Positions 1-64,000 of a DNA stretch of 64,000 nt are shown piece after piece. The stretch's first letter is position 1. Each line of letters starts with the position of its first letter. Under the pieces are notes generated by a model that did not search any database, was not told the DNA's origin, and worked only from the letters and a program-made list of their open reading frames with translations. The position numbers and the translations under genes were made by a program. This DNA comes from Pomphorhynchus laevis (Eukaryota > Acanthocephala > Palaeacanthocephala > Echinorhynchida > Pomphorhynchidae): the NCBI GenBank assembly GCA_012934845.2, contig WNNJ02001307.1, forward strand, positions 62,001-126,000. The letters run 5' to 3'.

Positions 1-372
1 CCCCAAAGTACTCGTTAAATTCTTTTAAAATGTCGTGGCTCGTGAAAGATACTCTTAGAGAGTTATCAAGTACTTTAACCGAGTTAAATATAATGCGATT
101 GTTACGTTTCATTGCAAATTCCCAAAGAAATGTCTTGAAAAGGCAATGCTTTTCTATCGGTTTGATTGCCGTGATTATCGCGAGATTTACTAATTTAGGT
201 ACTGGAGGGAGTAACCCCTCTTCATTTTGAGAATCACAAACGTTACTTACTTTGTTTTGCTTGTTAAAAGATGAAACTGTACCTGAAAATGTTGAATTCC
301 CTTCGAAATTGGAGGAATTTTGCATCGTTTTAGTGGAATTGTTTGAAAGCTCCGACACGTTTTGCTCCGTAC
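1..372 (-). pseudogene. LINE family A ORF1 fragment (copy A0), cut by window edge
   Basis: Read on the minus strand from about 357 downwards, this encodes the N-terminal part of the same gag-like ORF1 found in copies A1 (8702-7644) and A2 (16000-17265). Shared blocks are LLPPVPKLVNL, corresponding to LPPVPKVVNL in A2, and RIIFNSVKVLD, corresponding to RILFNSIKYLD in A2. The position of the start codon reads GTG TCG GAG where A1 has ATG TCG GAG, so the start is lost. The rest of the ORF lies outside the window. It is a relic next to the Gypsy tandem and has no sign of function. Confidence 0.7.
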
Positions 373-449
373 AAATTTACTATTTTCTAATACAACCATT
401 GTATTAGAACATATTTGTATACGATGGGTTCAAATGGGTTCATATTAGA
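373..449. repeat. Chimeric junction containing a short LTR fragment
   Basis: Positions 380-401 repeat the internal LTR sequence found at 719-740 and again at 9448-9469. The next bases contain AGAACCCATTTGTATACG-like gag sequence twice in slightly different form. This looks like a rearranged junction between a truncated Gypsy copy and the LINE A0 relic. Confidence 0.45.
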
Positions 450-563
450 ACCCATTTGTATACGTTCAATTAGTTCCTGCATGGCAGCAATTTTCTTTTG
501 TTGATCATTTAATAATAACTGGAGTTCTCCCTTACTAGGAGTTATCTCACTCTCGTCGCCACT
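450..563 (-). pseudogene. Second, truncated copy of the Gypsy gag 5' end
   Basis: This segment is a near-identical copy of 4739-4852. With the adjacent LTR end it encodes the same N-terminal gag peptide, starting MLGNTTSGDESEITPSKGE, then breaks off after ERIQMGS. It lies directly beyond the 3' LTR of the main element. The order is therefore LTR-gag...pol-LTR-gag(truncated), as expected for two tandem copies sharing an LTR or for an LTR-LTR recombination product. Confidence 0.75.
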
Positions 564-805
564 TGTAGTATTTCCTAACATTTAAAGTGTCTAAACGACA
601 AATATTAAATAGTCACTTTTTACTGAAAAAACAACAACGCAATAAAAACTTCACAGCATATATATAATCACTGTCGGTACAATATCAAAAGATCTCTGAA
701 TGAGTAGGCATGCTCATTCTATTTTCTAATACAACCATTGTTTAGTGTGTGCATTGCTGCTTACATTATCAGGATCAATGAGTGTACCGCTACTCATACA
801 TTACA
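564..805 (-). repeat. Ty3/Gypsy LTR (3' LTR of main element), 242 bp
   Basis: Bounded by TG...CA on the minus strand, it matches the three separated pieces of the 5' LTR (4853-4877, 8747-8821, 9392-9533), whose lengths also add up to 242 bp. Only about two base differences were seen (near 616 and 799), which suggests a fairly recent insertion. On the minus strand a purine run (GGTAAAGAAGAAT) precedes it as a candidate polypurine tract. TGGCGACGAG (552-561), two bases beyond the LTR, is a candidate tRNA primer-binding site. The left boundary is inferred from TG/CA and this site, because the tandem gag copy hides it. Confidence 0.65.
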
Positions 806-824
806 ATTCTTCTTTACCAGGAAA

Positions 825-1417
825 GGACTTCACCTTTGTGGACGTTTTCGAATTCGACTGCTGCGTCGAACGAGCGCTGGTTGGACAACAAACCGAGATT
901 CGTTATTGGTTGTCTCTTCAAACCCATTTTTGTCTCGTTGTGGAGATTTTTATGTGGATTTCTCTTGAGTATTTTCAGTCAATGACTGTGACCTACTGGT
1001 ATCTCCTGTTTGGCTAATGATATTCGATCTTCTGCTCAAATCCGTACGATTCTCGTCTTGTTGTAAGTTGGCATCCAATGCACTATATTCCCATTCAGGT
1101 AATACATCTACATCATTTCGATCACCTTGAGCTAATTCAGTACACCTGTCAATCCGCTTTCTTAGTTGATCAACATGTGTTCGTACCCTTCTACCGTCTC
1201 GAGTTCGTATTTCATATAAGTTCGCACTCGTTCTTTTGATAACATCATCTGCTTCCCATCGTTGGCCTCGATCTCGACAATACCAGACTAAATTCTGTGC
1301 AACAAATGATCTTGGCCGACTTTTTTGATCGTGATAATATTTCTGACGCTCTTTAGTATGATGAGCAACTGTATGTTGATTTGGTTTTATCCTGTCCCAC
1401 AGAGTAGGTAATCTTCT
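825..1417 (-). pseudogene. Gypsy integrase C-terminal tail
   Basis: After a frameshift near 1418, the minus strand remains readable as the downstream part of pol. It gives TLWDRIKPNQHTVAHHTKER, then a chromo/GPY-like stretch with GQRWEADDVIKR, NLYEIRTRDGR and VRTHVDQLRKR, and an Arg-rich end RRSSRIRKRPQR. Such basic ends are usual in Gypsy polyproteins. At least one stop or frameshift interrupts it, and it ends just before the polypurine tract and 3' LTR. Confidence 0.6.
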
Positions 1418-2734
1418 TCATTGAAAAGCCATAGAGGGCGATATGCCTGTGGTTGAATGTGGTGTATTACGATATGAAATTAGAAATTGTTGTAATCTCA
1501 AATTAAGTTCTCCTTGGTGTTTCAATACTCGTTGTTTGAATACTCGTACAAAACGTTCAGCTAGCCCATTCGATTTGGGGTGGTATGGAGCTGTTCGTAT
1601 ATGATTAATGCCGTTGTTTTTCAAGAATTGCCTTAACGCATCTGAGGAGAAAGGAGGGTCATTATCTGACACGACTACTCCTGGAACACCCCATCTCGCA
1701 AATAATGTTCGTAACTTATTTATAACTATTGTGGCGGTAATCGTTGTGACAGGAATTACTTCCGGCCATTTTGTTAGAGCACATTGCACAATTAAATAAT
1801 ATTTGCCGTTATGAGGTCCCGCAAAATCCATATGAATTCGCTCCCATTCTTTGTCTGGAATCGACCAGGGTTGCAGTGGTACGTTCGGTTCACTATGTCT
1901 GACACCCTGACATTCCTCGCACCTAGCTATCCACTTCTCAATGTCTGAAGTGATTCCCGGCCACCACACATAAAATCTAACTAAACTTTTCATCAAAACT
2001 ATTCCCAGGTGTCCTTGGTGAAGCATCCTCATGACCTGTGTTCTTAAATTAATAGGAACTATAATTCTACCCGCCATCAACAAAATTCCTGCTTCCACTT
2101 CGATCATATGACGCTGTGCAAAGTAAGGTTTGATGTTCGACTCGATGACTAGAGGCCATTGTGTATTCACGTTTCTCCGAACCAGCTTCAGAATACAATC
2201 TTTATCTATATCGTCTTTTAATCTCTCAGAAGACATATCCGTTACATCCATTGTTTCGGATTGAATCAGGTTGATGAAACTTTCCTCTTCACTGTTATCC
2301 CCTGCCTCCTTATCTATTTTCCTAGCGCTTGGTAGACGAGAAAGTGCATCCGCTATGTAGTTATCATTAATCGTTACATACTCGAGATCATAGTCATATT
2401 GATTTAATATAGTAACATATCTCACTAAACGATGATTTATAACTTTCTGCAGATCTCTGTGTTCTCCCATTATATATTTTAACGGTTTGTGATCCGACTG
2501 TAATGTGAATTTTCGACCTGCTAAGTAATGATTAAATTGCTGTACAGCAAATACCAAGGCCAACGCTTCACGGTCTATTTGGGCATAACGTTGTTCGCTG
2601 GAACTTAACAGTCGTGAGGCATATGCGATCGGAAAAAACTCTTTGCTCTTATTTTGCATTAGTACAGCGCCCAGACCAACCTCACATGCGTTACACATCA
2701 GTTTTAATGGAGATTTTTCGTCTACATTCTTCAA
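1418..2734 (-). CDS. pol: Gypsy pol segment: RNase H plus integrase (438 aa, part of a broken polyprotein)
   Basis: Residues 1-110 are RNase H-like (GLGAVLMQ, then REALALVFAV, then LQSDHKPLKY). The first catalytic Asp of the usual CDAS motif reads Asn (CNACEVGLG). After a linker comes the integrase HHCC zinc finger (HQGHLG ... CEECQ, about residues 235-275). The DDE core follows: MDFAGP, then VVVSDNDPPF, then APYHPKSNGLAERF, with all three acidic positions present. The frame closes at MAFQ, where an intact element would continue into the C-terminal tail (825-1417). The initiating Met is arbitrary because this is an internal part of pol. Confidence 0.85.
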   Translation of the reverse strand: MKNVDEKSPLKLMCNACEVGLGAVLMQNKSKEFFPIAYASRLLSSSEQRYAQIDREALALVFAVQQFNHYLAGRKFTLQSDHKPLKYIMGEHRDLQKVINHRLVRYVTILNQYDYDLEYVTINDNYIADALSRLPSARKIDKEAGDNSEEESFINLIQSETMDVTDMSSERLKDDIDKDCILKLVRRNVNTQWPLVIESNIKPYFAQRHMIEVEAGILLMAGRIIVPINLRTQVMRMLHQGHLGIVLMKSLVRFYVWWPGITSDIEKWIARCEECQGVRHSEPNVPLQPWSIPDKEWERIHMDFAGPHNGKYYLIVQCALTKWPEVIPVTTITATIVINKLRTLFARWGVPGVVVSDNDPPFSSDALRQFLKNNGINHIRTAPYHPKSNGLAERFVRVFKQRVLKHQGELNLRLQQFLISYRNTPHSTTGISPSMAFQ

Positions 2735-3480
2735 AATTTTTGTGCTTCATAGCAATTTCTTTACCTGTATCCATTCATTGTGATGTTCACCAGTCCATTC
2801 CCATTTAACTTTCTTACTGGTTAATTCATACAATCTCTTGCATTTCCATCGCATGTTTGGTACAAATTTGTCTAGAAAATTTACTGTTCCCAAAAACGCT
2901 CAAACTTGACCTTTATTTTTAGGTGATGGCATTTCTTGTATTGCACGATTTTTTTTTCAGGATCGGCAACCACATTATCTTCGTCTAAAATATGCCTTAG
3001 AAACAATACTCTAGACTTGCCTAATACGCATTTATCTTTATTCACTCGAATATTTGCTTGATTTAACCTGTCTAGTACCTGCTTCAATATTTCGATATGA
3101 CTTTCCATATTTTCCGCTGCAATAATAATGTCATCGAGATAAACCGCCACTCCTTCATGGAATATACCTTGCCGCCGGCTATTTTTATCATTATGCTGTC
3201 GAAGGTCGGCATTTCATACATTTCCGCACTTAACACTGGATTAATTGTCACTCGAAAATCGTCACAAATACGAATATCTTTATCTGCTTTCTGTACGATG
3301 ACTAAAGGTGTTGCCCATTTGATGACGTCTTGCCCCACATCGATCGGTTCTATCACACCTTCCTTCTGCAATCTTTGAATTTCTTTTATCACAACTGGGC
3401 GAAAAGCTAACGGAATTCTTCTACAGGGTATTGCCTTTGATATCGTATTTTCGTGGACGTGTAGTTTTACCTGAAAATTC
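2735..3480 (-). pseudogene. pol: Gypsy reverse transcriptase with the palm partly deleted
   Basis: The minus strand shows the start of a Gypsy RT (IQRLQKEGVIEPID, then TPLVIVQKADKDIRICDDFR, then GGKVYS). It then jumps within a few bases to EGVAVYLDDIIIAAEN (the YLDD motif, about 3150-3110) and continues through the thumb region (LNQANIRVNKDKC). The usual block between GGKxFS and the GVAVYLDD box, which carries the first catalytic Asp and the PFG motif, is missing along with the reading frame. That is roughly 65 residues compared with a typical Gypsy RT. Downstream to 2735 it is frameshifted connection-domain sequence. Confidence 0.75.
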
Positions 3481-3686
3481 TTTATTTGACCGGATTAAGA
3501 AGTAAATAAACTTGAATGAATTTGCAAGAGCTGTCGCATACTATCACCGTGTTGATCTGTTAATGCATTTTACTGCTACCTCTGTAGGCCATTTAAGTCC
3601 AAACGCTCTTATCCAGTCCTTCCAAACAACGGTCGACTGTCCTGTTGAATAACTTCAGCCTCTAAATCCAATTTTGCTCCATCGAG

Positions 3687-3962
3687 TTATACTCGAAGGT
3701 TACAACTGCCTAGTGTTTGAATACGGTATCCTCCAAACCTTTTAACCACCGAGGATTTCTTAAGCTGTGACATCCTGTTTCGCCATATTGTCGCAGGAAG
3801 AGTTGAAATTGCCGCACCCATATCATAATCCATTACAAATGACTGGTTGTTTAACTTAACACTGATCGAAGGCCCCTCGTATGATTGTTCTTGAAATATT
3901 TCGACATCTTCTGCCTCTACTTGCAAAAATGCGATTTCGTCATCAGATAGCGCTTCCTGCAC
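3687..3962 (-). pseudogene. Gypsy retropepsin-like protease segment
   Basis: A 91-residue open stretch contains FVMDYDMGAAISTLPATIW, which matches the retropepsin active-site neighbourhood (usually D-T/S-G-A) with Met where Thr or Ser is expected. It lies between the gag zinc knuckles (about 4010) and RT, the expected place for a Gypsy protease. The sequence between 3480 and 3687 is frameshifted pol linker. Because of the Met substitution and surrounding breaks it is probably inactive. Confidence 0.6.
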
Positions 3963-4007
3963 TTCGTTTATCCTGGTTGTTTTATGCTTCTTAGCTTGAC
4001 AACATAT

Positions 4008-4870
4008 CTAAACATGACCAATTTTATTGCAGAAATAGCATCGAAATTTTTTTGCTGGACATTCAATTTGATATGCATGAAATCGGTTGCACTTATTGCA
4101 TCTGGTTGCTTTGTAATACCGTTTAGACCTATCCTTGTTCAACTCGAAAACCTTTGTTTCATTTGCTTCCGACCCTTGAATCGGCTTGATAAGTGTGGTG
4201 GCTCGACGTGTTAATTCAAACGTTCGAGCGATATTTAAGACTTCTAAGCTGGGATTCGGTAATCGGAGCGCTGCATTTCGCACCTCCGGATGATGAGTTT
4301 GTATTACTAACATATCTCTTATCCGTTCATCAATAGCCTGTTTTTCGTTCCTGATTTCACTTGAAAAAACTTACATTTGTTGGCGATTCCTCTTGCATGG
4401 GCTATCCAGTATGCATATGTCTGATCGGGTTGATACGTGCACTGAGAAAATTCGTATCCCGCAGTCAGGATATGGATGGGCTTATCGTAGTGCCTCTTCA
4501 ATACATTAATGATATCATCGTAACTGGTTGTCGTGTCCATTACTTGCGGAAGTAACTTTTTTAACAATTGATACGTCTTGCTGCCCACCGAAGATAGAAG
4601 AATTTATTTCTGTTGCGGATCATGGTTTCTGTCTTGTGCTCGCAAAAAATGTGCAAATTGATCGGAATAATCCATCCACGTTTCATCTTCCTCTTGAAAC
4701 TGGCGAAAATTTGTATAAACTGCACTACCACGGACAGAACCCATTTGTATACGTTCAATTAGTTCCTGCATGGCAGCAATTTTCTTTTGTTGATCATTTA
4801 ATAATAACTGGAGTTCTCCCTTACTAGGAGTTATCTCACTCTCGTCGCCACTTGTAGTATTTCCTAACAT
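4008..4870 (-). pseudogene. gag: Gypsy gag, frameshifted, with CCHC-type zinc knuckles
   Basis: Three open pieces in shifted frames (4870-4604, 4588-4319, 4313-4008) read as one gag: an N-terminal coiled region (LLLNDQQKKIAAMQELIER), a capsid-like body (QFQEEDETWMDYSDQFAHFL; TYQPDQTYAYWIAHARGIAN), and C-terminal CNKCNRFHAYQIEC and CYFCNKIGHV zinc knuckles. The ATG at 4870 falls inside the proposed LTR end, so either the LTR is a little shorter than I propose or translation starts in the LTR. Frameshifts near 4600 and 4316 break the protein. Confidence 0.7.
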
Positions 4871-4877
4871 TTAAAGT
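4853..4877 (-). repeat. 5' LTR piece 1 (left of the LINE A1 insertion)
   Basis: The first 25 bp of the Gypsy 5' LTR as seen on the plus strand. It continues at 8747-8821 and 9392-9533 on the far side of two insertions and is identical to 564-588. Confidence 0.75.
4866..4877. repeat. Target-site duplication of LINE A1, left copy
   Basis: AACATTTAAAGT occurs here and again at 8735-8746, exactly flanking LINE A1. The uninterrupted LTR at 577-588 has this 12-mer once, so the empty target site is visible in the same window. Confidence 0.9.
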
Positions 4878-5003
4878 AAATAAATAAATAAATAAAGACT
4901 TTCTTAACTACACAAAAAAAAGAAAAAGAAACATGCAATAAACCAGATTAGACACAACAATAGAAAGTCAGTAGCTCTTCAGTCTTCTAACTATTTTCTT
5001 CTT

Positions 5004-7463
5004 CTATGGCCTCAGGTCCAGGGGGATCTGAGCCCCCCAACCGATCCAACACGCCGCCTTCCGACTGAACCACCCGGGGTCTTTCACCCCCCGAAGAATC
5101 CAATCGGCGCGGACTATGCTGGGTAAACGAGAGACGAGGAGCTCAAGAAACCTTAGCCTTTGCTCTGGGGGACGTCCTCTTGAAAAGAAGACAAGTCCCG
5201 AGATAGCCCAGGTACCCCAAAGGCGCACCTGGGTTTTCCCTTTCAATAACAGATGCTGAGCCCGTTTCAGGGCCCACCTAGCTTTCTTCAGGATACGTTT
5301 GAGTCTATCCAGGTCAGCTTTCGCCGACCAGTTCACCGTAACAGTGAACCCCAGGTATTTTACTCGACTTGTGAAGGTGGGAAGTGGTTCAGAGGCAAAT
5401 ATGGAGGAGAGCGCAGAGAGTGCTAATCTCTTAAGTTTTTTCTTTGTAGCAGGTGTGCCATGAAAGACAACCACCTGCGATTTAGCTGAGTTTAAAATAA
5501 GATTGGATATGGGTAACTGATCTTTTAATCTTAAAAAGAAACGGCTGATGTCAGAGACTACGTCTTTACACCTGTGCCCAGTGAACAGTGCTGTGGTGTC
5601 ATCAGCGTACACCACAAGACGTTGTTCGCGTTTAAATATTTTGAATAGTTTAATAGAGGCAGCAAGATATAAGATAGGAGAAAGTGGGGATCCTTGAGGT
5701 ACACCCGTAATAGGGTAGAACTGACGCGCATCAGGGTCGTCTTCATAGTAAAATCGCTTGGTAAACAACAGGATCTCCACTCTGTTCAAAATTCTCGCAG
5801 GCAACCCGAGGGACCTGAGAGAAGAGATCACAAAAGGAATGGAGATGCGGTCAAATGCAGCAGAAAAGTCAAGGAAAACAGCCACAACTAGACGATGGCT
5901 ATTATCCCGACAAAACTGCTCCACCTCACCAACTGCTGAATGGACCGAGCGACCTTTGACGAACCCATGAAAACCTGGAGGGATCAAATTACGCCTACTT
6001 AAATGGTCGCGGATTTTACGCGCAAGCGCTTTTTCGTAAATCGACACGAGGGCATTTTGAATCGAAATGGGTCGCAGATCTTTAGGGCATGAGCAGGATT
6101 TTTTCTTAGGAATAAAAACACGCTTACTAATATTGATGCCTGCTACATCGGATGGGGAGGCTAAAAGCATTGTGACGGCCACCTCCCTTCTCTGATCAGC
6201 TGTCAAAAGCTGACAGACCCGAGAGGAAAGTGGAACGACGGATTTGGAGATGCCCGGGAGTGGACCCCAGGAGTTAAGGATATCCGTAACAGATAGATCC
6301 CTACTCCTGAAGTTACACCAAGGCGGGATTGGTTGAGGTGATAGAGTGGCTCCATAGTTGTGTAGGGCCAGTGACTCCTCTAAAACTTTATCAAGGCCTA
6401 CATTCCCTATCCAACGCAATGCTCTATCCTTCCAGCAAACAAACTTCTCCTTCTTGAAAATCTTCCAAAAGGAAGACTGAGAAGGATTAAGGCGAGCTAT
6501 ACTCGTCCTATCCCTACTCAGCTGGAACCTGTATCTAGTGCTCCAGTATTCATTCGAGAGAGCCTGTTTGGCGGAAGCAGAGAGATTAGGGAGGTTCAGT
6601 AATTTTGCTAGGACCTTGAGTTTTGTCGGAGTGGGATTGTATATACGACCTTTATAGGTAGTCGATAGAATCGCGGTAGCTTGCGAAAAGAGGTAGGTAT
6701 TAAATTTGGTCAAACTCTCATTTCCTATTAAGGGAAAGAGTTGGATAGCCGCTTGAAAGAGGGCCACTCTGATCGGATCAAAGTGAAACCTCCTTCGAAG
6801 CAACATATCTTCCTCAATCCTCCAACGAATTAGGTCATGAGAGGTGGACAATTGCTGGCGCGACTGCTCCGTGCAGAAGGGTTTTAACAACCACCTCGAG
6901 TGAAGCAGTAAAATGTCGAGGATAGAATTTGTTGATGTGCAATGAAAGGTAGGTGACGGGGGTTTGTGAATAAGATAACCGTTCCTAGCTCTGCGAAGTG
7001 CTGCATTGATCCAACGACCAGTTCTGTCGTTGAAATCTCCAAGTAACATGTCATAACCGCTGTCAATAATACTATCCAGAAGGTCACGGTTCTTGTGAAT
7101 TTCCCCTGGACGGATGTAGACATTGGCTAGACTTATGCGTTTACCGTTCTTACTGAGTGAAACTACTAAACAAGAAAGGGCTGGACATGAGTAGTTTAAT
7201 AGGAGGGAAGACCTTAAGGAGCACTTAACTAAGGTCAAGAGTCCTTGAGATGAAGAGGAGTGAGGTGGGGTTATGTACGGAGTATAGTGGGAACAAATAT
7301 GCTTTGGGATAAATCGAGTAATGTCCTGGGGGAGACGGATAGACCGCGTCTCCTGAAGGACTATAACATCTGCATCTCTACCAGATAGAAGTCTAAGGGC
7401 GGAAGCACCTCCCGAGTTCCACTGAAGGATATTCAGTGAAAAAGGCTCACGAGTACTCTGCAT
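5004..7463 (-). CDS. LINE A1 ORF2: APE endonuclease and reverse transcriptase, 819 aa, intact frame
   Basis: The predicted protein nicks target DNA and primes reverse transcription from the nick. The endonuclease covers about residues 1-225: LQWNSGG, VLQETRS, LLGDFNDRTGRW, TSHDLIRW. The RT covers about residues 445-700: DLRPISIQNALVSIYEKALA, HGFVKGRSVHSAVGEV, AVFLDFSAAFDRI (first catalytic Asp), GVPQGSPLSPILY, VVYADDTTALF (catalytic Asp pair) and VKYLGF. A basic tail ends in LDLRP. All catalytic motifs are present without a stop, which makes this the only uninterrupted RT in the window. Met at 7463 is chosen because copies A2 and A3 start with the same MQS residues. Confidence 0.92.
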   Translation of the reverse strand: MQSTREPFSLNILQWNSGGASALRLLSGRDADVIVLQETRSIRLPQDITRFIPKHICSHYTPYITPPHSSSSQGLLTLVKCSLRSSLLLNYSCPALSCLVVSLSKNGKRISLANVYIRPGEIHKNRDLLDSIIDSGYDMLLGDFNDRTGRWINAALRRARNGYLIHKPPSPTFHCTSTNSILDILLLHSRWLLKPFCTEQSRQQLSTSHDLIRWRIEEDMLLRRRFHFDPIRVALFQAAIQLFPLIGNESLTKFNTYLFSQATAILSTTYKGRIYNPTPTKLKVLAKLLNLPNLSASAKQALSNEYWSTRYRFQLSRDRTSIARLNPSQSSFWKIFKKEKFVCWKDRALRWIGNVGLDKVLEESLALHNYGATLSPQPIPPWCNFRSRDLSVTDILNSWGPLPGISKSVVPLSSRVCQLLTADQRREVAVTMLLASPSDVAGINISKRVFIPKKKSCSCPKDLRPISIQNALVSIYEKALARKIRDHLSRRNLIPPGFHGFVKGRSVHSAVGEVEQFCRDNSHRLVVAVFLDFSAAFDRISIPFVISSLRSLGLPARILNRVEILLFTKRFYYEDDPDARQFYPITGVPQGSPLSPILYLAASIKLFKIFKREQRLVVYADDTTALFTGHRCKDVVSDISRFFLRLKDQLPISNLILNSAKSQVVVFHGTPATKKKLKRLALSALSSIFASEPLPTFTSRVKYLGFTVTVNWSAKADLDRLKRILKKARWALKRAQHLLLKGKTQVRLWGTWAISGLVFFSRGRPPEQRLRFLELLVSRLPSIVRADWILRGVKDPGWFSRKAACWIGWGAQIPLDLRP

Positions 7464-7643
7464 TGTGATGGATTAGTTGGATGGGGGATTGCCTACCTAG
7501 ACAAAGCTAGGTGCAGGAAGGTTGCCCTTCCCACCACTAGCCTCCTCCAAGGAATGTACTTGCCCCTGGGCAGTATCTTCATTTCCCCTACTAGTCTTCT
7601 GTTGGATTAGCTTCCCAATCTTGAGCGGGGGAACGGCATGGGC

Positions 7644-8702
7644 TTAAGCCCCTCTTTTTTTCGACTCTGGAACCGAGGAAACAGGAAGCACAGGATTAGT
7701 CCCGATAACGGTTAGGATGGAGCGTACTAACTCCTCCATCTGCCGAAGAGCATTCGAAGTCTTTAAGTCGATAATCCGTAGAATGTCAGCGTCATCCATA
7801 CGTGGAGCTGCAGCGACCGCGAAGGACTTGGCCGGATTGGGCGGTTTCAACAAGAATAATTGTCTATATTCTTTGAATAGAGAGCATTTCCTGCTCCAAG
7901 CAGGATGGCACCCCCCGCAATTCGAGCAGGAAAGGGGGGCATCACAGCGATCCGTAGTTGTAAGAGATGGACAGCTGGTGGAGCTACAGACCCCACAGGA
8001 AAGGGTCCCACTGCAGCTGGAGGCCCAGTGTCCCCATTTGTGACACCGGCTGCAGTGGGGATAGGTCAGATCATCCCTCTCTGTGATCGTGAATTTAATA
8101 TTAAAACCCATAAAGGGATTCGACGTAGAATTAGACAGGGATTCAGCAATATTTACGGGAGCATTGCAAAAGCCAACCGGGATAGGGTTCCCGTCCTTAC
8201 CCCGGATTGACCTCAGATTGGTGACTTTGAATGTTTCCATAAAAGAACGTATATCTTCTTCTTCCATTGAGCAGGGAAGATTTGAAACTTTTAGCGATGC
8301 TAGGATAGGCTTGGATGAAATTTCACCATATTCAGCTAAATTGGCGGAGAAGTACTCCATGTAGTTTGCGGCAAGGTCATTCGAGACAAAAGATATCTTC
8401 ACCTCCGCAGGGTGTAACCTAACAGAGTTAAATAGAACCCTGTTCTGAAACTGTTTGGTGAAGGATCTCAAAAATTTGTTGTAGAGATCATGTTTTTCAG
8501 TCGGTTTCTTAACTTTAATTATTAGCAAATTCTTTAATTTAGGAATGGGGGAAGCACCTCCCCATCACCTGATACCATAGAAAAATTACTAACCTTGTTA
8601 TTTGGATCTGTAGTTAGATTTACCTTTAATTTGCCTTTTTTTGTAGGATTATCGTTGATTTTTGAATAATTTTTGCTGTTATCGTTTGATAGCTCCGACA
8701 TT
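7644..8702 (-). pseudogene. LINE A1 ORF1: gag-like protein with CCHC zinc knuckles, one frameshift
   Basis: The start codon at 8702 opens MSELSNDNSKNYSKINDNP. The frame then breaks near 8545, where one base appears to be missing (LPPF in place of the LPPIPKLKNL seen in A3). From 8528 it is open to 7644. The middle holds an RRM-like segment (LKVSNLPCSMEEEDIRSFME). The zinc knuckles follow: CSRCHKWGHWASSC, then further Cys pairs ending CSNCGGCHPAWSRKC. These knuckles are expected to bind element RNA. ORF2 follows after about 180 bp. Confidence 0.8.
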
Positions 8703-8734
8703 GTATCTGTTTAAAACTGCTCGTACGCTCGCTC

Positions 8735-8746
8735 AACATTTAAAGT
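8735..8746. repeat. Target-site duplication of LINE A1, right copy
   Basis: AACATTTAAAGT, identical to 4866-4877. It lies immediately beyond the 5' end of LINE A1 and is followed by the continuation of the Gypsy LTR. Confidence 0.9.
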
Positions 8747-8821
8747 GTCTAAACGACAAATATTAAAGAGTCACTTTTTACTGAAAAAACAACAACGCAA
8801 TAAAAACTTCACAGCATATAT
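8747..8821 (-). repeat. 5' LTR piece 2
   Basis: Matches 589-663 of the complete LTR with a single base change (AAAGAGTC against AAATAGTC). It ends at the second LINE insertion. Confidence 0.8.
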
Positions 8822-9390
8822 TATTATTATTATTATACATTCAACAACATACGAGCATTAGCTCAAATAGCTGGCTCACAATAAGTTCGTAAATAAATTA
8901 ATTAGTTTTTAAAATAAGGAAATGCAACACGAAACATTGCTTGATCCATTCGTAGTCTTCTTTTAAAAGCACTAAGTGAACTGCATCCAACGGTGTCTGC
9001 ATCAAGGTTGTTCCACAGCTCAACAATTCTTCTATCAAATTGCATCGCGCCCAATTTCTGTACTCTGTTTCTTCGAATAGTTAAAGAATGACCGCGAAGA
9101 ACATTTGAACAACGTAGTTGAACCCTACTCCGAAGAGGGTGATGAGGACGTTGGAATAAATGCCAAACAAGGCACATATCCATGTACCGACGGGTCCATG
9201 TGACGGTCTCAAGTCCTAATGATCTAAGTCTGTCTTCATAAGGCAGCGACGCCAACGTTGGTGCTAGCTTTGTTGCCCTGCGAAGTACCCTCTCTGATTT
9301 CTTATGTTCATGCACAGTACGTGGGTATACAACCGGAGCTGCATATAAAAGTCTACTCAATACATGTGCTAAAATCAGAGGCCGAAGATT
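8822..9390 (-). pseudogene. 5'-truncated LINE family B fragment inserted in the LTR
   Basis: An open 165-residue stretch (9399-8902) is the C-terminal end of a non-LTR RT (LLYAAPVVYPRTVHEHKKSE, then MDMCLVWHLFQRPHHPLRS, then RIVELWNNLDADTV). It resembles the LINE B copy at 26579-27124 (YASPACYPETTYER; DLSLVWKI). The downstream side ends in a (TAA)n tract at 8822-8836, a typical 3' tail. The intact LTR at 564-805 shows the uninterrupted site. No clear target duplication is visible in the AT-rich flanks. Confidence 0.8.
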
Positions 9391-9391
9391 A

Positions 9392-9533
9392 ATAATCACT
9401 GTCGGTACAATATCAAAAGATCTCTGAATGAGTAGGCATGCTCATTCTATTTTCTAATACAACCATTGTTTAGTGTGTGCATTGCTGCTTACATTATCAG
9501 GATCAATGAGTGTACCGCTACTCATACGTTACA
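9392..9533 (-). repeat. 5' LTR piece 3
   Basis: Matches 664-805 with one base change near the end (CATACGTTACA against CATACATTACA). The outer end of the Gypsy element is at 9533. Sequence from 9534 to about 9740 is unrecognised and carries no ORF. Confidence 0.75.
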
Positions 9534-9739
9534 ACCTCGAGGAATTGTTTTGTTCTCGAGCTTTCTCATATCCGCGGTTGTCTTTCCGTTAACATACAAT
9601 CACATGAAATAGTTTTTCCAGTTACGTTGATGTTTGGGTTTTGTTTGAATATTCGCGTGAAGCTGTAAAATTCGAGCCTCTTGTGCCAAGTCTTGGATGT
9701 TGCCCGAGACTAATTTTTTTAAATATTATATATATTCTT

Positions 9740-10205
9740 GTAACAATTACAAAAATTGGTTCCCGCAAATGGGCCTATTAGTAGTCATATTTTGTACTCA
9801 ATATTCTTATTAATAAGCTGGATTCACTATTCGCAATCGCATTCGAACTGTGCCCAAAATAAAATTGGCGCTGAAGGCGGTATCTTGTAGCGCGAATGCA
9901 CAATGATGCTAGGGACCCAGTGTGATGATCACCTTTGCGAGCAGTTGTCGTATTTCTCGTGGATAATTTAAGATTCCTCGATCCGACTTCTTTCTTGTAC
10001 TAAATTTCAGTAGTTTGTCCGCTTCTGGTCCAATTCCACCTGCGCTCGAGAACGTCACCAGTACAAACATGGTATTTTCGATTTCCACAATTCTCTGTCC
10101 ATATTTTGCGTATTTTCTCGTCTCGTGATATGCATGGCTTCTTGTAGATATGCTTCTTTCATGTAGATAGGATGTCCACGTTTGTAGCGGGGTGACCGAA
10201 GACAA
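9740..10205 (-). pseudogene. RTX element 3' fragment (Y): C-terminal nuclease region and 3' UTR
   Basis: The minus strand from 10205 encodes the last domain of the RTX protein family: HETRKYAKYGQRIVEIENTM, then LVTFSSAGGIGPEADKL, then YPREIRQLLAKVIITL. It corresponds to the end of copy Z (YHESRKVVKYAERVRLMEKF; FTATGGTGKVAG). The 3' UTR contains GGCCCATTTGCGGGAACC (about 9758-9775), also present at the 3' end of Z. It begins abruptly at about 10190, so it is a 5'-truncated copy. It is about 88% similar by eye to fragment Y' over 9782-10035. Confidence 0.65.
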
Positions 10206-12180
10206 ACTGATACCGACCTCGCTATTTCAAAGCTGATATCCTTTTTTCGCCTTGAGAACTAGGTTGGAATACGTTTTTGTTGACTGATGTGCAAGCTTCG
10301 ATGCTATTTTCCGAATGAGCGCTGCTGCTTCGTTTCCGAATTCATCTGATGTTGAGAAAATCAGTGGCGTGAACGAACCATGTTCGATTGTCGAGACTCT
10401 TTCATAGTACTTTGCTTTCTTGCGATTTTCGTTATATTCGAATAAATATTCTGGCCTCCGTTCAGCGTTGGATTGAGCATGTTTGGAAAAAACGTTACCG
10501 TCGAAAAACGTTCGATCAAATCGCGAGCTGTGGATACCAGAACATACAATGTCGAGACGGGAGTTCTGATCGCGAGTAGTTGTGGAGCGTTCGAAGATAT
10601 GTTCTTTTGAGACACTGGTAAGTTGTGGTTTTGTGCAAACTTCGTGCGATATTCGGCTTAAGGATTTGTCAAATAAATGGCGGATAGCGTTTTGGCGGAT
10701 AGAAGGCATTCCTCCATGCTTGCATGACCGAGAGTGAGAAATTTCAACTTGAGAACCGCATATGCAGATTCTTTGCTTTAGACTGGGGTCAATTTGTCCG
10801 TATTGGGCGTTCTAGGCATCTTTGAATTCATTGGCTGAGAGATGGAATTTTTCGTGTTCTAAGGGTATCGCGCTTAGCCACGATGATGCACCATTGAAAA
10901 AGGCTTGATCGATAATGTTTCATTAAGGCATTTGCTAAAAGAGGCGAGTTTGATATGCGTTCCCTAGACAGGAGTGCCCTGAATTGTTTAATTTCGTTGA
11001 TCGTTTTATTTTGTAATTCGCGTAGGCAGTCGCTTGTCAGTCCAGAATTATGAGAGAATTGGAGCATGTTGGAGGATTTCAGCTCTATCGGAGCACTAAA
11101 TGTTGGGTCGAGAATGTCAATTCCGCCTACTTTTAGTGTTGAGCATAGTACGGACGTCCAAGCACTGTCGAGATTTCAAGATGCAAACTGCGGGAAAAGC
11201 TCCGAAGTTTAGAAGTTCGAGAAATTAATCCACACTGAATCCAGACCTTCACATATACGTATGATGTGTTTCCATTTTGCTTGAACAGAATTGATTAAGC
11301 CAGCTAAGGCTACATGGGGGTCTACATGTGCAACTGCTTTTAGGCGTTGCATAATTGTAATTCATGAAGAGGATAGCTCACTAACAGTGGGCTATCCGAT
11401 TGGTGTACCAAGTATTGTTATCCCTGCCGTGGATGATCTTATGTTTGTATCGGAGAGGTCTTCGGGATTAATCTGCTGATGAGATAGAATTTGAAATTTA
11501 AGCGAATTTACATAATAACCGTATTTTGAACCGACGGAATGCGGTATATTCCAGACCTGTTTAAGGGTGTCTATAGTTTCTACGAAATTGGCGTCGTCAG
11601 CGTACCATTTCTGTAATGTTGCTGGGACCATTAATTGAATATGTTCGATCAGTGGAAGGGAGGTCAATGCGACTCCAGCCATCGCAAAAGGGTCTCCCTG
11701 TGTAAAGCCTTCCGATGAAAGTATTTTGCTATCCACGACTGTAAGCTGAGCAGGCTTCCTGTAAACGTTGCGTAGTGCACACGAAAGTGAAGGGCAGGTG
11801 AATTCCACATTATGCAGTGCAACGGCTCTATTAGTCTGGTTGAAGGCATTTGAGGCATCGACATGCATAAGGCACTGATGGTCACTTCGATGAAACTCGT
11901 TTCTAAGAGTAGTGACGGTTACCTGGATACCTCCTCTTTGGCAGCTCCAAGTTGAACGAACCCGGCGACGTCTTGAATATCATTGCGCACGAAGTCGAGA
12001 ATGGAACGGCAAATGATGCGCCAACAGTTTTGCATATTCCGATACGTCTAATTCCTCCTGATTTTGTCTCTAGGGCGACTAGGCGGCAAACTGTAAAAAT
12101 GTATAATTGACCGGTGGTAATGTGTTTGGTAGCGATGAATATAGCAAATGTTCTGTAGCGAAAGATAGCGATGAAGATAG
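10206..12180 (-). pseudogene. RTX element copy X: degenerate reverse transcriptase with C-terminal nuclease domain
   Basis: In order on the minus strand: RT finger remnants (about 12060-11900; DIQDVAGFVQLGAAK), palm (11868-11392: HVDASNAFNQTNRAVALHNV, EGFTQGDPFAMAG, KWYADDANFVETI), a thumb/linker with many breaks, a segment at 11067-10828, and a C-terminal nuclease-like region (10709-10227: FFDGNVFSKHAQSN, then EYNENRKKAKYYERVSTIEH, then FTPLIFSTSDEFG). Frameshifts make it a pseudogene, but YADD is intact. It is sandwiched between two same-strand fragments, Y' and Y, of a different subfamily. Confidence 0.7.
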
Positions 12181-12440
12181 TCATATTTTGTCCTCAATAT
12201 TCTTATTAATCAGTTGGACTAACTATTCGCAATCGCATCCGAACTGTACCCAAATCGATGTTGGTGCTGGATGCGATGTCTTGTAGCGCGAATGCACAAT
12301 GATGCCAGGGACGCCAGTGTGATGCTCACCTTCGCGCGCAGTTGTCGTATTTCTTGTGGATAATTTGAGATTCCTCGATCCGCCTTCTTTTTTGCGATAA
12401 ATTTCAGTAATTTGTCCGCTTCTGGTCCGCTTCTGGTCTA
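12180..12440 (-). repeat. RTX element 3' fragment (Y'), direct repeat of 9782-10035
   Basis: The minus strand reads EADKLLKF, then YPQEIRQLRAKVSITL, the same C-terminal end as fragment Y, with a longer readable tail (ASLASLCIRATRHR). It stops at ACAAAATATGAC, just short of the GGGCCCATTTGCGGGAAC motif that Y retains. Together Y' and Y bracket copy X in direct orientation. Confidence 0.7.
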
Positions 12441-12666
12441 ATAATTAAGCTTAAAAAATTGGTTAAAAATTATTTTCTTATAAATATATACAATAAGGGG
12501 TAATAAATGGGGAAATAAACCCTACAACGGTATACTCGATTACATTCGAATCCTGCCATCCCAGGATACAAAGAGCCTAATTACAAAGATTGAACAAAAC
12601 AATTAACAGCTTAAATACAATAATATAACATACAAACATACAAACTTACAAATAACACAAACCACA
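12441..12666. other. Centre of the head-to-head RTX pair; probable 5' leader of copy Z
   Basis: AT-rich sequence with no ORF, between the outward-facing minus-strand RTX fragments and the plus-strand copy Z. It may be the 5' leader of Z. No promoter motif was recognised. Confidence 0.3.
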
Positions 12667-15615
12667 AATGCCACGTGGACTACCTTCAAACGTAATTAAA
12701 TGCTGCTCATGCAATGATCAGACAGCAGTATGCAAGGGATGTTAAAAAGCTAACCGCGCGGGCTCAAATTGCGTTGCTCTCCACTGTTCAAACATAGTTC
12801 ATCGAATCATTGCTGATGTGATATCGGTCACAATTCTATAAGAGAGTGCAACTGGAATTGAACCCCCTTTGTCGACGAAGAATGTTACCGATTTGTCAAG
12901 TTACTGGAGAACTCAAATGATGAACACGCCTGTTAAACGTTCAACGTCACTCGAAGAGCCAACACTGGAAGTAGCTTTCTATGAGGTCATTTGTTTCGGA
13001 CCGCATTTAATGCGTTTGCCACGATGCTATGAGGTGAAAGAGTTGTTGAGCCATTTGGCCGGGCTCTTTTATAAGTCTGGAACAGTTGAAGATAATGATG
13101 ATCAGGCGTTAATGTCAGTTACTGTACTTTGTCGATATGTTCTGCAGCATCCTCCTTCCCGAAAGTTTTCTGTATTACGAAAGGCTGTATTGAGGCGACT
13201 TGAATTATGGAAGCGGGATAGCTTGAAGGAACTACTTGCCGAGACTTGGTCGCTTCAATTGGATCTCTCCGTGAAAACATTAAAATCGAATAGACCATGA
13301 CTATCACAATTCATTAACTTAATGCCACAAGGAAAAATCTCTAGGGCAATGCGACTCCTTGATGGGGATTATCGCTCATGTAAGGCTCTTGGCCTCGATT
13401 AGATTACGGAAGGTAGACGAGTCCGCGATGTTCTTCTTGATAAACATCCAGATGCAGCTGTCCCAGACATTTCAATGATTCCAGTCACTGCGCTCTAAAG
13501 TGATCTTTAATTTTATCCAACGATTCTTGAGGCCATCGATGCAGACTGTATTGTAAAAGGTGTCAAACGAATCTTCGGTTCTGCTAAACCTTCAGGTATA
13601 AACGCTTCATCTTGGCGAGAATCACTCACTCAGTTTGGCAGAGAATCACGTGAACTAGCTGAGTCCATAGCGTCTTTGGTTCGGATAATTGGGGGGGGGC
13701 CAGTACTTATCGCCGAAATGCCTCGCTGCGTTCCGTGATTCACGGTTGATAACGCTGGATAAGCATCCGGGTATTTGACCTATAGGTATCGGGGAGGTCT
13801 ATCGTCGCATAATGGGAAAGGCATTACTTCAACATGTATCTAGATTTATTCAGACGATAGCGCAAAATGTTCAGTTGTGAGCGGGGCATAAAGCTGGGAT
13901 AGATTATGCTGTCCACCGCGTGATAAGAGAATTTGATAAATCCCCGAATGCACGTGTCATATCCATCGATGCTGACAATGCATTTAATAGAATCAGTCAC
14001 AAATTTGCGTTATTGTTGATGTCTCATGTTTGTTCGGCTCTTGATTGTGTCCTGAAAAATACTTACGGAGATGATCCATTATTATCTGTGTGCAATGAGA
14101 TAATGCTGTCAAAGGAAGGTTTCACCCAGGATGATCCGTTTGCCATGGTTGCATTTGTGGCGTCCACTATCCCTCTCATCCGGTGAATACAGGATCAGAT
14201 TCCAGACTCTTTTCAGCTCTGGTATGCTGATGATGTCACATTCGTTGGAACAAGGAACGGAGCACTCACATTTCTCAAAACATCATTCGAACTCTGTCCC
14301 AAATACGGATTTTACGTGACGTTATCAAAATGTAAATTATTAAGCAAAGGAGCTATGCCATCAGATATGGAAAATGAGCAAAAAGAACTGTGTGTTCAAA
14401 TTCTTAATGACTGAATTCCCTTAAAATATGTCTTGGATAAAATATCTTGATAGTCTGTCTGAAGTAGCAGAGGTAGATCCACAGATTGCTTATACTGCTG
14501 ATACCATGTCGCTTAGACAATCATTGACTCATCTTACTCGCAAATGCCCGATCAAATTTGCTTGGCTCCAAGATTCTGTTAAGACGAACTAGTCAAGGTT
14601 CGTGTACAAATTTCTGGCTGTGGATCAACTCACAGAGACACAACACTCATAACTAGCACTTCGTATTTCAATGGGTGGTCTTGGGTTAGGTAGCATTGCG
14701 CTAGAAGTTATAAGATCATACGGAGATTCCTTAAAGCTGTCGCTCTGCCTTGAGTCGTTTGGGTCTTTTCACAGTTTGCAGACTACACAAGAATTAGTTA
14801 TAGCGCAAATTCGGTCTTCGAAGAGTGAATTGGCAAAATTGGAGAAGGAACACATTATGCTAACGCTGTCTGATGATGAGGTGTGCGCTCTGAATTATGT
14901 ATCGTTTAAAGGAGCGTCATCGTGGCTTAATGCACGATTATCTCGGGAATGGAATTTCCGCCTAAACGCTCAAGAATTCAGAGTCTCTGTATCTGCTCGA
15001 TTTGGCTGGCAGCTTTAAAAGGTAGCATCAAAATGTGTTTGCAGAGATGAGACGTCACTCGCGCATTCACTTTCTTGCAGACATCAAGGTACAACCATTA
15101 TTCGCCACAACCATGTGAGAGACATTCTAGCTTCAGCTCTGCGCCCGGTTTGTTTGAATGCACGGATTGAGTCTGAGCTGCAACCTGTTCCGGATGTTCT
15201 CGAATTTGAGTCGCACGCAACGCGTGATCGTTGTGCTCTTCTCGACATTAAAGTCATCGGCTCTCATTGATGTCAAGCGGAGCGGTCCCTAGTGTACGCG
15301 TCTATATTTAACACATATGCTCTGTCTTATCGTAATAAGTCACCACAATGTGCTCTCGAGTATCACGAAAGTCGTAAAGTTGTGAAATATGCAGAGCGCG
15401 TGAGATTAATGGAGAAATTCGAGTTTTTACTGATCATCTTTACAGCTACTGGTGGTACCGGAAAAGTCGCGGGCAGTTTGATCAGTGAAATCGCGTACAA
15501 GAGTGCCCAAAAATATCACAGTTTGTATCTAGACGAAATACGTATGTTGCGACAGAAAATAAGCATCGCCCTAGTCAGAAATATTTCGGCTTGCTTCCGG
15601 AAAAAAAATATTTAA
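12667..15615 (+). pseudogene. RTX element copy Z: Cys-rich N-terminus, reverse transcriptase, zinc-binding and PD-(D/E)XK-like nuclease
   Basis: Broken by several stops and frameshifts but readable throughout. The ATG at 12667 opens a Cys-rich motif (CCSCNDQTAVCKGC). An N-terminal domain follows at 12869-13300 (LQHPPSRKFSVLRKAVLRRL) and continues with LMPQGKISRAMRLLDGDYRS and LLDKHPDA. RT covers about 13800-14330: GEVYRRIMGKALLQHV, VISIDADNAFNRI, SKEGFTQDDPFAM, WYADDVTF. Next are ASSWLNARLSREWNF, a CVC...HSLSCRH zinc-binding block with RHNHVRD, and a PD-(D/E)XK-like ALLDIKV box, then the conserved C-terminus (15292-15615). From memory, this domain order recurs in uncharacterised invertebrate proteins. 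A restriction-like nuclease after RT suggests an early-branching, R2-like LINE, but assignment is uncertain. Confidence 0.7.
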
Positions 15616-15659
15616 ACTAATTTCACATTTTCTGACAATTTCAAAATTATAGAGTTATG

Positions 15660-15682
15660 TATGGGCCCATTTGCGGGAACCC
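15660..15682 (+). repeat. Conserved RTX 3' UTR motif
   Basis: GGGCCCATTTGCGGGAAC lies about 50 bp after the last codon of copy Z and recurs on the opposite strand at about 9757-9775 after fragment Y. Conservation in a non-coding position across diverged copies suggests a 3' recognition element for the RT. Confidence 0.6.
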
Positions 15683-15689
15683 CTCTTTA

Positions 15690-15960
15690 GTAAATTATTG
15701 ATAATAAATTATTATTAAAAAATATACTATTATATTATTAGAGACCGGTTAGAAAATTCTTGATTAAAACTGCTTACAACTAATAACTTGAGAAGTTTAG
15801 ACTTACAATAAGATTGACGTTTAACGAGTTTGACCATTGACGGCTCGCTTACGCTCGCCGACCAAACTCTGACAAATACTGAGCAGTCGAACGAAGCTTT
15901 AATATCAATGCAGCTGTTTTATTTTCTCGTTAACGCCTCTCGGCTTCGTGTAACATACAA
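15690..15960. other. Spacer before LINE A2
   Basis: AT-rich, no ORF. It includes GAGTTTG...CAAACTC (about 15828-15871) enclosing a direct repeat of GCTCGC. The part next to 15960 may be 5' UTR of LINE A2. Confidence 0.35.
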
Positions 15961-15999
15961 AAGCACTTAAACAGAAACGGTAGTAATAATAATTGCAAA

Positions 16000-17265
16000 A
16001 TGACAGAAAAAATTGTAAAAAAATTTACCATCGGTGCTTCAAACAACTTACAAAATCAAGCAAATATGGAACGGAACTCAGGTATTTCCAATGTAACATC
16101 GAATTTTCAAGCCAAAGAAAACAAGGTTAGTCCTATTTCGTCTAATTTTTTAATCTCAAGCACGGATGGAGAACTCCCTCCTGTGCCTAAAGTGGTGAAT
16201 CTGGTAATAATCAGACTTCTTCAACCATTTGAAAGGAAGAATCTTTTCAATATTTTTCTGAGAGAGTTTACAAGCTCTTATAAGAAGAGAATTCTATTTA
16301 ATTCGATAAAATATTTAGATTCTGAAATCCGGGTTTCTTTCAGCTCTCCAGATCTGGCAGCATCGTACCTAGAATTTTTCGAAACACACCTAAAAGAATT
16401 TGGGTCAACTACTTACAGGCCTATTCAGGCGACTCTGAAAATTAATAATTTTCCGCCCTTCGCAACGGAGGAAGATATCATTGCTCTCACATCTGAGTTC
16501 AAAATTCATAATATTCGCCCAATCCTGGGCAAGAAAGGCCAGGCTATACCAATAGCATTCTGTTCTACCGCAGTCGACCAGGCGGAATGTCTGGCTAAAA
16601 GCAAATGTAACCCCTTTTTGGGGTACAATCTTTCTTTCAATATCGTAAATGCTGATGACTTAACATACCCCCATTGCAATGGGTGCCACCTCTGGGGGCA
16701 CTGGTCCTCGAACTGTACTAGGCCCCATACGTGTGGAGTTTGCAGCTCTTCCGAAGTTTATGAGGGGAAATGTTCTCTCCCCCCTCTGTGTTCCAATTGT
16801 GGTAGTCAGCACCCGGCCTGGTCTAGAAGATGTCCTATCTTCAAAGAATACAAATTAAGGCATTGTGGGGCACCGGTCAAACCGACCCACTTTGCCGCTG
16901 CCAGCTTATCAAATTCAAACGGTTATGGTATGTCGGACACCGACATTTTCAAAATTGTTGACGCAAGACTACAGATATATAAAGACGAGATTCGAGCCTT
17001 AACGAACCATCTGATAGCGAAATTCGAGGAGTCTCGTTCTCCTCCATCGACGATTCTTACCTCTTCAAAGAGAGCCTCCCCCCGTTCTAAGAAGAGATCA
17101 TCTTCTAAACAAAAGTTGGCTTCCTTGAAGTTGGCAAAGAAAGATGATATATGCTGGGAGTTGTTGGCCTCAAAGGGAGATGAAGATAATGCCGGTGGGC
17201 AAGTGTCTTCTCCTGGTAGGGCTGGGAGTGAGAAGGGCAACTTTCTCTCTCCTAGTTTCTGCTAG
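16000..17265 (+). CDS. LINE A2 ORF1: gag-like RNA-binding protein, 421 aa, open
   Basis: This is the only complete ORF1 of family A in the window. An N-terminal disordered region of about 60 residues leads to LPPVPKVVNLVIIRLL, the family start block. An RRM-like region follows (about residues 80-210; ATLKINNFPPFATEEDIIAL). The Cys/His knuckles cover about residues 225-290: YPHCNGCHLWGHWSSNC, CGVCSS and CSNCGSQHPAWSRRC. The C-terminus is Lys/Ser-rich. It probably packages element RNA as a nucleocapsid-type chaperone. ORF2 starts 35 bp downstream, closer than the 180-bp gap in A1. Confidence 0.85.
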   Translation: MTEKIVKKFTIGASNNLQNQANMERNSGISNVTSNFQAKENKVSPISSNFLISSTDGELPPVPKVVNLVIIRLLQPFERKNLFNIFLREFTSSYKKRILFNSIKYLDSEIRVSFSSPDLAASYLEFFETHLKEFGSTTYRPIQATLKINNFPPFATEEDIIALTSEFKIHNIRPILGKKGQAIPIAFCSTAVDQAECLAKSKCNPFLGYNLSFNIVNADDLTYPHCNGCHLWGHWSSNCTRPHTCGVCSSSEVYEGKCSLPPLCSNCGSQHPAWSRRCPIFKEYKLRHCGAPVKPTHFAAASLSNSNGYGMSDTDIFKIVDARLQIYKDEIRALTNHLIAKFEESRSPPSTILTSSKRASPRSKKRSSSKQKLASLKLAKKDDICWELLASKGDEDNAGGQVSSPGRAGSEKGNFLSPSFC

Positions 17266-17299
17266 GAGGTAGGCATCCCACTCCAGCTGTCGTAACACA

Positions 17300-19382
17300 A
17301 TGCAAAGTAGTCAAGAGCCTTTTTCACTGAATATACTTCAGTGGAATTCGGGAGGTGCTTCTGCCCTTAGCCTTCTATCTGGTAGAGATGCGGATGTTAT
17401 AGTCCTTCAGGAGACGCGGTCTATCCGTATCCCCCAGGACATTACTCGATTTATCCCCAAGCATATTTACACCCACTTCACTCCGTACATAACCCCTCCT
17501 CACGCCTCTTCATCTCAAGGTCTTTTAACCTTAGTTAAATGCTCCTTAAGATCATCCCTTCTTTTAAACTATTCTTGTCCAGCCCTGTCTTGTTTAGCTG
17601 TTTCACTTTGTAAGAATGGTAAACGTATCAGCATAGCCAATATCTATATTAGGCCAGGGGAAATTCACAAGAACCGTGATCTCCTGGACCGTATTTTGGG
17701 TAGTGGCTATGACATGTTACTCGGTGACTTCAACGACAGAACTGGTCGTTGGATTAATGCAGCACTCCGCAGAGCCAGGAACGATTACCTTATTCACAAA
17801 CCACCGTCCCCAACTTTTCATTGCTCAACAACTAATTCTCTCCTCGACATATTACTGCTTCATAAGATGTGGTTGTTGAAACCCATCTGTACTGAGCAGT
17901 CGCGCCAAAAACAGACCATCTCTCATGACCTAATTCGTTGGCGGATAGAGGAAGATACGTTGCTTAGAAGGAGGTTTCACTTTGATCCCATCAGAGTGGC
18001 TTTCTTTCAGGCGGCTATCCAACTCTTCCCCAGAATTGGTAATGAGAATTTGACCGAATTTAATTCCTTCTTCTCGCAAGCTACCGCGTTTCTTTCGACT
18101 ACCTATAAAGGTCATATTTACAATCCCACTCCAACAAAACTCAAGGTTTTGGCTAAAATGCTACGTCTTCCCAATGTCTCTGTTTCCGCCAGGCAGGCCA
18201 TCTCGAATGAATACTGGAGCACTAGATATAGGTTCCAGCTGAGCAGGGATAAGGCGAACATCGCTCACCTTAACCCTTCTCAGTCTTACTTCTGGAAGAT
18301 ATTCAAGAAGGAGAAGTTTGTCTGTTGGAAGGATAGAGCTTTGGGTTGGATTGGTAGTATAGGCCTTGATAATGTTTTGAAGGAGTCACTATCCCTACAT
18401 AATTATGGAGCCACTCAATCTCCCCAACCAATCCCGCCTTGGGGTGACTTCAGGAGCAGGGACTTATCTGTTACAGATATCCTTAACTCCTGGGGGCCAC
18501 TTCCGGGCACCTTTAAATCCGTCGCTTCACTATCTTCTCGAGTCTGTCAGCTTTTGACAGCCGATCAAAGAAGAGAAGTGGCCGTCACAATGCTTTTAGC
18601 CTCACCATCCGATGTAGCCGGCATCAATATTAGTCGTAGAATTTTCTTACCAAAGCATAGTCCGGTTTCATGTCCCAAAGATCTGCGTCCCATTTCGATT
18701 CAAAACTCCCTCATCTCCATCTACGAAAAAGCGCTTGCGCGTAGAATCCGCGACCATTTAAGTAGGCGTAATTTGATCCCACCGAGTTTTCACGGGTTTG
18801 TCAAGGGACGTTCGGTTCATTCAGCAATAGGTGAAGTGCATCAGTTTTGTAGGGATAATAGCCATCAACTAGCTGTGGCTGTTTTCCTTGACTTTTCTGC
18901 TGCATTTGACCGCATTTCCATTCCCTTTGTTATCTCCTCTCTCAGGTCCCTCGGGTTGCCTGCGAGAATTGTTAACAGGGTGGAGATATTACTGTTTGCC
19001 AAGAGGTTCTACTATGAAGACGACCCTGATGCGTGTCAGTTCTACCCTAGTACAGTTGTCGGCGAAAGCTGACCTGGATAGACTTAAACGTATCCTGAAG
19101 AAAGCTAGGTGGGCCCTGAAACGGGCTCAGCATCTGTCGTTGAATGGGAAAACTCAAGTGCGCCTCTGGGGTACTTGGGCTATCTCGGGATTAGTCTTCT
19201 CTTCGAGAGGACGTCCTCCAGAGCAAAGACTAAGGTTTCTCAAGCTCCTCATCTCGCGATTACCGCGCATAGTCCGCCTAGATTGGATTCTTCGGGGGGT
19301 GATAGACCCCGGGTGGTTCAGTCGAAGAGCGGCGTGTTGGATTAGCTGGAGGGCTCAGATCCCGCTGAACCTGAGGCCGTAG
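17300..19382 (+). pseudogene. LINE A2 ORF2: endonuclease plus RT with the catalytic palm deleted
   Basis: Open from MQSSQEPFSLN through the endonuclease (LQWNSGG, LLGDFNDRTGRW, SHDLIRW) and RT fingers to AVFLDFSAAFDRI. At about 19050-19060 the sequence jumps from the FYP codons preceding GVPQG directly to SAKADLDRLK. Compared with A1, about 375 bp are gone, including GVPQGSPLSP and YADD, and the frame is lost. The remaining thumb and tail continue in another frame to LNLRP at 19382. Reverse transcriptase activity cannot remain, although the endonuclease is complete. Confidence 0.9.
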
Positions 19383-19512
19383 AATATATAGAAGATTGAA
19401 TGATTAACGAATTGATATTATTTTTGTCTTCTCTTGCATGTTTTGTTCTGTGTAACACGTTTTTTATCGGTTACAAGTTTTGTTTAAGAAAATCCTTATC
19501 TTATCTTATCTT

Positions 19513-19850
19513 AGAAACAGTAGCATAGTAATCAAAATAATCAACCAAAATAAATAAACTGAGGTAGCCAGCATGGCATATAAAACTGTAATGTTAGGAC
19601 AATGAAATACATAAGCTAAATCACAAGTACAGCTGTCCCTTGTCAATAAGTTTTAATGGCATCGAGGATAAGTATGGACACTTAAAAACATGTAGCAGAG
19701 AAGAGCAAGATAATGAGCAAAACCGACAATAACAGCTGGAGGTGCGAGAGTGGAAAGGAATCCGAATAATACAAAAATTTGAATGATAACCATCTAATGA
19801 TAGACGACAGATAAGCGGACGTTTGTGATAGTTCGGGTTCCTCCAAGTGG
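19513..19850. other. Spacer after LINE A2
   Basis: About 340 bp without a recognisable gene, between the tail of A2 and a degraded RT end on the minus strand. Confidence 0.4.
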
Positions 19851-19851
19851 A

Positions 19852-20133
19852 TTATGTGTAAACAGGGGAACAGAATATATCAGGATCTAATCTACTGACA
19901 TTGGAATCAAAGAGATAACGGTTTTCTAAATAAGAATTTGTAGAGTCAAGAGGTAAATCATTTAATACTTTTACTGACGAGGATGTTGATCTACTAAGGA
20001 CGACCACCGCTGTAGAGGAGGCTTTGGGCGAGACTCCTACCACTCGCTTTAGGAATCGCCAGAAACATTTGTCAATTATCTGAAAATCCGTCAGTGACAA
20101 ATCGGTCCAGAAACATTTGATTCCATAACTCAA
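19852..20133 (-). pseudogene. Probable C-terminal RT fragment of an unassigned LINE
   Basis: An open 93-residue stretch contains MSYGIKCFWTDLSLTDFQII, then FLKRVVGVSPKASSTAVVVL. The pattern of a Tyr-Gly near the start and FLKRxxGxPxxxxxxAV resembles the segment after the RT thumb in many LINE proteins. It does not match families A, B or C closely. It may equally be chance; no catalytic motif is present. Confidence 0.35.
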
Positions 20134-20474
20134 AATAGTATTATTTTAAAGAAACTAACCGCAACCTCAAACGAAAGTAATCCAAGTTTAGAAGCAGCAT
20201 TCGTAGATTTCAATACTTTTGCGGACTGTTTCAATAGATGCACTTCGATCCATGACTGGTGGTAAATACTTCAGAATAATGGTTTTCTTCGGAATAATGG
20301 TTTACTGGTGGTAAATCCTTAGGAGTAATGGTAAATACTTCGAAGTAATACTTCGGAATAATGGTTTTCTTAAATACAGATAAATAAGTCATCATAACAA
20401 TCGCTAGACAAGTCAACAAGACAGTCAAAAACACAAGCAATCGTCTTCATTAAGTATCAATCGTATTCCTTCTT

Positions 20475-22723
20475 TCATTTACGGCCTCAGATCAAGAGTT
20501 ATATGAGCCCCCAACCGATCCAACACGCCGCTTTCCGACTGAACCATCCGGGGTCTTTCAACCCCGAAGAATCCAATCGGCGCGGACTATGCTAGGTAAA
20601 CGAGATACGAGGAGCTTAAGAAACCTTTGCCTTTGCTCTGGGGGACGTCCTCTCGAAAAGAAGACTAATCCCGAGATAGCCCAAGTTCCCCAAAAGCGCA
20701 CTTGAGTTTTCCCTTTTAATGACAGATGTTGAGCCCGTTTCAGGGTCCACCTAGCTTTCTTCAGGATATGTTTAAGTCTATCCAGGTCAGCTTTCGCCGA
20801 CCAGTTCACCGTAATGGTGACCCCAGGTATTTTAGTCGACTTGTGAAGGTGGGAAGTGGTTCAGAGGCAAATAAAGATGAGAGCGCAGAGAGTGATAATC
20901 TATCAAGTTTTTGATTTGTAACAGGGGTGCCATGAAAGACGACCACCTGCGATTTAGTCGAGTTTAAAATAAAATAGGATGGTGGAAGCTGATCTTTTAA
21001 TCATAAAAAGATACGGCTGACGTCAGAGACTACGTCTTTACACCTATGTCTAGTGAACAGGGCTGTGGTGTCATCAGCGTACACCACTAGACGTTGTTTA
21101 CGTTTAAATATTTCGAAGAGGTTAATGGAGGCAGCAAGATACAAGATAGGAGAAATTAGTGATCCTGTAAAATCGCTTGGTGTACAGCATAATCTCCACC
21201 CTGTTCACAATTCTCGCAGGCAACCCGAGGGGCCAGAGAGAAGAGATCACAAAGGGAATGGAGATGCGGTCAAATGCAGCAGAAAAGTCAAAGAAAACAG
21301 CCACAACTAGATGATGGCTATTATCCCGACAAAACTGTTCCACCTCACCAACTGCTGAATGGACCCGAGCGACCTTTGACGAACCCATGAAAACCTGGAG
21401 GGATCAAATTACGCCTACTTGAATGGTCGCGGATTTTACGCCCAACACTTTTTCGTAAATCGACACTAGGGCATTTTAAATCGAAATGGGTCGCAGATCT
21501 TTATAACATGAGCAAGATTTTTTCTTATGAATAAAAACACGTTTACGAATATTGATGTCTGCTACATTGGATGGGGAGGCTAGAAGCATTGTGACGGCCA
21601 CCTCCCTTCTCTGTTCGGCTGTCAACAGCTGACAGACCTGAGAAAAACGTGGAGCGATGGATTTGGAGCTGCCCAGAAGTGGACCCCAAGAGTTGAGAAT
21701 ATCTGTAACAGATAAATCACTACTCCTGAAATTCTTTAAGGCGGGATTGGTTGAGGTGTTTGCGTGGCTACATAGTTGTGTAAGGCTAGTGACTCCTCTA
21801 AAACTTTGTCAAGGGCTACATTACCTATCCAAACCAATGCCTTATCCTTTCAACAAACGAACTTCTCCTTGAAATCTTCCAAAAGGAATACTGAGAAGGG
21901 TTAAGGCAAGCAATGCTCGCACTATCCCTACCCAGCTGGAACCGTACCTAGTGCTCCAGTATTCATTAGAGAGGGCCTGTCTGGCGGAAGCAGATAGATT
22001 AGAGAGGTTCAGCAATTTCGCTAGGACCTTGAGGTTCGTCGGAGTGGGATTGTATATACGACCTTTATAGGTAGTCGATAGAATCGCGGTAGCTTGCGAA
22101 AAGAGGTAGGTATTAAATTCGGTAAGACTCTCATTTTCTATTCTGGGAAAGAGTTGGATAGCCGCTTGAAAGAAGGCCACTCTGATCGGATCAAAGTAAA
22201 ACCTCCTTCGAATCAACGTATCCTCATCAATCCTCCAACATATTAGGTCATGAGAGGTGGACAATTGCTGGCGCGACTGCTCCGTGCAGAAGGGTTTTAG
22301 CAACCACCTCAAGTGAAGCAGTAAAATGTCGAGGATAGAATTTGTTGATGTGCAATGAAAGGTAGGGGACGGTGGTTTGTGAATAAGATAACCGTTCTTA
22401 GCTCTGCGAAGTGCTGCGTTGATTTAACGACCAGACAAGACATGGCTGGACATAAGTAGTTTAATAGGAAGGGGCCTTAAGGAGCACTTTACTAAGGTCA
22501 CGAGTCCTTGAGATGAAGAGTGAGGTGGGGTTATGTACGGAGTATAGTGGGAATTAATGTGCTTTGGAATAAATCGTGTAATATCCTGAGGGAGACGGAT
22601 AGATCGCGTCTCCTGAAGGACTATAACATATGCATCTCTACCGGATATAAGTCTAAGAGCAGAAGCACCTCCCGAATTCCACTGAAGGACATTCAGTGAA
22701 AAAGACTCACGAGTACTCTGCAT
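20475..22723 (-). pseudogene. LINE A3 ORF2 relic
   Basis: The minus strand starts MQSTRESFSLNVLQWNSGGA, the same as A1. The endonuclease is interrupted near 22430 by a deletion and frameshift. The linker is open at 22312-21842 (QLSTSHDLICWRIDEDTL). RT fingers and palm lie at 21388-20860, where VVYADDTTALF is still readable (about 21090-21060). About 55 bp around 21175 are missing compared with A1, removing the DDPDARQFYPITGVPQG stretch that precedes the active site. The tail is open at 20809-20558 (NWSAKADLDRLKHILKKA). Confidence 0.8.
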
Positions 22724-22879
22724 TGTGATGGAATACTTGGATGAGGGATTGCCTACCTAGACAGAGCTAGTGCAGGAAGGTTACCCTTCCCGCCACTAGC
22801 CCCACCCGGGGTAGTTACTTGCCCCTCGGCAATCTTATCTTCATTTTCCCCGGGTGCTCATCTTTATTATTTTACCAAT

Positions 22880-23969
22880 CGGAATAGGGGTAATGTCATG
22901 AGCAGAATCCCTATTTATTTGATGACTTAGTTGTTGAAGTTGGAATTGATGGATTAGTGCACATAGCAGTGAGGATCGTAGAAATTATGGATTCCATTTT
23001 TATATACGTCTTCCACGCGTGCATCCAGCGCACGCATTAAATCAGCATCCCCCATGCGTGGGGAGGCAGCGGACAAGAGGAAGAAGAAGCAGTAGGCCTC
23101 GGCGTAGAACTGGAATAAATAAATTTATCACGGTATTCTTTGAATCAGCCACATTTCCTGCTCCAGGCAGGATGGCTCCTCCCACAGTTAGATCATGATG
23201 AGGGGCCTCGCATCGAATATCTGACTGCATAGAGGTACAGTGGGGGAGGCTGCACACACCGCAAATTGGTGTCTCACTGCAGCTAGAGGCTCAGTGTCCC
23301 TATTTGTGACACTTGCTGCAGCGATGATACGTAAATTCGTCACGTTCGATTAGGGAAAAACGAAGGTTAAATCTCATAAATGGTTTAAAATTTGAGTTCA
23401 TTAGAACTTTCCCATTTTCAAGTGGGGTAGAGCAAAACCCAATAGGTATTGGGTTACCCCCTTTGCTTAGAATTGAACGAAATTTAGAAACCTTGAAGGT
23501 CTTTTCAAGTAATACTATATCCAAATCATCGAGGTGACATGGCAAGTTAGTTATTTTCAACGTCCCAAGTATAGGATTTGAAACAATATCTCCATAATTG
23601 GACAGGGCTGAGTTAAAGTACTCCATATAATCTTTTGCTAAGTCGGCGGACATGAAGGATATATTGACCTCCGTTTCGAATAGTTTGACGGACTTAAATA
23701 TTATTCTATTGGACAATTTATTACAGAATTGTCTTAGAAAGGCGTTAAATAAACTGTGCCTACTATAGGCTTTTTAGTTTAATGATGATGATTAGATTTT
23801 TAAGTTTTGGGATGGGAGGAAGTCCCTCCCATCCCAAAGGAGTGGGCGGTGACAAATTTATATTTTTCGTTGGAAAATAGGAATTTGTGCTTTTCACTAA
23901 TCGTCCGACAGTCACTTTACTGCACATTTTGATTTGTGAGAAAGAAATACGAAGCTTTAAATTTACCAC
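22880..23969 (-). pseudogene. LINE A3 ORF1 relic
   Basis: The minus strand from 23969 encodes an N-terminus ending in LPPIPKLKNLIIIIKLKSL, then shifts frame. The RRM-like region (23716-23300: NRIIFKSVKLFETEVNISF, ILGTLKITNLPCHLDDLDI) ends at RCSKCHK inside the first zinc knuckle. The remaining knuckles lie in another frame around 23257-23042. Confidence 0.75.
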
Positions 23970-23990
23970 TGATTAAATACCATGCGGAAA

Positions 23991-24278
23991 ACCGGCATTG
24001 GTGGCAAAGTGTTGTATTAACAAAAATGTTCAGTTCGAAGTGTCTACTTTGCCAACGCACACAAATGAAGTTATAAACGAACCTCGTTGATTAACCGGTT
24101 CTTGTGATCTTTTCACAATTTGCACAATATTTCAAAAGGTAGTACGTTGACGTCCAAACCTTTTCCATCTGCCGAAATGCAATGAGAGTAGAGATAAAAG
24201 TATCGATTACTTATCGATTAGAGTACCGATTACGTTTGAAAGAGGCTAAATCAGAGTTAGCATGTCGATTAGAGTTGG
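23991..24278. other. Spacer between LINE A3 and LINE B
   Basis: No ORF. Contains several copies of CGATTA-type words (about 24205-24265), perhaps a decayed short repeat. Confidence 0.35.
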
Positions 24279-27200
24279 GTGAAAAAATGTGACAATACAA
24301 AATTTTCGAGTTGTGCGGAGGCGTCTACATATTCATTGGAAGGGACTGTCAGATGTGATCAATCCTGCAAGCCTTCTTACCACTTTGGCGCCCTCCGCCT
24401 AAGACGTGAAATATTCACTGTTTCACCTTGCCTCAATGTCGATCGGTGTATTCGTGAATTTCGAAAATCTCTTCGCGATTCTTCCTTCAAGTTGAGCACA
24501 AATAATGGTGGTTTAAAAATCATTTACTCGAATATTCGTAGTCTACTTAATAAGTTAGATGAAATAAAATGTTTCTTCCAAGATATCGTACCAGATGTAG
24601 GTATTTTCACAGAATCTTGGCTTAGTTCGTCAATAGCAGACGTAGATATATTCATTGAGGGATACAGCATAAGTAGAAGTGATAGAACAGGGAAGATTGG
24701 AGGAGGTGTTATCGCGTATATCTCTAATAGGCTTCAATTCCGAGTAATTGAAACTCTTAGTGATGCTATTAACCATAATGAAGCATTGTGTATTAGGCTA
24801 TATTGTCAACACCCAATAACGGTATTGACTGTGTATCGTTCTCTAAGATCAAACACAGATAGCATAGCTGCTTTAATGGAGAGAAGTAGTTATTGTGATA
24901 GATTTGTTGTACTCGGTGATTTCAACATGCCATCTGTCAATTGGGTTAATTACACTTCCAATGACTCGGATGTCGAGAGTTTGAAGCTACTTGGCTTAAT
25001 AAACAGCTTGGCTCTTAAGCAACATGTCAGTCAGAGTACAAGATTTTCACAGGATTCACATTCACTTTTGGATTTATGCCTTACTGAACCATATGACATT
25101 CTTGATATATTAAGCTATCTGGACCCAATAGGTCATTCAGATCATGTGGTCATTTCGATTGGTCTGAGCGATGTCTACTCACATGGCGTAAATCCGACGT
25201 CGTCTGTAAACCCATTCAGAACTGACTTTGTTCTAGTAAATAAATATCTCGTTGGGGTAAAGTGGTTGGATGCTTTTGATGTTGGCGTCGAATATTCATG
25301 GCAGTTTTTCAGGGATACTCTGTACCACCTCCTTAATCGTTTCTCACCTCTTCAGAGTAAACACTGTTTGACATCGATCTCACCGCCTTGGTTTAATATC
25401 GACATAATACATGCTTTAAAGATGAGACGTAAGGCCTTTAATAACTATCGTAAAGACAGAGCTAATTTCAGCACTTATAAGAAATGGCGAAACCTCGTTA
25501 CGTCCATGAAGCGAACTGGTAGGCGATCTTTCGAAAATCAGCTAAGTATAAACTGTCACCGTGATCCCCGCTCTTTCTTTAGGTATGTGACTGCTAAGCA
25601 TACGCGCTGTAAACCTATAAATTGTATTCAACGTGACGATGGGAAATTCATAACTGATTCTTTGCAGATATCAATTATGTTTAGAAATCATTTCCATTCT
25701 TTGAATCTTGACCATAAGGATGTGACAATGGGTGATCCGTGTACATTTGAATCGCCCGGAGATGACACCAGCGACCTCTTCCGATGTGATGATGTTCTCC
25801 AAGAGCTTCAGAAACTTAAATGCAAAGCAGGTGCGGGTCCAGATGGCTTACCGCCCGTATATCTGCGCAACATCGCTGACATAATATGTCATCCGCTTTA
25901 CAATATTTTCTCTGCGTCTGTTGCTTTTGGCGTTGTTCCTTCTGATTGGCAGAATTCCATCATCTGTCCTATTTATAAGAAAGGGGATAGTTCGTCCATT
26001 GACAATTATAGGGCTATTAGTCTCACTTGCGTGTGTTGTGTGCTAGAAAGATTGATTAAGCGACGAATAATAGAATTTCTAAATCGATTTCAAATTTTGA
26101 ACCCAGCACAGCATGGCTTCCCGAAAAGGTTATTCCACGACTACTAATCTTGTACATGCACGTGAAAATTGGTATCACTATTATGATCAAGGTACACCAG
26201 TTGATGTCATTTTCTTTGATTTATCAAAAGCGTTTGACTCAGTTAATCACACGCGTCTTATTGAGAAGTTGGAGCACATTTATCTTGATAAGAGGATCAT
26301 AAACTGGATTTGTGTATTCCTTTCCAACCGACAAAGTGTCGTATGAGTAAGTGAGTCGCTGTCGAGTCTATTTCCAGTGTTGTTAGGTGTTCCATAGGGA
26401 AGTGTATTGGGTCATCTTATTCAGTCTTTATATCAACGATTTGATACCAAATATCAGTTCATTCAGTTTATTATATGCAGCTGATCTTAAAGTTTGGCGA
26501 CTTATTATTTCCGATCTTGATAAACAGCATTTACAAAGCGACGTCGAGGTTATATCCAATTAGTCTAAACGAAATCACTTGAGCATCGATTCCGCTAAAT
26601 GTACATGCATGCGTATATCACGAAGATCATGTGATCATCTTGAAAATGAGTACCAGTTTGATTCAATTAGTATCGAAAGAACCTACTCATATGAAGATTT
26701 GGGAGTTTGGGTTTGTGCTGACTTATCCACTCGAAAGCATTCAGACTACATGTGTGGCATCACAAAACGCTTAATAGAACATACTCGTCGAGCTCTGATA
26801 GGCATAGATCCGTTATGTTACCATACCTTAGCAAATGCGTTTTTCTTGAGCCATATCTTATACGCATCGCCAGCTTGTTATCCCGAAACTACTTATGAGC
26901 GTCGTGCATTGGAGAAAGTGTTCAGATCAACAACTAAATTAGTCTCAGGGCTGCATATTTTTGGCTACGCGAAACGCCTCCAGATATTAAATATGCCTTG
27001 TCTGCGATATATCCGTGACAAGCGAGATCTCTCTCTTGTTTGGAAAATTCTGCATACTAAAGATCATTCACTGTCACATCTACTGCAACTGAGAGTCAAC
27101 CTTCTCTTCGCGGACACCCCCTGATGCTGAAAACACAAAGGTACATGCATGCAGTTTCCTGCTTTGCCAAACGAGTCGTACGATCTTGGAATTCGCTTCA

Positions 27201-27400
27201 GAGTGCGACCATTTTGTCGTCTACTGCTTCAAGTTTTTGCGCCCTACTGGATGATGACCCTTCCTTCTCAAGACAACGGTGGGATTTTCAGTAGTTCATC
27301 TGATGAGGGAGGGACAAAACGACTCTTATTCTTTATATTCTTTTTATTTTGTAAAGCAACTTGTAAAGATGTTGTCAATTAATAATAATAAAAAAATATC
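24279..27400 (+). pseudogene. LINE family B: APE endonuclease and RT, broken (CR1/Jockey-like)
   Basis: A long open stretch (24279-26147, 622 aa) carries the endonuclease: IIYSNIRSLLNKLDEI, FTESWL, VLGDFNMPSVNW, GHSDHVV. It then carries the start of RT (KCKAGAGPDGLPPVYLRN, IICPIYKKGDSSSIDNYR, ISLTCVCCVLERLI). At about 26113 the frame shifts, then VIFFDLSKAFDSVNHTRLIE (26113-26346) follows. The VPQGS motif reads VP-stop-GS at about 26391, and the YADD position reads YAADLK. The C-terminal part is at 26579-27124. The tail is an AATAATAATAAA-type run near 27385. Upstream ORF1 was not found, so the copy is probably 5' truncated. Confidence 0.85.
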
Positions 27401-27414
27401 AGATATTTTCATCA

Positions 27415-27517
27415 GGAGGAAATGGTATCAGGTTTCGATCTCTTATTCCTCCACCCAACACAGCAGCGGGGCCAATACATGCAAATGACGCATTTCTTCT
27501 GATGAAATTTGATTATA
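27415..27517 (+). repeat. Structured dispersed repeat S, copy 1
   Basis: About 100 bp similar to 32140-32245. Complementary GGAGGA (27415-27420) and TCCTCC (27447-27452) could pair, followed by CACCCAACACAGCAGCGGGG and a small hairpin (ATGC...GCAT, 27479-27493), then TTTCTTCTGAT. It lies directly after the 3' tail of LINE B. Function unknown. Confidence 0.55.
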
Positions 27518-27990
27518 TAATATTTATTAATATTTATAAATAATATTTTTTTTTATTACAAATAATAATTCTTAATAAATATAATTATTTATATAGTCTT
27601 ATATAGATAATTCAAAAAATAATTTATATTCACATATATAATCAATATATCAATATATACATATTGTCACTATATATAATTACGATATGCCAATTATATA
27701 TAATTATATATAACTACCATAAATAACTACTATATATAGCTATTCGTAATTTAAACAAATTCTTTTAAAGCAAAAAATGAAAAATATCATTGATTCATTT
27801 GATATCGATGTTGGTTATATTTACTGGACCGATTATTTTAAGTGGTTTAACTATTTTCCTAGTTGATATTGATTAATAGTATTCGCCAACTTTAATTGTA
27901 GATTTTTAAGTGAATCGTTTTATCTAAAACGTATAGTTCGCTCTATCTTATTAAAGGAAAGAACAACAATGGGAGCTCCTTTCTACAAAG
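27518..27990. other. AT-rich spacer
   Basis: Very AT-rich, with many TATATA and ATTTATT words and no ORF. Confidence 0.5.
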
Positions 27991-27996
27991 GAGAGT

Positions 27997-28030
27997 AGAG
28001 TTATCAGATATCTCCATATCTGATAACTCT
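27997..28030. repeat. Perfect 15-bp hairpin
   Basis: AGAGTTATCAGATAT (27997-28011), loop CTCC, then its exact complement (28016-28030). Part of the arm recurs at about 28047-28059 (TATCAGATATGG). It lies just before the RTX relic W. Confidence 0.8.
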
Positions 28031-28035
28031 TCCTG

Positions 28036-28512
28036 ATGAAAGATTTATCAGATATGGAGACGGTGAACTCCTCTAGTCTCAAGTCGGTAGCTGAACTGTG
28101 TCAATGCTGCATCCAAAGGACTCCATTGCGAAAAACCTGGGACGTCCGAGCTGCTATGAGAAGGCGAATTCAACTGTGGAGAACGACACAGTTAGAAGAA
28201 CTATTCAAAGAAGCAGAGTATCTTCAGATTCTACAAAACATAGACAAAGTACGAAAAAACAAGGAAAGGAACACGTGAGATGTGTTCTGTAGTCTCATGA
28301 AAATGGGCAAATTAAGATCGGCAGTGTGTACTATCGATCCTGAAGTAAATACAACCGAGGTACTTAAACTGAATAACGAGCTGAATGGACGTACGGTGAA
28401 ACAACTATTACTGGATAAGCACCCCTCAGCTGGCTGTGGATACCTTAGCTTTGATTGTATAAATTATTCGATGATAGTAAAGGAATCACTCAGAACCCTA
28501 GGTTGCGACTAG
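28036..28512 (+). pseudogene. RTX element N-terminal relic (W)
   Basis: Two open pieces align in order with the N-terminal domain of copy Z. TPLRKTWDVRAAMRRRIQLW and LEELFKEAEYLQ correspond to SRKFSVLRKAVLRRLELW and LKELLAETWSLQ. LMKMGKLRSAVCTID and VKQLLLDKHPSAG correspond to LMPQGKISRAMRLLD and VRDVLLDKHPDAA. RT and nuclease parts are not recognisable downstream. This is an independent, diverged family member, which supports the domain structure. Confidence 0.65.
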
Positions 28513-28580
28513 CCCTTCTGAAGCCGATACACTGATGTGATTCAGCTGAATACCAGCGTGTTACTTGTTCAGTAACCATA

Positions 28581-28635
28581 GTAAGCTGATGAAGGAACGA
28601 TAGCACACGTGCTGTCCTGTAAAGCCACTGCTTAC
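28581..28635 (+). ncRNA. Degenerate hammerhead-like motif
   Basis: GTAAG-CTGATGA (28581-28592), a possible stem II (AGGA 28593-28596 with TCCT 28615-28618, plus inner AGCAC/GTGCT), GTAAA where the core needs GAAA, a small AG-CCA-CT hairpin, then CTTAC pairing back to GTAAG. The extra U in the GAAA box and G at the cleavage position would impair cleavage. It may be a decayed ribozyme or chance. Confidence 0.3.
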
Positions 28636-28639
28636 GCAA

Positions 28640-29470
28640 ACCATACCAGATGTAAGACTGATTTACTGAGGATTACGTACTTGGAAGTTGTGTAGCTACA
28701 TGGCCACACTGATGATACCACCATTTAGTGATAATTACCAAAATGCCTCATTGTAGGCTAGGTGTCTGTGGTAGGCACATTCCGGGTTAATCTTTACATG
28801 TTTATACTTTCCTGATCGTGTTAATTAAAAAAGTGGTATTGAAAGATTAAATATTGTTTATTAAGCGTTAAATATGAATCGATAGAAAAAATAGTCTTTT
28901 ATATCAAGAAATTTGGATTATTGCGTTAACCTTTTCAAACAGTGAAACGAAAATCAGGACTTTTTTTAATAAAAGTACTTTAAATATCACAACATTTGCT
29001 TTATTAATTAAATAGTATAACGAATTTAGATAAAATAAGAGCAAAAGGTAATTCTTAAAACGATAAAATGGTTGAAATTCATAATTTTATGTTTATAAAA
29101 ATCAAATATTCAGTTAATATGGACACTTTTAAATTTGGATTAAGAGCTTGTCATTTGCTTTTATCAAATCACCAACAGAATAAATGTTTAATTTTGTTCA
29201 AATATAATAACCTCACAGTTAAACAAAATAACAGTTCATTAATTTACTAATTTTTTACTAATTTATCAAATCAGATAACTGAGTCTACGTATCAAGTTAA
29301 TTTTAATATAATAGATTAAAATTAACATATTAAATATATTAATATAATAATTATTATATTAATATTAATAATTAATATATTAAAATTAATATTATATTAC
29401 ATAATATGCAACGATTGTATTTCTATTACGAAATTTATCTCGTATTGCTCGGAAGTATGACAAATAATTA
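28640..29470. other. AT-rich region without recognisable gene
   Basis: No coding similarity was seen. TCAGATAACTGAGTCTACG at about 29271 and TCAGCTAACTGAGTCTACG at about 29473 show that a short repeat recurs here. ATTAATATATTA runs fill 29290-29400. Confidence 0.4.
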
Positions 29471-29632
29471 AATCAGCTAACTGAGTCTACGTATTTAATA
29501 TAATGATAAAATAAACAAAACATAATAATGCTAAATCAAAATTTAATAATTAAATAATAAAATTAATAATTGCTTTTAGATTTTCTATAATTTAAATCAA
29601 GTTAAAATAAAAAATTGAAATTTAAAATAAAC
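29471..29632. repeat. About 160-bp direct repeat, copy 1
   Basis: From AAATCAGCTAACTGAGTC to AAATTTAAAATAAA, repeated almost exactly at 31912-32070 with a few substitutions. The two copies bracket about 2.3 kb that includes the hammerhead, a SINE and a LINE C fragment. Confidence 0.85.
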
Positions 29633-29703
29633 TTTTAAATATATATAGTATATATAATAGTAGTGCACGGATATATATATATTTATATATATACATGAAC
29701 GAG

Positions 29704-29725
29704 ACGTCTCTATATATAGAGACGT
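29704..29725. repeat. Perfect 22-bp palindrome
   Basis: ACGTCTCTATATATAGAGACGT reads the same on both strands. It lies about 75 bp from the hammerhead sequence and may be part of the same element. Confidence 0.8.
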
Positions 29726-29797
29726 GATTCAACCAGGACTGTCTATTACACTCATCTACTTTTTTATATATAGAGAAAGAAAGAATTTCATACTTCA

Positions 29798-29851
29798 TCA
29801 CTACAAGACGGCATACCGTTTCGGCTTTGAGAAGCCTCATCAGTAGCAGCA
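29798..29851 (-). ncRNA. Hammerhead ribozyme, near-perfect consensus core
   Basis: On the minus strand: stem I strand GCTGCTA (29850-29844), core CTGATGA (29843-29837), stem II GGCTT-CTCA-AAGCC, core GAA with A15.1, stem III ACGG-TATG-CCGT (four pairs), cleavage triplet GTC (29809-29807), then the other stem I strand TTGTAGT (29806-29800). All invariant bases match and predicted self-cleavage is after the C at 29807. The very short stem III is a published hallmark of hammerheads in Penelope-like and related retroelements. The flanks carry no recognisable ORF, so the host element is unknown. Confidence 0.85.
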
Positions 29852-30079
29852 CATACAATGAATACACATGAAAAACATACTATATATAGGTTAAACCAGA
29901 AAGAATTCACTATATGCTAATTGAATGACGTAGTTTTCGCTTTCGAAGTCAATACAATGCATTTAAATCTTTTCAGTGTAATAGACATCAGCGGGATCAT
30001 TAATTGATCAATAAATAAATATTTTTCTTCTGGTTGTGGCACGATATTATCCTCACAGATATTGTTCTTATTATTGATA

Positions 30080-30245
30080 CAGCAGGACGCTACTAATCAG
30101 TCTGGGTGGGTCTCATCAGCTGCTGACCCAGACCTACATTTCACGTTTCGACCCTTATTATCTGCTTTCTCCGTACACAGATGCTGATCGGATTTGAACT
30201 CAAGACGTCTGTATCTTGATTCAGCGCTACATCTACTTGGCTGGC
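30080..30245 (-). mobile_element. tRNA-derived SINE with hammerhead-like boxes
   Basis: On the minus strand a tRNA-like head has an A-box-like CCAAGTAGATGTAGCGC (about 30240-30224) and a B-box-like GAGTTCAAATCC (30201-30190), spaced as in a Pol III promoter. Downstream come GGGTC-GAAACGTGAAATGT and CAGCAG-CTGATGA-GACCC, which contain both hammerhead core boxes in type II order. The tail is related to 36704-36795 on the plus strand. An alternative simple hairpin (GTCT...AGAC with GGGTC...GACCC) is equally possible. Confidence 0.55.
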
Positions 30246-30249
30246 TGCT

Positions 30250-31225
30250 CCAGTTGTGTAGATATACTTTAATGTATATTACTTTAATAAATATTTATTT
30301 ATATTTATAGACCATGGACTATTTTAGTATATTATAATTATAAATTATTTCCAATTATTTGATATCAAAGTCATTTAATACGAAAATAATAAATTATTTA
30401 AAATCGGAAATAATAATTATATTTAGTTTTAATTCTAAAGTAATGCTTATTGACTAACGAATGATGATAAAACACGTAGTAACTTTATGTAATGGTTGGG
30501 TCCTCTAGTATACGCTTATGATAAACAGCTAAATTGCTTAAAATTAATAAATTCACACAAAATGTCAGTCGTTTTATAACTTTTAGAGCCGTATTATTCC
30601 GGCCGAACTTCATTCAATAGATCGTCCAAAAATAACAGTACTCGTTGTTTTAGCTTCTGCAGGTTTGTGTTCCTATACTTTGACAAATATTTTGTTCCAG
30701 TGCGCATATTTTCAGCGTCATCAACACGAAATCAACAAAATCGCGAAACCCATGACAAAGAATACGAAAACGTGCCCACATTGATTATTAATACATCAAT
30801 TTTGTCTACAAGTTTGACCTATCTTAATTTGTCAAGCTACATTCATTAAAAATAATTATTTGACGCTTTCATTGCACAATGAAAGCGTGCAATTGCAACA
30901 TTCAAAAGTAACTGTTCATTTACAAACTTACATTCAATTCAAAAATACATGATGTTTTGTAGTAAAAAATGAAAATCGGTCTATTTTTAGACCGGCTTTG
31001 ACTATAAAGAAACTTTGGAGGTTTAACTTCAAAGGTTTCTTATAAAAGTCATGATCAAATTTATAAAGTTTTGAAATATTTTTTAAATCAATAATTTTGT
31101 ATTTGAATAGTAATAAAATACTAATAAAAATACTAATATATAATACTAATATATTACAAATAAAAAATATATTTGTAATAAAATAATCGACGTTATTTGT
31201 CTCGACGTTATTCGTCATCCTACCC
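30250..31225. other. AT-rich region without recognisable gene
   Basis: Only short ORFs without similarity to anything I recognise. The hairpin-like GAAAGCG/CGCTTTC pair (30868-30888) is the only notable structure. Confidence 0.4.
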
Positions 31226-31229
31226 CTAC

Positions 31230-31575
31230 AACGAATAATTAACTCCGGAGTTCGAGTGCTCTTTCGTCTTCGTCGCTTCGACCACATCCACATATCTTGC
31301 CCAACGCTCCTGGCCCACCATCCACATCCACATCAAACTCCGCCTTCTTATCGTAACTTTTCGTCTCATCGCTGTTTGCTCCCCATCGTTCATCAACCTT
31401 CCTTTCTTAGACGATACTCGCCCCACCTCGCTATCGCTGCGTTCCCGTTATACCCTCTTACTCCACGTTCCTAATTACTCCAACAACTACGGTCTCCGAT
31501 CCTTCCTCGTCGCCGCCTCACTCGCCTGGAATCGACTCCCTCTCGACGTCCGCCGCGCTCCCTCCTTGATTTTTT
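31230..31575 (+). pseudogene. LINE family C fragment (C2), C-terminal end
   Basis: LFRLRRFDHIH matches LLRIRRFDHTS of copy C1 and LFRLRKFDHIS of C3. In other frames the fragment continues with the LRSRYTLLLHVPNYSNNYGL-type block and ends with WNRLPLDVRRAPS, the same order as the last 100 residues of C1. It is a 5'-truncated, frameshifted copy in the opposite orientation to C1. Confidence 0.75.
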
Positions 31576-31579
31576 AGTT

Positions 31580-31911
31580 TTTTTTGTATATTTTTTATTT
31601 GTACAGAAAATTAAGTTAATACAGAAAATGATGTTTAGCATAAAATTTAAATAGTTTAAAATTTCAATGTTAGACGATTTTTCGATTCAAAGACCGAATA
31701 ATATGTTTTATGTTAGTCGAAGCTTTCAGTGACAAATTGATGTTTCCTTTAAAACTTAATTTTATGCTTAATATCAAACTTAATATACTCAATATCAATT
31801 AATATTATTAATATTAATAATATGATATACTTGTCAGAAGACTTAATCTTTATTTTCTATTAATTTTCATCTATTGAACAGCTGCTTATCAACGTAAAAC
31901 CCGATAAATCA
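31580..31911. other. AT-rich region
   Basis: No coding similarity; TTAATATTATTAATATTAATA-type sequence near 31795-31820. Confidence 0.4.
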
Positions 31912-32070
31912 AATCAGCTAACTGAGTCTACGTATTTAATATAATTATAAAATAAACAGAACATAATAATGCTAAATCAAAATTTAATAATTAAATAATA
32001 AAATTAATAATTGTTTTTAGATTTTCTATAATTTAAATCAAGTTAAAATAAAAAATTGAAATTTAAAATA
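31912..32070. repeat. About 160-bp direct repeat, copy 2
   Basis: Near-identical to 29471-29632. It is followed about 70 bp later by structured repeat S copy 2. Confidence 0.85.
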
Positions 32071-32139
32071 AAAATCAATTTTTATGAATTGACTAATAAA
32101 TAACAGACGTTGTATAAGAATAAAAATTAGAGGTCATTG

Positions 32140-32245
32140 GGAGGAACTGCTATGCTATCAGGTTTCGGACCCTAACTCCTCCACCCAACATAGCAGCGGG
32201 GATAAATACGTGTTAAGAACGTATTTCTTCTGATTAAATTTGATT
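32140..32245 (+). repeat. Structured dispersed repeat S, copy 2
   Basis: Shares with 27415-27517 the flanks GGAGGAA and TCCTCCACCCAACA, and AGCAGCGGGG and TTTCTTCTGAT. GGAGGA (32140-32145) can pair with TCCTCC (32177-32182). CTGCTATG (32147-32154) can pair with CATAGCAG (32189-32196), which would make a pseudoknot in this copy only. AAATACGT...ACGTATTT (32204-32226) forms an 8-bp hairpin where copy 1 has a different but also pairing sequence. Confidence 0.55.
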
Positions 32246-32504
32246 ATATTGTATATTATTCTAATACAAAGTATATTATTTATTATCCAAAAAAATTTTC
32301 TGCGAATAATTTTGAATTTGTTTTTATATTATTGTGTTGATTTATATATTTTACTATTTTCTGTTTGATGGTAAAAATTTATAAATTTCAAATTTGAAAA
32401 TTAAAAATCTTATGAATCGATTGTTTTAAAAAAACTATTTATTTTAACGTGGCAAACGCGTGCCAGCGCACGCTTAACTGACCACAACAAAACAAAGGTT
32501 TAAA

Positions 32505-35500
32505 TCATGTTTCGAGAAGGTGTGAACGGAGGAGGTGTTTGAATGTGATAAAGGAGAGAGCGCGGCGGACTTCGAGCGGGAGTTGATTCCTGGCGAGTGG
32601 GGCGGCGACGAGGAAGGATTGGAGACCGTAGTTGTTGGAGTAATTGGGAACGTAGAGTAAAAGGATATGACGGGAACGCAGCGATAGCGAGGTGGACCGA
32701 GTGTCGTCTAAGAAAGAAAGGTTGATGAACTGTGAGGAGCCGACAGTGATATGACGAAAAGTTACAATAAGAAGGCGGAGTTTGATGCGGATGTGGATGG
32801 TGGGCCAGGAGAGTAAGGCGATATATGTGGATGTGTGGTCGAAGCGACGGATACGTAGGAGCACTCGAACGGCGTAATTGATGATGCGTTGTAGGGGTAG
32901 GATGATGGATTTTGGAGAATTTGCGAAAAGGCTAAGGCAGTAATCGATTTTAGGGTAAAGAAACGATAAAAGAAGAGACATACAAGGGAGTAGTGAAATG
33001 GGGCGATATCTAGAAGGAAGGGATGGGTTGAGCGATTGTTTCTTAAGGAGGGGACGAACGATTGCGGATTTCCAGTGTAAATGGAAGATACGACTGCGGA
33101 TGGACGGGTTAAACAAGGTTGTGAGAAAAGGGGATGTCGATGAGCATATGGATTTAAATATGTGGGTAGGCAGGGTATCGGAAGGTGAGGTTTTGCTCGG
33201 CAATGACATAAGGACAGATGAGACTTCGGAAGATGAGACAGTGAGAAGATGAAAGAGTTCCGGAAGGATTAGGCTAGGCGGGGCAGAGTGGAATAGGATG
33301 GAGACCGGGGTGTGAGAGAACAACGTGGATACTTTGGGTCTGGATAATGACGAATAATCATGGGGATTGATGTCGCACGGCGAAGAGGCGAGAGCAAGGA
33401 TTGATTTAAAAGTATGCAATAGAGTCTTGGAGTTTAATAAGTGGTGATTTTATGCTGCCAGAAGGAGTTGCATTTTGTACATAGTAGGTTGAGATGAGAC
33501 CGGCGATGAGCGATATAGGTATCACGGAAAGACGGAGTGATCGAGCGGAAATCACGTCTGAGAGAGCGGTGATGGACTCTAAAAGCATGACGGAGTCGAC
33601 GCTTTGAGAGTAGGCATTGGGTGTCGAACCATGGGGTACGGTGCAAGCGACGGTGTGGGTGAGGCTTGAAGGGCAAGAGAAGATTGAGTATGGACGTAAG
33701 TTCAGTCGAAAAGAAAGGCAAGATCGTGAGGAGATGAAGATGTTATTGTAGGAGAGGATAGAGACGATTTGAGTAAGGCAGCGCGGAGAAGGGGGAGGTC
33801 AAGATTTCTTTGAGTGCGACGTATGATTATAGGTATGTGAAGTGCGGTGTGGTTTAAAGTGAGATCAAGGGTGACGATGAAGTAATCGGATAGTCTAGGA
33901 TCGAAGATAGACAGTGAGGTGTAGGCAGCAAAACGATCGGGGACAGCGATTATGTCGAGTGCCTTGCCAAAGATATGTGTTGGAGCAGTGAAAACGAGTT
34001 TGAAGTTGTAGTTGGATAGACTGTTGATGAATCGGATGGAATCGATGAAAGAGGAGCGTGTGCAAGGCGGATGTTAAAGTCGCCAAGAACGAGTAAAGGG
34101 ATAGGGACAAATAACAGTGGGACATAAGGTCAGCGAGTTCGGTAAAAAAGAAGGTAGAAGCATATAAGCCAGGATGGTATGCAATGCGAGATCCAGAGTG
34201 ATCAATTTAGAAGAACTACAAGTAAGCAATTCAAAATAGCAAGAACTGAAAGGGAGAGTGATTTTGCGAAAAGACTAGGGGTGACGGGCGAATGCGACAA
34301 TGCCGCCATGATTAGAGAATTTAGAAGGGTATGAGCTGAGGGGCGGACGGTTTTGACTAGTGAGCAACCGGCAGAGAGCAGACGCCGAATGGAGAGGTCG
34401 TCCGAATCAAAGTGCTAGGATTCGGTGAGGCAGAAGAGATTGATGGTTTGCTTGGTGAATAGGTTGAGGATAATATCGTATTGATGGAGAATATATCTAG
34501 TGTTGAGGAGGCCGAGCGGAGAATACACATAGAGGAGATGGAGCGCCATCGAATTTTTGGTACGGACAACTTGAAAATGTCCGTCAATATTTCGGATTAA
34601 GTGATATTTCGCCGTTACCGTCGCGACGGCGATTTTGATGCGGACAGAAAAGATATGAGCTATTTCGTAGGGGTTGCGATCGCGAAAAAGTGGGTGGCTG
34701 AAGTGAACATGGGTTTCAATCGTTGGGATAGGACAGAGGACACTCGATTATGATGTTTGAAAACACTTTTTTGAGAGGGGCTGGGAAGGATTATATTGAG
34801 ATTTGTTTAGTCGAATGAATGCGACAGGAGAGATGTCGTTCAAAAAGGATGCTTTATCCGCAGGAACAAGATACGAGAGGATGGATCTGAATGCGTAAAC
34901 ATCGTGGTCGATAAGTTCTTGTGAAGATAAAGAGGTGGAAGGAGTGATATTAGTGACGATGACGCAACGATCGCGAGAAGGATATCGTTTCCGTAAAGGA
35001 GGACGAGTAACGTCAGTTTGTGAGATCACGATACGAGAGCTGGGAGTTGAGGATATCAAGGGAGTAGGTTTCACATCAGAAGACAAAGATGATTTGGATA
35101 ATAGCGAGTGTGGTGAGCGATATGAGGAAAGGTTATGAGTGGAAGAATTGTGGAGGTTTGTGGATGTTATTTTTATTGAGGGATGTAGGTTATTGAGAAA
35201 CGAGACAGAAGGGAAGATACGGGGATGTTGGGAAGTGAAGACATAGGATTAGAAGTGCATGTGGTGACAGGATCAGTGTGTTGACAAATGATATCATAAA
35301 CGACTGGGGTGGTTTGAGAGGGCATATGTTCTTTTGGGAGAGATCGCGTATGAGTTTGTTGGCACAAAAACCGCATAAGAAGTTTTCTTTTGACTTAGTG
35401 TTGTCGCATGCGATTGTAGTCCAGACGCTGCAGTCGTGTGTCGAGCACTGTACTTGTAGTTGAGCACAGTTGGTGTCGATCTTAGCTGTCTTCTTACATC

Positions 35501-35510
35501 TTCCCATCAA
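32505..35510 (-). pseudogene. LINE family C copy C1 (L2-like), RT palm deleted
   Basis: Minus-strand order: a Cys-rich PHD-like N-terminus (from 35510; CSTHDCSVWTTIACDN, FLCGFC), gag-like ORF1 (35086-34748; RDRCVIVTNITPSTSL), then endonuclease relics (about 34570-33850; LFCLTES, and FDPRLSDYF before the RT linker). RT starts at 33721-33434 and 33419-32505: SLPSKTSPSDTLPTHIF, SAIVRPLLKKQSLNPSLPSR, RPISLLP. From RPISLLP it jumps to CMSLLLSFLYPKIDYCLSLF, which in copy C3 lies after the palm. DLSSAFD, VPQGS and YADD are therefore all missing. The C-terminus is readable to the stop near 32505. Confidence 0.8.
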
Positions 35511-35541
35511 CGTCCTTCTGTGTTAAAACCGTTAAATTTGC

Positions 35542-35647
35542 TGGATTGATCTGGAACTGGATTGATCTGGAACTGGATTGATCTGGAACCGGATTGATCT
35601 GGAACCGGATTGATCTGAAACTGGATTGATCTGGAACTGGATTGATT
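35542..35647. repeat. 16-bp tandem repeat, about 6.6 units
   Basis: Units of GGATTGATCTGGAACT start at 35542, 35558, 35574, 35590, 35606 and 35622, plus a partial unit. It lies just upstream of the C1 coding region on the element's strand, so it may be the tandemly repeated 5' UTR of this LINE family. Confidence 0.9.
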
Positions 35648-36178
35648 GTATGTTATTTATTGTATGTATATTATATCTCAAATGTATGTTATTTTATCTT
35701 TTAAACATTTTTGGAATTCTGTTTGCAATAATTGTTTTTCACACATTCGCAATACTCTTTGAAAATATAGTATTGTTGAAAGTCGACATCTATATTTTTT
35801 TATATGTAATGGCATTGCAATAACTGTTCTTGTTGACCAGCTCAGCAACTGTGCACGTGCTATATTCTAGAATTCTGTTTTTGTTGAGTGGTATGCAATA
35901 ATAGATTTAAATAAATTAAATTTATATTAAATTTGCATATAATGAGAATTGACTAAATGCGTGTATTATCGGCTTTAAATTTAATAAGTTCAAAGACGAG
36001 TTGCGCTATGATCGGTGACAGAATCAACGAAATGTGGAACAGCTTGCATGCATATGTCGTCTGCGCAACAACTGTAAAATATTTTGATTTTTGTTTGATA
36101 ATATTATTTGGCAGTAAAACCACAAAATGTATTTTTACTAACACAAATCTTGAATAATAACAAATACTTTATATTATA
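35648..36178. other. AT-rich interval at the 3' side of the LRR locus
   Basis: No recognisable gene. The minus strand here would be beyond the polyadenylation signal of the LRR gene. Confidence 0.4.
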
Positions 36179-36184
36179 TTTATT
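36179..36184 (-). promoter_or_regulatory. Candidate polyadenylation signal AATAAA of the LRR gene
   Basis: AATAAA on the minus strand, about 90 bp past the stop codon of the terminal LRR exon (36273-36271). Confidence 0.5.
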
Positions 36185-36270
36185 AGTCGCAAATCTTTCA
36201 AAACATGAGCGGTGATTATTAGATGAAATCAAATATCAAGAAAATATATGTGCTTCCTGTTCAACTGACT

Positions 36271-36334
36271 TTAATATCTGATAGCACATAATTCTGGATC
36301 AACACCATCACATTTATTGCCATTAATCCGGATG
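36271..36334 (-). CDS. LRR gene exon v, terminal exon with stop
   Basis: After TTCTGTTTAG the exon reads IRINGNKCDGVDPELCAIRY and stops (TAA). One leading base completes the upstream phase-2 codon. The two Cys and NGN resemble the capping end of an LRR domain. The AATAAA at 36184 lies just beyond. No transmembrane stretch precedes the stop. Confidence 0.6.
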
Positions 36335-36703
36335 CTAAACAGAAAATAATATTCAAAACAACTGAAGGGGAAAAGGTAAACGATTATGTTGTAATTACAA
36401 AGTTAGCCACAGAGAAAGATAAAACAATTAATATTCCTAATTTTAAGTTACTAAAGTCTTGTTTAATTATAGTATTTAATTTAAAAAATAATAATTTTGG
36501 TAAAAAATTAAATTTTATATAAAAAATGTATAATTTTAAAAACTAATAAATTTTTAAATTAAAGGTAGAACCTTCTCCTTCCAACGCTGATTTGATTAGA
36601 AATCAGAAATGATTTCAATTAAATTTGCAAAATGTAAGACGAAAGTCTTTCATTAAACTAATTGCCAATTAAGCAGATGAGTCGAATGATCGTCAACCAA
36701 CAT
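36335..36703. other. Intron sequence of the LRR locus
   Basis: AT-rich. A partly open stretch around 36385-36435 (minus) reads NLKLGILIVLSFSVANF but does not fit the phase-2 pattern, so it is not called as an exon. Confidence 0.35.
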
Positions 36704-36795
36704 TTAAAGAACCGAAACGTGAAACGTGAGTATCGGATCAGTAGCTGATGAGGTCCACCAATACTGAAATGTAGAGTACTGCTGTTGGATTTTAC
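36704..36795 (+). repeat. Relative of the SINE tail at 30080-30170, with hammerhead boxes
   Basis: CCGAAACGTGAAACGT (from about 36712), then CAGTAGCTGATGAGGTCCACC, and later GTACTGCTGTTGG. It aligns end to end with the minus strand of 30155-30080. Complementary 5-mers flanking the boxes changed together between copies (GGGTC/GACCC there, GAACC/GGTCC here, four of five pairs kept). Confidence 0.6.
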
Positions 36796-37160
36796 ATAGG
36801 ATGAAAGTAGCGTGCAGGAAAAAAATTATCATCAAAATTTCAAAGGTATTGATTGCACAGGCAAATGGACTTAAAACTAGAAAACAAACTATAGAATAAA
36901 TTTGAATAATAAAATTAGGAAACAACTTATATATAAATGTATTTAGTATAATTCTCTATAATTCATGTAGCATACATATAAAAATTTACAATAAATATGT
37001 TTTAAACAAATATGTATTTAAATATATGAATTCAATATATAACAATTTTTTTATATCTTACAAATTATTATAAATGTATCTTATATAATATTTTGAATCT
37101 TTTTAAATTTATCTCAATAAAAATAAATGTTGATAATAATTTAAAATAATCATTTTACAG
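36796..37160. other. AT-rich intron sequence
   Basis: No exon or repeat recognised. Confidence 0.35.
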
Positions 37161-37182
37161 TTCTCCTCTGCCTCCAGTATAG

Positions 37183-37330
37183 GGAGGGATCCGGCATGAC
37201 GGATCCCTCCAGTAGTGGGAGGGATCCGTCATGGATCCCTCCCACTTTCCCTCCCACGGCAGTCGAAACGTCATTTCGGAGTGATGACGAAACGGCAGTC
37301 GTCATTCTTTCGTGTCGGGCTTATATGTAT
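37183..37330. repeat. GC-rich hairpin cluster in an AT-rich intron
   Basis: Two adjacent strong hairpins: 11 bp at 37183-37210 (GGAGGGATCCG, loop GCATGA) and 12 bp at 37216-37244 (TGGGAGGGATCC, loop GTCAT). Then CGAAACGTCATTTCGGAGTG and TGATGACGAAACGGCAGTCG follow in a GC-rich block to about 37320. Probably an inserted small element; family not recognised. Confidence 0.65.
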
Positions 37331-37783
37331 TACAAGAAATTCATGCGGAATGGTGTCATTTGAGTAAAATCATTTTACAGATTTTAAGTTTGCTTGCTAT
37401 ATGTGTATATAAATACACATGAATTTTAGTAAATACTAAAATTCAAAAGGTGAACACATTTATCGAGGTATCTTTATTAAAGATAAATATATATATAAAT
37501 TAAAATAGCCCAACTAAAAAGTTATTAACTTATCATACAGATTACATATGAATTTACAAAAAAAATATTTTAAAAGAATATAATTAACTGTTGGTAATAT
37601 GTTTGAATATAAAATTAACACATTAAAATTGCAGTTATCAGCTTATATCATATGCCATACATACATCGTTAATTAATTAACGATGTATTATTAATAAAAA
37701 ATTAACATCTAATTAATTTTTAGTCTGAAAATAAATTTATATATTTTAGATATATTAATTATTGAAGAAAATAATTAGATTAC

Positions 37784-37849
37784 CTTGTGACTGGAAAAGA
37801 ATAATTCATTGATGCACATTTTTCAAAGCGATTATTTCGGACCACTAAC
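37784..37849 (-). CDS. LRR gene exon u
   Basis: 66 bp after TTTTTTCAG and before GTAATC. Encodes LVVRNNRFEKCASMNYSFPV. The NNRFE core fits an LRR loop. It is the only internal exon whose split codon starts AG rather than NT, so its donor is the least secure. Confidence 0.55.
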
Positions 37850-38452
37850 CTGAAAAAATGAAATTAATAATAATTTTATAAATAACTTTATAAAATCCTT
37901 TCTAAATAATTTTAGAAATACTTGCAATATAATATTTATATATTATATATCTATAATATTATATTTACTTTATATTTAAAGTAAATATAAAGATATTAAA
38001 TATATACCAGCTTATAAGTACGTAGAAACAACTTGTATAGATAATAAAGTTGTATACAATAAAGTGGACAAAGCGACTTTATTTGGCAACTTCTTATATA
38101 ATTGAGCAAATGAAGTTAAACGCTTATAAACATTTTTATTGCAATTTTCCATTGCATCTTTAAATTGCATAAAATTGTACATTAACCTCAACTATCTTTT
38201 GGTAATTTATCAATAATTGAAAGTTCAATTTTTAATGGATATCAGTGTTTATCAACTTTAAATCATATGAACATATGATGCTTTATTCCTAAAATAATAT
38301 TTAAATAAATATTGGAAATAGCATTTCATACGGCATTAAATAAGTCAATTACATGCTATAAATTAAAGTTTTGTATATTAAGTTTATTAATGTTTAGTCG
38401 ATATTGAATATTTATTATTTTGTAAAATTAAGTGCTACTTATTTACACTCAC

Positions 38453-38515
38453 ATTTCACAATTGCTAGTAACGTAGCATGCAGCATAAAGACTTTTATTA
38501 TTTCCGGACACATTT
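38453..38515 (-). CDS. LRR gene exon t
   Basis: 63 bp after TGTATTTTAG and before GTGAGT, phase 2-2. Encodes NVSGNNKSLYAACYVTSNCE. NxSGN is shared with exon i; the second half is diverged. Confidence 0.6.
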
Positions 38516-38563
38516 CTAAAATACATTTTATATAATTTTACAAACTCAGGTTTTTGAACAAAC

Positions 38564-38635
38564 ATAGCGATATTTGAGCTTAATGAATCCGAAAATCCCA
38601 TATTGAGATAGTAAATCCGATTATTGCTAAGATCT
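38564..38635 (-). CDS. LRR gene exon s
   Basis: 72 bp after TTTAATTTTAG, phase 2-2. Encodes DLSNNRIYYLNMGFSDSLSS, a canonical DLSNNxI LRR start. The donor is GTTTGT, weaker than the others. Confidence 0.7.
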
Positions 38636-38749
38636 CTAAAATTAAACTTAAATTACATTATTAAACAAAATAATGTTAAATGGATAAAACGAAATAATTC
38701 ATTTAATGTTTTAGCTTTTACTGTATAAAAATGTAGAGATTACCAGTTA

Positions 38750-39480
38750 CAGAAAGGAGCCATGTAATTAAAAACCTATTTAATTTTTTAATCGTTTTCC
38801 AATTTAATGGCGAAATTTGCTTCGATGATATCTTCTAAAGCAGGAGTGGGGGAACCTTTTGGCTTATTAAGGCCATTTTACAATTCATCTTTCCTCACAG
38901 ACGCCGCATTAAATAAATAAGTTTTCTGTTTGTAATTTTGCCAATATTTTCTATTTATTCAAATTAATGACTTCTTTGATTTTGTTTTTTTGAGAGCTTT
39001 TTGATGTCAGTTTCTATCATAGTTGTTCTTAGTTTCAATTGGCCTTCTAAACGCTCAACTGTCAACTTTGTTCTCAGTGAATTCTTGATTTGCGGATTCT
39101 TGATTGTGAATTCTTAATTCACGAATTCTTGAATTATTGATTATTAGTTTAATAATCAACTTTGTTTGCTTTAATGTTTTAGCTTTTTCAGTATAACATA
39201 ATAATATAAAAATTATTATTCACAGAATAAATCAAGTAATTAAAAATCTATTTCATTTTTCATCGTTTCCCAATTTAATGGCGAAATTCGCTACGATGAT
39301 ATCTTCAAAAGCAGGAGTGGTGGAACCTTTTTGCATATTAAGACCATTTTACAATTCATCGTTCCTCATAAAAATATAAAAATTACCATTTACCATGTAA
39401 TTAAGAACATATTTCATTTTTTATTCCTCGTTTTTTAATTTAATGGGGGAATTCGATTTGATGATATATTCTAAAGGCTT
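38750..39480. repeat. Three diverged tandem copies of an unclassified repeat
   Basis: ATGTAATTAAAAACCTATTT...AATTTAATGGCGAAATTTGC...AGCAGGAGTGGGGGAACC at about 38760-38900 recurs at about 39230-39370 and, truncated and more diverged, at about 39395-39480. The copies share TTTACAATTCATC at their ends. No ORF; inside an LRR intron. Confidence 0.75.
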
Positions 39481-39894
39481 TCCTACTTGTTCCCATATAT
39501 ACACGACACAATACACAGACTCTAGTAAACTGACGTGAATTGATTTATGTCTGAATTGTTTTAATTTTAAATAATAACATTTATATTACATAAAATTAAA
39601 ATCTAAAATATTGTTATCGCTTTTTATTTATAAATATAGATTTAATTCCAAATATAGTCGAGAAATCAATACGAATCAACAGAATCAAAAGTAATTAGCA
39701 TAATCAACAGGAATCAACATAATCAAAATATTGATTAGGTTGCCAATTAACCACAACTAACAAACCTGGAAATATAATTTCCATTTTGGAATATTCAGAT
39801 TGGAAAATATCCGTATTTAATTTTTTGTTTAGATGTAATCTAAAGTAAATTTGCCTTTGTAGGTTGGAGTTTATATAATCAACTCATAATAAAT

Positions 39895-40300
39895 ATTAAT
39901 ACTGAAAATTAATTAATTATTAATTAATTATTATTAATATTAATATTTATTAATATTTATTAATTATTAATAAATATTTAATCTCTGCATATGGAATGCA
40001 CAGATTAAATGAACATTTTTCGTTTAATAGGTTTACGAAATGTTGGAAATGATTAAGATTACATTCAATTAAGAATTCAGTTTTTTTAATAAATAATATA
40101 AATTATTTCGCCTCTAAAAACACAATATCTAGAAAATATAAAGTAAATAATTAGATAATTTATTATCTAATAAATTAATCTATTATTAATTTATTAATAA
40201 TATTAATAAATTAATTTATAATTAATTAATTAATTAATTAATAAATTAATTTATAATTTGTTATTAATTTATTATTAATCTATTATCCACAAGTTATCAT
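39895..40300. repeat. Low-complexity TAAT/TTAA-rich tract
   Basis: Dense TTAATTAATTAT and TAATTAATTAATTAATTAAT runs, for example 40217-40245. No exon. Confidence 0.7.
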
Positions 40301-40315
40301 TCAAACGGAACTTAC

Positions 40316-40387
40316 ATTTTGCGAAGAAGTATACATTTCGCTACAAAGTTTAGATTAACCGTAGATATGAAATTGTTTGAAAGATCT
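40316..40387 (-). CDS. LRR gene exon r
   Basis: 72 bp after TGTTTTAG and before GTAAGT, phase 2-2. Encodes DLSNNFISTVNLNFVAKCIL, a textbook LRR unit. One of the clearest exons of the locus. Confidence 0.8.
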
Positions 40388-40961
40388 CTAAAACACCAGA
40401 TATTTTTAAACAATAAGTATATGTCAATAAATACAAGCTATTTGCTATCGTTCCCGATTCTACTTTATTTAAATATAAGGTAATTAAATCAATAAATGCT
40501 TAGTAAACAATTCGAAGGCTAATGAATACAAAAAAAATAGGATTGAAAGGAAATAGTGATACGAAAGAATATATCATTCGAGTAGTTCAATTCGCTATTG
40601 TGCAATCTAATGTGAATTTTTCAACATATGATATTTATTTGAATCTTTAGTATTTCATTTTAGTTGCAGCAGGCTAACAATTCTAAATTCCGGCAGCGAG
40701 GTATACTTCAAGTATATATTTAATTAAAAAAATATTTTTGAATGTTTGAAATGTAAGTAAATAGAATGCGTATTCTATTTCTTTAGATTTGATATCAGCT
40801 AATATAAAATCGTACTATTTTGCTCTAAATTCACTCACAATAGCTGTAAATTGTAATTATAAAATTCTCCAAACTGGTTGTCAACTTGTCTTATTTCATT
40901 AGAAGACAGAATTCTAAATAAACAATTTGATTATAGCATACAAATGGTTTTTAGAACCTAC

Positions 40962-41033
40962 AGATTTGTTAGCTGCGAACAGTGTTTGAACAGCGTGCGC
41001 GGTAAATTTGTAATTCCTCCTGAGCTGATGTTA
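40962..41033 (-). CDS. LRR gene exon q
   Basis: 72 bp after CTTATTAG and before GTAGGT, phase 2-2. Encodes NISSGGITNLPRTLFKHCSQ followed by LTN. The GITNLPxxLFxxCxQL spacing is a good LRR match. A shorter 63-bp version using the next AG is possible. Confidence 0.75.
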
Positions 41034-41864
41034 CTAATAAGATCAAAAATAGTTTTGTTTAACATCATTTGCTTTGTTTTCTTACAGAGTTTTTAAAAGT
41101 ACGTTACCACAGCAAAACTTTTCCGGTTGGAAGTTGACGGCTGTTTTATGAAGAATTCTAATATATAAATACAATAGAACTTGAATTTATGACTTTGCGA
41201 GATATATGACAATATAATATAATAAATATATCATTAAATTATTATCTTATATCATATTAGTCATGTATATCATATATGACTTTTCCATTTTTTATATCTT
41301 TGTACAACACAAGTGATGGGGCATTGATGTTTATTTATAGAATTTAGCTTTTAAGAATGCGTTGAAACTGGATTCAATAATCATTAATTCATTATATAGA
41401 AGTACATAAAGTTACGGTATGGAGTTAAATTGTATTTTTTAGATTGCAATTCAACTTGAGATCGTATTTTAAATAATGTTTAGAGTAAATATCTATTCAG
41501 TGTTAAATTGAGTAAAAAATATATTATTTTACTGCAATTCGAAGTTCAAACATGAAATTTATGTTCAAAAACATTATTTTTATAATTTATAAAACATGGC
41601 ACAAGATGACGCGACATCTAAATGATATTAATTGTTGCATAGTACCACATGTAAATAACAAACAATTATAACTGCTGATCTTTATACAATCTTCACGACA
41701 AATGCCTTAGACACAATAAATTTAACCGAAACGAACTGACACGCCTTTTACAAGAAAACAATAACGTGTTTTAATCATCATTCAATCAGACATTATACAA
41801 TAAATTAATAAAGAACTAAGAGACTATTTTTCTATTATATAGATAAAACGTTGCAAATACTCAC

Positions 41865-41915
41865 ATTTTATGCAAGTGGCCCTTATTAGAGAGGTCAATC
41901 GAGTCGTTAATCAAA
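41865..41915 (-). CDS. LRR gene exon p
   Basis: 51 bp after AATGCAG and before GTGAGT, phase 2-2. Encodes LINDSIDLSNKGHLHK. Shorter than a full repeat, but splice sites and phase agree with the array. Confidence 0.5.
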
Positions 41916-42061
41916 CTGCATTCAACGATTTTACTATGGAAGAACAGTCAAAGCATAAAATACCATCACACAATCAGAAAATATTATCACAAATTATGCA
42001 AAGCATGTATTAGCAATTTATTTAAACATTACAAAAAATTAGGGATAAACGGTGTACTTAC

Positions 42062-42127
42062 ATTCTTTGAAGATACGGTACAAAGCCAAATATATCACTG
42101 TGCACACTTGTGATATTTTGTAAATGT
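42062..42127 (-). CDS. LRR gene exon o
   Basis: 66 bp after TTTAAAATAG and before GTAAGT, phase 2-2. Encodes HLQNITSVHSDIFGFVPYLQ. It starts with the same HLQN as exon h, which suggests the two derive from one ancestral exon. Confidence 0.75.
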
Positions 42128-42279
42128 CTATTTTAAAGTAAAGAACAATTACAGTTATCGTAACATTTTATTAAAAATTAAAATTTTTAAAGTTACAAAT
42201 TAAACTTACTAAAATATTAAAAGAAACAATGTTTAAATTTTCGACTTCTTAATTAAAAGTATATAAACAATCAACTTAC

Positions 42280-42351
42280 AATATTTGAAGTTTGTTTAGG
42301 AAACGGAAGTGTGAAATTTTGTCGTATGTAATATTTCCATTTTTAATTGAT
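42280..42351 (-). CDS. LRR gene exon n
   Basis: 72 bp after TTAAATTAG and before GTAAGT, phase 2-2. Encodes SIKNGNITYDKISHFRFLNK, ending LQI. LRR-like in the second half (ISHFRFLNKLQI). Confidence 0.65.
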
Positions 42352-43678
42352 CTAATTTAAACGAATGTATTAAGCTTAAAATATCAAAAATCTTTCTGAA
42401 ATTAATAAATTGATAATATCACATATAATAAAACCACATTTTATCGAATAACAATTAAAAAATACACATTTTGAATTTAATAAAATAATCTAAAACCTTT
42501 ATTTAAATACAAAATTTAATCTATTTTAAATATACAAAAGTGTTAACATCTTGAATTTTTCTCGATTATTAATTTATAAGTAAATTAAATAGATTGGCTT
42601 TTTTATAGTCAGTACTATTAATAAATATAAAAACCAACTCTTGTTGAGTTTAAAAACCTCTGGCTGTGGAACACAAATTTAGATATCAATAGTGGCTGAT
42701 ATTATAGACGCATCGAATCTTTGTGATATTATATTTACAAAAAATTTTAATATTTTTTTTATCATTTAATAAACAGCGTTTGGCGCACAAATATTCTGGA
42801 CACAATTCTGGAAATATTCTTGGATATTGAATTATTATACGTAATTTGTTTCAAAGAATAAAATTAAATTACTTTTTATAATTAGTTTACACAATAACAG
42901 TTGAATATTAAAACCAACAAATTTATAATTAAGTAACAACGACAATTTCTTGACAAGAAAAAATATAAGTAACACAAGATTTTTCTTGTTAACCACTGGC
43001 CGAGTGTGGGGTCGTGGAGGCAGTGCACGAACCAAACTACTCCAGACATTAGTCGCTTGGAGTTTAAATTAATCTTAAGATGTTAATTAATAGTTAATTG
43101 TTTTATTAATTGCGAGTCTCTCTTAAGAGTTTTTATGGAACTCCGCTATTCAATTCAAATATAAATAGTATGACTTAAGTCAGTTATGAATAAGTTTTGA
43201 CTAAAGTCAATGAATATTTTCATCGACTACTATTGAGGAAATTACCATTGATTAGTATTAACCATTTTTTGCAATTAAAAAATCGTATAATGTTATTTAA
43301 CAATTCTTAAATAACATCTCTTAATAACATCAATTATTAAAATGGAAATTGTTAAAATACTTTAAAAATAATAAATATTATTTAGAATATATATTTATAA
43401 TTTGTTATATATTTATCTATAAAACTTTATTATATTCAATTAAGTAAACAATTGAATATTTAAATATCTTTTGAAAATCGCATGCTAAATGATTCTTATT
43501 AAAGAAATACAATTATTTAAGGCATTTATTTCAAACAGCTAAATAATACAAAAAATGAAAAATAGATTCTCAGCAAAAAAAATAATATAATATTTAAACT
43601 GTTTTGTAACTGATAGGTTAATTATTTAAAACAGATGTTCATATTGAAACAAGCAACATTTAACTTTGTTTTACATAC

Positions 43679-43750
43679 AGCCATCTCATACGAACGAAGG
43701 AAACAAATATTGGATAGTCATCAAATGTTTCTCCGTATTGTTCTATAACT
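43679..43750 (-). CDS. LRR gene exon m
   Basis: 72 bp after CTCTTTTAG and before GTATGT, phase 2-2. Encodes VIEQYGETFDDYPIFVSFVR. Diverged, recognised mainly by length, phase and splice sites. Confidence 0.6.
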
Positions 43751-45328
43751 CTAAAAGAGATTTGTATAAGAAACTTAAAAAATGATTAAATTGAGAAAAT
43801 AGAGTTATATGTTTAAATATTTTCTTTTTATAAAATGATAATAATATTATTATTAATGCTTGTACAGTTATGAGAGAAAAGTAAATTGTAGATACCGTCG
43901 CTTATATTATAATACATTATAATATATAATGTCATAAAGGTGTGATCGAACCAGCATAGATTACATAAATTGTCGCATATTATACTGATGTATAACATGC
44001 GACATTGATATTTAGCTTAAATATTAAAGTAGTTTAGAAATTAAACATTGTTGCGAAATGTAATTTAAAAATAAGATCATTTTAAACGTTTGAAATTTCA
44101 ATTATTCAATAATTTCAATTATTGCAATTCATAAAATGACTGAATCAAACGATTAAGCAAATTTTATCAATATTCTAAAAACGTAATTTTTGTGTTATTT
44201 AAATATTACATAACGTTAATAAAATATATTATCTTAATAACAAATTTGGCAAGCGTTTTAGAACCATCCTGCTTTCGGTGATTCGTAAGCTTGTTTAAGT
44301 CGAATACGGCTGTTAAGTTCATTGAAATAGTAAAGTTCAGTATACTTAAATAAAGTAACAGTGTTTTAATTAATAATAAAATAAATCCAATATATTAATT
44401 ATGACAAAAAATTTAGGTATGCTGGGATTTACAATTTCGTGTTATTTGGAAGCCTGATTCGACTTAAAAAAGTTCAAGAACGTTTCAAAGAGAGCATGTT
44501 TGGCTCTTTTTACCTGTATCACGTGTGTTATTAAGAGAAGAGGTTCAAGTGGCATTTGGTGCATCTGGATTATAAAGTAATTGCAATTTTTGAAAAAGAA
44601 AATGCAGTTATTTTAAATAACTGCAAAATCAAGAACAATTAGTTACTACACAACAAATGATATAGCAAATATAAACTTTAATATAAAATAATATAAACGT
44701 ATTATTATGTTTACTATTTCATATTATTTATATCTTGCAATAGAAAATTTGTTTCTTAATGTTATGCATATTAAACATATGAATATATGAGCCTAATGTT
44801 CATATATATGAGCCTATAACTTAAAAATATATGCTCAATAAATGTATCAGTTATAGTGTCCTCTGTAATGCAGATACGGTAGTATAAATCTTATATTTTT
44901 AGTTAGAATAACTAATGCATTAGTCAGAATTTCTGACTAATATGTTGTGTTGTAAAAGTATTTGAAATACATTAACATCGCCATTAAATGCTAATGACAA
45001 TAATAGAAACGAAGTGAAATCAGCTCGTTGAAATGACGACGTAAGAACTATTTGCTTTTAAAAGAAACTACGATTGTAATAGTCACGAAACAATATATGG
45101 ATTAATAATACCAAAATCGTTTTATTTGACAGAATCGATATGAAAATTTAATTGCATCGTGGATTTCGACTGAATTTTTAGCATTGATTTTTTTATGCAT
45201 CATCATACATTTGGTGAAGCAGAGTATGTACTCATACAAATTGACAATTAAATTAAGAAATAAATGATAATTCTGAATTAATATTTAAAAACAAAGTAAA
45301 CACGATCATGGTTTATGAATTTGCTTAC

Positions 45329-45394
45329 AATTTAGTTAAGCACGGCAATATTAGATGAAATGGCGTTATCACATGATAAGATGATGCAATTTTC
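45329..45394 (-). CDS. LRR gene exon l
   Basis: 66 bp after ACACTTTCAG and before GTAAGC, phase 2-2. Encodes KIASSYHVITPFHLILPCLT. Diverged LRR-like, hydrophobic. Confidence 0.55.
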
Positions 45395-46357
45395 CTGAAA
45401 GTGTAAAAAGCATTAAAAATGACATTTTTTCAGTTCACTCTATATTTATTTAAAAATTACAGAAAGACTATCAAAATGATTTGACATGACAAGTAGGTAA
45501 TCATGATTACTAATAATATACGTTTTCCCGGATGCATAGTTTATAATGACAAATACAGAACGCCAGTAAAGTATAATAACTTATCATTCTCCGTTTTCGA
45601 AAAATGGTAATTTAGATTATTAATACAAAAATCTATTAATAATTTTTAATAATTGCAAAATAAAGTACAATTAATCACTGCATAACAAAAAATTCAGAGA
45701 AAATAATACTGTCTATCATATATAAACTTTTATTGTTTACTATTTTATATTATTTTATATTTTGCAAAAAAAACGTGTACTCTTTCGACAAGTCGAAATT
45801 AAGACAAAATTGCATTAATCTGGTCGTTGGAAAATTTGTTTCTTAATGCTTTGCACATAATGCAAAAATATATTAAATATAATGCTACATACAGTGTCCT
45901 GCTTAAGTATTTGGCAAAATACTTAATCATTACAACATGCCAAATGTGGTAATCTGTGTGTTCAGAAAAATGAATATGTTCAATGAATATATGATCTTAA
46001 TGAATATATGAGCTTGATGAATATTTGCTATATATGGGGTTAGATATGCGCTTACAAAATATATATTCCATAAATTCAAATCGTTGTAATGTGATTTGCA
46101 ATGCAGGATATGCATACATAAAGATGTGTATCCATAACTTTTCTCAATATTAAGTATTTCATACTCAGGAGGTAGGCTAACTATAGCAGTGTGTAAATAA
46201 TCTAAGAGTAGTTTGTATAATGCTGGATGGTGATTTATTTCTACACGTTTTCATCTCTATTGGGTTTCCTATCAATAAATAAATTTATTATTAATATAAT
46301 ATCTTAAAATAAAATAATATAATATTGAAATAATTTAAGCTGGGAAGCATGTTTCTT

Positions 46358-46436
46358 TCAAACACTGATGATTCCACAACGTGTGCTATTATCAAAAATT
46401 AAAAGATGATTATACCAAGTAGTTTTATCTAAACCA
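46358..46436 (-). CDS. Possible alternative terminal LRR exon with stop
   Basis: 79 bp after CAATCTTAG, phase 2 start, open for 25 codons (GLDKTTWYNHLLIFDNSTRC) then TGA at 46360-46358. AATAAA on the minus strand is at 46284-46289. If real, the locus would be two tandem LRR genes (exons a-k and l-v). Confidence 0.3.
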
Positions 46437-46508
46437 CTAAGATTGTTATTTGTGAATTTTAATTGTAATTTTTCATATATATCCGGAGAGTAGTTCCATC
46501 AATATTTA

Positions 46509-46669
46509 AGTTTCAGAATTGCAACAGAACTTTACGACACTTTAACTTGAGATGATGTAGTGTTTTAAAAATTCAATCATAAACGTATTTTTCACTGACT
46601 ATCTTCTAAAGGTTATATTGATATTCAAAATGATAAGTGTGAGTTCATCAAAAACATTGATGAACTTTC
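46509..46669. repeat. 161-bp direct repeat, copy 1
   Basis: From AGTTTCAGAATTGCAACAGA to CATTGATGAACTTTC, identical by eye to 47604-47764. The flanks also share TATATCCG(A/G)AGA-CAGTTCCATCAATATT at about 46481 and 46674. Confidence 0.9.
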
Positions 46670-47603
46670 GAAATATATCCGAAGAACAGTTCCATCAATA
46701 TTAAAGTCAGATCATATTGTTGTATGATTTAGCGAAAAAAGTCGATTAGAAAATGCAAGAACTCAGATAAGCTAGAGTCAACGTATGTTATACTATAAAT
46801 AAATTAAAAATAATGTTAAATAAAAATTCATTACACAACAATATATTACTTGCAAAATTTTAATATCCACACATATTATTCTGCTTATATACATTAATAT
46901 CTCATTAATAACACTTATCATATCGATAAGCTAATTTAATACACTTTATATATAATTTAATATATTTTAATATACTACATTCTACATTAATATACTTAAA
47001 TCTATGATAGTTAATACTGATTGAAATGGATAAGTTTAGCTCTTTGACGATAATAATAAAGTAGTATATTCCTGGCAATATATTTATATATAATCGAAAA
47101 TTACTGCTTATATATCCTTATATTTTATCATTAACGCACGAATTTTATCTTACGCTTATAAATTAATAATATATTAATTTACTTTGACTAGTAAATTAAA
47201 TCATTTTACTTGTAAAAATTTAACATTTAATATTTAGAGTAAATGGTGAAATGTTTAGAATATCAGAAATTAAAATAAAGAATGCGCTAACTAGAATTAA
47301 GGATAATGTAAATATTCGATCTTATGCTTAAATATAGTAATTAAAATAATCATTTAATACGAAAATTTAATTTAAATTGTAAATTAAACAATATTGCTTG
47401 AAAAAACACATCAATAAATGTATTTATATAATAAGGGTTGAAATTATTACGAATCTAAATTATGTTTCAATTAATAGAAATACTGTCAAACAGACAATAA
47501 TACTACTTGTAAATATTGCAACTTGATATCGCTGTTGTCAAGACTAATAAGCTATATTGTGTCAATAGTATATATTCATAACTATAGAAAAATATTGTCC
47601 TAC

Positions 47604-47764
47604 AGTTTCAGAATTGCAACAGAACTTTACGACACTTTAACTTGAGATGATGTAGTGTTTTAAAAATTCAATCATAAACGTATTTTTCACTGACTATCTT
47701 CTAAAGGTTATATTGATATTCAAAATGATAAGTGTGAGTTCATCAAAAACATTGATGAACTTTC
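47604..47764. repeat. 161-bp direct repeat, copy 2
   Basis: Identical by eye to 46509-46669. The absence of differences in intron-like AT-rich DNA implies a recent duplication or gene conversion. Confidence 0.9.
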
Positions 47765-47765
47765 A

Positions 47766-48142
47766 AAATTATTTTAGGGGAATCATATCAGTATTTTAAT
47801 ATACTGATTAGGGGAATATGTTTCGTACGCGCTTCTTGGACGGCTACAGTAGAATTGGGCAGGCGTTTGATTTAAGATTTCCATATGAAATAAATGCTGC
47901 TCGATCTGAATAAAGCTGAGTACATAGTCAGAGGATATACGATACACTATATAAGACAACAAATTGTAAAATTGTATAGTTGGTCCGGAGCTATAACGTC
48001 AGCCACTATTTTATTGGATTTTAGTTGCAAAAACGAGCGTATTTCGTTACTAGAGCAATATCCGCTTTAGTCGTTAAAGTTTCCCCGTAATATCACCAGT
48101 AGATTTCCAAAGTTATATTAGGGGAATCAAATCAGTATTTCA
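47766..48142. repeat. Segment bracketed by a short direct repeat
   Basis: TTAGGGGAATCATATCAGTATTT at 47773 recurs as TTAGGGGAATCAAATCAGTATTT at about 48118, with a partial copy at 47807. The 300 bp between are less AT-rich than the surroundings and unrecognised. Could be a small insertion with its target duplication. Confidence 0.45.
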
Positions 48143-49387
48143 AAATGTAACAAATATTTATATAATAATTTTAATATCATATTATTTGATATACTATTTA
48201 AAATAATATCTTATTTATATAATCATACTATTAGGTGCATTTAATATTTCCAAATATCAAATATATTGACTTTAGAAATAAAATTACTTTTGAAACAAGT
48301 TCAAATATTAATATTTACGCTTTAATGAATAGGTTATTTTGGAGAATATCGGTAGGACAATCGGCATTGTATGGATTTCTAGAAAATAAAAAAAATATTC
48401 AGGTTTTAGAAACAAATATTTCGTGAGATACACCTTTAAATTAATTTACAATAATCGATTTTTAAATTTTGGAGAAAAATGTCGTCGACTGTTTAATATC
48501 AAATTGTTAGAAATAATTCTCTACAATTTCATTGTGCAATCAAAATTGTAAAGAATGAATTTCAGCGTGTACTGGAACATCATTTAAATAAAATCGCATT
48601 CCGTTGGAAATCATCATATTTCGTGCAAATGGCTGAGTTAAAGAAATAATCATAGATTATTTTAAGAGGAATTTGATCAGGGAGTAGCACTAAGATTAGT
48701 TTCGGCAATTAATTTTGAAAATTGTACGCTCTTTAAATATTACAAAACTCATATTGTATGCGGTTATTAACTGATCGCATAAATCTACGAGACACTATAT
48801 AAAGATGGGAAATGCATTATTGGAGAAATGTGTCCTGAATAATAGGTCTTTAGTAGCATCTAACGAGAAACAATACATTTATCAATCATCCAGACAGTAT
48901 ATAGCAGTCATAATTACAAGCAAGGTGAAGTGAACCAGAAACAATAGGTCCTTCGAGCATTTGTTAAGAAAACAAATGCTCTTTGTTTGATGTTTTTCCA
49001 AAATCATACGTCGATAATTTCAGATACGTGTAGTTGATATACAAGGAAAAATAAAAGTATAGGTGATAGGAAAAATAAAAGTATAACCACTTGCGTTATT
49101 CGATGGCTGATATACTCAAAAAAATTAAAAGCATATGAAATTAATTTAATTAAAGCATTTTAATAGCAAAATGGTTATGCCCATTTTTCAATATGCCCAT
49201 TTTTCAAATGGCTATGCAAATAATAAAAATATAAGTCGTGCAGTAGAAAAAATCTGATTGCGTTACATATCTCGAAAGCATTTTGATGAATAAACATTAA
49301 TTAAACATTTAAAGATATTTATGTTTAAATTGACGAGATGCAGTAGATACAAGTACATTATTATTTAAAAGTTAGATAGCAACTTAC
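48143..49387. other. AT-rich intron sequence
   Basis: Between LRR exon k and the repeats. Short ORFs only, none LRR-like. Confidence 0.35.
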
Positions 49388-49459
49388 ATAAAAAAAGAAT
49401 TTATCAATTTGGCATTGAATTGTAAACTATCGATTCTCATGCATTTACTGTTCAGGCAC
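49388..49459 (-). CDS. LRR gene exon k
   Basis: 72 bp after AATTCTTAG and before GTAAGT, phase 2-2. Encodes CLNSKCMRIDSLQFNAKLIN. LRR-like core CMRIDSLQF. Confidence 0.65.
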
Positions 49460-49748
49460 CTAAGAATTAAACATTGAAATTGTAAGTTTGCGAAATAATA
49501 TTGATTATAATAATATAAATTATATTGATTTCATACGCATTACGATTTTTTGTAACAGATTTGAAACATTTCAATAGTATTAAAATGGCAAGGTCATGAT
49601 ACGTAACAGTGCGAAAAAAAAGAAACATTCAAAAATCGTAATTAAAATTGTATACTAAAGTAATTCAAATTAAGATCGCTTTATAAAACGAAACTATTAT
49701 AAAATAACAAAACCTATACAGTATATATTCAGCTAAGGAATTACTTAC

Positions 49749-49808
49749 AGAACTACAAGATTCGTAAGGTTCTTTATCAGCACAGAAGGAATAGAAGTAT
49801 TACTGATG
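49749..49808 (-). CDS. LRR gene exon j
   Basis: 60 bp after GAATATTTAG and before GTAAGT, phase 2-2. Encodes ISNTSIPSVLIKNLTNLVV, a good LRR with NLTNL ending. Confidence 0.7.
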
Positions 49809-49981
49809 CTAAATATTCAAATAGTATGTAAAATTCTTTCTTGCTAAAACGGTTGGCTACTTTAGATATTCATTCGTTCCACTGTCAAAACTGATAACAT
49901 CAGAAATGTCGCTAAAATGGAGAACGAATTATACATTTGATGCAAAGCATTTGAATAGCAAATTAAATTAAACCAATTTAC

Positions 49982-50053
49982 ATTATTCGTAACTTATAGA
50001 GATTGCGAATATTGGTAAGATCAAGATATTTCAGCGGATTTCCAGAAAGATTT
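49982..50053 (-). CDS. LRR gene exon i
   Basis: 72 bp after GGCTGTTTAG and before GTAAAT, phase 2-2. Encodes NLSGNPLKYLDLTNIRNLYK. Clear LRR (NLSGNPL). Confidence 0.78.
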
Positions 50054-50233
50054 CTAAACAGCCTATTGTAAATTTCAAAAAAAAACATCTAAAAGTTACA
50101 GGATTTCCAGAGTTGGTGGTATAATGTCCAGAGAAGTTTCGATAAAATGAATATCACTTTCGACTAGGTATCTAAGCATCAACGTTATAATATAGATTAT
50201 TTAATTCTATTAAGTATTTTACTAATTACTTAC

Positions 50234-50305
50234 AACACCCGTAAGTCAGGCACCTGACTAGCCAATGAGCAATTCAAAGTATACAACTCAAAATTTTGCA
50301 AATGT
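50234..50305 (-). CDS. LRR gene exon h
   Basis: 72 bp after CCATTTTAG and before GTAAGT, phase 2-2. Encodes HLQNFELYTLNCSLASQVPD, ending LRV. Clear LRR ending (VPDLRVL). Confidence 0.75.
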
Positions 50306-50349
50306 CTAAAATGGCAAGTTTAATTGACACACAAATTCTTTACATTTAC

Positions 50350-50403
50350 AATTTCTTTAATTTTATCCATCGAGTTGTCACAATCATTGCAAAAAGTTTC
50401 TTA
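50350..50403 (-). CDS. LRR gene exon g
   Basis: 54 bp after CTGATAATAG and before GTAAAT, phase 2-2. Encodes KKLFAMIVTTRWIKLKK. Shorter than a full repeat; the phase agrees with neighbours only 44 bp and 72 bp away. Confidence 0.55.
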
Positions 50404-50475
50404 CTATTATCAGGCTGAATTACTGTCCTGCAAAAATACATTGTGCCACATGAAGACAAAAAGAGGTTATCTTAC

Positions 50476-50529
50476 AGTTCTAACAAAGTTGAGTTCAACT
50501 GAGTCAATTGTTTGGAATCCGACAAATGG
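50476..50529 (-). CDS. LRR gene exon f
   Basis: 54 bp after GAATGCTAG and before GTAAGA, phase 2-2. Encodes HLSDSKQLTQLNSTLLE. Same length as exon g; QLTQL is LRR-like. Confidence 0.6.
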
Positions 50530-50549
50530 CTAGCATTCTTTATATATCT

Positions 50550-51305
50550 AAACAACAGATTAAAATGAAAAATAATCAATTGCAGAGAACAAAGTTTGCA
50601 TTTTACGTCGAATCTTATATAAAATAAAATTAATAATTTGTTAATTATTTTAATTAACTTTTAATTTCATTTAATAAACTTTTAATTTAATTAAAGTTAA
50701 TTTCATTTATTTAAAGGAAATGTAATATAAAATTAATATAAAATTTAAGGAAATAAAAAATTCCTTTAAATAAAGAATTATTTATATCAATTTTATATAA
50801 TATTTTAAATATATTATTAATATAAGTATTAATATAAATATTTATATTAATATAAATATAGGAATGTTATGTATTTACAATGTGATGTAAAAATAAGAAA
50901 ACTTGAAATGTTGGATAATTTTATATTTTATATTTTTGAAAACGTAAAATAACTTTATCTACAAAAATTGTATGCATTTATTCCATCAATCACAATTGTA
51001 GACTAATGTTTGAAATGACGAAGCTTTTTGCCAACGGGTGTAGCAGAACAAATTATCCTTCCTTTTTAAGGAACTTAGAACTATAATGAAGTTTCGTATT
51101 AATAAAACGTATAACAGTCTTTTTGAAATTCAAGGATAGTGTAGATCAAGATGTGTTTATTAGCTTCTATGCTCGGTTTATTGTAATATGGCCTGTACCG
51201 GCTCTTACTAGTATTTAAATGCTCAATAAATTGACGTGTTCGGTTTAATTTGCACTCACAAATTTTGCTGTTTCAAGATGTCGTATCTACAGCATATACA
51301 ACGAG
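50550..51305. other. AT-rich intron part before LINE C3
   Basis: TTAAATTAA runs up to 50870; no exon recognised. Confidence 0.35.
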
Positions 51306-53560
51306 ATGATGATCATGTTTCAACCATTGTGCATATCTGATCCTGCTCTATCCGACCACTTCCTTGTTGCATGTTCTCTCCCTTTGTTAAAAATCAATGT
51401 TCCTTCGAAAATTATCTCGTGTCGTTCTTGGAAATTCCTCGACTTTTCCCTTCTTCGCTCTCATATTAACCGCTCTCCGTTAATGTATCCTTCTTCTATC
51501 TACCAATCCCCTAATTACTTATGTACCCTCTTTGACAATGTATTTTGCTCTATCCTCGATGAAATTCTTCCTTTTAAAACTTTTGTTCAACCACGGCAAA
51601 ATCTTGCAACATGGTTCGACTCTGAGTGTGTGACTTCAAAACGCCTCCTGCGTCGTTCTTTCAGAACTTATCATCGTTATCTCAGACTATCTTCAGAACT
51701 TGATTCATCCTTTTATCGTAACCAATTCTTTGCTCTTCGTCGTTCGCATAGGCAACTTCTGCGTTCTAAGGCACATAGTTTTTGGCGAAGCAAACTGGCT
51801 TTCGCTAATGACTCTCGAACTAAATGAAAAACTCTTAATTCTCTACTTTCTCGTTCCTCTGTCACCTCCACTCTTGATCCTTCTCAATTCTCCGATTACC
51901 TAATTTCAAAAACTGTTTCTCTAATCGATTCGATCATCGTCCTTCCACAAACTTATTGTATCTCGTCTGTTCTTATCCCTGAGTTCTTTTATCTACTTGC
52001 GGTATCTGAAGATGAGGTATCTTGCCTTCTTATTTCGTTAACTTGTAAGTCCTCTCCTGCCGATCCCATCCCTACTCAAATTTTCAAATTGTTGTCAACA
52101 GACTTCACACCTTTCCTTACCAGCCTCTTTAACTCGTCAATAGTGAATGGAATATTTCCTGTTCTTTGAAAAACGTCCATTGTTCGTCCCCTACTTAAAA
52201 AGCCCTCTCTTGACCCCTCTCTTCCTTCATCTTATCGTTCAATATCAATTCTACCAACCTTATCTAAAATTCTTCAACACCTTGTCTTAGCTCAGATAAA
52301 CAAGTATCTCTCTTCATCGCAGCTCTACCTTTCTTTTCAATCTGCTTTCCGCTCCAATCATTCCACCGAACTAGCATGTCATAAAGTATTTTCTGATCTG
52401 CTCTCCGCTCGTGACAAAGGACTGTGTAGTGTGGTAATATCGCTCGATCTTTCATCTGCATTCGACATTGTCGATCACAAAATCCTTATTTTTCGTCTTC
52501 GCTATCACTATGGTTTCTCTTCGTCCACCTTGGCTTGGTTCTCTTCGTATCTCTCCGATCGATCATTTTCCGTCCATTCTAATTCAATGTCTTCTCCTCT
52601 ATCTTCTCTCTCTTGTGGTGTACCTCAAGGTTCTGTACTTGGCCCTATTCTATTTACGCTTCTTCTTGGAGATTTATCTTGTATAACTAGTAAATTCTGC
52701 TTCAGGGTAATGCAGTACGCTGATGATATACTTCTTTATTCTCATTCGTCTCCTCATTCCCTAAGCCAACTTTTCGTATCCGCATCTAATTGTCTTCGTG
52801 CTCTATCAGAACATCTAATTTCTTTGCGCATGTCCCTAAATCCTACCAAATCTAAAGTGTTATGGATTTTACCCTCCACTGTTTCTGTTATTCCTCCATC
52901 TCTGTATCTTCAGAACACAATTATTCTTGCTGTAGATAAACTAGTATTTCTAGGTATTCACTTCGACAATAACCTGCATCTCGATCCCTTCATTCGTGAT
53001 AAAACTAGGTCTTCAAATATTCTTCTCCGTGATATTCGTCTCGTCAGAAATTCTCTAGATTTTAGTTCTTGTAAATCTCTTATCTCCTCCCTTCTTTTCC
53101 CACGTATTGATTACTGTCTTAGCCTTCTCGTCTTCTCTTCAAAGTCATCCCTTAAACCTCTTCAACGCCTCATTAACACTGCGGTGCGCATCCTTTTTCG
53201 ACTTCGTAAATTCGATCATATATCTTCATATTTATCCAAACTTGGATGGCTAAGTATTGAACATCGCGTTCGTTTTCGTCTGCTTTGCCTGACTTATCGC
53301 CTTCTCCATTGTAATTCTCCTTCTTATCTTTATCTGCCAACTCTAAGTGAATCTCGCTATCTTTCTACTCACCTACGTTCCTGCGATTCTCTTCTGCTAC
53401 ACGTACCTATTCACTCAACCAATTTCGGCCGTCGATCCCTACATATCGCTGCTCCTCTCCTTTGGAATTCCTTACCTAATCATCTGCGATCATCATCCTC
53501 ACTCCGATTTTTCAAAAAGCAGCTAAAATCGATGCTACTAAACGATTAACTTTTTTATCT
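51306..53560 (+). pseudogene. LINE family C copy C3 (L2-like), complete RT with two in-frame stops
   Basis: One reading frame from the end of the endonuclease (DPALSDHFLV) through the linker to the RT: STSLSLPSSY-type fingers, SVVISLDLSSAFDIVDHKIL, CGVPQGSVLGPILFTLLL, MQYADDILLYS. The C-terminal region (FPRIDYCLSLLVFSSKSSL, LFRLRKFDHISSYLSKLGW, LWNSLPNHLRSS) ends at 53549. TGA stops interrupt at 51825 and 52167; the second probably replaces Trp. The endonuclease is truncated before its catalytic Asp-Asn motif. Members C1 and C2 lie at 31.2-35.6 kb. Confidence 0.88.
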
Positions 53561-53639
53561 GTTTTGCTTTTGTGGGCTTGTAAGCACACAGTCTGTGTGC
53601 ATTTGCCACATTAAAAAACTTTCATACAACTTTCATGTT

Positions 53640-54315
53640 TAAAAGATCTGAAGAGAACAATAGAGGCAGCAAAATATAAGACAGGAGAAAGTGGGGAACC
53701 TTTAGGCACACCTGTAATAGGGTGGAACTGACGTACATCAGGGTGTCTTCAAAGAAGAACCGCTTGGTATACAGCAATATCTCCACCCTGTTAACAATTC
53801 TCGCAAGCAGCCAGAGGTACCTGAGATAGGAGATAACGAATGAAATAGGGATGCAGTCAAATACTGCAAAATGTCAAGAAAAACCGCTACATCAAGCTGA
53901 TGACTGTTATCCTGACAAAACTGATGCACTTTTCCAATTTCTAAATGGACCAAGCGTCCTTTGACAAATCCATGAAAACTCGGTAGGATTAAGTTACGCC
54001 TACTTAAATAGTCGCGGATTCTACACGCAAGCGCTTTTCTTAGATGGTGATAAGGGAATTTGGAGTCGAAATGGACCGCGAGTCTTTAAGGCTTGAAATC
54101 GATTTTTTCTTAGGTAAAAATATACGTCGGCTACAATTGATGCGGGCTACATCTAATGGTGTGCTAAACGTATTGTGACGGCTACTTATCTTCTTTGATC
54201 GGCTGTCAAAAGCTGACAAATCTTAGTAGAGAGTAGAGCAACGAATTTGGAGATGCCCGGAAGTGGGTCCCATGATTTAAGGATATCCGTAACAGATAAG
54301 TCTCTGCTCTTAAAT
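53640..54315 (-). pseudogene. LINE family A relic (copy A4), RT fingers and palm part
   Basis: The minus strand reads SRDLSVTDILKSWDPLPGIS near 54310, then heavily frameshifted ADQRR, FMD, KLEKCISF, and near 53720 VRQFHPITGVPKGSPLSPVL, where VPQGS has become VPKGS. It stops before the YADD motif. Confidence 0.8.
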
Positions 54316-55630
54316 CGATAAATTGAATTATTTGGTTTAATTTGTTGTGTGGTGTTGTTTAATCTTAGTTTACTCTATCAGAAGCTAGATACACGCTACA
54401 AGATCTAATATCTGTGTCCTTGGAACCTTCTTGTGTATGATCAACTGTTGTCTGAGTCGTTGATGCCGAGTTTGCTTCATAAACAACTGTTTTTATAAGA
54501 GCTGGTAATTTTTTGCCGTAGTAACTTACATTAGAAATTATTTTGCTTACACGCTAACCAAGCGATATTTTTATGAGTATGATTGAGCCAAAACTACCGG
54601 GCGTGATCCTAGTGTTCAAAGGTCGTGGCACTAAGAATATGGCTTACTAAGTTTGACTGGTTATTTGCCTTCAAGAATAATCGGCTTAAGAGAAGGCACT
54701 ACTGCTCATGATCCTATCGGCACTTTCCGTGTTATTAGAAATAACCAAGTACAAAGAAGAACGATAACGAAATCAAACGTTGTCTAAAAGGCATTCGATT
54801 TTGATCCGTCTTCTGACCTATAATAGCTTACAAGAAAATCATTACAAGAATAAATGCTAAACAAGAATAAAGTGTTCATAGAACTAGCGTGATCAAGACA
54901 ACAACGGGTGTTGTCAAGAACCCACGAAGCAATGACTGATTCGTGTTATCAGATTGGTGAAATAATTCGGAAAAAATCTGCAGATTGGAAATGTACAGCG
55001 AAATGGAGCAATAGTACAGTTACATGAATTCTATCTGAATCTACTGTCATGTAGATAAAGTTACGCCATGTGTACAAAGTTCGTCATATTATGGAACTGG
55101 CAGCTTATGATATGATGAGAATATGTGAAACCATGGAAATTACGACAGTTTTTCATCTAGAAAGCGACAAAGAACAAACCAAGCAAGACAATAAATCCCG
55201 GTACAGACAAACCGAGCAAGATACCAAATAAGGTGCGAATAAACACAAGTAAAAATACATGCTTTTTAAAATAAAATGTGTAGGTTTAATGTAGTTTTAT
55301 GCGTAATGTAACACTATAAAATGCAATATTTCTCCGAAAATTTACTTCGGACTTTACAAATACAATTTTTATAAGCTCTCAATGTTCGAACTGAATCAAA
55401 CTTTTAAAAGTGCGATTTGTACAAACATACGTAGAGTATTTTTCTATTTATTATGAGATTTTTAATGTTTCGCATTTAAAATATATAAATAAATTAAAAA
55501 GAAACGACTAAAGTTTGGAGTAAATCAACCTTGGATATTATATATATATGCATGCCAGAGAAGCATCTCGGACAATGCAGTTTCTGGATATCATGATGGA
55601 AGGTTTCATATACTGTGTGAAATCTGGTAA
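54316..55630. other. Unclassified interval, no gene recognised
   Basis: Base composition is less AT-biased at 54320-55250 than in the surrounding introns, and stops occur in all frames. A decayed transposon is likely, but I could not assign a family. Confidence 0.35.
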
Positions 55631-55634
55631 TCCT

Positions 55635-55904
55635 GGATTCGTAGCCTAGCATTCAAGAGCGCAATCCAAGTACAGAGAGTGACAGCTCGAATCTCGGATA
55701 AGTCTAATTTCAAAAGGCGAAGAGTTGGTAGTCAGCCTTCTGACGAGCCCGGGGCTACCAACATGTGGCAAAAAGCGGGCGAAACGAAAACGGTTGTGGC
55801 AATGGCGCCGTTAGTAGTCAGGGTGTATGGAATTGGATATCATGAAAAAAGGATTCTGTAGCTGGTTTTCAATGCGAAAGTCACCTCGTGTGACCTAGCA
55901 ACTA

Positions 55905-55905
<1 letters not shown>
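55635..55905 (+). mobile_element. tRNA-derived SINE with hammerhead-like sequence
   Basis: The head shows an A-box-like TAGCCTAGCATTCAAGAGC (55642-55660) and a B-box-like AGCTCGAATCTC (55684-55695), as in a tRNA gene. Downstream, CTGACGA (55740-55746; position 7 of the hammerhead core is free) and GAAAC (55781-55785) are joined by a perfect stem (GCCCG 55747-55751 with CGGGC 55776-55780). A competing 8-bp pairing exists (GTTGGTAG 55724-55731 with CTACCAAC 55755-55762). The element ends in the (TA)n tract. Confidence 0.55.

Positions 55906-55908
<3 letters not shown>

Positions 55909-56001
<93 letters not shown>
55909..56001. repeat. (TA)n microsatellite, about 46 units
   Basis: Uninterrupted TA dinucleotides directly after the SINE; probably expanded from its 3' tail. 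Likely to be length-variable and prone to assembly error. Confidence 0.97.
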
Positions 56002-56003
<2 letters not shown>

Positions 56004-56065
56004 GTGGTATTGAACCGGTTGTTCACAAGATCACCCATTGATGATGCTTTCTATTTAATAATATT

Positions 56066-56242
56066 AATTAAAATCGTGATAATAATGTAATAAACACAAT
56101 TTATTTCAAAGCTTTCGGATACCCTTCTTCAGCAACGATTTCAAAAACACTTCTCTGTGTTTTTGAAATCGTTGCTGAAGAAAGGTTATCCGAAAGCTTT
56201 GAAATAAATTGTTTTTATTACATTATTATCACGATTTTAATT
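56066..56242. repeat. Large near-perfect palindrome, about 85-bp arms, 6-bp loop
   Basis: 56066-56150 pairs with 56157-56242 with only a few mismatches; the loop is TTCTCT. The arm contains GTTGCTGAAGAA and CCGAAAGCTTTG, an arrangement seen in Penelope-like element ends. It could form a cruciform, or an RNA hairpin if transcribed. Confidence 0.9.
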
Positions 56243-56293
56243 TATATATATTACAATATAACCGTTTCCCGAGATCCGTCGTGGATTCCATTA

Positions 56294-56951
56294 ATATTTC
56301 AAATTTTAGCATAAATTAGTGAAAATTAGTGAAAAAATTATAGTGAGAAAAAATTATAGTCAGAAAATTAGCACAAATTATATGGAGCCAAAAACATCCT
56401 TCGAGAGCACTTTTACTGGATTAACGTATAGGGTTAAAGGAAACAACAACTGCAAAAGTGTGAATTTGGTTTACCTTGCAACATGTTCAAAATGCTCACT
56501 ACAATACGTAGGTGAGACCAAACGCGCCATGAACTTATGAATGAATAATCGCCGGAATGACATAAAGAATAAGCGGCTAAACAATGATGGAGTTGTTCAA
56601 CATATCATAGAAAATCCGGAGCATGACTTTAAGTTTTGCATCCTCGAGTCAGGTTTCAACGACGACAGAGAACGAAGGAGTAAAGAAAACTTTTGGATCG
56701 GTCAAATCATGACCGACATATAGGGCTTGAACATACAACACAACTACAATCTACCGTAAATGTAAATAGAAGCTTACTTTCTTCCAGCCCTTGATGACGC
56801 TTGTGTTAGTATAAATTCATTGCATTATTAAACTGTACAACTGTGTATGTGTTGACAAAGGCTAGTAAAAACGCCGAAACGTTAAAATAATCTTGCAAAT
56901 TCCCGTCTTTTTTCACTAATTTTCACTAATTTGTGCTAAAATTTGAAATAT
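56294..56951. mobile_element. 658-bp unit with 44-bp terminal inverted repeats around a GIY-YIG reading frame
   Basis: 56294-56337 and 56908-56951 are inverted copies of one another (ATATTTCAAATTTTAGC(A)AAATTAGTG-type sequence, about one mismatch). The interior encodes a Penelope-type nuclease. This may be an end-to-end arrangement of partial Penelope copies, or a fragment able to move by itself. Confidence 0.7.
56319..56723 (+). pseudogene. Penelope-like element GIY-YIG endonuclease domain
   Basis: Two pieces in one frame split by a stop at 56538 (TGA after the NL of RAMNL). The C-terminal nuclease of Penelope-like elements is recognised from VNLVYLATCSKCSLQYVGET (the Tyr-Val-Gly core of GIY-YIG with its preceding Cys pair), then NNRRNDIKNKR, VVQHI, and the late catalytic Glu region ENFWIGQI. 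The RT that should precede it is absent, so this is a 5'-truncated copy. Its family RNA ends often carry hammerhead sequences. Confidence 0.82.
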
Positions 56952-57049
56952 ATATATACATATATACATATTTACATATACATATATCATAGATACGTAT
57001 ATATACGTATCCGATAAAGAGATCCTGTGAGAAAGCAAGCAGCGACAGC

Positions 57050-57959
57050 AATTAAAATTCCTGCCGAATATATTCATATACGTTTGAGTTAAGATGTCGA
57101 TGTGCTTCTGCTATGTATTAGTTGCGCTCCCACAATACGATTTCGCCACCTTTGTCTGCTGCTTTGATTACAATATCATCTCTTTTTCGCAGTTCAGCTA
57201 ACGCTTTTTGTTGATTTATTGATAGGTTTTTTCCGTATTTATCATTTGGTTTTATTGAGCCATATTTATCGATTAGTTCTCTACCCATTGCTTCGTGGCT
57301 GTATTCCTCTCTGAATCGTCCTTTATATGACTAAAACATTGTATACTTGCTCGTTTCAAAGAATTGATAAGATCAAGTCTTCCGAATTCTCTTTCACCAC
57401 ATGCAAAAGTTAAACCGTATGCAAGCACAGATGTGGTGTCGTTGGAGAGTTCTATATCTGTGAGATTGGCAATAAACTCATCTTGATCGAGCTTTGTTTT
57501 TTCTCTTTTAATAAGTGGTTTGAAGCGGCTTTTAAAATAGCGACGATTATGATGGTGTTCGATGGAACGGAGTTAATCAGGATGAACATATCGTTTGGAT
57601 AGATTCGATAGTTTAACACATTTTCGCCGGATAAGTCGATCATACAAAACTTTGTCACGTTGCTCAGACAGTCCACCATTATATATTTTGCCATAGAAGT
57701 AGCGTAGCGTGCATGTCAGTCTAATGCTTGCAGTTTGGAGGATAATATTGCATTTGGATTGCAGTTGGAGAACATCTAATGGATCTACTCCCTTTAGACA
57801 TGAACATATACGCTTCTTGAGGCGCAATCCCTTCGGAATTACATGTTTCTCGATACAAGCAGATAGAAACTGCATATGTGCTTCAGCGACAGTCTGTATT
57901 TGTAGATTCAGTCGTTTTCGCAGGGTCTCACGTGAGACGCGATCATATATTCGAGACAT
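57050..57959 (-). pseudogene. Penelope-like element N-terminal region
   Basis: The minus strand from 57959 reads MSRIYDRVSRETLRKRLNLQ, then GLRLKKRICSCLKGVDPLDV, then LYDRLIRRKCVKLSNLSKRY. In another frame it continues SFKPLIKREKTKLDQDEF, LTDIELSNDTTSVLAYGL, FACGEREFG, and ends with NCEKE and LSTNQQQTKVAKSYCG-like sequence. LIRRKCxKLxxLxKR and LSNDxxSVLxxGLxF are typical of the region before the RT in these elements. It faces the GIY-YIG fragment from the opposite strand. Confidence 0.7.
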
Positions 57960-57984
57960 CTGATTATGCGATCCGGGATCTTAT

Positions 57985-58200
57985 CCGGCGAAAATGTGTT
58001 AAACTTTCGAATCTATCCAAACGATATGTTCATCCTGATTTACTCCGTTCCATCGAACACCATCCTAATCGTCGCTTTTTTAAAGCCGCTTAAGACAACC
58101 TATTAAAGAGGAAAAACAAAGCTTGATCATGATGAGTTTATAGCCAATCTCACAGATATAGAACTCTCCAACGACACGAAATCTGTGCTTGCATACGGTT
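57985..58200 (+). repeat. Inverted duplicate of the Penelope N-terminal region
   Basis: The plus strand repeats the segment found on the minus strand at 57643-57405: LIRRKCVKLSNLSKRYVHPD and LTDIELSNDTKSVLAYG. The two arms are joined by the 340-bp 5' part of the minus copy. A head-to-head inverted partial copy is a known Penelope insertion structure. Confidence 0.8.
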
Positions 58201-58275
58201 TTTGTCTCTATAAAGAGTATTAAATGCCTAGCGATAGATTATTACCTTGTTCAAAATTTTAATTAAAATACATAC

Positions 58276-58344
58276 AATATCTGTAACTGGTCGAGTTCTC
58301 CATAATTAAGATATTCTAATGGTCGGTCGAGATTTTCCAGGTAT
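58276..58344 (-). CDS. LRR gene exon e
   Basis: 69 bp after TTCACTTTAG and before GTATGT, phase 2-2. Encodes YLENLDRPLEYLNYGELDQL. Good LRR ending. The next exon downstream (f) lies 7.7 kb away across the retroelement-filled intron. Confidence 0.7.
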
Positions 58345-58511
58345 CTAAAGTGAACAGTTTGTATACAAAATTATTTAAAATATATGCAAATTACAATTCT
58401 TTTAATTGAGTTTTAGGTTTGGGGTGAAAATCGTGAGATGTAAAAGGATTACCTAGAAAATTACTGTCATCAGCTGTAAAATTATAAATAATATAATAAT
58501 ATAGCGATTAC

Positions 58512-58580
58512 ATTGATTCGATGAAGTCGAGTTTGTAAAAGGCTTGAGACACATCTCGAAGAAGGTTATTGGACAAATCA
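58512..58580 (-). CDS. LRR gene exon d
   Basis: 69 bp after ATATTTTGCAG and before GTAATC, phase 2-2. Encodes DLSNNLLRDVSQAFYKLDFI, a canonical LRR. Confidence 0.8.
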
Positions 58581-58599
58581 CTGCAAAATATTAAAGTAG

Positions 58600-59500
58600 A
58601 ATAATATAAAATGAAAATAATTTATTTGATATTACTGTTCTATCGCAACCAGCAATTAATTAATAGGATGCAATTAACTTAAATTATCTAGCTAAATTAA
58701 CAAAACTAATATTAGCAACACCGCTAGCATTATGATAATTTTTGTGTTGATAATAAAGGAAATATAAGACTACATATAAATATTGTCTCGTTATGATTTT
58801 TTAGAGAAATGCAAAGTTTAAAATTAGATATTCAAATTATTTGCTGATTCATTTTAAATGAAAAATCTGAAACTTAAGAATTTATAAAAATACACTCTCA
58901 TAAAGCTCAAAATTCTAAATTTTTTCTTGGTTAAAATTACAAAAGCTTTTGTGGTATTTGATTAAATTTGCTTGCTTGAAAAAACATTTTTTATCCTATT
59001 ATCTATTAATAAATAGATAGATGTTTAATAATTCAACTTATGTATAATTTGATCTGTAATACTAGACTTGTACGCGATCATTGATTGTAGAAACGGACAA
59101 AGACGGATTTCGTAAAATTTGCAAATTAAAAGATATGTTTGAAAAGTTAGTGTTGATCTCAAGTTGTCCACATATTGTAAGATTTTTATTTTGTTGAAAT
59201 ATATTTTTGATCCAGAGCTATATAATCAATTCTAATTATTGAATTCTTATACGACTGGAGGCTAAATTATTCTACTGTGCTTTTATATATTTTAGTAGAA
59301 TACATTTACTAATCATTTTTGTAATTACAAAATGATGTTTACTGCAATAACTCTTTATTCTAGTGTCTATAACTGTAGTATGATATCTATCTTTTTAGCT
59401 TTTTAAATAACATAATAAAGTTTATAGCATTAAACTACAAAGTAGCTATTCGATTTTTCATTTTATTAAATACTTATAACCTAACAAGCAATTTAAATAC
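58600..59500. other. AT-rich LRR intron sequence
   Basis: No exon with the phase-2 LRR pattern and no mobile element recognised. Confidence 0.35.
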
Positions 59501-59504
59501 TTAC

Positions 59505-59576
59505 ATCATTTTTAGCGAATTCATCGGTGAGAAACTATAACGAGCTAGATTGTATATATTATTGTTTGACAGAATT
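59505..59576 (-). CDS. LRR gene exon c
   Basis: 72 bp after TTTTGAATAG and before GTAAGT, phase 2-2. Encodes I plus LSNNNIYNLARYSFSPMNSL, a canonical LRR. Confidence 0.82.
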
Positions 59577-59622
59577 CTATTCAAAACAATTTTTTTTCAA
59601 TTACAATTTACAGTATACCCAC

Positions 59623-59694
59623 ATTTCACGCAAATATCCGGCTTCAGCGAAAACTGATCTGTCGATATAAGCAATTTTATTATGACTCAAATCA
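59623..59694 (-). CDS. LRR gene exon b
   Basis: 72 bp after CAAACTTTAG and before GTGGGT, phase 2-2. Encodes DLSHNKIAYIDRSVFAEAGY then LRE. The clearest LRR of the locus (DLSHNKIxxIxxxxF). Confidence 0.85.
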
Positions 59695-60680
59695 CTAAAG
59701 TTTGTAATTTTATGAATAGAAAAAATTAATTATTAATCACATTGATTCAAGAAATATCAAAGTTGTAGCGATTTTTCCTAAAATGATAACAATTTCATTC
59801 GACGACATCGTTCTAAATATTATCTTTAATGAGTAAAAACGAATATAAAATACTAAAACTATAAATGCAAGATTTACTATGATGATTTTAAAAGAGAAAT
59901 ATATAAGATTTTAGGTTGATGGAATTATCAGATCGATAATTCTGTGCTGTTAAATTATCGATAATTCGATAATTTAACAGAACATTTGTTTAAATGTGCT
60001 ATTAAAATTATTATATAATTAACAATGATATATTATTTAAAATATATATCATTATAAATATAATAAATATATTTTGTTGACCAATTTGATTTGACGATAC
60101 TAAAGATTGGTTGTGAATATTAACACGTTTAAATGTCATCTTTATAATGTTAAAAAATATAATAGTTAACCTCAAATATATCTGATATTGTTCTTTATAT
60201 TTATATACACCCTTTATATTTAAAGGGTGAAATTTGTGAAGAACACACAATATATACGAAATGCCTTTGTTTTTGTTTAAGTGCTCATTTGTTTTATGGT
60301 GATGCTGCGATAACAATGTCCAGGAATCTAATTAATAATATTAACTAAAAACTATGAAATAAGTTAATAGAACTAATTGCCGTAGATATACATGAGTATT
60401 GATAATTGGAATAAAAAATTATATCCAGATCTTTACATCCACATTATTAGTAAGCATATGTGATTTTAATTATATTAGTAGATATGATTTGAGATTTGAA
60501 ACATTTAAAAGAGCTTTAATGTCTACTTCAGTGCGATACGCAGGCAAAAAGTATTTACCGAATCTATCTGTTTATCACCTTTTTATCAATATTCTAAGAC
60601 ATAAAATTTTGGTTCTCAATTTCAATAATTTAAAGATATTTACGAAAAACGATTTGAAATATTTATCACTCAATGCTTAC

Positions 60681-60746
60681 AGGTGACGAATATAAATATT
60701 GGGCGTTTTGAAATTCAAATTGGGTATATAGTTGTATGACAGGTCC
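60681..60746 (-). CDS. LRR gene exon a (most 5' exon found)
   Basis: 66 bp after TTTGTCTAG and before GTAAGC, phase 2-2. Encodes DLSYNYIPNLNFKTPNIYIR. Since it starts in phase 2, at least one exon must lie further upstream; a possible but poorly fitting one is at 61287-61229 (ITDNQTYLRQIFISNNGYIS). Confidence 0.75.
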
Positions 60747-61345
60747 CTAGACAAACAAAAACAGAGTATATCTAACAATTTCATGAGTAACAAATTTTTA
60801 AAAAAAGTTTTTTGAGATAAATAATATACAATGAGCCACTGATGAATCCGAAGTAACGCGGCGAAAGCTTTGGCAATATATAACTAACTTAGCCTTTGAT
60901 CTTATTAACTTTTACATCTTAACAACCCGAAGCTGAGAGATAAGGGGTCATTTAATTATAACAAAACATCGTAAAAGTATTAGCATTATCATTTAAAAGT
61001 ATTATAAAATTAATTTAACAGAAACTTGATTTATTAGCAAAAGTAGATCAGCAAGAAATAAAAAAAACATTTTTACTGAATTAAATTTAAACCTGTGGAA
61101 AAAAATTGTATCTAGTAATTAGTAAATATAATTATACCTATTGTTAAAATAGGTATTAAAATACAAAATCCGTGTTATAACAGTTGTTTTTTTCAGGTTT
61201 CATCAACTTCAATAATTAAGCAGCTTACTAATGTAACCATTATTACTAATAAATATCTGTCTTAAATAGGTTTGGTTGTCTGTAATTCTAAAATGTAATG
61301 TGTGTTTATCAAAATCGTAAAAAAAATCGTAATAAACATTGAATT
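60747..61345. other. Upstream intron or flank of the LRR locus
   Basis: AT-rich, no promoter recognised. CACTGATGAATCCGAAGTAA and GCGGCGAAAGC at 60838-60868 resemble hammerhead boxes but no consistent stem III was found. Confidence 0.35.
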
Positions 61346-64000
61346 TTGTTATTGAATTATTTTTATGCGAGATCTTCCGTTTCGGTCTTCGTGGATATGT
61401 TTAGGCGGGGAGATACCCCCCCGAGTAAGCCCAAAAACGAAAACAGCAAATTTCCGTGTTCAACACTCAACGTCGGGTCGTTGAGTGAACGATCTATTGA
61501 AATCGCCGAAACTCTGAAACGACGATGCATCGACGTATGTGCAAAACAAGAAACTCGTTGGTTGGGTAACAAATCAAAAAACATTGGTCATGGCTATAAG
61601 AGCATTTATAACGGTACACCAAGGACGAAGTACGGTGTCGGTATTATCGTCTCTGCTCGTTTCCAAGATAGGATTGCAGAAGTTCATCGGTACGACGACA
61701 GGCTGATGAATATCGTCATCGCTTATAACAACTACAAACTACACTTTTCAGCGCGTACGCCCAACAAACTGGCTGTGATGAGACAGTTAAAGACACTTTT
61801 TGGGCGCTGATAGAGGAAAAGACCGCGGAAATACAGAAGGGTGATATGATCGTTATTGCTGGGGATTTGAACGGACATGTCGGCAGCACAAAGGAAGGAT
61901 ACGTGTGTCATGGCGAAAAAGGCTTCGGGCGACGAAACAATGATGGCGATCGGATCCTTGATTACGCTAACGCACATGATTTGGTCATTTGCAATACATG
62001 GTTCCAAAAGCGAATATCTCATCTCATCACCTTCTACAGTACTCAAAGTTCCACGCAAATCGACTATATCCTAGTTCGGCGCTGTGACTTGAAGTTAGTA
62101 ATCGATACAAAATCGATTCCATATGAGACGATTACCACACAGCACAGACCTGTTGTCACCACGTTGAGTATCTCTCCGCCTAAACATATCCACGAAGAAC
62201 GAAACGGAATATCTCGCATCAAGTGGTGGAAATCTAAGGATAAAGAGTCGAACGTTATCTCTAGCTTACAACTTACAACTTACACCTATAACATCGGTGA
62301 AAAAACTTGGCAAAGAGTAAAAGCGTTAATAACGCAAACAGTTCGAGATATTCTCGGCACTACAAAGTCGGGCAGACGACGAATAGACATGACAACGTGA
62401 ATATGGACTGAAGATGTCGAAGCAAATGTCCGAGAAAATAAGCGTCGTTACCATGATTTTCTTGCAAACGAAACCTCAGAAAATTGGATTAAATATAATG
62501 AGGCCAAACGAGAGGCAAAGAAAGCAGTATAAGAGTTCATGATTTTCTTAAAGAGTTCTACAAGAAACTCGACACTCGTGAAGGTGAGCGCGAAATATAA
62601 AGGGTTGCTAGGAAAAGACACCAGAGGCCACTTGACGCTGAAAAATTTTACGGAATCAATTACGATAACTAACGGTGTTTTGCTGTGCGAAAAGCATAAA
62701 GTTCTGGTTAGATGGCGTGATCATTTCATGAAAATTTCAAACGAAGATTTCGAACATCTACCGATTCCATATGTCCCGCCTGTTGAAGGACTTGTTCTGT
62801 CCATAACAGACATTGAATTTGAGAACGCGCTGCAACAAATGAAGTGCGGCAAAGCGACAGGATCTGACGACCTGGCTACCGAACTTTGGAAGTCCAAAAG
62901 TTGGAATCCTGCAGGATGGCTAGCGCAATTATTTATTCAGATAGTCATGGAAACGATTAGAGTTGCAGCATAACAATACCCATTTGGAAACAAAACGGAA
63001 AATCAGCTGACTGCTCAAACTACAGTTCAATCCGTCTCCTCTCGCACATTATGAAAATATTCGAACACATAGTCAATACAAGGATTCGAAGCATCATGGA
63101 CTTAGATATAAACCAATGCGGTTGTGTCAAAAGTTGCGGTACTATTGACGCTATTCATGCAGTATGCCTTCTTCCTTAGAAACACCGTGAAAAACAAAAA
63201 GCCATTCACTTTGCTTTTCTTGATCTCGATGATCTGCTATGCGTTGAAATGCCACAAAATTCCGAAAGGGCTTGTTGACTGGGTCAGGCTTTTATATAAA
63301 AGACCGACTAGTCGCGTGTGCACAGCAATTGGATGTTCAAAAGATTTCTCAATCACCGTAGGGGTCTATCAGAGATGGGCACTTTCACCAGTCCTATTCA
63401 TTCTCGTTATGAACGCGGTGACACACGACCTGAACAGAGAGATACATTGAACGTTACTATACGCGGGCTACGTTATGATAGCGTCTGTTGACAAAAACGA
63501 CTTTCAGAACCAGGTTAAGGCATAGAGTACCCGCCTCAAACAGTTTGGCCCTCGCCTAAACGTCCGAAAAAGCGAATATCTAACGACGGACACCGATGAT
63601 GAACTTACGATCAAAATCAATGAGCAAGACCTCATTCGGACGTCAACATTCAGATACCTTAGATCCCCCATCACATCAGATGGCGATCTTAATACAGAGG
63701 TTTCGACTCGAATAAACGCAGCATGGATGAACCGGCGGTCAGTAACCGGTGTCTTGTGCGATCCCAAGATTTAAGATCGCATAAAATCAAAAGTGTACAG
63801 AAAATTAGTCAGATCCGTCCTGATCTATGGCGCCGAATGCTGGTCAATGACCAAACATGCAGAGCGTCGATTCGGAACGATGGAGGCCAAGATGTTGAGT
63901 TGGACTGCTGGAGTTACACGCATAGATCATATTTGGAACAATGATCTCAGGTCAAAATTTGATGTAGCGCCGATATGCTACAAGCTACGCGAAACTCGAT
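61346..64000 (+). pseudogene. RTE-like LINE: APE endonuclease and RT, frameshifted, runs off the window
   Basis: The endonuclease lies in two frames: 61346-61810 (CSTLNVGSLSERSIEIAETL, CAKQETRWLGNKSKNIGHGY, GVGIIVSARFQ) and 61811-62400 (VIAGDLNGHVGSTKEGY, CNTWFQKR, QIDYILVRR). RT follows at 62539-62973 (FENALQQMKCGKATGSDDLA) and 63124 onwards (HKIPKGLVDWVRLLYKR, WALSPVLFILVMNAVTHDL). The catalytic pair reads LLYAGYVMIAS instead of YADD (about 63456), so it is inactive. RLNVRKSEYLTTD, STRINAAWMNRR and LIYGAECWSMTKHAERR identify the C-terminal region of RTE-type elements. Several stops occur. Confidence 0.88.

Follow-up and report, generated by a model that had tools for sequence, protein, structure and literature searches.

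Scattered along the minus strand of a 64-kb stretch of DNA from the fish-parasitic acanthocephalan Pomphorhynchus laevis (contig WNNJ02001307.1; hereafter the window) are short segments with AG/GT borders and symmetrical phase 2, each encoding about one leucine-rich repeat (LRR), from a stop codon at 36271 to an exon start at 60746. Are these segments exons of one gene, and what kind of protein would they then encode? A preliminary description, made from the sequence alone, had taken them for a hidden gene of at least 22 exons encoding a rapidly diverging receptor or secreted protein.

Results

The segments are exons of a single P. laevis gene, GJ496_008467. This gene is not hidden, because a model of it (protein P0001, 839 aa, labelled "hypothetical protein") has been publicly deposited, with no function assigned to the product. 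Its structure is demonstrated by an exact, letter-for-letter spliced map of P0001 onto the contig (donors restricted to GT or GC, acceptors to AG), with 35 coding exons across 31.8 kb of the minus strand, from 68072 to 36271, and 34 introns that are all GT-AG and all in phase 2; the exon 4 donor is weak (gttcgac). The window holds 28 of the 35 exons (exons 8-35; Table 1), while the 5' end lies beyond it, exon 1 being at 68072-67969 (-). With the skipped exon 7b added, the count of 22 proves low, as does that of eleven exons of exactly 72 bp, which number 14 of 28 in the window and 15 of 35 in the whole gene. Exon length is 60-78 bp in 31 of the 35 (exceptions 51, 99, 104 and 111 bp), and the layout is one of single-LRR, 72-bp, phase-2 exons, a few of which are irregular repeats. 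At 30 of the gene's 34 junctions (24 of the 27 that belong to window exons) the split codon, reported as hydrophobic in 20 of 21 cases, encodes L, I, V, M or F, which account for 36% of all residues. The stop had been placed exactly, and exon 35 encodes 20 residues before it. Exon 7b, also read from the DNA, is intact and absent from the deposited model, and it is present in four of the seven paralogous proteins compared. The view that ORF-based methods miss such a gene holds for a six-frame LRR_8 search, which gave 37 matches in the genome and none on this contig, but not for annotation as a whole, which had produced the deposited model.

Table 1. Coding exons of GJ496_008467 in the window, with the skippable exon 7b
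Exon	Coordinates	Strand	Length (bp)	Description	P0001 map
7b	60681..60746	-	66	LRR DLSYNYIPNLNFKTPNIYIRH; intact AG/GT; used in P0002, P0003, P0004, P0005	skipped
8	59741..59812	-	72	LRR	exact
9	59623..59694	-	72	LRR	exact
10	59505..59576	-	72	LRR	exact
11	58512..58580	-	69	LRR	exact
12	58395..58463	-	69	LRR	exact
13	58276..58344	-	69	LRR	exact
14	50476..50547	-	72	LRR	exact
15	50350..50427	-	78	irregular LRR	exact
16	50234..50305	-	72	LRR	exact
17	50100..50171	-	72	LRR	exact
18	49982..50053	-	72	LRR	exact
19	49861..49911	-	51		exact
20	49749..49808	-	60		exact
21	49388..49459	-	72	LRR	exact
22	48319..48378	-	60	irregular	exact
23	45329..45394	-	66	irregular	exact
24	43679..43750	-	72		exact
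25	42280..42351	-	72	LRR	exact
26	42062..42127	-	66	LRR; of the two deposited GJ496_007831 proteins, one lacks the homologue	exact
27	41865..41933	-	69	LRR	exact
28	41086..41157	-	72	LRR	exact
29	40962..41033	-	72	LRR	exact
30	40839..40913	-	75	LRR	exact
31	40316..40387	-	72	LRR	exact
32	38564..38635	-	72	LRR	exact
33	38453..38515	-	63	terminal repeat with Cys	exact
34	37784..37849	-	66	terminal repeat with Cys	exact
35	36271..36334	-	64	last coding exon and stop codon; C-terminal IRINGNKCDGVDPELCAIRY	exact

A chance origin of this pattern, already doubted in the preliminary description, is rejected. Between 36 and 61 kb a hand-made LRR template (score at least 9) gave 11 hits on the minus strand and 0 on the plus strand, 100 dinucleotide shuffles of the same region gave 0.17 ± 0.40 (maximum 2), and the template combined with splice-site scores (score at least 12) gave 33 vs 2 over 134 kb; both template counts take in overlapping alternatives for one exon and are biased upward, because the template was drawn up after the exons were seen and 14 of the exons served to train the splice matrices. 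Two lines of evidence stand apart from the template: the deposited model, and the paralogues, whose borders agree. A narrow phase-2 LRR motif, to which the many irregular repeats do not conform, gave 10 minus-strand and 3 plus-strand candidates over the whole window, of which only a few were true exons; a wider motif resolved the question. A candidate exon at 48518 was dropped, its best scores being 15-31 of 112 in eight pieces of other copies, some of which end before that site.

P0001 comprises about 30 LRR units, nearly one per exon, and matches LRR_8 (92.5 bits, cut-off 27; E 1.3e-26) and LRR_4 (50.1 bits, cut-off 27) in a Pfam scan. Exons joined independently of the deposited model, a check that the preliminary description had named, match LRR_8 with an E of 1.3e-22. 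The same Pfam scan of P0001 found no TIR domain, such as a Toll or Toll-like receptor (TLR) would carry, no 7tm domain, such as LGR or glycoprotein hormone receptors have, no ROC-COR tandem of the kind found in ROCO proteins, and no LRRCT or LRRNT. Its start is hydrophobic and signal-peptide-like (MIYFIYIIFLKHALS), with A-x-S preceding a possible cleavage site, as judged by eye; glycosylation sequons are many, and a hydropathy scan found no hydrophobic C-terminus or anchor. Residues 202-220 (exon 8) reach a 19-residue hydropathy mean of 1.77, where 1.6 is usually the level of a membrane helix; the stretch lies outside the top windows of P0002 and P0003. From these features the product is probably secreted, in keeping with one half of the earlier proposal, while a membrane receptor, its other half, found no support.

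An LRR solenoid fold is predicted only. The structure prediction from seven sequences had a pLDDT of 36, and a second one included distant LRR proteins, which bias any repeat protein toward an LRR fold. In a Foldseek search with the predicted structure, TLR ectodomains filled all of the best 50 matches listed, with a query TM-score of 0.27-0.43 and an rmsd of 8-17 A, so that the predicted arc as a whole fits no listed TLR ectodomain well.

Seven further deposited P. laevis gene models (GJ496_001378, GJ496_007843, GJ496_007835, GJ496_007831, GJ496_007838, GJ496_001632 and GJ496_001628) carry exons of the same ordered set with conserved borders and are paralogues of GJ496_008467. The family is multicopy, with exon-1 matches at 10 places on 6 contigs. 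Two of these contigs, C940 and C2505 (L038, L039), are 100% identical across 3,258 bases, which may reflect duplicated assembly, a duplication of very recent date or conversion; in the first of these cases the places number 9. Among exon matches in other copies, which were compared as pieces, none read whole, both splice dinucleotides are retained at fixed length in 114 of 119, and four of the remaining five have them as well when a slight in-frame change of length is tolerated. Damage is seen in two other copies: in one the exon-27 match is interrupted by a stop, and in one the exon-20 donor is gone. Recent gene conversion is rejected as the source of the identical exon-8 peptide of P0001 and P0005, whose DNA has 5 differences in 72 bases.

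The exons of GJ496_008467 are dissimilar to each other, and such divergence had been taken to suggest a receptor or a secreted recognition or effector protein. As the sign of an arms race it finds no support: between gene copies, exons 14-20 have a median dN/dS of 0.31 and are under purifying selection, and conservation is higher at most strand positions than on the convex side. Diversifying selection is therefore rejected as a general claim for the concave face. Pooled pN/pS is 0.71-0.90 for exons 1, 2, 16 and 17 (0.90 for exon 17), 0.75 for exon 25 (one copy) and 1.3 for exon 5 (two copies), and in exon 3 changes are confined to amino-acid-altering sites (pS 0, pN 0.072), in pools that double-count one C1961 copy (L024, L040), exons 2-3 of one C713 copy (L032, L045) and the identical L038/L039, and that leave out exons 6, 7b, 22-24 and 31-35. 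Change in exons 1, 2, 3, 5, 16, 17 and 25 may thus be relaxed or locally faster, in a family mostly under purifying selection.

Discussion

We read the segments as exons 8-35, with the skippable 7b, of a gene of 35 or 36 coding exons whose product is a soluble extracellular LRR solenoid, modular by exon skipping, and assign this reading a probability of roughly 0.6. Splicing would join phase-2 exons, most of them one LRR each, into a soluble solenoid of about 30 units. Each internal exon begins and ends in phase 2, so that leaving out any one repeat would preserve the frame, and one gene could thus yield arcs of differing length and surface. The deposited paralogue proteins do differ by whole exons, and several paralogue models are shorter than GJ496_008467; these skips may be gene-predictor errors. 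In living worms, exon skipping would vary a probably secreted protein that likely binds extracellular proteins or glycans, in adhesion, matrix or soluble recognition.

The closest layout is that of brown algal LRR-ROCO genes, described in the available sections of PMC11378527 as having one LRR per 72-bp, phase-2 exon, with alternative splicing proposed to vary the LRR combination. GJ496_008467 shares this layout, but belongs to an animal, lacks ROC-COR and is probably secreted; the algal exons, in the same sections, are shuffled, whereas the P. laevis family consists of copies of a whole ordered exon set. Gonadotropin receptor and LGR ectodomains also have LRR exons of similar size and phase-2 introns (same sections of PMC11378527), and LGR4 is among the best PDB sequence matches, but our product lacks the seven-helix domain. 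Tetrahymena LRR genes, from the portion of PMC6564038 available, likewise combine long LRR-exon arrays, extreme phase-2 bias and nearby retroelements; their exons, however, are of 90 bp in near-uniform arrays and thousands of genes, compared with 72 bp, strongly differing exons and about ten loci found in P. laevis.

Among animal proteins, chaoptin, artichoke and Toll ectodomains are long extracellular LRR solenoids, and many of the named best matches outside P. laevis, among the matches listed in a profile search, are artichoke or chaoptin. The product could accordingly be a developmental or matrix adhesion protein of this type that has lost its anchor. We consider this unlikely: local-alignment identity to P0001 is about 22-35%, as expected for any long LRR protein, chaoptin and artichoke are membrane-anchored whereas no C-terminal anchor is seen in P0001, which also lacks any LRRCT or LRRNT match, and the family is multicopy.

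TLRs were not found in two surveyed acanthocephalan species, as far as the available part of that survey extends, and a soluble pattern-recognition family, binding microbes or host molecules, might replace LRR-TIR receptors in such a worm. The mostly purifying selection and the conservation of strand positions above the convex side make this quite doubtful, LRIM1 is only one of many LRR proteins at similar Z, and the TIR searches were six-frame, exon by exon, so that a split domain could escape them. The same mostly purifying selection, with no hypervariable surface seen, also makes delivery of the product to the fish or crustacean host improbable, even though the product is secreted-like, its genes form multicopy clusters and its close matches are in P. 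laevis only, among the best 120 listed per protein search of a database that may lack other acanthocephalan proteomes. A decayed gene or transposon-borne repeats resembling exons are very improbable, since despite retroelement frames in introns (reverse transcriptase at 52170-53549 (+), a weak endonuclease match at 61729-62400 (+)) and the two damaged copies, all 35 exons are open, all 34 introns are GT-AG, median dN/dS is 0.31, and the retroelement frames lie outside exons on the opposite strand.

A full-text literature search gave, among the matches listed, no account of LRR genes in Acanthocephala, and the word "leucine" is absent from the main texts (supplements aside) of the acanthocephalan omics papers PMC7310846, PMC12690905 and PMC9523657. 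From raw DNA alone, the portion of this 35-exon gene that lies in the window was read with almost every base in place, together with an exon that the deposited model lacks. A role in immunity or toward the host is, like secretion, binding and skipping, putative. One may speculate, as a long shot, that in a lineage apparently without Toll receptors this multicopy soluble family forms a recognition layer at the worm surface, the skipping of one-repeat exons producing many binding arcs from few genes. With GJ496_008467, the layout of single-LRR, 72-bp, phase-2 exons gains an example from an animal, an acanthocephalan, and with it a defined multicopy family in which LRR exon skipping is testable with existing RNA reads.

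Results

Exact mapping of P0001, the 839-aa hypothetical protein deposited for GJ496_008467 of Pomphorhynchus laevis (Acanthocephala), onto contig C316 (185,610 bases, in a genome of 249 Mb and 3,242 contigs) yields 35 coding exons, 28 of them inside the window. The many-exon leucine-rich repeat (LRR) gene of the preliminary description, put there at a minimum of 22 exons and called hidden, is therefore real, bigger than first stated, and was not hidden from annotators. P0001 was the top match to the protein of the joined exons in a search that returned 486 proteins at E <= 0.001, the best 120 of which were listed. All 34 introns (44-7,728 bp, median 128) are GT-AG and in phase 2, under a mapping script that accepted GC as well as GT on the donor side and AG on the acceptor side. 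Fifteen of the 35 exons (14 of the 28 within the window) are exactly 72 bp long, and 31 of 35 fall between 60 and 78 bp. Exon 1, which is signal-peptide-like, had been the sole candidate of an upstream-of-window search run before the protein was identified.

The same structure is visible in the DNA, where the minus strand at 36-66 kb carries a run of phase-2, stop-free segments with AG/GT borders, the majority encoding one LRR each. An initial narrow motif scan was weakly informative (10 minus-strand candidates, 3 plus). With a hand-made LRR template, 11 candidates scored at least 9 on the minus strand and none on the plus strand, against a mean of 0.17 (maximum 2) in 100 dinucleotide shuffles. 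This bears out the earlier doubt about a chance origin, with a bias: template and splice matrices were built with some exons already seen, so the independent checks, namely the deposited model and the copies, weigh more. It had also been stated that ORF-based annotation misses such genes. The gene is indeed invisible to a six-frame LRR_8 search of the genome (37 matches listed, none on C316), but annotators did model it.

Features of the GJ496_008467 region (window numbering)
Feature	Position	Strand	Remark
P0001 coding exons 1-35	68072 to 36271	-	
Exon 7b	60681-60746	-	66 bp
Reverse transcriptase frame	51249-53549	+	RVT_1 5.7e-30 at 52170-53549; within 7.7-kb intron 13
Endonuclease-like retroelement frames	61343-62400	+	weak Exo_endo_phos_2, under its cut-off; intron between exons 7 and 7b
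Retrotransposon polyprotein pieces	1418-2746, 5004-7472	-	RNase H and integrase (LTR type); one frame endonuclease-like plus reverse transcriptase
Peptide VINEILMYISRIICV(N/D)IKI	76402, 81716	+	outside window; probably a repeat element
Peptide VINEILMYISRIICV(N/D)IKI	46913	-	third occurrence
Long (AT)n tract	~55900-56000		

The gene has relatives. Matches to exon 1 and to exon 14 each occur at no fewer than 10 places, on contigs C316, C2505, C940, C713, C1961 and C587 (a listing of 67 matches, for which 54 out of 249 candidates were scored), with one more family fragment on C2156, and at least eight family gene models, the window gene counted, are among the deposited proteins listed. Among 119 exon matches in the DNA retrieved from other copies, counted without the overlapping L040 and without two L045 exons, 114 keep both splice dinucleotides and one has an in-frame stop. 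Of the five misses, four fall in exons 2 and 6, whose counterparts in the paralogues are three residues or one residue shorter and have AG or GT at a shifted position; the fifth, the exon 20 donor on C1961, is a real loss. GJ496_008467 is, as a gene model, a spliced gene of symmetrical, mostly one-repeat exons that is kept as a family.

Individual copies differ in other ways. A stop codon ends the exon-27 match of the copy in L042 (C713:132176-135415), and three deposited proteins (P0005, P0006, P0122) terminate after the exon-22 region. The C587 copy (L023, L043) is the most divergent (dS 0.43-0.54 against the nine others), has exons 13 and 14 separated by ~15 kb, and gives an exact exon match to none of the eight deposited paralogue proteins. 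The 5' ends of two family genes, L038 (C940:10059-13316) and L039 (C2505:267135-270392), are 100% identical over 3,258 bases, which may stem from an assembly duplicate, from conversion or from a very recent duplication; their middle parts differ (L020 and L033, 94.5% identity in 1,184 aligned positions). The C713 copy (L046) has 1.9 kb between two flanking matches that lie 4.0 kb apart in the window, and the intron-13 retroelement therefore probably arrived after the duplication.

Whole exons are missing with clean borders from several deposited family proteins. The two proteins of GJ496_007831, P0007 (404 aa) and P0121 (382 aa), differ solely by the exon-26 homologue. Intact in DNA are exons 2-3 missing from P0003 (L039, placed with P0003 because it shares contig and strand with L033, which matches P0003 in 8/8 exons), exon 11 from P0004 (L017), exon 21 from P0006 (L021) and exons 14, 15 and 21 from P0122 (L019). 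Such differences may be either in-frame single-repeat skipping by the worm or the gene predictor's doing. The right end given in the preliminary description, 60746, is the start of exon 7b, which has good splice sites and is absent from P0001. Among eight deposited proteins compared, homologues are present in P0002, P0003, P0004 and P0005 and absent from P0001, P0006, P0122 and P0007, the last being without the entire surrounding region; the C713 copy at 82.5-91.3 kb has the exon intact in DNA.

Discussion

Rapid divergence between exons had been taken to suggest a receptor or a secreted recognition or effector protein; as a sign of arms-race evolution it is not supported by the comparison of copies. 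Over exons 14-20 (152 codons, 10 copies, 45 pairs) our own Nei-Gojobori script gave a median dN/dS of 0.31 (range 0.08-0.70). By exon against the window copy, in pools that count some pieces twice, pN/pS was 0.71-0.90 for exons 1, 2, 16 and 17, 0.75 for exon 25 (one copy), 1.3 for exon 5 (two copies) and below 0.5 in the other 19 exons measured, with zero synonymous changes in exon 3. The strand and N turn (repeat positions 0-8) diverge from P0001 by 2-15%, the three positions leading up to the split residue (21-23) by 15-24%, and positions 9, 11, 16 and 18-20 by 28-34%, in a pool of exons 3-32 from six paralogues that includes a misaligned P0007 stretch (exon 7, 4/20 alike). With concave and convex sides assigned from the general LRR pattern, this would not be the pattern of a hypervariable binding face.

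The product is most plausibly a secreted LRR arc that would bind an extracellular protein or glycan, and that might be adjustable via omission of repeats. Six-frame searches of the P. laevis genome, which can miss a domain split between exons, gave no TIR matches (PF01582, PF13676), in line with the PMC8609888 survey, which records no TLRs in the Echinorhynchus gadi and Macracanthorhynchus hirudinaceus transcriptomes; one rotifer covered there, Epiphanes senta, does have a TLR. That the family stands in as a recognition layer is therefore a testable idea, one we regard as improbable.

The exon architecture has precedents. GJ496_008467 shares single-LRR, 72-base, phase-2 exons with the ROCO genes of brown algae, and the phase of its introns with gonadotropin receptors (PMC11378527 for both comparators); Tetrahymena has arrays of 90-bp phase-2 LRR exons with a LINE-like element nearby (PMC6564038). 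In the rotifer Adineta vaga an LRR gene may have been moved by a Penelope element (PMC3846280). What is new is the GJ496_008467-like family of P. laevis, built on an exon architecture that was already known.
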